21,997 nucleotides of DNA from a virus. The stretch lies in IMG/VR virus record IMGVR_UViG_3300032294_001787, positions 1-21,997 of that record. The stretch is one strand, 5' to 3'. The position numbers were made by a program, and so were the translations under genes. Shown in pieces: positions 1 through 21,997 of the stretch (the first letter of the stretch is position 1; every line of letters starts with the position of its first letter). The notes beneath the pieces were generated by a model. It had not been told where the DNA came from. It did no database searches and worked only from the letters and a program-made list of their open reading frames with translations.

Positions 1-159
1 GAAATTACAATGGAAAAAATGATAAAAAAAGGAACGATTGTAATACATAAAATCGAATCCGAACAAAAAGAAATCATTGAAGAAATTGAAAACGAAATCG
101 AATCCGAACAAAAAGACGAAATTTTCGAGAACAAGAAAAAAGGTGTAAGACGAAAATAA
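1..159 (+). CDS. C-terminal end of an upstream gene, acidic and helical (partial)
   Basis: The frame starting at base 1 is open to a TAA at 157-159, giving the last 52 residues of a protein whose start lies outside the window. An internal ATG at 10 exists, but reading-through from the left edge is more likely. The tail is very rich in Glu, Lys and Ile and looks like a charged helix or coiled coil. It contains a 15-residue repeat around IESEQK, which reflects a 22-bp direct DNA repeat (50-71 and 95-116). By position just before the connector genes it may be a head or scaffold-related protein, but no family is recognised. Its stop is followed one base later by the ATG of the next gene. Confidence 0.55.
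   Translation, partial: EITMEKMIKKGTIVIHKIESEQKEIIEEIENEIESEQKDEIFENKKKGVRRK
50..116 (+). repeat. 22-bp direct repeat, period 45 bp
   Basis: The same 22 bases, beginning AAATCGAATCCG, occur at 50-71 and again at 95-116. The period of 45 bases is exactly 15 codons, so the repeat is in frame and duplicates part of an acidic helical tail. It is best explained as an in-gene duplication rather than a regulatory element. Confidence 0.7.
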
Positions 160-160
160 A

Positions 161-550
161 ATGGTTGGTGGACTGTTAGTATTAGCCGAAAGTGATTTAA
201 AAACTTCCTTGGAATCCGATTTCGGAAGACAGGTAAGTATCACATTTCAGTCAGGCGTTAAAAATGTTTACGGTCAAGTAAACAGAATTAATGCATTAAC
301 AGATCCACAAACTAATTTAATGGTCAACATTCCTAGAATATCGGTAACTATTCGTATTTCAAGTTTGCAAAATGAAAATTTAGTAAACAATTTAGAAGTA
401 TCAACAACAGATATTACAGGTGATACAATAACTGGAAAAGTAGTAAATTGTAAACCTGATTTGACTTTAGGATTTATCACATTCGAGATTTCCGAAAAGA
501 AAAGTAACCAAACAAAAATAGACTTGAAATATGCCGGCTCCTCAGTTTAA
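161..550 (+). CDS. Putative head-tail connector/joining protein
   Basis: A 129-residue protein that is mostly predicted beta strand (alternating hydrophobic residues in VSITFQSG, RISVTIRISS and LGFITFEIS). It sits between the end of a head-side gene and a terminator-like gene that precedes the sheath. In Mu-like and P2-like phages this slot holds small head-completion or head-tail joining proteins. The size and beta-rich pattern would fit such a fold, but no signature motif is visible, so the role is inferred from position only. The ATG at 161 follows the upstream stop by one base; AGGTG at 141-145 is a rather distant ribosome binding site, so coupling is likely. The 3' end overlaps the next gene by 20 bases. 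Confidence 0.55.
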   Translation: MVGGLLVLAESDLKTSLESDFGRQVSITFQSGVKNVYGQVNRINALTDPQTNLMVNIPRISVTIRISSLQNENLVNNLEVSTTDITGDTITGKVVNCKPDLTLGFITFEISEKKSNQTKIDLKYAGSSV

Positions 551-1124
551 CATAGGATCGTATCACTATTTTTATAAAGTATTAATCACTACTTTAAAAA
601 CTTATGCAACTGCACAGGCAAGTCTTGACCCAGAATTAGGCTTTAAAGTTTTCGAGTCATACAGGGATTTTGGAATACAGGATTTACCACTTGTAAATGT
701 ATATCCTCCGAATTTAAATAACATTGAAGGAAGAAGTACTTCAAGAAATAGATGGTCGTATTCATGTGAATTTGAATTAGATCTTGTAACACAAGGATAT
801 GAATATAAAGAAGGTGTTGACGTTTATACAGCGGATCAAAGGGCAGTGGAAAGATTACTTGTCCTACAACAACAAGTTTTAAATGCAATTTATGCTTTAA
901 ATCAGGCTGATTTTGGATTTAATGCAGGTGAGATTTCACGTAAGACATTTCCTAGTATTCAGTCGTACAATCAAATGAATCAATCTCAGGAATCAATTTT
1001 AATTGGTAGTAAGATGACATTTTCAATGGAATTTGAATGGGTTCCAAGTGAAATACAAAGATCGTATCTCACAGACATAGTAATAAGCGGAAATAAATTG
1101 GCATTAAATTATGATTTTACTTAG
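531..1124 (+). CDS. Putative tail terminator / neck protein
   Basis: A 197-residue protein lying immediately before the sheath gene, the place where Mu-type and other contractile-tailed phages encode tail terminator or neck proteins. Features that fit include residues near 50-60 (LPLVNVYPPN), a central YSCEFELDLVTQGYEY strand region, a helical stretch (AVERLLVLQQQVLNAI), and a C-terminal strand with MEFEWVP. No catalytic motif is present and none is expected. The ATG at 531 lies inside the preceding gene with no clear Shine-Dalgarno sequence, so translation is probably coupled. The family assignment is inference from order and size. Confidence 0.5.
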   Translation: MPAPQFNIGSYHYFYKVLITTLKTYATAQASLDPELGFKVFESYRDFGIQDLPLVNVYPPNLNNIEGRSTSRNRWSYSCEFELDLVTQGYEYKEGVDVYTADQRAVERLLVLQQQVLNAIYALNQADFGFNAGEISRKTFPSIQSYNQMNQSQESILIGSKMTFSMEFEWVPSEIQRSYLTDIVISGNKLALNYDFT

Positions 1125-1136
1125 GAGTAATACAAA

Positions 1137-2624
1137 ATGATAACTTTCGAGGGTATCTCAAGCAATTCCAGAGCATCTGGAGTTTTCGTAGAGGAAAAAA
1201 ATGTTCAAAGAAGTTTTGGAAATTTGGTAGCTCCTCAGGTAATACTTATTTTAGGTCAATATAATTCTGGTAAGACACCAACCGACAATATACCTGTAAG
1301 AATTTTTAATAAAGAAGAAGCATGGGAGAAATACGGAAGAGGCTCGCTTCTTTCAAGGCTAGCCGAAAAAGTTTTCTTAGGGAATAGAGGACAGACAGAG
1401 GTCTGGACTTGTCCTTTGGCTGATAATGGTTCGGGAGTATTAGCAGAAGCAGAATTAGCAATTTCAGGAACTGCAAGTGCTACAGGCGTATTAAGTATCA
1501 CAGTAGGGGATAGAATTATAAGCGTATCGGTGGCAAGCGGTGCAACAGCTTCAACCGTAGCAACAGCCTTAAAGAATGCTATAAATGCAGACTTAGATTG
1601 TATGTTTACAGCTACTTCTTCAAGTGGTGACGTGACTTTAGTATCACGACATAAAGGATTATTTGGAAACGATTATCAAGTTTTTTTAAATCCAAGATCG
1701 ACCGATGCAACTCCCGCAGGTCTTACAGTTTCCGTAACACAGACGGCTAGTGGTGCAACAAATCCTTTAATTGCAACAGCTTTAGGAAATATGGGAGACA
1801 AGTTTTATACTGTAATTGTATCACCATATAACGATGCTACAAATTTAGGAAGTCTTAATACTGTAGGACTTGCGAGAATTGCCCCTAGTGTAAAACGTCC
1901 ATTTATTTCTTTTGTAGGAATAAATAAAAACAAAGCTGATTATATAACAGCTCTAGGAAGTTTGAACAGTCAATTTATTTGCACTATTCCAACTTTTGAA
2001 ACTCTCTATACTCCCAGTTTTGAACTAGCCGGGGAAATAGCTGGTAACTTTGCAAGGGTTCAACTAGCAACTCCGAATAGACCAGTAAAAGAAATTGCAA
2101 TATCTGGCGTATCATGCAAAGAAAATTTTGTAAATTTTACGTATTCCGAAAAGAATGATATTGTCTTAGAAGGCGGATCATGGTTTAAAATAAGCCCTGA
2201 AAATCAATTAATTATAGGCGACTTAGTGACTACCCGTACTACAAACTCATCAGGTGGATTAGAAGAAGATTGGAGATTTGCGGAAACTATGGCAAATTTA
2301 CAAACTAAAATTTATTCTTTAGATCAACTTTTTAACGGTTCAAAATATTTACAGGCAATTGTGGTTGACGATGATAGCATTACAAATCTATCATACGTTG
2401 TAAGACCAAAATCTGTAAAACAGGACATTATTAAATTAATCGATGAATTATGGATTCCCTTAGCACTATCAAAACAAAGAAATGATATTGTAGATAATTT
2501 GGTAACTGAAATAAATTCAGCAAATCCAACCAGAATAGATTGTTTTATACCTGATATTATGGCGGCAGGTTTAAGAATTGTAGCAGTAAGATATGAATGG
2601 TCATACAGCGGAGGAAATAACTAA
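1137..2624 (+). CDS. Contractile tail sheath protein (Mu gpL-like)
   Basis: A 495-residue protein, the length expected for Mu-type sheath protein L. The N-terminus (ISSNSRASGVFVEEKN) matches the conserved opening of sheath proteins. An inserted domain at about residues 105-190 has the pattern seen in Mu-like sheaths: a VGDRIISVSV strand, TASTVATALKNAINAD, then VTLVSRHKGLFGNDY. The C-terminal part carries the usual sheath features, including LATPNRPVKEIAISGV and a DWRFAETMANLQTKI segment before the final domain. The start has a near-perfect ribosome binding site, TTAGGAG at 1121-1127, nine bases before the ATG. The protein polymerises around the tube and contracts on infection. The stop overlaps the tube gene start as TAATG. 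Confidence 0.9.
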   Translation: MITFEGISSNSRASGVFVEEKNVQRSFGNLVAPQVILILGQYNSGKTPTDNIPVRIFNKEEAWEKYGRGSLLSRLAEKVFLGNRGQTEVWTCPLADNGSGVLAEAELAISGTASATGVLSITVGDRIISVSVASGATASTVATALKNAINADLDCMFTATSSSGDVTLVSRHKGLFGNDYQVFLNPRSTDATPAGLTVSVTQTASGATNPLIATALGNMGDKFYTVIVSPYNDATNLGSLNTVGLARIAPSVKRPFISFVGINKNKADYITALGSLNSQFICTIPTFETLYTPSFELAGEIAGNFARVQLATPNRPVKEIAISGVSCKENFVNFTYSEKNDIVLEGGSWFKISPENQLIIGDLVTTRTTNSSGGLEEDWRFAETMANLQTKIYSLDQLFNGSKYLQAIVVDDDSITNLSYVVRPKSVKQDIIKLIDELWIPLALSKQRNDIVDNLVTEINSANPTRIDCFIPDIMAAGLRIVAVRYEWSYSGGNN

Positions 2625-3004
2625 TGGCGGCTAGAGGCGGTGACGTAAGACAATATTTAATTTCAGGTCGAGAGTTTGACCCGGTAGCAGGATCTTCCCC
2701 TACTATTATTTTAGCGGGTTATATAAATGAAAATTTGCCTACTGGAAACGGAAAACTTCATACTGTATCACGAAGAAAATTAGGTGGTTTTGACGGCGGT
2801 GTTATTTCCTTGGATGCAACTAGAAAAGATCAGGAATTTATTCAAAATCTTATCAGTGGACAGGAAGCCTTTTCGGTATCGGTAACACTTGCAAGTGGTA
2901 TCACATATTCAGGCTCTGGAAAAATAGAAGGTGAATCTAATTTTAATTCAAACGACGGACAATTAGAATTTGCATTTAGAAGTGAAAATTTTGAACAAAT
3001 TTAA
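2624..3004 (+). CDS. Tail tube protein (Mu gpM-like)
   Basis: A 126-residue protein directly after the sheath, as in Mu and P2. It begins MAARGGDVRQYLISGREFDP and contains alternating strands typical of tube proteins, ending ...GQLEFAFRSENFEQI. Length is close to that of Mu-type tube subunits. Tube proteins stack as hexameric rings inside the sheath and form the DNA channel. The ATG overlaps the sheath stop (TAATG at 2622-2626) and GGAGG lies just upstream within the sheath gene, so expression is coupled. Assignment rests on position, size and general pattern rather than a unique motif. Confidence 0.8.
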   Translation: MAARGGDVRQYLISGREFDPVAGSSPTIILAGYINENLPTGNGKLHTVSRRKLGGFDGGVISLDATRKDQEFIQNLISGQEAFSVSVTLASGITYSGSGKIEGESNFNSNDGQLEFAFRSENFEQI

Positions 3005-3010
3005 AATTAT

Positions 3011-3439
3011 ATGAAAGAAAAAGTAAGCGAAGATATAGTAAGTATCACACTAGAAGACATGGAAAATGAGTTTGGATCAATTCCGTCTCAGAATATTAAA
3101 GATATTCTTAAGGAAGTTATCGCAAGTGGAAATTTAGTTTTTGATGATACAAAATCAGAAGTTTATTACGAACTACAAAAACCCGTTAAAAAAGATAACG
3201 GGGAAATGTTAAGTAAGCTTAAATTTTATGAACCGACATTGGCAGAAATGAAAGAGATTTCTAGGGGATCAAAATTACAGGCAAACTCAAAAGGTCAAAT
3301 GGAAATTGATACAGATACCCAAAGAAAATTGGCTATAAAAATGGTAACTGTTTTCAATGGTATTCCAGATGGATTATTAGACAGATTTAAGCGTCGGGAC
3401 GTGGCAGTAATTGAGGCGTTGTCTTATTTTTTCGCATAG
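3011..3439 (+). CDS. Tail assembly chaperone, short form (Mu gp41-like)
   Basis: A 142-residue acidic protein between the tube and tape measure genes, the universal position of tail assembly chaperones (lambda G; Mu gp41). The sequence has the expected mix: an N-terminal strand/helix region, a middle EPTLAEMKEISRGSK segment like the conserved 'tape-measure chaperone' core, and a terminal NGIPDGLLDRFKRRDVAVIEALSYFFA. The gene ends in a programmed frameshift signal: the slippery heptamer TTTTTTC lies at 3427-3433, immediately before the zero-frame TAG at 3437-3439. Ribosomes that slip make the longer 195-residue form annotated separately. Chaperones of this type coat the tape measure protein during tail assembly and are absent from the virion. 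Confidence 0.85.
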   Translation: MKEKVSEDIVSITLEDMENEFGSIPSQNIKDILKEVIASGNLVFDDTKSEVYYELQKPVKKDNGEMLSKLKFYEPTLAEMKEISRGSKLQANSKGQMEIDTDTQRKLAIKMVTVFNGIPDGLLDRFKRRDVAVIEALSYFFA

Positions 3440-3489
3440 AACCGATTTATAATTTAAGAAATAAAATTCTCTTAGTAGTAGATCGGTTC
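3427..3489 (+). promoter_or_regulatory. Programmed -1 ribosomal frameshift signal: slippery heptamer plus stem
   Basis: The zero-frame codons TAT TTT TTC place the heptamer T TTT TTC at 3427-3433, a canonical X XXY YYZ slippery site. After a 5-nt spacer, GAACCGAT at 3439-3446 pairs perfectly with ATCGGTTC at 3482-3489 (a T-G pair can extend it by one). The 35-nt loop holds a second weak pairing, TAAGAA with TTCTCTTA. Slippery site, spacer length, stimulatory stem and an open -1 frame all agree with known tail-chaperone frameshifts. Confidence 0.85.
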
Positions 3490-3597
3490 AAGTGTGTAGG
3501 CGAAATACAAAAAATGAAACTCTCCGATTTAGAGTTTTGGTATCAGGGTGCAATTGATTTAATAGAATCAGAAAAAAATTATATGAAGGGGGCATAG
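3433..3597 (+). CDS. Frameshift extension of the tail assembly chaperone (GT/gp41'-like)
   Basis: The -1 frame after the TTTTTTC heptamer is open from CGC at 3433 to a TAG at 3595-3597, adding 54 residues to the first 141 of the short form (about 195 residues in total). The extension begins RIEPIYNLRNKILLVVDRF and ends with LSDLEFWYQGAIDLIESEKN and MKGA. A Trp/Tyr-containing helix followed by acidic and basic residues is typical of the T domain that lambda GpGT uses to bind tail tube subunits. This fills the only gap (164 bases) between chaperone and tape measure. No independent start with a ribosome binding site precedes it, which supports fusion by frameshifting. Confidence 0.85.
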   Translation, partial: RIEPIYNLRNKILLVVDRFKCVGEIQKMKLSDLEFWYQGAIDLIESEKNYMKGA

Positions 3598-3603
3598 TAA
3601 TAC

Positions 3604-5184
3604 ATGGCAAGACCGACATTATCTACAGTATTTACGGCTCATGACATGATGTCCCCTCAAATTAAAAAAATGCAAGACTCAGTATCACGTATGTCGGAAA
3701 AAATCCAACAAGTAAACGGTCAAGCTAGTGGATCTTTTTTAAATTTGAGAAATGCGGCTATTGTAACACTAGGATCATTGGCTATAAGAAAAGTAAACGA
3801 ATTTGAAAAAGAATTTGCAAGTTTAGGGGATGAAATAGCTAAAACTTCTGCTAGACTAGGATTATCATCAGAAGAGCTACAAAAATTGAGATACGCAATG
3901 GGACAGCAGGGCGTATCATCCGAAACATTGACACAATCTTTCGAAGTCTTGAATAAAAACTTAGGTTTACTTCAAAATAATCAAGGATTATTGTATTCTA
4001 AATTAAGAAAATCAAATCCAGAAATGTTAAAACAACTTCGTAATACTAAAAGTAATTATGAAGCATTTACATTATTAATGGATGCTATAAACAACCAAAC
4101 AGATGCCACTGAAAAAGCGGCTTTATCTACAATAGCTTTTGCGGGTGCAGGTCAAATGATGATTTTGGCGGCGGCTGGTGGTTCGGAAAAAATACAAAAA
4201 TTAAGTAAAGATGCTGAAAGGTTTGGAGTAATTTCAAACGAGGATGCGGCTAAGGCTGAAAGTTTAACCGATTCAATGGACAATTTAAGCAAAGCTTCGC
4301 AAGGCTTAAGAAATGTGGGATACGCTCCATTATTAGAATTACTTATACCATTAAATAATAAAATGGCTAATTATATAGCTAGCAATAAAGAATTTATTGC
4401 ATTAGGAATGCAGAAAGTATTAGAATTATTATTTAAAGCATTCGATATTTTAAAAATAGGAATGGATACTGGACTTATTCCCGTAATTATAGCCATGAAG
4501 CTAGCTTTTGAAGCGGCTAAACTTGCAATCGTAGCACAAACGGCGGTAACAACTGCATATACTGTAATACAATCAATATTAGATGTTGGATTAATTGCAA
4601 CTACTAAACTTATAATTGCACAGAATGCGGCTTGGCTTGCAAGCCCTTTAGGTATTGTAATTGTTTTGATTGCGGCTGTATCTTCTGGTATTTATTTACT
4701 ATACAAAAATATGGAATTAATTGACGGCATATTACAGAGTCTATGGAATTGGTTTAAGGAATTAAATATAGTTCTTAAAATACTTGTAGGATATTTAGCA
4801 TTAACAGCGGTCGCAATGGCAATTTCATTCGCTCCTGTTCTCGCTCCTATACTTGCAATTACAATAGCGTTATACGCCTTAGTAAAGGCTTATAAATGGG
4901 TAAAATCTCAATTATCAGGTGAACCATTAATTGAAGATAGTAATACACCTGAATTGCCTGGCATGTCTCCAATTGAAAGAAATCAAGTTCAATCTGCAAA
5001 CTCAGGAATGTTAAGCCAAACAATAAACAGAAATAATAATTCTAATGTCGTAGTGGATTTCAAAAACCTTCCTCAATTTGCAAACGTGACACAAAAAGGA
5101 TCGGCTCCTAATGTGACACTAGGAACGGGTAAAGGGATAGACCCTTTCGTATTATATGGCATGAGCGGAATATCAGGTAAATAA
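3604..5184 (+). CDS. Tail tape measure protein
   Basis: A 526-residue protein just after the tail chaperone genes. The first 40 residues hold a conserved-looking opening (STVFTAHDMMSPQIKKMQDS), followed by helical Gln/Lys/Glu-rich segments to about residue 240. Three hydrophobic stretches follow at roughly 290-312, 343-367 and 391-427, as expected for a tape measure that is ejected and may enter the host membrane. The C-terminus (about 440-526) is polar and Gly/Asn-rich. Length would predict a comparatively short tail. The ATG at 3604 has AAGGGGG at 3586-3592 as its ribosome binding site, inside the frameshift extension. The protein sets tail length inside the tube and is probably the partner of the two chaperone forms. 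Confidence 0.9.
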   Translation: MARPTLSTVFTAHDMMSPQIKKMQDSVSRMSEKIQQVNGQASGSFLNLRNAAIVTLGSLAIRKVNEFEKEFASLGDEIAKTSARLGLSSEELQKLRYAMGQQGVSSETLTQSFEVLNKNLGLLQNNQGLLYSKLRKSNPEMLKQLRNTKSNYEAFTLLMDAINNQTDATEKAALSTIAFAGAGQMMILAAAGGSEKIQKLSKDAERFGVISNEDAAKAESLTDSMDNLSKASQGLRNVGYAPLLELLIPLNNKMANYIASNKEFIALGMQKVLELLFKAFDILKIGMDTGLIPVIIAMKLAFEAAKLAIVAQTAVTTAYTVIQSILDVGLIATTKLIIAQNAAWLASPLGIVIVLIAAVSSGIYLLYKNMELIDGILQSLWNWFKELNIVLKILVGYLALTAVAMAISFAPVLAPILAITIALYALVKAYKWVKSQLSGEPLIEDSNTPELPGMSPIERNQVQSANSGMLSQTINRNNNSNVVVDFKNLPQFANVTQKGSAPNVTLGTGKGIDPFVLYGMSGISGK

Positions 5185-6491
5185 TGTCATACATAGATAG
5201 ATTAGAAATTCTTTCTTACCAGTCTCCAAAAAGAAAAACATTTGATTTACAGTTTGAAGACTTGGCTAGAAGTATCACAAGAAAAACATCTATAAATGAA
5301 TTTCCGTATCAAGACAGGGCAAATATTCAAGACCTAGGAATGGGAAATTTAAAAATTCCTATTCGTTGTTTTATAACTGGAATTGATTACGACTTAGAGG
5401 CAGATAGATTTTATAAGGCTCTTAACGAACAGGGATACGGTGTATTAGATCATCCTAGATGGGGATCTATTGACGTAATACCAATAAATATAACTCAATC
5501 AGAATCATTTGTTGATGGATTAGGAAGAGCGATTTTTGAAATTGAATTTGCAGAATATTTTCCCGATGCAACTAATTTCCCTGAAGATATTTCAAGTATT
5601 TTTAAAAATATTATAGGTGTAGTTACCGGAACTCTTGATATTATATTCCAAGCGATAGATAGCGTAATAACACTCGAAACAAGCGTAAGACGATTTACAA
5701 GAAATGCAAGACGTATTGTAGGTAATACTATTTCTGAAACACGTAGGATAGAATCAAGATTTAAAAGCGTATCTCAAAAATGGAAAGATGACACAAGAAA
5801 TAATTTTATAACAATTACATTTGGAGAAAGGTTTTCTATAGACGGTAGAAAATCACAAGACGATTTTAACAAATTGCTTAGAATATTTGATACATATCTT
5901 ACAAATAATCCAAGTTTTACACCAACAGAAGCGGCAAATAAGTTTATCGAATTACTTAGATTTCCTCAAAACAGTAGTATATCTGCAATACAAATTCAAG
6001 AATCATACAGTAAGACAATTGATTTTATAGATTCTCAATTCAATACAAACGGAAATACTATGAATGAATTTGAGGCAAATATTAATGGCTATATGGCAAT
6101 TAGTGCAATTGTTTCCATGTGCGAAAATGTTTTAAATTCTAGTATCCAAACTAGAGATAAGGCTATTTTATTAATAGAAAAAATATCAGAAAAAAGAGAA
6201 CAACTTAAATCTATTGTCGATAAAGTTAAAAACAAAAACGGCAACATCGATTATGATGTACTACAAAATACTTACACAGTAATAACAAATACGCAAAATT
6301 TAATTTTAAGTATATCGTTAAACATTCCAACTGAAAGAAAAATAATTTTATCAAAAGATACAACTCCTATAGAATTTGTTTACTCTCTCGATGGCTCAAT
6401 TGATAGACTTGATGAGTTAATGGAATACAACAATTTACAAAATAAAAATATACTTGTAATACCTAGAAATTATGTTATGAGGTATTATTAA
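5184..6491 (+). CDS. Tail/DNA circularisation protein (Mu gp43-like), with C-terminal LysM-like region
   Basis: A 435-residue protein following the tape measure. The N-terminal ~130 residues fit the 'DNA circularisation protein N-terminus' family of Mu-like phages: FDLQFEDLARS, GNLKIPIRCFITG, then the hallmark YGVLDHPRWGSIDVIPI and an EIEFAEYFPD end. The middle (about 150-380) is helical and variable. The last 40 residues (DRLDELMEYNNLQNKNILVI and PRNY) read like a degenerate LysM module. In the virion such proteins are thought to sit at the distal tube/baseplate hub; the 'circularisation' name is historical. The start overlaps the tape measure stop as TAATG. Confidence 0.8.
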   Translation: MSYIDRLEILSYQSPKRKTFDLQFEDLARSITRKTSINEFPYQDRANIQDLGMGNLKIPIRCFITGIDYDLEADRFYKALNEQGYGVLDHPRWGSIDVIPINITQSESFVDGLGRAIFEIEFAEYFPDATNFPEDISSIFKNIIGVVTGTLDIIFQAIDSVITLETSVRRFTRNARRIVGNTISETRRIESRFKSVSQKWKDDTRNNFITITFGERFSIDGRKSQDDFNKLLRIFDTYLTNNPSFTPTEAANKFIELLRFPQNSSISAIQIQESYSKTIDFIDSQFNTNGNTMNEFEANINGYMAISAIVSMCENVLNSSIQTRDKAILLIEKISEKREQLKSIVDKVKNKNGNIDYDVLQNTYTVITNTQNLILSISLNIPTERKIILSKDTTPIEFVYSLDGSIDRLDELMEYNNLQNKNILVIPRNYVMRYY

Positions 6492-7684
6492 TGAGCGTAT
6501 TAGATAATACAAATTCAGAAACTTTAAAAACACTAAGAAAAGTAGAAAATGGAATTGATACAAAAAATGTAGAAATAAATAAATTTTTTGCATTAGGAAA
6601 AGAAAAGTCTCCTATTAATATGTATGTTAACGGAAAAGAATTTACTCAATTCAATTCTTTGCGTATCTCATATTCTATAGATTCCGCATGTTCGGCATTT
6701 AGTTTTGATACAATATTTTACCCTTCAAAGGGAACAAGTAATACAATAAAACCATTTGGATATGAAAGCGTTAATATTTTATATAATAATAAAACTATTT
6801 TTAATGGTTATATTGAAAAAATAACAACAGGGTATTCTAATAATGGCTCTAATTTAAATATACAGGGCAGATCTTTAGGAGGTATATTAGTAGATTCCGA
6901 TATTAAAAAATCTTACTATCAAACTACAACCCTCACAAATCTCGCTCAATTAAATGGAATTTTATTCATAGAGGTAGATCCCGATGAAAGATTCCAGGCT
7001 GTAAATATTGATGAAGGCGAAAACTTTTTCGGTATAATATCCAAATACGCTTCCCAAAAAGGATTATTTGCAATTCCAAAATTAAACGGCGGTTTGTTAT
7101 TTAAAAAAATAAATAGATTAACCGATACTGGTTTTAATATAGAAGATGGAAGTCAGAATGTCCTAGGGATATCTGCAAATTTCGATATTACTAAAAGATT
7201 TTTTGAATATATCGGTATCAAAAGAAACGTATCACCTAAGTCAATATTTGATAGTTCGATATCGACTAAAAGGGGTTTAAGATATTACAGGGGAGACGAC
7301 TTATCGGGTAATACGGAAGAAATAGCAAAAAAAGCAAGATCGAAAATGATTTCAGAATCATTTACTTTAGCCGTATCACTTTCTACTTGGACATTGAATA
7401 ATGAATTATTGTTACCGGGTATTTTATGTAAAATTAAATCTCCCATGAATATGATTTATAATTTTGAAAGTTTTGTAATAAAACAAATAGATTATACGTA
7501 TGACATTAACAATGGTTACCTGGCTGAAATGCAATTTACTTTGCCAGAGGCTTATACAGGCGAAAATATAAATCCTTTATTCTTTGGAACTTTCACAGAA
7601 AAAGATAGAAGTTATCGTGAACAATTTTTCAGAATACCTGATAATAAAGAAATATATGATAAAGTCATAGGATTTTTTTCATGA
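6491..7684 (+). CDS. Baseplate hub protein (Mu gp44 / gpP-like)
   Basis: A 397-residue protein in the slot of Mu gp44, the trimeric baseplate hub related to T4 gp27 and to P2 gpD. Supporting segments are the early domain YVNGKEFTQFNSLRISYSID, the strand pair VNILYNNKTIFNGYIEKI, the GRSLGGILVDSDI segment typical of gp44-like hubs, and a central FDITKRFFEYIGI. A late region (LLLPGILCKIKSPMNMI, DYTYDINNGYLAEMQFTLP) matches the final hub domain. It would link the tube end to the spike. It is coupled to both neighbours: TAATG at its start and ATGA at its end. Confidence 0.8.
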   Translation: MSVLDNTNSETLKTLRKVENGIDTKNVEINKFFALGKEKSPINMYVNGKEFTQFNSLRISYSIDSACSAFSFDTIFYPSKGTSNTIKPFGYESVNILYNNKTIFNGYIEKITTGYSNNGSNLNIQGRSLGGILVDSDIKKSYYQTTTLTNLAQLNGILFIEVDPDERFQAVNIDEGENFFGIISKYASQKGLFAIPKLNGGLLFKKINRLTDTGFNIEDGSQNVLGISANFDITKRFFEYIGIKRNVSPKSIFDSSISTKRGLRYYRGDDLSGNTEEIAKKARSKMISESFTLAVSLSTWTLNNELLLPGILCKIKSPMNMIYNFESFVIKQIDYTYDINNGYLAEMQFTLPEAYTGENINPLFFGTFTEKDRSYREQFFRIPDNKEIYDKVIGFFS

Positions 7685-8169
7685 ATATTATAAAAGTTAT
7701 ATTATCATATTTTGGTAAATTTGCGAAAAACGATAATAATTCTCAAATTGCAAAATTAATTGAATACAATGAATTTATATCGGAGGCTCAATTTTTCCAA
7801 ACGGCTGGTATTATTTCAGGACTAACTCCTAACGATGAAATTGTTGTATCACGATTAGATGGCGGAGGGTATCGGGTAGGTATTGCAAGTTTTAATTATA
7901 AAATAGGAATAGAGGCGACTTCAGGTCAAACTAAGATTTATTCTACCGACCCAACAGGATTAATAAAACAAGCTGAAATAATTTTAGATAGTAACGGAAA
8001 AGTTAAATTATCAAATTCGACTCAATCAATAAAAGCATTATTAGATGATTTAATTGATGAACTTATAGATTTTAAAACTTTCGGGACACCCTCTAACCAT
8101 ACAACAGATCCGACAACAATTACTAATTTAAATTTAATAAAAACTAAAATAGGACAACTGTTATACTAA
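7681..8169 (+). CDS. Baseplate spike protein (Mu gp45-like)
   Basis: A 162-residue protein after the hub. The N-terminal OB-like part includes FFQTAGIISGLTPNDEIVVS and LDGGGYRVGIASFNYK, followed by short strand repeats (KIGIEATSGQTKIYSTDPTG, AEIILDSNGKVKLSNS) like the beta-helix of gp45 spikes. The end carries the usual helical/polar finish: LLDDLIDELIDFKTFGTPSN and a final LNLIKTKIGQLLY. Length is slightly shorter than Mu gp45. The trimer is expected to form the membrane-piercing tip of the tail. It is coupled to the hub gene by an ATGA overlap. Confidence 0.8.
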   Translation: MNIIKVILSYFGKFAKNDNNSQIAKLIEYNEFISEAQFFQTAGIISGLTPNDEIVVSRLDGGGYRVGIASFNYKIGIEATSGQTKIYSTDPTGLIKQAEIILDSNGKVKLSNSTQSIKALLDDLIDELIDFKTFGTPSNHTTDPTTITNLNLIKTKIGQLLY

Positions 8170-8170
8170 T

Positions 8171-8410
8171 ATGCCACTCTCAAAACCAAGACTAAAGGGA
8201 ACATTAAAAACCGATATTGTAGCATTAAATACTCTTATGAAAGTATCACCATTATCAGATGATGATTATGCTGACAAGCTGGCTGAATTGATATCAAATA
8301 AAGTAATTGACGAAATCACTCTAAATGCTACCGTTCCCACAGGTATCACAGTTCAAGTAAGTACTTCTACTGGAACTGGTGCAACAAATGGAACTGGACG
8401 GGTAAGTTAA
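8171..8410 (+). CDS. Small protein between spike and gp46-like gene, function unknown
   Basis: A 79-residue protein with no recognised family. The N-terminus is basic (MPLSKPRLKGTLKTD), the middle is helical (DDDYADKLAELISNKVIDEI), and the C-terminus is a Gly/Thr-rich tail (VSTSTGTGATNGTGRVS). Similar small ORFs with Thr/Gly-rich ends occur between spike and wedge genes in other contractile phages, though I cannot name the family. It may be a small baseplate or spike-associated part. It begins one base after the spike stop and ends in a TAATG overlap with the next gene, so it is certainly in the same operon. Confidence 0.7.
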   Translation: MPLSKPRLKGTLKTDIVALNTLMKVSPLSDDDYADKLAELISNKVIDEITLNATVPTGITVQVSTSTGTGATNGTGRVS

Positions 8411-8838
8411 TGAGTGACCTGTATCTCAAGCCTACAGAATTTGGAGGCGAAATAGAATATGATTCTAGAAATGATTTTATTCTTACCGATGGATTATTTA
8501 CAGCGTGTTACATTGCTTTATTTTCAGAACCTTTTTGGGGAAATTCTATTTTACCTGTAAATTCAAGAATCGTATCTCAATTAAATAGATTATTTGAAAA
8601 TCCTATAAATTCTAATACTAGAAATAAGACCATAAGATATACTCAGGAAGCATTACAATTTTTATTAGATTTTGAAATTGCAAGTGAAATACGGGTTGAC
8701 TCTGAAATACAAAGTATTAATAATTTGATTATTGTGGTTAAAATTACAGAACCTAACGGTAATGAACAAGAACTTGGATATTCTCTTAATTGGAGAGGAA
8801 ATTTTATTGAAACACAATCGAGGCTTATAAATGGCTAG
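8410..8838 (+). CDS. Baseplate wedge protein (Mu gp46-like)
   Basis: A 142-residue protein with the pattern of the phage GP46/W-like wedge family (T4 gp25 relatives). After a short lead come DFILTDGLFTACYIALFSEP and FWGNSI, then a helix (RIVSQLNRLFEN), an aromatic/acidic segment RYTQEALQFLLDFEIASEIR, and a strand end NLIIVVKITEPNGNEQELGY. Its place between spike and baseplate J is the same as in Mu. It should form part of the baseplate wedge that attaches to the hub. It overlaps the next gene by 8 bases. Confidence 0.8.
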   Translation: MSDLYLKPTEFGGEIEYDSRNDFILTDGLFTACYIALFSEPFWGNSILPVNSRIVSQLNRLFENPINSNTRNKTIRYTQEALQFLLDFEIASEIRVDSEIQSINNLIIVVKITEPNGNEQELGYSLNWRGNFIETQSRLING

Positions 8839-9916
8839 TATTCCAAGTATCACAGAAATAAAAGAACAAATACTTTCCGACATAGAAACGGCTACAGGTA
8901 AAACAGCTCCTTTATTGCCAGTTTCGGTATGGGGCGTAATTTCTACAGCTTTGGCAGGTGCTTTGTATCTCATATATAAGTTTATCGATTGGACAAGAAA
9001 ACAAATCTTTGTATCGACGGCTGATTATGATGGTCTTATTTTAAGGGGTGCGGAATACGGATTATTTCCAAACGTAGCACAAGAATGGAGAGGAACGGCA
9101 AGTATTACAGGAACCGACGGAACCGACATACCTATAGGAAAGCAATATATTAAAGGAAATTATTTATATCAAGTTACGGAACTAGCTACAATTTCAAGCG
9201 GAACGGCAACATTGAAACTTGAATCATTAACTTTTGGCAGTCAACCTAATTTAATAGGAAGCGATATATTAACAGAAGTAAATCCGAGCATAGGGTTAAG
9301 TTCAACAGTGACTATTACAAGTATCACACAATCAGGTAGAGATGAGGAAAATATTGAAAATTTCAGAAACCGTATTTCAAATCGTCAAAAATTACCTCCC
9401 CAAGGTGGTAGCGTAAATGATTACATTGCTTGGACATTAGAAGTGCCAGGTATTTCTGAATCATTTCCAACTTTATCAAGTCCGGGTATAATATTTATTT
9501 ACGCATTATTGGAAACTGATGACCCTACCGAAAGAATACCTGACAGTATAAAAAATCAGGAAATAGAAGACTATTTAAATGAACATCCACTTAGACCATT
9601 AAATTCTAATATAAATGTCGATACATTTAACGAAATTACTATAAATGTAGAGGTTACAAATTTACAGGTCGATACACCAGCCTTAAGGCAAATTATACAA
9701 ACTGAAATATCAGATTATTTTTATTCTAGGCGACCTTTATTATTTCCAAATGATCCAGAACCGAAAAATAATATATCGGTTTCTGAATGTGTCACAATTG
9801 CAACCTTAGCGGGTGCAAAATCTTTAGGTATCACATTAACGGCAAGTGGTTATACATTTCCATATACTTTAGACCCTAACGAATTAGTAAAGCCCGGGAC
9901 TTTTTCATGGTCATAA
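8831..9916 (+). CDS. Baseplate J-like protein (Mu gp47-like)
   Basis: A 361-residue wedge protein. The N-terminus (PSITEIKEQILSDIETATGK, then VSVWGVISTALAGALYLIYK) matches the conserved helical opening of baseplate J/gp47 proteins, which relate to T4 gp6. Further typical features are the AEYGLFPNVAQEWRGTASIT segment, IPIGKQYIKGNYLYQV, SGRDEENIENFRNRISNRQK and LPPQGGSVNDYIAWTLEVPG. The last third holds NINVDTFNEITINVEVTNLQ followed by the terminal helix and strand domain. It is the main structural wedge component. The gene overlaps gp46-like by 8 and the gp48-like gene by 10 bases. Confidence 0.9.
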   Translation: MASIPSITEIKEQILSDIETATGKTAPLLPVSVWGVISTALAGALYLIYKFIDWTRKQIFVSTADYDGLILRGAEYGLFPNVAQEWRGTASITGTDGTDIPIGKQYIKGNYLYQVTELATISSGTATLKLESLTFGSQPNLIGSDILTEVNPSIGLSSTVTITSITQSGRDEENIENFRNRISNRQKLPPQGGSVNDYIAWTLEVPGISESFPTLSSPGIIFIYALLETDDPTERIPDSIKNQEIEDYLNEHPLRPLNSNINVDTFNEITINVEVTNLQVDTPALRQIIQTEISDYFYSRRPLLFPNDPEPKNNISVSECVTIATLAGAKSLGITLTASGYTFPYTLDPNELVKPGTFSWS

Positions 9917-10533
9917 ATTTACTTAAAAGTTTATTTCCAAAAGGATCTCCTTGGAATTTATTAGGAGAATTCGGAAAACTTATAAATGGAATAGGAACGT
10001 CAATTAATAGAGTTTATACGTATGCACAAGAAACTTTAGCGGAATCGAATCCGAGTACTACAACGGATTTATTACAAAATTGGTTTGATGCTTTAGGAAT
10101 AAAAAACGAACCTAATTTAAGTTTGGATGAAAAACGTAGAATATTAAATACTAATTATATTGGGACAGGTGGACAGTCTAAGGAATATATTCAAAATCAA
10201 ATACAAAAAGTATTTCCAAATATAATAATTGAAGAATATATTTTTCCAGTTTTATCTATGGTAGGATATGGAGTCAGTGGAATTATGCAAGTATCAAATT
10301 ATCCATCATGGATTCCAGTTCAATACCAAGATAATACTTATCCTGTATATTTATACAAAGTAACAGGAACAGTTTCAAACGTAACACAATTTTTAATATT
10401 ACAAGATTTAATAAAAAGATACGCTCCATTGACTCATATTCCAGTTTACGTAAATATAAACTTTTTTAGTAATACGGGTATGGTAGGCGTAGGACAAACA
10501 GGAATTAGTGAAGTGGGAAGGAATCAAACATGA
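9907..10533 (+). CDS. Baseplate/tail protein (Mu gp48, DUF2313-like)
   Basis: A 208-residue protein in the slot of Mu gp48 (P2 gpI analogue, DUF2313/YmfQ family). Family-like segments are the opening LLKSLFPKGSPWNL, the helix GKLINGIGTSINRVYTYAQE, TTTDLLQNWFDALGI and LSLDEKRRILNTNYI followed by GGQSKEYIQNQIQKVFP. These proteins bridge baseplate wedge and tail fibre. The gene starts inside the baseplate J gene (10-base overlap) and ends in an ATGA overlap with the tail fibre gene. Confidence 0.8.
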   Translation: MVINLLKSLFPKGSPWNLLGEFGKLINGIGTSINRVYTYAQETLAESNPSTTTDLLQNWFDALGIKNEPNLSLDEKRRILNTNYIGTGGQSKEYIQNQIQKVFPNIIIEEYIFPVLSMVGYGVSGIMQVSNYPSWIPVQYQDNTYPVYLYKVTGTVSNVTQFLILQDLIKRYAPLTHIPVYVNINFFSNTGMVGVGQTGISEVGRNQT

Positions 10534-11507
10534 GAAGAATAAATAGTTTAGGTAGCGTAGGAAATAATTTTGTAGATTATGACGCGAATACGAATCCACA
10601 GGGAACCGTAATTAATGCGGCTTATTTGAACGATGTTCAAAACGAATTAATTGGAATACAATTAGATGCGAGTGTGGCAGAAGCTCCCGGGACAGATTAC
10701 CAAATATTAAAACTTATAAAATTTAATGCGATAAAATATTCAAAAAATATAGGCGAGTATTTTTGGCTGGAAGAAAATAAAAGTCCCAGTGCTTTCACTT
10801 TAGCAACCCCAGACAATTTTTTTCCAGCAATTAATTTAAGTAAAATAAATGTAAATTCAGATATTACAACTTCAAACTATCCTTTATTAGTACCGTATCT
10901 CAGGGCATTGAAATTGAAATACCTAGATGGAACAGGTAGCGAAGTAAATTCATGGACGGCTACCATATCGGGTTCAAATATTCAAATGCCAACTTCGACA
11001 AGTTCGGACGCAATACTTGCCAGTTTAGCGGAAGACGTTTTGGTTCATGGTAGTTATACAAATTTCAGAACTATTACAGTAAACGGTGTAGAGTTTCCGA
11101 TTACAAATATAAACACAGCGACAAGGGTTATTACAGTAACAGGCACACCAACGGCAGGATCTCAAACTGTAGAATTTTTTCAGTATCGTATTACAGGATC
11201 TACTACAAGTGCAAGACTTTTTGAAATTAAAGGAAGAAGTTTTATTTCTCCAAACGATTCAAGCGGACGACACCAAAACGGTTTACGTGTTAGAGATAGA
11301 TTTCAAGGGCATTGGCATACTGTTGTAAATGTAACTGGAACTGGAGGGGGACAATGGACATCTGGAGGGTCTGGAGCAACTAATGGCATAAATGTAAATC
11401 CAATAGCTGACAATTTATCAAACGGCACACCAAGAACAGGCCAAACAACTCACGGTGCAGGTATTTCGGCTCATATATATATATGGGCAAGATCATACAT
11501 AGCATAA
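10530..11507 (+). CDS. Tail fibre protein with collar-like C-terminus
   Basis: A 325-residue protein that follows the last baseplate gene. The N-terminus (SLGSVGNNFVDYDANTNPQG, TVINAAYLNDVQNELIGI) is a typical baseplate-anchoring segment of short tail fibres. A beta-rich middle follows. The C-terminal ~90 residues are Gly, Ser and His-rich (FQGHWHTVVNVTGTGGG, THGAGISAHIYIWARSYI), like receptor-binding tips of the tail collar/gp12 type, where histidines can bind metal. It is short for a fibre, so a further fibre gene may exist elsewhere. The likely role is host recognition. The ATG overlaps the gp48-like stop as ATGA. Confidence 0.75.
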   Translation: MRRINSLGSVGNNFVDYDANTNPQGTVINAAYLNDVQNELIGIQLDASVAEAPGTDYQILKLIKFNAIKYSKNIGEYFWLEENKSPSAFTLATPDNFFPAINLSKINVNSDITTSNYPLLVPYLRALKLKYLDGTGSEVNSWTATISGSNIQMPTSTSSDAILASLAEDVLVHGSYTNFRTITVNGVEFPITNINTATRVITVTGTPTAGSQTVEFFQYRITGSTTSARLFEIKGRSFISPNDSSGRHQNGLRVRDRFQGHWHTVVNVTGTGGGQWTSGGSGATNGINVNPIADNLSNGTPRTGQTTHGAGISAHIYIWARSYIA

Positions 11508-11518
11508 GGATAAAAAAT

Positions 11519-11725
11519 ATGAATAAATTAATACAACTTATAAACATAGACACGCAAGAAATATTATGCGAAGAAATAGTATCACAAGAAAACTATGCAG
11601 AAAGATCATACATGTATCACTTGCAAATAGACTTGTATAAATTGCAGGATATAAATGCAGAATACAAAGAATACGATTTGGATGAAAACGGAAATGTTAT
11701 TATACCTGTAATACCTACTGAATGA
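11519..11725 (+). CDS. Small protein after the tail fibre, function unknown
   Basis: The best start is ATG 11519, preceded by AAGGA at 11506-11510, giving 68 residues (MNKLIQLINIDTQ...). A longer in-frame ORF begins at ATG 11483 inside the fibre gene but lacks a ribosome binding site. The protein is acidic, with a helical YMYHLQIDLYKLQDINAEYK segment and a short DLDENGNVIIPVIPTE end. In many phages the gene after the fibre is a fibre assembly chaperone, and this one might be such, but no family pattern is recognised. It ends in an ATGA overlap with the next gene. The carried word GTATCAC occurs twice here (11579 and 11614). Confidence 0.65.
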   Translation: MNKLIQLINIDTQEILCEEIVSQENYAERSYMYHLQIDLYKLQDINAEYKEYDLDENGNVIIPVIPTE

Positions 11726-12363
11726 TTAGAGCAACTTTCGACCATAAGAAATATTTAACTTATCTTAAAGCCGTAAATAAAGAGGCTCATGCTGAATCGG
11801 TTAGAAATTTATTAAATTATCAGGCGAAAGGATCTGAAAAACTAATCAAAAAAACAGTAAAAAAGAAATTCGTAGTAAGAACAAATTTTACCATAAATTC
11901 AATAAAAAACGACCGTAAACCACTTGGAAATAATACAAAACGTATGTTTTCGAGAGTGGTAACGACTAGCCCATATTTAGAAAATCAAGATGATGGAGGT
12001 ATCGAAAAAAAGAAATCAATTCCTACGTTAAAAACAAGGTCAGATAATTTCAAAAAAGTAGTAAAAAAGCAATACAGACAAAACCAACTAGGAAATTTTC
12101 AATATGAAAAATCTAAGCCAAAAACATTTTTCTTAGGAAAACCAAAAGGTAATATTAACAGACCGTATGGAATTTACATGAGATACGCAAAAAACAAAAA
12201 ACTTACAAAAATTAGAAATGTATCTCAAGACGACGTAAAAATAAAACAAACTAAATTTTTCTCAAGTTCTGTAAATAAATACGCCGAGCTAAAAACTATA
12301 AACAAATTTTTCTCACTCGACGCACAAAAAAGACTTAAAGAAATTTCAGATAAATTCTACTAA
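11722..12363 (+). CDS. Lysine-rich neck/tail-completion-like protein
   Basis: A 213-residue, strongly basic protein. The central block RVVTTSPYLENQDDGG resembles the '(T/S)xPYxxxQ(E)xGG' signature of HK97 gp10-like and virion-morphogenesis neck proteins, where it is followed, as here, by basic residues and IPT (here KKKSIPTLKTR). A later part (KPKTFFLGKPKGNINRPYGI, MRYAKNKKLTKIRNV) fits the same fold. If right, it is a neck or tail-completion protein placed unusually late, after the tail fibre. An alternative is a nucleic-acid-binding accessory protein, given the charge. It is the last right-going gene and overlaps the last two bases of the converging RecT gene. Assignment is from memory of the family pattern. 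Confidence 0.6.
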   Translation: MIRATFDHKKYLTYLKAVNKEAHAESVRNLLNYQAKGSEKLIKKTVKKKFVVRTNFTINSIKNDRKPLGNNTKRMFSRVVTTSPYLENQDDGGIEKKKSIPTLKTRSDNFKKVVKKQYRQNQLGNFQYEKSKPKTFFLGKPKGNINRPYGIYMRYAKNKKLTKIRNVSQDDVKIKQTKFFSSSVNKYAELKTINKFFSLDAQKRLKEISDKFY

Positions 12364-13247
12364 AATAATTTCTTAGTATTATTTTCCTCAACTTGTTCGG
12401 TAACTTCCTCAACCTGTATTTCAGCATCCTTTATTTCAGGTATTGCAAGTTTTTTTGTAGCCTGTTCAATTCGTGACACGGCTCTCTCGCTTATCGTTTT
12501 TTCTTTTACAATAATCTCAGAATCTTCCTCAACATCTAACTCGCTTGTCATTAACATAGCCAAACCTTCGGATTCTGCAAACGGTTTTTTAAGTAATTGT
12601 TTTACAGCTATTTTTTCAAGCATTTCATCTTCCGATTTTTTCCATACGCTAGAAGTTTCTGTTTTGTTGGTTTTTTGATTGTAATACTCTACATTAGAAT
12701 ATGAATCTTTTATTTTTAAAACTTTTTCAATTGAAATATGTGGTATTTCTATTTTACCTTGCTTGTATTCTAAAACCATAAAAAAACCCATTAACTTTCC
12801 TCTGTCACCAAAGGGGCTAAATTCATGCTCAAAGGTTCCCTTTGATTGGTTTATTTTAAATTCATCTTTTTGGTAAACCTTCATAAGCTCTGGAGAATAA
12901 CGTAATACTCCTTGTGGTCCGTGCACGCAAGCATGGGCAATTCCTTCTTTAGTGATATCCATCCTTAAAGATCCTTTATGATTAATGAAATAGACATGAG
13001 GTCTTGTCCCTCCAATCTGTAAACCAATTTGAGCGGCTTTTGAAAGTTTTACAAAGAATTGATTCTTAGTATCCTGACTTGATTGAATGAATTCCCTTAA
13101 TTCTTTATTCTGCGATACTTCAATAATTGCCCTTTTTGTCCATTGGTCAAAATTCTGTCTTACTGATTCGACGGCAATTTCTCTAAGTTTATCAGATTTT
13201 TCTAAGACCATCTGTTCGATTGTTTGTAGTTTTTTTGGTTCTTCCAT
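12360..13247 (-). CDS. recT: RecT-family single-strand annealing protein
   Basis: A 295-residue protein with the RecT/RedB core: LREFIQSSQDTKNQFFVKLS, AAQIGLQIGGTRPHVYF, MDITKEGIAHACVHG, FEHEFSPFGDRGKLMGFFMV and the helical VWKKSEDEMLEKIAVKQLLK followed by KKPFAESEGL. Such proteins bind ssDNA and anneal complementary strands in the cytoplasm during phage recombination and replication. The tail from about residue 235 is Glu-rich, low complexity and probably disordered; in RecT relatives such tails contact the host SSB or exonuclease partners. A ribosome binding site GGGGAG precedes the ATG. It lies downstream of an exonuclease gene, completing a two-component recombinase. It is the last left-going gene and converges on the virion module. 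Confidence 0.9.
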   Translation of the reverse strand: MEEPKKLQTIEQMVLEKSDKLREIAVESVRQNFDQWTKRAIIEVSQNKELREFIQSSQDTKNQFFVKLSKAAQIGLQIGGTRPHVYFINHKGSLRMDITKEGIAHACVHGPQGVLRYSPELMKVYQKDEFKINQSKGTFEHEFSPFGDRGKLMGFFMVLEYKQGKIEIPHISIEKVLKIKDSYSNVEYYNQKTNKTETSSVWKKSEDEMLEKIAVKQLLKKPFAESEGLAMLMTSELDVEEDSEIIVKEKTISERAVSRIEQATKKLAIPEIKDAEIQVEEVTEQVEENNTKKLF

Positions 13248-13248
13248 T

Positions 13249-13443
13249 TTATTTTATTCTCCCCAATAAATTTATTATTTTAAAATTTTCCTCTAAAACT
13301 TTATTCATATTATCAATATTATTATTTACGGTTACTTCTATTAATCCATCTGATAAGCTATGTTTCAAATATGATAACTTACCTACAAAATTTGATATAG
13401 TTTTATTTTGTTTCATTAAAATTTCTACCCATTCATTATCCAT
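13249..13443 (-). CDS. Small protein between exonuclease and RecT, function unknown
   Basis: A 64-residue protein with no recognised motif, sitting between the YqaJ-type exonuclease and RecT. It is helical and mildly acidic/polar (NNNIDNMNKVLEENFKIINL). It starts one base after the exonuclease stop and ends one base before the RecT start, with an AAAGGT ribosome binding site upstream, so it is a real operon member. It could be an adaptor of the recombination pair, but nothing in the sequence proves that. Confidence 0.65.
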   Translation of the reverse strand: MDNEWVEILMKQNKTISNFVGKLSYLKHSLSDGLIEVTVNNNIDNMNKVLEENFKIINLLGRIK

Positions 13444-13444
13444 T

Positions 13445-14548
13445 TTATTTTACCTTTCTGTAATACAGTCTTTTAAATTTTGATACGTTTACTAAATTAT
13501 TTTCAATTACTTGTTTGTAAATCTCAGGTGCTTTTTCTTCCAAAGTCTTAAGACTCAAAGATTTCCTTTCAGATTCCGAGCATGTAACTAATACGTCTCC
13601 CTCTGGTGTTTGAATCCTTGAATTTTCTCCCATAAGGATACCGATTGAATTTTGTATTTCATCCAATTCTTTTTCAATTTCGCTTGCTTGCTTACTAAGT
13701 TCTTCCCTTCTTTTTAAAATTGTTTCAAGTGAAATATCATTTTTGATTGAATAGCTTTTTTGTAATACGACTGCATTTTCAATTGTTTTTGGATATAGTC
13801 TTTGAACGTCTTCCCATGTTAAGGGTTGAGGAGGTATATTTTCCGATAAATGCCCTTTAAATCCATTTACCATTTTGGTAATGCTTTCTATGGTAATTTC
13901 ATCATAATATTTTTTATTATTTGAAATATATTCTCTATAATCAGAGGTATCAATAAGACATGATACACCAAGAGAAATATTATTTTTTTGTATTTCATAA
14001 CACTTGCAATACACATGCAATTGAAATTGAGTTTGCATATATACCGACAAGGGCAATCCATTTAAACTTGTATCACTACTAGAATATCCGTACTCATTGT
14101 TTTCATCCCTTTTTGAAGAATATAATCTTAATGATTTAGCTTCCTGAATATGATATTTTTTGTTAGGTAACTTTATAAATAAATCAGCATGAGCAATATT
14201 TTTTATTCCAAAAAATCCTTCATATTCTGCTTTTGTATTTGAATAAAATTCATATCCATCGGCTTTAAATTTATTTTTACCTGTAAGACGTTTTACTAAC
14301 CATTTATTGGCTATTTCTTCATTGCATAAATTTTTTATGTATCTATGTAAAATATTTAATTCGTGTCTATGTCCCCAGTATGTCGATTCGTTACCCTGAA
14401 AAGGCTCTGAGATACCTTTTTTTTCTTCATATAATTTTAAAGGCGTTTGACCGTATTTTACATTTAAACCTGCAATCGTAGGAACGTCACTTGACCCGAT
14501 AGCGTTTTTACGTTCTCCATGAAAATCTTCTATGAATTTTATTTTCAT
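13445..14548 (-). CDS. YqaJ-type viral recombinase exonuclease (lambda-exo-like)
   Basis: A 367-residue PD-(D/E)XK nuclease. The opening IGSSDVPTIAGLN...GQTPLKLYEEKKG is the YqaJ-family signature. The helix with STYWGHRHE (around residues 55-63) supplies a catalytic Glu, HADLFI holds D122, and HIQEAKS holds E136 and K138; QTQFQLHVY (172-180) is the usual Gln-containing helix. These enzymes digest one strand of duplex DNA to make the ssDNA used by RecT. The C-terminal 90 residues include a coiled-coil-like KRREELSKQASEIEKELDEI. The ATG overlaps the PC4-like gene as ATGA and the gene lies just upstream of RecT, as in Bacillus YqaJ-YqaK. It is somewhat longer than lambda Exo. Confidence 0.9.
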   Translation of the reverse strand: MKIKFIEDFHGERKNAIGSSDVPTIAGLNVKYGQTPLKLYEEKKGISEPFQGNESTYWGHRHELNILHRYIKNLCNEEIANKWLVKRLTGKNKFKADGYEFYSNTKAEYEGFFGIKNIAHADLFIKLPNKKYHIQEAKSLRLYSSKRDENNEYGYSSSDTSLNGLPLSVYMQTQFQLHVYCKCYEIQKNNISLGVSCLIDTSDYREYISNNKKYYDEITIESITKMVNGFKGHLSENIPPQPLTWEDVQRLYPKTIENAVVLQKSYSIKNDISLETILKRREELSKQASEIEKELDEIQNSIGILMGENSRIQTPEGDVLVTCSESERKSLSLKTLEEKAPEIYKQVIENNLVNVSKFKRLYYRKVK

Positions 14549-14739
14549 AATTGTATCTCGCTAATTTGTCTTACAAACTCATTCCATAACTCTGGTTTTA
14601 TCGAAATTCCATCTTTGCTAGGAAACCATTCCGAACCGTCTTTTGTGTACCATTTTCGAATACCTATAAACTCATATCCTTTGTATTCTGCTTTTTCGAT
14701 ACGTATTTCATTCGTATCATTGATTTTTATTTTATTCAT
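14545..14739 (-). CDS. PC4/YdbC-like ssDNA-binding protein
   Basis: A 64-residue protein with the pattern of the PC4/p15 coactivator family known in bacteria and phages as YdbC: two strands (IRIEKAEYKGYEFIGIRKWY), then TKDGSEWFPSKDGISIKPEL and the closing helix WNEFVRQI. PC4-like proteins bind ssDNA as dimers. Its place immediately upstream of, and coupled (ATGA) to, the exonuclease and then RecT suggests that it protects or organises ssDNA for recombination or replication, in place of a classic SSB, which is not visible here. A good ribosome binding site, AGGGAG, lies about 10 bases before the ATG. Confidence 0.75.
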   Translation of the reverse strand: MNKIKINDTNEIRIEKAEYKGYEFIGIRKWYTKDGSEWFPSKDGISIKPELWNEFVRQISEIQL

Positions 14740-14797
14740 TTTATTATTCTCCCTATTTGAAATCCTATAAAAATTATATTTATAGCAACTGAAAATG

Positions 14798-14878
14798 TTA
14801 TACCAAATCGGAATTTTTCATACCGCAACCGTAAGCTAATATTAAAATACCTAAGTAAAGTAAATCTTTAAATTTCAT
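14798..14878 (-). CDS. 26-residue lipopeptide-like ORF coupled to the DUF1566 gene
   Basis: The ATG at 14878 overlaps the TGA of the DUF1566 gene as ATGA. The ORF runs to TAA at 14800-14798. It begins with MKFKD, then a hydrophobic core (LLYLGILILAYGC), then a short polar tail (GMKNSDLV). The ILAYGC part looks like a loose lipobox with a cysteine at the right distance from a positively charged N-terminus, so a tiny lipoprotein, or a small membrane peptide, is possible. Colicin-type lysis proteins and Rz1-like spanins are short lipoproteins, but the size and lack of a proline-rich tail argue against a firm call. Short length means chance cannot be excluded; the coupling and pattern support it. 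Confidence 0.45.
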   Translation of the reverse strand: MKFKDLLYLGILILAYGCGMKNSDLV

Positions 14879-15192
14879 AACAACCTCTGGATTAATTTTA
14901 CACCTCTTACACAACGCACATAGTATCTGAGAGTCTTATAGCTGTAGTACACGTACCCGAGGGCGAAATTCACGCCCCATGCAGAGTCCGTACCCTGTGC
15001 ATACGTACTCGAACTCCAATAATAGTCAGACTTAAATCCTTGAATATTATTATCATAAGCATCTATTAGTTCCGCCCTTGTCGGTAATCGCCAACCTTCA
15101 CCTAATGACTTAGCGTATTCCATTGCTTCATACCAATTAAGACTCGTATCACCATCCCAATTTTGCCATTCTAATTTTGTTTTATTTTTCAT
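14875..15192 (-). CDS. DUF1566 / Lcl C-terminal-domain protein, possible hypervariable C-lectin fold
   Basis: A 105-residue protein that is essentially one DUF1566 domain: LEWQNWDGDTSLNWYEAMEY, GEGWRLPTRAELIDAY, DYYWSSSTYA, AWGVNFALGYVYY and RYYVRCVRG. These domains usually occur in secreted or surface proteins and have a C-type-lectin-like fold; here there is no signal peptide. The stretch for residues about 62-91 is coded by a strikingly GC-rich segment (about 60% in 14941-15000, 36 of 60 bases) with many NNC codons, unlike all neighbours. It overlaps the helicase gene by 11 bases and the tiny ORF downstream by 4. In phages such domains can be targets of diversity-generating retroelements; no reverse transcriptase is in the window. 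Role unknown. Confidence 0.75.
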   Translation of the reverse strand: MKNKTKLEWQNWDGDTSLNWYEAMEYAKSLGEGWRLPTRAELIDAYDNNIQGFKSDYYWSSSTYAQGTDSAWGVNFALGYVYYSYKTLRYYVRCVRGVKLIQRLL

Positions 15193-16624
15193 TTTTAACC
15201 TTCTCCCATACGATTTCTGTCCATCCGATTTTATATCCTAAAATTTCTCTTAACTTATCCAATTCACTTTTTCCGTTTTCTTTATTTGCTAATTTGTATG
15301 CCGTTGACCATAATAGTTTTTGTTTCAATTCTTTTGTATCACTTGCAATTGCTTTTAATGCAACTTCAAAAAGGTCAGAATCTAAATCAGGGAAATCGGC
15401 TCTTAATTTTCCTTCTAAAACTCTTATATCAATTTTCTTTTTTTCTATTTCTTGCTTAGTAAAATCGAAATTGCAATTCAAACACTTTGACGGTTTCCCT
15501 TCCCATACTGAGTAACATTTAGGACATTCCGTAATACTTGGTTTTGATTTCTTAGAATCTCTTTTTTTTGAGTCTAAACTCCATTCTCTATTTTGTAATA
15601 CGTGACCATGTATAAGGGAATTTCCAGCGTGATCTAAAATAATAGTTTTATCTTTACCGGGATAAGGTCTTAAAGCCCTTCCAATTTGTTGTAAATATAA
15701 ACTTAAACTTAGTGTTTTTCTAAGTAAGATAGCTCCCGCAAGCATGGGAACGTCTACACCTTCGCTTATAACGTCACACGAGGTAAGTATTTGAGTATCA
15801 CCATTCGACAAACCTAGAATGTATTTATCTCTTAATTTATCGTCCATATTTCCATAAACTGCATAAGATTTATAACCTTGATTTGTAAACTGCTCAGCCA
15901 TAAGTTTTGAATGTTCAACCGTAGGACAAAAACAGACAACCGGTAAACCGTCTAAATGTTCTTTGTAGTGTTGTATCACATCTCCTACAATATGCTTTTC
16001 CGAAAGAATAGTTTCTTGTTCTTTTGTATCGAAATCTCCCTTTTTTATTTTAAAACTCTGAGGGATTCCAGGCGGTTTGTAAATTATCGGATAAGATAAA
16101 TATTGATTTTTTACGGCTTCTTTCGTTTGTATTCCAATTATTAAATTATCAAAAAGATTATTCTCTCCTAATCCTCTCCCATCTAATCTTTCAGGTGTGG
16201 CAGTAAATCCGATTCTAGGAACATCGGAATAATAATTTACAATTGATTGCCAAGTATTACCAAGTATATGGTGACATTCATCAATAATAATCAGATCGGG
16301 TTTATTGATTTTATTAAGTCTATTTACAACGGTTCCGACCATACCACACTGGACATTTTCCTTGTAAGACATTATAGAATTTGTTGTTATTTGACCCGCA
16401 TGTATCCCAATATCATACAATTTAATCATTGTTTGACGGTGTATCTCCCTTCTGTGAGTCAAAATAAGAACGTGCTTTTTGTTCTCAGCTGTCATTTTTG
16501 CAATTTGAGCAAATACGACCGTCTTACCTGTTCCCGTAGGTAATACGACACATACTCTTTTCTTGTTTTCCGAAAATGAGTTTCTGACTCTTTGAATTAT
16601 ATCGATCTGGTATTCTCTTAACAT
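15182..16624 (-). CDS. SF2 DEAD/DEAH-box helicase with zinc ribbon
   Basis: A 480-residue helicase of the SSL2/UvsW-like type. Motifs in order: Q-like REYQIDII at the N-terminus, Walker A LPTGTGKT (28-35), DECH (115-118), TATPERLDG (141-149), a second RecA domain with CFCPTVEHS (231-239), the motif V region TSCDVISEGVDVP (281-293), and motif VI QQIGRALRP (312-320). A four-cysteine zinc ribbon follows (CPKC 367-370, CLNC 381-384) and then a helical tail. It probably remodels replication or recombination intermediates, as UvsW does in T4. It lies between the VRR-NUC and DUF1566 genes on the same strand. The GGGATG upstream of the ATG is a fair ribosome binding site. Confidence 0.9.
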   Translation of the reverse strand: MLREYQIDIIQRVRNSFSENKKRVCVVLPTGTGKTVVFAQIAKMTAENKKHVLILTHRREIHRQTMIKLYDIGIHAGQITTNSIMSYKENVQCGMVGTVVNRLNKINKPDLIIIDECHHILGNTWQSIVNYYSDVPRIGFTATPERLDGRGLGENNLFDNLIIGIQTKEAVKNQYLSYPIIYKPPGIPQSFKIKKGDFDTKEQETILSEKHIVGDVIQHYKEHLDGLPVVCFCPTVEHSKLMAEQFTNQGYKSYAVYGNMDDKLRDKYILGLSNGDTQILTSCDVISEGVDVPMLAGAILLRKTLSLSLYLQQIGRALRPYPGKDKTIILDHAGNSLIHGHVLQNREWSLDSKKRDSKKSKPSITECPKCYSVWEGKPSKCLNCNFDFTKQEIEKKKIDIRVLEGKLRADFPDLDSDLFEVALKAIASDTKELKQKLLWSTAYKLANKENGKSELDKLREILGYKIGWTEIVWEKVKNEK

Positions 16625-16662
16625 CTATGCATCCCATAATACACTTTAGATCGGACAAAAAT

Positions 16663-17043
16663 CTAAAATTTTCTAATTAAAATTTTACTTCCATCAAATT
16701 TTGTTTCCCAAGATTCTCCGCCTGATTCTGCGATAAAATAAAGGAAATTTAATTGATCCTTACTAAGTTTGTCATTTTTGGTTTTTATTTCATTTGCCCA
16801 AAAAACTGCAATTGTTCTCCCGATATGCTCTTCTGTTATACGCAAAGGGTAAAATCCTATTAAATCGGATGCTCCATTTGTAAGACCAGACTTTAATGGT
16901 CTTGGATTTCTCAAATGTAAGACATTATTAGATTTACTTAATATTTCACCCTGCCATGCCATTCCAGACTGATTTCTCCACAGTCTCCCACCCGTCTTTG
17001 TGGCTTGCATTCTAGCATATGCAAGTATTTCGCTTTCGGTCAT
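16663..17043 (-). CDS. VRR-NUC domain nuclease
   Basis: A 126-residue stand-alone VRR-NUC (PD-(D/E)XK) nuclease. Conserved parts: LWRNQSGMAWQ (21-31), LTNGASDLIGF with D60, EIKTKN with E85 and K87, and DKLSKDQLNFL with Q97, then an AESGGE turn. Phage-encoded VRR-NUC proteins cut branched DNA such as Holliday junctions, and this one sits next to a helicase and near recombination genes, consistent with processing replication or packaging intermediates. The ATG is just downstream of the small HTH gene, separated by one base from its stop, so they are co-translated in one operon. Confidence 0.85.
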   Translation of the reverse strand: MTESEILAYARMQATKTGGRLWRNQSGMAWQGEILSKSNNVLHLRNPRPLKSGLTNGASDLIGFYPLRITEEHIGRTIAVFWANEIKTKNDKLSKDQLNFLYFIAESGGESWETKFDGSKILIRKF

Positions 17044-17044
17044 T

Positions 17045-17221
17045 TTAATATTTCCAATTAGGTTTATTTTTTAGTCTAAAATCTCGATCTTCTTTGAATT
17101 GTAATACTGATTTTTTATCATAATTATTTTTATGAATCCTGATCAATTTACCATTCCGAACAAGTTCAAAAATTTTAGACTTGCTTAGATTTAGTAATTC
17201 AGATACTTCGCTTGTCGTCAT
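17045..17221 (-). CDS. Small helix-turn-helix DNA-binding protein
   Basis: An ORF of 58 codons (MTTSEVSELLNLSKSKIFEL, then VRNGKLIRIHKNNYDKKSVL, ending NKPNWKY). The first 25 residues form a winged/excisionase-type helix-turn-helix pattern: a first helix, 'NLSKSKI' recognition helix, then VRNGKLIRI wing, as in HTH_17/MerR-like proteins. It may be a regulator or excisionase-like factor. Its start overlaps the 3' end of the preceding small gene by 23 bases and the VRR-NUC start follows its stop closely. No strong ribosome binding site is seen, so coupling is likely. It could be a regulator of this operon or of the phage switch. Confidence 0.65.
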   Translation of the reverse strand: MTTSEVSELLNLSKSKIFELVRNGKLIRIHKNNYDKKSVLQFKEDRDFRLKNKPNWKY

Positions 17222-17366
17222 TTATAGCCAATTTCACCATTTTTTGAAATACATTGTTACTAATCAAACCATTATTATATAATTCATTTATAATAATTAA
17301 ATTATTTTCAATTATTTCTATTTTTCCTTCTAATCCAAAAGTTTTCGCGGATGGCTTTAGTATCAT
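17199..17366 (-). CDS. Small protein of unknown function
   Basis: A 55-residue ORF (start MILKPSAKTFGLEGKIEIIE, then NNLIIINELYNNGLISNNVF). Its ATG overlaps the TGA of the preceding 67-residue gene as ATGA, and AGGTG lies about seven bases before it, which supports real translation. It looks helical with Asn and Ile-rich character and has no motif I can name. It overlaps the HTH gene by 23 bases. Confidence 0.55.
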   Translation of the reverse strand: MILKPSAKTFGLEGKIEIIENNLIIINELYNNGLISNNVFQKMVKLAINDDKRSI

Positions 17367-17566
17367 AATTTTTCACCTGTAATACTTATTCCTTTTTTTA
17401 TTCTCCATAAACATTCCTTAACAACTCTATTTAAATCTTCGTGGTCATTATTGCGAGGCTGTCTATATATCCATGATCCTATGTCCGATTCTTTGCCTTT
17501 GTATAATTCCCTGCATTGTCTTACAAGTTCGTCAAATTCAATTAAATGTTTAGGTTTTTCTACCAT
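17363..17566 (-). CDS. Small protein of unknown function
   Basis: A 67-residue protein, amphipathic and charged (HLIEFDELVRQCRELYKGKE, then WIYRQPRNNDHEDLNRVVKE). The WIYRQPRNNDHEDLN part gives it a specific look, but no known family is identified. It overlaps the upstream acidic 38-residue gene by 7 bases and ends in an ATGA overlap with the next small gene, so it is a member of the coupled chain. Confidence 0.65.
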   Translation of the reverse strand: MVEKPKHLIEFDELVRQCRELYKGKESDIGSWIYRQPRNNDHEDLNRVVKECLWRIKKGISITGEKL

Positions 17567-17676
17567 TTATCTTTCCAGTATCGTTCGGCTTGTTCTTCAT
17601 ATAATTTTTCTAACTCTTCTTCGCTTGGCTCGTATTCATCTTGTATTTCATCATCTTCGCTTTCATCTTCAATCAT
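17560..17676 (-). CDS. 38-residue highly acidic protein
   Basis: An ORF of 38 codons rich in Asp and Glu (MIEDESEDDEIQDEYEPSEE, ending AERYWKDKW). It begins with an ATGA overlap with the preceding gene and ends overlapping the next start by 7 bases, which argues for a real coupled gene. GGATTAAG lies just before the ATG. Strongly acidic small phage proteins can act as DNA mimics or inhibitors, but nothing specific is shown here. Confidence 0.55.
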   Translation of the reverse strand: MIEDESEDDEIQDEYEPSEEELEKLYEEQAERYWKDKW

Positions 17677-17846
17677 TTTCTTAATCCATCAATAATATTT
17701 ATAAGTTTTCTCTGTCTCTCGGCTTTTTGGCGTGCGTAGTCATACGTGCAGGGTACTTCCCTAGAGGTTGATCTTATTAAAGTCACTCCGTTTTTTTCTG
17801 TGATACTTTGCGATTTTACTTCAAATGTGTAATACTGTTTATTCAA
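17673..17846 (-). CDS. Small basic protein, TTG start favoured, function unknown
   Basis: A 57-residue protein from a TTG at 17846 (NKQYYTFEVKSQSITEKNGV, ending RQKLINIIDGLRK-like helix). The TTG has an ideal ribosome binding site GGAGAG at 17860-17855 with an 8-base spacer and overlaps the dCTP deaminase stop by only 8 bases. In-frame ATG codons at 17912 and 17891 would give 79 or 72 residues but overlap the deaminase gene by 53-74 bases and lack a good binding site. The middle holds a Cys-Thr-Tyr (VPCTYDYARQKAERQRK) segment followed by a basic helix. No family recognised. It ends in an ATGA overlap with the acidic small gene. Confidence 0.6.
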   Translation of the reverse strand: MNKQYYTFEVKSQSITEKNGVTLIRSTSREVPCTYDYARQKAERQRKLINIIDGLRK

Positions 17847-18348
17847 AATATTTACTCTCCTGTATAGTTTTTTGATTTTGATATCTGCCATCGTAATTCG
17901 TAATATCCCCATAAGGAATGTAATACGAAATTTGACATATTTCCATGTTCGGATAAATAATAACGGGTTGAACTACAAATATTTCTAATGTCCATCTTCC
18001 TTTAAATCCCATGTCTCCAAACCCAGCTGTAATATGAACCGAAATACCAAGTCTTCCAATAGAAGATCGACCGTCTATTTTTGGGACAAGATTATAGGTC
18101 TCAGTATATTCATTCGTTGAGCCGAGATACAAAATATTAGGCTCTAATACTAATCCGTGTTTTGGTATCTCGATTGTATCCGTTTTTAGTCTTTTGGGAT
18201 CTAATAAATGATTTTTATATTTTTTTAATTCAGGAAATAAAGTCAAATTATACGAATTAGGATTTAATTTCTTAGGATCGAAAGGGTCGATTTTTATATC
18301 GTCCCCTTCGTGCCAACGTCTTAAGATTTCCTGACCTGTTAAAATCAT
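17839..18348 (-). CDS. dcd: dCTP deaminase / dUTPase-family protein
   Basis: A 169-residue protein with clear Dcd features: LNPNSYNLTL near residues 28-37, LEPNILYLGSTNEY, the GRSSIGRLGISVHITAGFGD core (93-112), and WTLEIFV with E122 corresponding to the catalytic Glu of dCTP deaminase. The end ICQISYYIPYG plus YDGRYQNQ closes the trimer-type fold. It deaminates dCTP to dUTP, or in bifunctional types on to dUMP; the sequence alone does not separate these. Phages use it to supply dUMP for thymidylate. It is coupled by ATGA to the large fusion gene upstream. Confidence 0.9.
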   Translation of the reverse strand: MILTGQEILRRWHEGDDIKIDPFDPKKLNPNSYNLTLFPELKKYKNHLLDPKRLKTDTIEIPKHGLVLEPNILYLGSTNEYTETYNLVPKIDGRSSIGRLGISVHITAGFGDMGFKGRWTLEIFVVQPVIIYPNMEICQISYYIPYGDITNYDGRYQNQKTIQESKYFE

Positions 18349-20882
18349 GCTATTTTTTCCATCTCAAACAATGTCGGTGCGGTTATGTTTTCAACTATTG
18401 ATTTATTGTAAAAAATTGAATCCTTGTAATACTCTGAATTTAATTCTATTCCTAAACCTTTTCTATTCATTAAAACAGATTTGTAGGTAGTACTACCTAA
18501 ACCGTTAAAAGGATCCAAAACAATTTCATCTTTCATTGAATATCTATCTATAAGTCTTTCTATAATGTCCAATTGTAAAGGGCAGATATGTTTTTCTTTC
18601 TTGGCAGATACTTGCCTGGCATTTAAAGTATTCATTCTGTTTACGTCCGTCCATACTAAATCATTATTAGAGTGAACCGGTAAAGTTTGATACGTCGAGG
18701 AAAGTCTTTCTAAATTATCTAAATCTTTACAAATTTCTAAATGTTCCTTATAACTGTAAATAGCTTTTTTGTTATGTTTTTTCCATCGAGATACGATTTC
18801 TTTTACGGAATACTTTCCGAGTTCTTCAAAACTTAAAAGCCTATCCCCGTTCGATCTGTAATACGCATGAGCATCTAATTGCCATTGTGCCTTAGAATAC
18901 TCATCTTTTGTTTTTATTACAGGTGTATCACTATAAGAATTATCATTCGATGAAGGAGGCTTTCTGAAAATCAAAACATATTCAGGTAAACCAACTCCCA
19001 TTTTAGAACCGTCTTTTCTTTGCTCTGTCCATCCCAGTCTATAAGTCTGATTATTTTCAGCCACAACGTCGGTCGTAATAGTAATTTTACCTATTAAAAA
19101 AAATCCATGTTTTTCAAAACTCATAACCGTTTGACCTGAAAAATCTGAGATAGTAGTAAAAGAAGTTCCATTTTGATATGAGTATCTTATTCGATCTTTG
19201 ACGTGAATGCATGCTATTCTACCAGGTTGCAATACTCTATAAAGGTTAGGTATTAAATAATCCATCTGTTCAAAGAATTTACCGTTTCCGTGATTATGAC
19301 CAAAATCATTGTAATTATCCGAATATTCATAATGGTCTCCGAACGGAATTGAAGTTAAAATTAAATTTACAGAATCATTTTTAAATTCGTTAGTATCCTG
19401 CAGTGCAATTACATTGTCATTGTTATACAGACTTACTAATCCTTCTCCAAGTATCACTTTGTTATTGTTTTTGAATATTTGTCTTTCCATCTGGCTTTTA
19501 ATTATCTCCTTATTTAACCCATACTTTTTAACTAATTCGATCATCTGAAAATTTAGTTCTTTGTGATTTTTCCATTTTTCTTTTATTGTTTTCATAATTT
19601 CAGTTTCGGCAACTGTATAAATTATATGAACATTTACTTGTTTTTTTTGTCCAAAACGATACTGCCTATGTATAGCTTGGATAAAATCATTAAACTTATA
19701 ATCTATACCACAGAATATCATATCACTTGAAGCATCTTGAAAGTTACATCCTGACCCGGCTATTTCAGGTTTTGTAAGTAAATATTTATATTTACCTTCT
19801 GAAAATTCTATAATATTTCTTTCCTTAAGATCGTTTTTTTGGCTCCCATAAACAGAAACATAAGACTCACCTTTTAAAGTTTTTTCTAGTAAATATCTTT
19901 CGGCTTCTAAGTTATGCCAAAGTATCACGTTGCCTTCTATTTCCTTTGCAATCTCAATAGACTTTTCAATCCTATTGTAAATCGAATCTCTCTTTTCTCT
20001 CGATACTTCTATAAGCCCAGACTTAGTTATGTTTTTTATTAAAATCCTTTCTCCAAACTTGTCATACAATTCTTTTTTGGTATTGGTAGAAATTACATGT
20101 TCAATGATATTTAATTTTGGCAAATCGTATCCTTTAGAATTATAACCATAATCAGCAGGCGTATTTATGAAAGCCGCCCATGTGGAAACCCATTGCCAAA
20201 ACTCTTCTTTTTTATTGTCATACAATTTTAGATTTCCAGCTTTTTGAGAATCTCTTTTAAAAAACCTTGTCAAAGCGTGACCCCTGGAAATAACTCCTAA
20301 GAAATCGGCATAATTTAAAATCTCTATGTAATCGTTAGGAGTAGGGGTAGCGGTCGCAACTATTCTGTATTGCAAATTTTTAAAATGATTTAAAACGTAA
20401 TTTGTTGTTTCGGTTTGCAAATTTCTAATAATAGAAGCCTCGTCCATTGAAACGCCTATAAAATTATTTGCGTCAATGTTTCCCATTCTTACACGTTCAT
20501 AATTTGTAATATAAATCTGAGGAGGTTTATTTTTATCAATAGAATCGGTTTCTTTAATATATTGTATTTCGATTCCAGTATTTAGTTTTATATTATCTCT
20601 TTTAAATTCTCCTGACACACCTAAAGGGCATACAATTAAAAAACTTTTATTATAAGTTTTTATTAATTGCTTAGCTATTTCTAATTGCATAAATGTTTTA
20701 CCTAATCCAAAACTTGCAAAAATAGCTCGTCTTCCGCCTTCTATACAAAAATTTACTATATCTTTTTGGTGCGGATAAAGGTTTTTTGAATATTCTAAAT
20801 TATTTAATAAATCTTTTTTCATTCCAAAACTTTCAGCAACTACAACTTTTTTCTTTAAAAATTCTCCATATTCCATTTTCAT
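18345..20882 (-). CDS. SNF2-type helicase fused to a DNA methyltransferase
   Basis: An 845-residue two-domain protein. Helicase part: LYPHQKDIVNF (35-45), Walker A FGLGKT (58-63), DEAS in SMDEASIIRN (147-150), ATATPTPND (176-184), and QAIHRQYRFGQ (402-412), the SNF2 motif VI. Methyltransferase part: motif IV TSIPFGDHYE (510-519), a helical EYVLIFRKP region near 634-642, and the AdoMet motif I DPFNGLGST (790-798) near the C-terminus with a KHICPLQLDIIERLI helix before it, so the catalytic motif precedes motif I, a beta-class order. The usual motif IV is SPPY/SPPF; here the second position is Ile, an oddity. It may modify phage DNA while translocating along it. The 4-base ATGA junctions on both sides show tight coupling. 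Confidence 0.9.
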   Translation of the reverse strand: MKMEYGEFLKKKVVVAESFGMKKDLLNNLEYSKNLYPHQKDIVNFCIEGGRRAIFASFGLGKTFMQLEIAKQLIKTYNKSFLIVCPLGVSGEFKRDNIKLNTGIEIQYIKETDSIDKNKPPQIYITNYERVRMGNIDANNFIGVSMDEASIIRNLQTETTNYVLNHFKNLQYRIVATATPTPNDYIEILNYADFLGVISRGHALTRFFKRDSQKAGNLKLYDNKKEEFWQWVSTWAAFINTPADYGYNSKGYDLPKLNIIEHVISTNTKKELYDKFGERILIKNITKSGLIEVSREKRDSIYNRIEKSIEIAKEIEGNVILWHNLEAERYLLEKTLKGESYVSVYGSQKNDLKERNIIEFSEGKYKYLLTKPEIAGSGCNFQDASSDMIFCGIDYKFNDFIQAIHRQYRFGQKKQVNVHIIYTVAETEIMKTIKEKWKNHKELNFQMIELVKKYGLNKEIIKSQMERQIFKNNNKVILGEGLVSLYNNDNVIALQDTNEFKNDSVNLILTSIPFGDHYEYSDNYNDFGHNHGNGKFFEQMDYLIPNLYRVLQPGRIACIHVKDRIRYSYQNGTSFTTISDFSGQTVMSFEKHGFFLIGKITITTDVVAENNQTYRLGWTEQRKDGSKMGVGLPEYVLIFRKPPSSNDNSYSDTPVIKTKDEYSKAQWQLDAHAYYRSNGDRLLSFEELGKYSVKEIVSRWKKHNKKAIYSYKEHLEICKDLDNLERLSSTYQTLPVHSNNDLVWTDVNRMNTLNARQVSAKKEKHICPLQLDIIERLIDRYSMKDEIVLDPFNGLGSTTYKSVLMNRKGLGIELNSEYYKDSIFYNKSIVENITAPTLFEMEKIA

Positions 20883-21997
20883 TCCTCGTCTATGTATTTT
20901 TTCTTAAATTTGCCCCAATCGAATAATCTAACAGATTGCTTGTGTCCAGCTACCCTTCTTTGAACACAAGTTTTCTGTGTAGTACAAAAATCATTTCGCT
21001 TAATTTGTGCATCATAATTTTTTTCGAATGTCGTTCCATTTAGCATTTTTGTAATGTTCGGATTTTTTTTGCAGATCATTACAATATTTTCTTTTTCGCT
21101 TAGTTTTATCCCATTTCTTTCCAACTCTTTTCTCTCAATCGAATCATGCTCATAATTTGTAAGTATTTCAGAAACTGTCAATTTTTTACCCATTTCGAGA
21201 CCTATCGAATATCCTAAAATATTCTCAATAACAGAATCCTCATCGGGGTTTAAACTTTCTTTCTCTTCACTTAGATACGATTCCCATTTTTTTAAAAATA
21301 CATCTCCTTCCCTTGTTCCCTGTAATTCACTATCGTTTGTTAAATGCCATATTGACGCAACTATAGGAGACCAATTATCTGACTCCCTTTGATTCCCCGT
21401 GATACTTAAAAAATAATCCGATAGAAATTGAATGTCTTTCGTGATACGTTCAATACGGTTAAACATTCTTTTTCTAAATTTTTCAGGGTTTTTTAGGCAA
21501 CTTATCCATAGCTTAGAATCTTTTTTTTTGTTCTTTGTAAATTCTGCCAGTTCTTCATTAGGAACACTTTTTAATTCTGCTCTCAAGATCCTACTATCGA
21601 TAGCATGGTCAATTTGTGGAGGTTGATCGGAGGAAAAACAAAACATAGACCGTACTACAAAAAGATCGACTCCCCCATCCCTAGCTGTCACGGCTCTTAT
21701 TGCTGAAATATCACTACTTGCATCACGTGCTAAATTTAATTTTTCGTATATTTTATTTTCGTCGTTCTTAACAGTGATTTTCATTTCATCCAAAATTATC
21801 GGTAAAGCTGTATTTCTTACCGAACGTCTTACAGCTGACTCAGTAGATCCACCTGACCCCTTGAAAACAAAACTTCCTAGCAATCTTTCCATAAGATTTT
21901 CTAAAACGTAAGACTTTCCGGTTCCCTTTTTTCCCTCAATCCAAATATGCGGTCTCCATGTTAAGGCTCCAGCCATCGGTGCAATTAGTGACCATCC
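20879..21997 (-). CDS. P-loop ATPase, primase/helicase-like (partial, 5' end beyond the window)
   Basis: The frame is open to the right edge, so the gene continues beyond base 21997; the in-window ATG at 21976 is internal and preceded by GWSLIAP. About 372 residues are visible. The segment WSLIAPMAGALTWRPHIWIE plus GKKGTGKS (Walker A) and IILDEM (Walker B) matches phage and plasmid DUF927/primase-associated helicase-like proteins. A sensor-like region (FCFSSDQPPQIDHAIDSRIL) follows. The C-terminus (TTQKTCVQRRVAGHKQSVRL) is basic, as in DNA-binding domains. It is likely a replication ATPase. It ends in an ATGA overlap with the helicase-methyltransferase gene. Confidence 0.8.
   Translation of the reverse strand, partial: GWSLIAPMAGALTWRPHIWIEGKKGTGKSYVLENLMERLLGSFVFKGSGGSTESAVRRSVRNTALPIILDEMKITVKNDENKIYEKLNLARDASSDISAIRAVTARDGGVDLFVVRSMFCFSSDQPPQIDHAIDSRILRAELKSVPNEELAEFTKNKKKDSKLWISCLKNPEKFRKRMFNRIERITKDIQFLSDYFLSITGNQRESDNWSPIVASIWHLTNDSELQGTREGDVFLKKWESYLSEEKESLNPDEDSVIENILGYSIGLEMGKKLTVSEILTNYEHDSIERKELERNGIKLSEKENIVMICKKNPNITKMLNGTTFEKNYDAQIKRNDFCTTQKTCVQRRVAGHKQSVRLFDWGKFKKKYIDEE

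Follow-up and report, generated by a model that had tools for sequence, protein, structure and literature searches.

For 50 years, programmed nicks have been recognised in phage DNA with no function assigned to them (PMC11780129). The genome of phage tf has convergent modules and carries its nick word on a single strand; the main form of this word varies in relatives (PMC3517423). A cluster of 61 phages is characterised by a net strand excess of the nick motif (PMC11780129). The nicks of T5 and phiKMV also occur at one-strand sites, and their benefit is unexplained in the summary given in PMC3517423. The motifs of these two phages differ from the words described below, and the un-nicked strand of T5 holds five further copies of the consensus (PMC3517423).

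The DNA analysed here is a viral stretch of 21,997 nt (the window) with short words that lie mostly on one strand. Their closest match appears to be the programmed nicking seen in Pseudomonas phage tf and its relatives, Rembedalsseter among them (TACTRTGMC / WACTRTGAC). Strand-specific nick sites were not in the list of candidates offered by an earlier, sequence-only reading of this DNA. As in these two phages, an enriched one-strand word spans convergent modules, few variants are permitted, the main variant differs among relatives, and the density along the genome is uneven (PMC3517423 and PMC11780129). In contrast, tf and Rembedalsseter have 13–14 mapped nick sites of 9 bp, whereas the window has 61 putative sites of 7 bp; the group uses several words, some of them enriched without polarity, and one of its lineages has reversed words. 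A literature search found no paper linking the word GTATCAC with a phage.

Word counts and orientation in the window

An exact count over the window gave 28 GTATCAC on the plus strand and 4 GTGATAC (one-sided binomial P = 1e-5 for 28/32), which reproduced the numbers of the sequence-only reading. About one copy per strand had been expected there, and Markov models of orders 0–3 predict 0.76–1.61 GTATCAC. Higher-order models predict 7.5 (order 4) and 16.6 (order 5), and these two orders absorb much of the word itself. Both transcription modules carry GTATCAC in one orientation, with 20 sites in right-going ORFs and 8 in left-going ORFs. The right-going sites use all three reading frames (phases 9, 9, and 2), as had been claimed, and the left-going sites use two of the three phases. 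The three frame examples given earlier (positions 237, 1641, and 11614) match the ORF starts and the site contexts.

In 400 codon-preserving shuffles of the 28 ORFs, GTATCAC reached a mean of 4.4 and a maximum of 10 copies, which rules out codon usage as the source of the words. GTGATAC was slightly over expectation in these shuffles (4 observed vs 0.87, maximum 4). A promoter or translation signal was rejected because the logos had no further conserved flank and GTATCAC uses every frame of the right-going genes. Tandem repeats were rejected because the words of the window are dispersed. The earlier claim that selection acts on the DNA itself is backed by the shuffles, together with the GTATCAC conservation and the word exchange at homologous sites described below. 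Its argument that enrichment opposes simple avoidance also holds, as the rare orientation is at background and not depleted, in contrast to T7.

Several words had been overlooked. GTAATAC is as polar as GTATCAC (27 vs 3 in the window), GTCATAC (6/1) and GTTATAC (7/0) are minor words of the same strand, and GTAAGAC (12/6) and GTATCTC (12/5) are enriched but less polar. The polar sites, 61 in 22 kb, have a density of one per 336 bp (Table 1). The final 2.07 kb of the window contains no GTATCAC, no GTAATAC, and two GTGATAC.

Table 1. Positions of the polar words, their counter-oriented copies, and the VRR-NUC gene in the window.
Feature	Position	Strand	Remark
GTATCAC	237..243	+	
GTATCAC	560..566	+	
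GTATCAC	1495..1501	+	
GTATCAC	1641..1647	+	
GTATCAC	1818..1824	+	
GTATCAC	2765..2771	+	
GTATCAC	2898..2904	+	
GTATCAC	3042..3048	+	
GTATCAC	3682..3688	+	
GTATCAC	5272..5278	+	
GTATCAC	7229..7235	+	
GTATCAC	7373..7379	+	
GTATCAC	7846..7852	+	
GTATCAC	8243..8249	+	
GTATCAC	8343..8349	+	
GTATCAC	8847..8853	+	
GTATCAC	9321..9327	+	
GTATCAC	9828..9834	+	
GTATCAC	11579..11585	+	
GTATCAC	11614..11620	+	
GTATCAC	14070..14076	+	inside left-going gene
GTATCAC	15146..15152	+	inside left-going gene
GTATCAC	15336..15342	+	inside left-going gene
GTATCAC	15795..15801	+	inside left-going gene
GTATCAC	15973..15979	+	inside left-going gene
GTATCAC	18925..18931	+	inside left-going gene
GTATCAC	19451..19457	+	inside left-going gene
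GTATCAC	19922..19928	+	inside left-going gene
GTAATAC	40..46	+	
GTAATAC	1127..1133	+	
GTAATAC	1239..1245	+	
GTAATAC	3597..3603	+	
GTAATAC	4040..4046	+	
GTAATAC	4564..4570	+	
GTAATAC	4940..4946	+	
GTAATAC	5475..5481	+	
GTAATAC	5722..5728	+	
GTAATAC	6456..6462	+	
GTAATAC	6738..6744	+	
GTAATAC	7308..7314	+	
GTAATAC	10469..10475	+	
GTAATAC	11708..11714	+	
GTAATAC	12681..12687	+	
GTAATAC	12902..12908	+	
GTAATAC	13460..13466	+	
GTAATAC	13762..13768	+	
GTAATAC	15531..15537	+	
GTAATAC	15595..15601	+	
GTAATAC	16540..16546	+	
GTAATAC	17101..17107	+	
GTAATAC	17379..17385	+	
GTAATAC	17829..17835	+	
GTAATAC	17920..17926	+	
GTAATAC	18426..18432	+	
GTAATAC	18858..18864	+	
GTCATAC	656..662	+	
GTCATAC	2600..2606	+	
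GTCATAC	5186..5192	+	
GTCATAC	17739..17745	+	
GTCATAC	20061..20067	+	
GTCATAC	20217..20223	+	
GTATCAC, counter-orientation (GTGATAC on +)	420..426	-	
GTATCAC, counter-orientation (GTGATAC on +)	17800..17806	-	
GTATCAC, counter-orientation (GTGATAC on +)	21399..21405	-	
GTATCAC, counter-orientation (GTGATAC on +)	21441..21447	-	
GTAATAC, counter-orientation (GTATTAC on +)	9102..9108	-	
GTAATAC, counter-orientation (GTATTAC on +)	11188..11194	-	
GTAATAC, counter-orientation (GTATTAC on +)	16254..16260	-	
VRR-NUC nuclease gene, 126 aa	16663..17043	-	67-84% identity in G2, G4, G5

Related contigs and the reversed lineage

GTATCAC was polar in the window and in all seven related contigs found by their tail sheath. 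The plus/minus counts in these eight members were 28/4, 20/0, 18/1, 21/0, 19/1, 38/1, 9/1, and 14/2; the window and contigs G1–G4 have common ancestry, and hence their counts are not independent. The check for a polarity switch proposed by the sequence-only reading found none for GTATCAC in the longer relatives (18/1, 19/1, and 38/1 over 38.3, 36.5, and 38.6 kb, respectively).

GTATCAC, GTAATAC, and GTCATAC share one strand in seven records. In the lineage G5, GTAATAC is down to 2 copies and GTCATAC to 0, while their reverse complements are up to 20 and 15, and the G5 counterparts of the three words again lie on one strand. Unlike GTAATAC and GTCATAC, GTATCAC is not reversed in G5. None of the 40 GTAATAC and GTCATAC sites of G2 was retained in G5, compared to 15.5% of background 7-mers (P 0.001). 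Further words, namely GTAAGAC/GTCTTAC, GTATCTC, and GTATTGC, are enriched in the group with weak or absent polarity, and GTAAGAC and GTATCTC were found on both strands.

Two contigs were left out of the eight-member count: L344 (85% TerL identity), with GTATCAC 6/3 in 4.8 kb, and L346, with 1/0. The count was 0/1 in FCL-2 and 2/2 in L361, a 42% helicase relative with 60% G+C. A tail-sheath search of genome contigs found no relative, and no tRNA genes were found in eight contig halves. In scans of viral and genome contigs for three words (gaps 0–30), five records among the matches listed were examined closely; most of their words sat together over short distances, which would resemble repeat-rich genes. 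Such scans are uninformative because the words keep more than 30 bp apart as a rule.

Conservation, exchange, and spacing of the sites

Besides the reversal in G5 and the background level of the rare orientation, three observations are new here: GTATCAC is conserved above background, family words are exchanged at homologous sites, and sites avoid each other within 30–60 bp. From G2 to G5, 7/13 GTATCAC sites were kept, compared to 15% of 7-mers of the same G+C class (binomial P 0.001), and from the window to G5, 8/22 were kept compared to 13% (binomial P 0.006). Conservation was modest from G5 to G2 (7/31 vs 15%) and from the window to G2 (9/26 vs 21%). When a family site had changed, it had become another family word more often than control 7-mers had. 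This was the case for 9/54 changed sites from G2 to G5 (3.4% of control 7-mers; Fisher P 0.0002), for 5/39 from the window to G5 (3.2%; P 0.012), and for 3/14 from the window to G1 (2.6%; P 0.009). The exchange was small from the window to G2 (2/35 vs 1.8%) and from G1 to G2 (2/19 vs 1.5%).

In the window, G2, and G5 together, polar sites lay 7–30 bp apart once compared to 10.0 expected (4/3000 control word sets as low) and 7–60 bp apart nine times compared to 23.1 expected (1/3000 as low), with the 30 and 60 bp limits picked after the gaps had been seen. The effect was weak in G5 alone (1 vs 3.1 at 7–30 bp and 6 vs 7.2 at 7–60 bp), and in single-genome tests 5–11% of control word sets reached 0.3 of expectation or less at 7–30 bp. 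The weakly polar and non-polar enriched words only partly avoided polar sites, with 4 compared to 15.1 expected at 7–15 bp, followed by 34, 21, and 19 at 15–30, 30–45, and 45–60 bp (28.3 expected in each). The coefficient of variation (CV) of the gaps was 0.74 in the window, 0.66 in G1, and 0.81 in G2, compared to 0.97–0.98 in the null, whereas in G5 it was 1.16 and thus not below the null. Of the 73 polar sites of G5, 51 lay in the first 20 kb, the structural half (P 0.001). The regional excess in G2 was weak (44/72, P 0.08).

Possible readers of the words

The GTATNAC shape fits motifs of single-strand adenine methylation. The words could be strand-specific modification sites (GTATNm6AC) of a phage- or host-encoded Type IIL, BREX, or Type III adenine methyltransferase, with many one-strand marks benefiting the phage. 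Group members carry helicase-methyltransferase fusions, and the fusion of the word-reversed G5 is a different one, accompanied by an additional methyltransferase; PADLOC matches were to helicase and methyltransferase families that belong to many systems. However, G4 has the words in the common polarity with no fusion match within its 36.5 kb, and homologues of the fusion occur in 79 other contigs, among the best 80 of 126 matches, that have at most three GTATCAC per strand. These two findings led us to reject the helicase-methyltransferase as the sole cause. Methylation also does not predict avoidance within 30–60 bp, and we consider modification unlikely. Alternatively, a putative phage protein might coat or order the genome during packaging, replication, or ejection and would derive polarity from its direction of movement along the DNA. 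The even spacing in the window, G1, and G2, the avoidance at footprint distance, and the site-rich structural half of G5 all suit such a protein. We nevertheless judge it distinctly unlikely: the regional excess is weak in G2, G5 lacks the even spacing, and a fixed direction of movement bars the reversal of GTAATAC in one lineage unless the specificity of the protein changed.

The sequence-only reading had listed Chi, FtsK-orienting, and uptake words. These would be host-defined polar signals that a phage might copy, Chi being read by AddAB or RecBCD. Chi is polar, and the GTATCAC polarity persists across the longer contigs, as would suit a host signal. Very many Chi sites occur in some lambdoid phages, where Chi, as GTATCAC here, is a short over-represented word in a phage genome (PMC3784561). 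Phages lacking a recombinase of their own have an excess of Chi, whereas it is selected against in those that make recombinases and block the machinery of the host (PMC3784561). The phage analysed here has its own RecT and a YqaJ-type exonuclease, and Chi is therefore disfavoured. No FtsK-type polarity switch was found within phage contigs up to 38.6 kb. Signals of the FtsK or uptake type predict that the words are enriched in the host as well. A host search by word density in 17 mixed and 395 Bacteroidota genomes (the phylum of an Ulvibacter genome) found none near the phage density. With both strands counted, GTATCAC reached at most ~185 per Mb in the 395 genomes compared to ~1450 in the window, although the host may lie elsewhere, and some of these genomes exceeded the backward-word control up to ~fivefold. 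Moreover, one fixed host reader leaves unexplained that GTAATAC and GTCATAC, but not GTATCAC, are reversed in G5. The three host signals thus stay on the list in weakened form, and we regard them as very unlikely. Evading a Type III or Type ISP enzyme that needs two opposed sites, of which Type III had also been listed, would let each word hold one orientation, either one. It would account for an orientation that is uniform yet arbitrary and for its switch in G5, where the GTAATAC and GTCATAC sites of G2 are missing as if the wrong orientation had been purged. However, it predicts depletion of one orientation. In T7, CAGCAG and CTGCTG, which we take to be the EcoP15I sites, occurred 0 times (5–9 expected) and 36 times (18–31 expected), respectively. 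All T7 copies thus share one orientation, which recalls the words here, but T7 is depleted of the rarer orientation and barely exceeds expectation in the commoner one, the opposite of the pattern here. Rare orientations were near background in the window, G1, and G2 combined (GTGATAC 5 vs 2.1 expected; GTATTAC 7 vs 7.4) and in G5 (GTGATAC 1 vs 1.2), with a mild deficit of GTAATAC in G5 (2 vs 3.7). Opposed pairs occur, as the window holds 4 GTGATAC and 3 GTATTAC, and neither word exchange nor spacing is predicted. Orientation to escape restriction does not survive these counts well and is the least probable of the readings weighed here.

We tentatively favour the reading that this phage group has a single activity, specific for sequence and strand, which recognises the words; most likely it is a one-strand nicking endonuclease, as in phages T5, phiKMV, tf, and Rembedalsseter. 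One reader would recognise all words as pseudo-palindromes of the GTA-W-NAC type, and the asymmetry of the word would indicate which strand to treat. Close sites may be shunned because two nicks within 30–60 nt would free a fragment or break the duplex. In G5, the preference of the reader may have shifted, with GTATTAC and GTATGAC replacing GTAATAC and GTCATAC and the same strand still marked. The VRR-NUC gene is a weak candidate for the putative enzyme. Possible, but rather doubtful, is a genome-wide strand-marking code built on a 7-bp pseudo-palindrome, in which the central base or a mismatch in the arms would show one enzyme which strand to treat, sites would stay at spaced positions as the permitted words turn over, and the meaning of the central base would be reversed in one lineage.

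If the words are nick sites, this would be a much denser system in another contractile-tailed phage group (one site per 336 bp compared to 14 in 46 kb of tf), and the reversed words of G5 would be a natural experiment on how strand choice is encoded. If they are not, another process that reads one strand works across whole phage genomes. A simple genome test that could reveal other such phages would look for words with a net excess on one strand across opposed genes and for mutual spacing of their sites.

The mapped nick word of tf is the top 9-mer by the polarity statistic used here (11/0, z 28). The statistic does not single out nick words: among 7-mers, the tf word TACTGTG comes third. The top polar 9-mers that the statistic finds in T7 are presumably pieces of T7 promoters. 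Eight other strong polar words at six loci were examined; six of these words were clustered tandem repeats, and two were dispersed, namely CCTCTGG (6/2, L092) and CCTGATG (12/0, L091).

Polar words in the window and its relatives

The polar words are a real, lineage-specific, selected and oriented family. GTATCAC occurs 28 times in the window and its reverse complement, GTGATAC, 4 times, exactly as the sequence-only reading had counted by eye. Low-order Markov models give about one copy, which agrees with its estimate, and the orientation is indeed shared by both modules, with 20 copies in right-going and 8 in left-going ORFs. When protein and codon use were kept, 4.4 copies were expected, with a maximum of 10 in 400 shuffles. 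GTAATAC was similarly one-way in the window (27/3; copies on the given/opposite strand). In coding sequence, 23 copies of this word were found compared to 5.6 expected from codon-preserving shuffles (maximum 14), while its reverse complement was at background (3 versus 3.2 expected). GTAATAC differs from its reverse complement solely at the central base, so this base alone carries the polarity.

The sequence-only reading had suggested examining related phages, and there the bias held: GTATCAC was polar in all eight records, i.e., the window and seven IMG/VR contigs retrieved by a tail sheath search. DNA identity over the aligned parts was 72.5–97% between the window and these relatives and 70–92% among the relatives. 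GTAATAC had the same sense in seven records (27/3, 16/1, 37/3, 28/2, 30/1, 9/1, and 11/1) and was reversed in G5 (2/20), one of the relatives. GTCATAC followed the same pattern (6/1, 7/1, 17/2, 15/3, 20/2, 3/1, and 4/1), again with reversal in G5 (0/15). Two short contigs with TerL identity of 83–85% contained GTATCAC at 1/0 and 6/3. No more than three GTATCAC copies per strand were present in 79 other contigs (L018–L096, from the best 80 of 126 helicase-methyltransferase matches), and Flavobacterium phage FCL-2 contained 0 and 1.

Form, persistence, and spacing of the words

Single substitutions showed little tolerance for change at the first and last letters; the exceptions reached about two- to threefold at most (GTATCAA, 22 versus 11.1 and 17 versus 6.9 expected; ATATCAC in G5, 7 versus 2.6). 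Enriched words had the form GTA-W-NAC or its complement, together with GTATCTC and, more weakly, GTATTGC and GTATTTC. GTAAGAC/GTCTTAC, GTATCTC, and GTATTGC were enriched with weak or no polarity, for which our model gives no account. Three pairs of GTNNNAC words with GTAC inside were almost missing (0, 1, and 1 versus 10.7, 4.7, and 4.9 expected), although GTACTAC/GTAGTAC, which also contains GTAC, was enriched (26 versus 9.3). The palindrome GTAC itself was strongly avoided (observed/expected: window, 17/67.8; relatives G2, 26/106, and G5, 22/106). GGCC, CCGG, and GCGC were also low in the window. Among these three genomes, GATC was one of the most avoided palindromes only in G5 (33 versus 108.5), a genome that carries an extra methyltransferase.

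Conservation of sites was compared to that of 7-mers of equal G+C. GTATCAC sites were kept above this baseline from G2 to G5 (7/13, P 0.001) and from the window to G5 (8/22, P 0.006). The other comparisons were window to G1, another relative (8/17 versus 29%), G1 to G2 (10/20 versus 27%), window to G2 (9/26 versus 21%), and G5 to G2 (7/31 versus 15%). GTAATAC was kept within the window-G1-G2 group (8/10, 11/20, and 12/16; background 25–33%) and never to G5 (0/17 and 0/26). When GTAATAC and GTCATAC were pooled, none of 40 sites was kept from G2 to G5 (background 15.5%, P 0.001). Exchange between words was analyzed with the family enlarged by GTAACAC and GTTATAC (for G5, GTTATAC and GTCTTAC). 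Changed sites became another family word in 9/54 cases from G2 to G5 (3.4% of controls), 5/39 from the window to G5 (3.2%), and 3/14 from the window to G1 (2.6%). Exchange was smaller from the window to G2 (2/35 versus 1.8%) and from G1 to G2 (2/19 versus 1.5%). Site positions therefore tend to persist while the words are swapped.

The polar words also keep apart. In the window, G2, and G5 pooled, 1 pair was found at 7–30 bp (10.0 expected) and 9 pairs at 7–60 bp (23.1 expected); counts this low arose in 4 and 1 of the 3000 sets of control words, respectively. The 30 and 60 bp limits were set after inspection of the data, and the words were picked by polarity, not spacing. Per genome, the observed/expected pairs at 7–60 bp were 1/8.8 (window), 2/7.1 (G2), 3/6.8 (the relative G4), and 6/7.2 (G5), so that G5 contributes little to the avoidance. 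Single genomes are not decisive, as pair counts as low as 0.3 of expectation at 7–30 bp occurred in 5–11% of control sets. Gaps were evener than random in the window, G1, and G2; those of G5 were not. Non-polar words were partly scarce near polar ones (4 versus 15.1 at 7–15 bp, but 34 versus 28.3 at 15–30 bp).

Gene content

The window, a virus record of 21,997 bases (G000) with 32% G+C, is classed linear, which often denotes a fragment. It belongs to a contractile-tailed phage. Its right-going genes encode head closure, tail sheath, tube, tape measure, and baseplate proteins. After these, a left-going module encodes RecT, a YqaJ-type exonuclease, a PC4-like protein, an SF2 helicase, a VRR-NUC nuclease, dCTP deaminase, an SNF2 helicase-N6/N4 methyltransferase fusion, and primase. 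The VRR-NUC gene, at 16663-17043, adjoins that of the SF2 helicase and is a weak candidate for the enzyme acting at the words.

Coordinates of selected features in the window and in G5 (L016)
Feature	Coordinates	Remarks
PC4-like protein (PF02229), 64 aa	14545-14739	~80% identical in G2, G4, G5
Lcl_C-domain protein (PF07603), 105 aa	14875-15192	in left-going module
HTH_17-matching ORF, 58 aa	17045-17221	left-going; adjoins VRR-NUC gene
Helicase-methyltransferase fusion	18345-20882	96% identical in G2
ThyX-type thymidylate synthase	L016:11482-12213	encoded by G5
Match to phage cysteine-protease lysis proteins	L016:13283-13897	encoded by G5

At E 1e-6, no ORF of G2, G4, or G5 matched the Lcl_C protein, which is oddly placed amid replication genes. 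The helicase-methyltransferase fusion had no match in the record of G4, and G5 encodes a different fusion (35% identical) elsewhere in its genome. This suggests gain and loss of the gene within the phage group.

Candidate activities at the words

Tentatively, the best reading of the words is that they mark sites at which some activity acts on one DNA strand; nicking is the closest known kind. The simplest account would be a single reader that treats one strand and whose specificity drifts between lineages. Nicks would require that close pairs be avoided. Each word has a uniform orientation, but GTATCAC and GTAATAC can run the same way or opposite ways, so that no reader with fixed preferences can suit all lineages unchanged. 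Among known phage features, this signature is that of programmed nicks. Phage tf has 14 top-strand nicks at TACTRTGMC that span two convergent modules, and its relatives favor another variant of the nick word (PMC3517423); Rembedalsseter has 13 nicks at WACTRTGAC, a motif with net strand excess in a cluster of 61 phages (PMC11780129). The tf nicks were mapped, whereas the words in the window are known from sequence alone. When our strand-polarity statistic was run on tf, the nick word was the top 9-mer but only third among 7-mers. In T7, the statistic picked pieces of the T7 promoters. The statistic is thus not specific to nicks. This limited specificity, the partial deficit of non-polar words, and the weak single-genome controls weigh slightly against the reading as sites of a one-strand activity.

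Two explanations listed in the sequence-only reading fared worse. Escape from type III restriction by keeping one site orientation is weakened, because one orientation should then be lost, as T7 shows, whereas the window has an excess of the other. A Chi-type word is disfavored, since the phage encodes its own recombinases and GTAATAC and GTCATAC are reversed in G5. Strand-specific methylation at the words and a genome-ordering protein bound to them are live rivals to nicking. A host-defined signal read by host machinery is a further possible reading. As to the host, single-gene best matches diverge: the methyltransferase points to Flavobacterium phages, the sheath and TerL to Bordetella, Aeromonas, and Vibrio phages, and the primase to a Synechococcus phage and then mostly to proteobacterial phages.

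Outside the group, another one-way word was observed in L091 (21,971 bases of IMGVR_UViG_3300028559_000098), a contig from the same sample as the relative L001. Its 12 copies of CCTGATG all lie on a single strand and are scattered across 19 kb; this polarity may reflect codon use.

Follow-up and report, generated by a model that had tools for sequence, protein, structure and literature searches.

A phage recombination-module lectin gene is probably an orphan or remote target of a diversity-generating retroelement

Mtd of Bordetella phage BPP-1, a tail-fibre protein, is encoded beside its own reverse transcriptase (RT) and template repeat. Other targets of diversity-generating retroelements (DGRs) stand apart from both: isolates of Treponema denticola keep targets without RT and template (PMC4891356), and remote variable proteins, within one genome, are known from cyanobacteria (PMC7517822). 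A metagenomic DGR survey itself states that remote targets without an adjacent RT are undetectable (PMC8144416). The Pfam domain reported to be most frequent among DGR targets is DUF1566 (PMC6642488). Here, we analyze a stand-alone gene of this family (PF07603; E = 1.2e-18 in a Pfam profile search) within 21,997 bases of the virus record IMGVR_UViG_3300032294_001787, a stretch that we refer to as the window. We consider it likely, with a probability of about 0.85, that a DGR-type variable region makes up the 3′ third of this gene and that the gene is an orphan or remote target.

The original prediction, made from the letters alone, assigned the gene to DUF1566 and proposed that an islet of 36 G or C in 60 bases, heavy in codons ending in C (NNC) and set in surroundings of about one third GC, was a diversity-generating variable region. 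The family assignment is borne out by the profile match. On recounting, no other 60-base stretch of the record, which averages 32.1% GC, exceeds the islet in G+C, and the maximum stays at the same place when stretches of 90 and 120 bases are compared. It lies in the 3′ part of the 105-codon gene, which at its start shares 11 bases with the end of the helicase gene. The codons named in the prediction are present, and codons 73-92 hold 10 NNC codons of 20, against a maximum of 7 and a mean of 2.0 in 6,425 other 20-codon stretches of a phage whose overall third-position C is 10%. Conditional on the encoded residues, the NNC excess of codons 73-90 has P = 1.7e-5, while the lowest P among 6,479 other 18-codon stretches is 6e-4. 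The islet has two causes, template-adenine codons and GC-rich constant codons: when AA is restored at the 13 predicted template-adenine codons (67, 70, 73, 75, 77, 78, 80, 82-85, 88, and 90), the GC of codons 65-90 falls from 54% to 41%, and the constant codons of the segment, at 59% GC, are the source of the remaining excess. Because these constant codons are GC-rich too, we dropped GC content by itself as evidence of adenine mutagenesis. Searches with Rfam and PADLOC contributed no further information on the gene.

A C-lectin-like fold had also been predicted for the product, and structural modeling agrees. The AlphaFold2 model, of moderate confidence (pLDDT 69), is matched best by the C-terminal domain of Legionella Lcl (PDB 8q4e), 29% identical in the structural alignment, and then by many C-type lectins; a sequence search against solved structures also returned 8q4e as its best match. 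Together with the Pfam Lcl_C assignment, the fold search points to the C-type-lectin fold with a C-terminal variable region that is a feature of DGR targets.

A protein search of genome contigs gathered 62 loci with related genes, 29-45% identical, and the loci were compared with themselves for adenine-biased repeats. Clear template/variable pairs were present in eight bacterial loci (L003, L005, L012, L029, L038, L051, L053, and L062); the original prediction had named DUF1566 proteins as known retroelement targets in other systems. As a side observation on record titles, L010 (CAMCYD010000031.1) is titled a Helicobacter pylori PMSS1 MAG, and its assembly of ~2.7 Mb is above what is expected for the species; the title may be wrong. 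The eight templates resemble AWNVNFNNGNVNNNNKSNNNYVRC, and their alignment with the window gene is free of gaps. We defined an AAY column as one with AAC or AAT in at least six of the eight templates, which gave 13 columns, and took as a control 13 columns with AAY in less than a quarter of the templates. At its AAY columns, the window gene reads GGT TCT GGC AAT GCC CTC TAC TAC TAC AGC TAT CTC TAC, that is, NNY in all 13 and NNC in 9, compared with 4/13 and 1/13 at the control columns. Given how the phage usually encodes these residues, nine NNC codons are unexpected (P = 2.2e-5), and no NNC excess occurs at other columns, in codons 1-60, or in codons 95-105. There is strong support for the view that the codons of the segment bear the fingerprint of a DGR variable region. 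Among the 120 homologous stretches compared, the mean NNY at AAY columns is 0.99 where the locus has a template, and the least DGR-like homologues score 0.4-0.75. For 105 homologues no template was found nearby, yet many of these likewise reach 1.0, so the NNY score marks origin rather than activity and cannot tell active targets from old ones.

The putative variable region is bounded by two constant anchors, TATTGGAGTTCGAGTACGTATGC and TACTATGTGCGTTGTGTAAGA, and ends ~9 codons ahead of the stop (Table 1). The borders at 14905-15021 are approximate, since they would be set by the gene's own template. In DGRs, an initiation site and a hairpin adjoin the 3′ end of the variable region; no stable hairpin was found downstream of this one (z = +1.2).

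Table 1. Coordinates of the Lcl_C/DUF1566 gene, its candidate variable region, and the neighboring features
Feature	Position	Strand	Evidence
Stand-alone Lcl_C/DUF1566 gene, 105 aa, intact	14875..15192	-	Pfam; predicted C-type-lectin fold
GC-rich islet	14941..15000	.	36/60 G+C
Putative variable region at the C-terminal end of the gene (codons 58-96)	14905..15021	-	Template columns of eight repeats and L122 comparison
Stretch with 13 inferred template-adenine codons	14923..14994	-	13/13 NNY, 9/13 NNC, P = 2.2e-5 given residues
5′ constant anchor, codons 58-66	14995..15021	-	26/27 bases same as L122
3′ constant anchor TACTATGTGCGTTGTGTAAGA, codons 90-96	14905..14925	-	Identical in L122
Helicase gene, upstream of cassette	15182..16624	-	Protein 78% identical in three syntenic phages
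Small regulator-like gene, downstream of cassette	14545..14739	-	Same place in syntenic phages
Possible remnant of relatives' small membrane-protein gene (weak)	14766..14794	-	Short matches only

The closest relative in the viral scan is L122, the stand-alone Lcl_C gene of IMGVR_UViG_3300008448_000375, with a 60% identical protein. Like the window gene, it has an early-region location, on a 32-kb contig without an RT; unlike the window phage, its carrier is podovirus-like, and no other gene common to the two phages was detected. Across codons 58-96, all but one of the 13 strict AAY codons (12/13) encode another residue, as do 2 of the 26 others (Fisher, 2.8e-7); the looser grouping used at first (15 versus 24 columns) gave 14/15 versus 0/24. 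In bases, the differences amount to 25/45 at AAY columns, 4/72 in constant codons, and 51/153 in the gene body, and the anchors (27 + 21 bases) differ at 1 base of 48. The 21-base 3′ anchor is conserved with L122. The synonymous differences in constant codons, GCA/GCC twice, ACG/ACT, and GTG/GTC, are all compatible with a template A, but taken by itself the contrast in synonymous changes between these codons and the gene body reaches only P = 0.07. Because three AAY codons differ by C/T at the third base, the templates of the two genes would be not quite identical. These data, from one comparison between phages, strongly support the view that the segment varies almost only at predicted template-adenine columns, and they supply the variation among relatives that the original prediction had proposed to look for.

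Fourteen viral records (L122-L135) hold related Lcl_C genes, and 3 of them have an RT of any kind. Several have more than one Lcl_C copy: L125 has three, L132 has five, and L126/L127 are further cases. In several multi-copy records, such as L125 and L132, there are copies with codons resembling those of variable regions. Among the three L125 copies, differences fall at 9-11 of 15 AAY codons, compared with 5-7 of the 24 constant ones, a weaker contrast than that between the window gene and L122. Variable-region cassettes without an RT may be common in phages.

Neither a template repeat nor a match to the RT profile RVT_1 was found in the window, as the original prediction had stated. The nine related records and the L122 record gave no RVT_1 match, and four syntenic phage records, 32-38 kb in length, likewise yielded no RT; the same search detected RTs in 30 of 45 genomes holding related genes. 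Degenerate variable/template patterns had no match in the viral collection. A generic all-AAY pattern did find five other viral templates, which do not fit this segment (24-30 non-adenine mismatches per 100 bases), and no compatible template was found in the viral contigs. A DNA search of ~1,190 genomes from three phyla returned short weak matches only. The nearest template-like match among all sequence fetched (L105:1204-1257) lies beside an RT in G025, a rumen bacterium from Yak reticulum; with 15 non-adenine mismatches per 100 bases, it is no more than a relative. As for the host, the sheath protein had no near match in a 28-genome phylum or in 298 genomes of another phylum, and searches with RecT, terminase, and exonuclease indicated none. 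The window record is a fragment, with perhaps ~16 kb missing, judging by alignment with G002.

A complete DGR in this phage is therefore unsupported, as two defining features fail in the available sequence: a near-identical template repeat is missing from the window, the viral collection, and the sampled genomes (the record being fragmentary), and a DGR-type RT is missing from the window, the nine related records, and the L122 record. A third feature, a variable region changed at template adenines, is seen through proxy templates and L122 rather than through the gene's own template. The proposal of a diversity-generating variable region thus stands as far as the NNY/NNC codons at AAY columns and the variation relative to L122 are concerned; the template and RT expected in phage or host were not found in the window, the related phages, the L122 contig, or the ~1,190 sampled genomes. 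The prediction was to be given up if template and RT were missing and relatives showed no variation as well; the former holds so far, and the latter does not.

The plus strand of the window carries a contractile-tail module (sheath, baseplate, and a tail-fibre-like gene at 10530-11507), and the minus strand carries RecT-like, RecE/YqaJ-like, helicase, dCTP-deaminase-like, and helicase-methyltransferase genes, with the Lcl_C/DUF1566 gene among them. Because of this position, in an opposite-strand recombination/replication module, we rejected an Mtd-like tail-fibre role. The features of Mtd, a gene in the tail block and a variable domain fused to a structural part, are not seen here: the gene is a 105-aa stand-alone one, and its product lacks a tail-fibre part and shows no obvious signal peptide. 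Relatives with a sheath protein 81-96% identical exist, and the DUF1566 gene is absent from all of these sheath-matched phages. The gene is a cassette between the helicase and the small regulator gene; three syntenic phages (G002, G004, and G005) are collinear across the slot and carry there a small gene ending in a membrane segment instead. The short match at 14766-14794 weakly suggests that DUF1566 may have replaced that small gene. Compared between the window and G002, G004, and G005, the slot itself (14740-15192) holds different small genes and may be a gene-swap hot spot. Elsewhere in the module, the 845-aa helicase-methyltransferase (18345-20882) shares 60% identity with a protein from Flavobacterium columnare phage FCL-2; its other matches are few and only 24-29% identical, which suggests exchange of that gene.

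These results are best read as an orphan or remote target of a DGR that belongs to an early/recombination module and not to a tail fibre. An RT would once have copied a template repeat whose AAC/AAT codons encode the tip residues of a C-type lectin; adenines would have been randomized in the copy, and the copy would have replaced the 3′ stretch of the gene. The codon fingerprint and the contrast with L122 argue for such a replacement. They provide strong evidence that the variable region was written by adenine mutagenesis, and they support the view that the segment works, or once worked, like a DGR target; we infer that the responsible RT would lie outside this record. The phage fragment would then carry the target only, with template and RT supplied by the host, a co-resident element, or the missing ~16 kb, or the target would be a fossil. 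The product would be a stand-alone lectin domain binding a putative ligand that changes. Against this reading count the missing template, RT, and downstream hairpin in the searches above, the synonymous contrast with L122 of only P = 0.07, the C/T differences at three AAY codons, the NNY scores of 1.0 in template-less homologues, and the fact that ordinary selection may also change lectin tip residues. A competing view takes this as an ordinary lectin domain with tip residues changing by selection and a GC-rich end that came from a higher-GC donor. The GC-rich constant codons agree with it; however, such a donor would raise C throughout the segment, whereas third-position C and the changes relative to L122 are both confined to AAY columns, and we regard this view as improbable.

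Where the RT would be is less clear-cut, and each sub-case of the remote or orphan target is tentative. An RT and template of the host or a co-resident prophage might rewrite the gene in trans during infection or lysogeny, which is possible: the syntenic records and the unrelated L122 phage lack an RT, yet the two variable regions have nearly identical constant bases, few viral records with related genes have any RT, and remote targets are known. The failure to identify a host, or a compatible template in ~1,190 genomes of three phyla, speaks against it, and the records are fragments. Somewhat doubtful is a DGR of the phage's own in its unsequenced ends, far from the target; the missing ~16 kb leave room for it and other phages have DGRs with Lcl_C-like templates, but the corresponding parts of G002, G004, and G005 are without an RT, though these relatives also lack the target gene. 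It is again possible that the gene was acquired from a genome with a DGR and has remained frozen from then on. The acquisition would be recent on the phage's scale, because the slot holds another gene in relatives, and the T. denticola isolates offer a precedent; codons 1-60, however, sit at the phage's low C (NNC 2/60) next to a C-rich variable region, which would be odd after joint arrival and drift.

The column test recognizes a DGR-type variable region without an RT or template, and its outcome suggests that target cassettes of this kind occur in unrelated phages, away from the tail genes. A rather doubtful extension is that the variable-region lectin cassettes of some phages are portable, have no RT, and are rewritten in trans by a DGR of the host or another resident element; if so, a phage would borrow a mutator to diversify a non-tail protein. 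If an RT elsewhere does rewrite such cassettes, phages would share or borrow mutators, and which early-module contact needs to change becomes a testable question.

Compared with known systems, the window gene has the domain, C-terminal variable region, AAY columns, and NNY/NNC codons of the Lcl_C/DUF1566 DGR targets at L003, L005, L012, and L062; it differs in having no RT or template found nearby and in being a stand-alone domain, very short, within the early/recombination module of a phage. The orphan and remote targets in T. denticola (PMC4891356) and cyanobacteria (PMC7517822) likewise have no RT nearby, but they lie on bacterial chromosomes, and the species are known to have related templates, whereas ours is a phage gene with no known template. 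Finally, like the gene for BPP-1 Mtd (PMC8144416), it encodes a phage protein with a variable C-type-lectin tip at its C-terminal end, and it differs from Mtd in not being a tail fibre and in having no RT or template of its own beside the gene.
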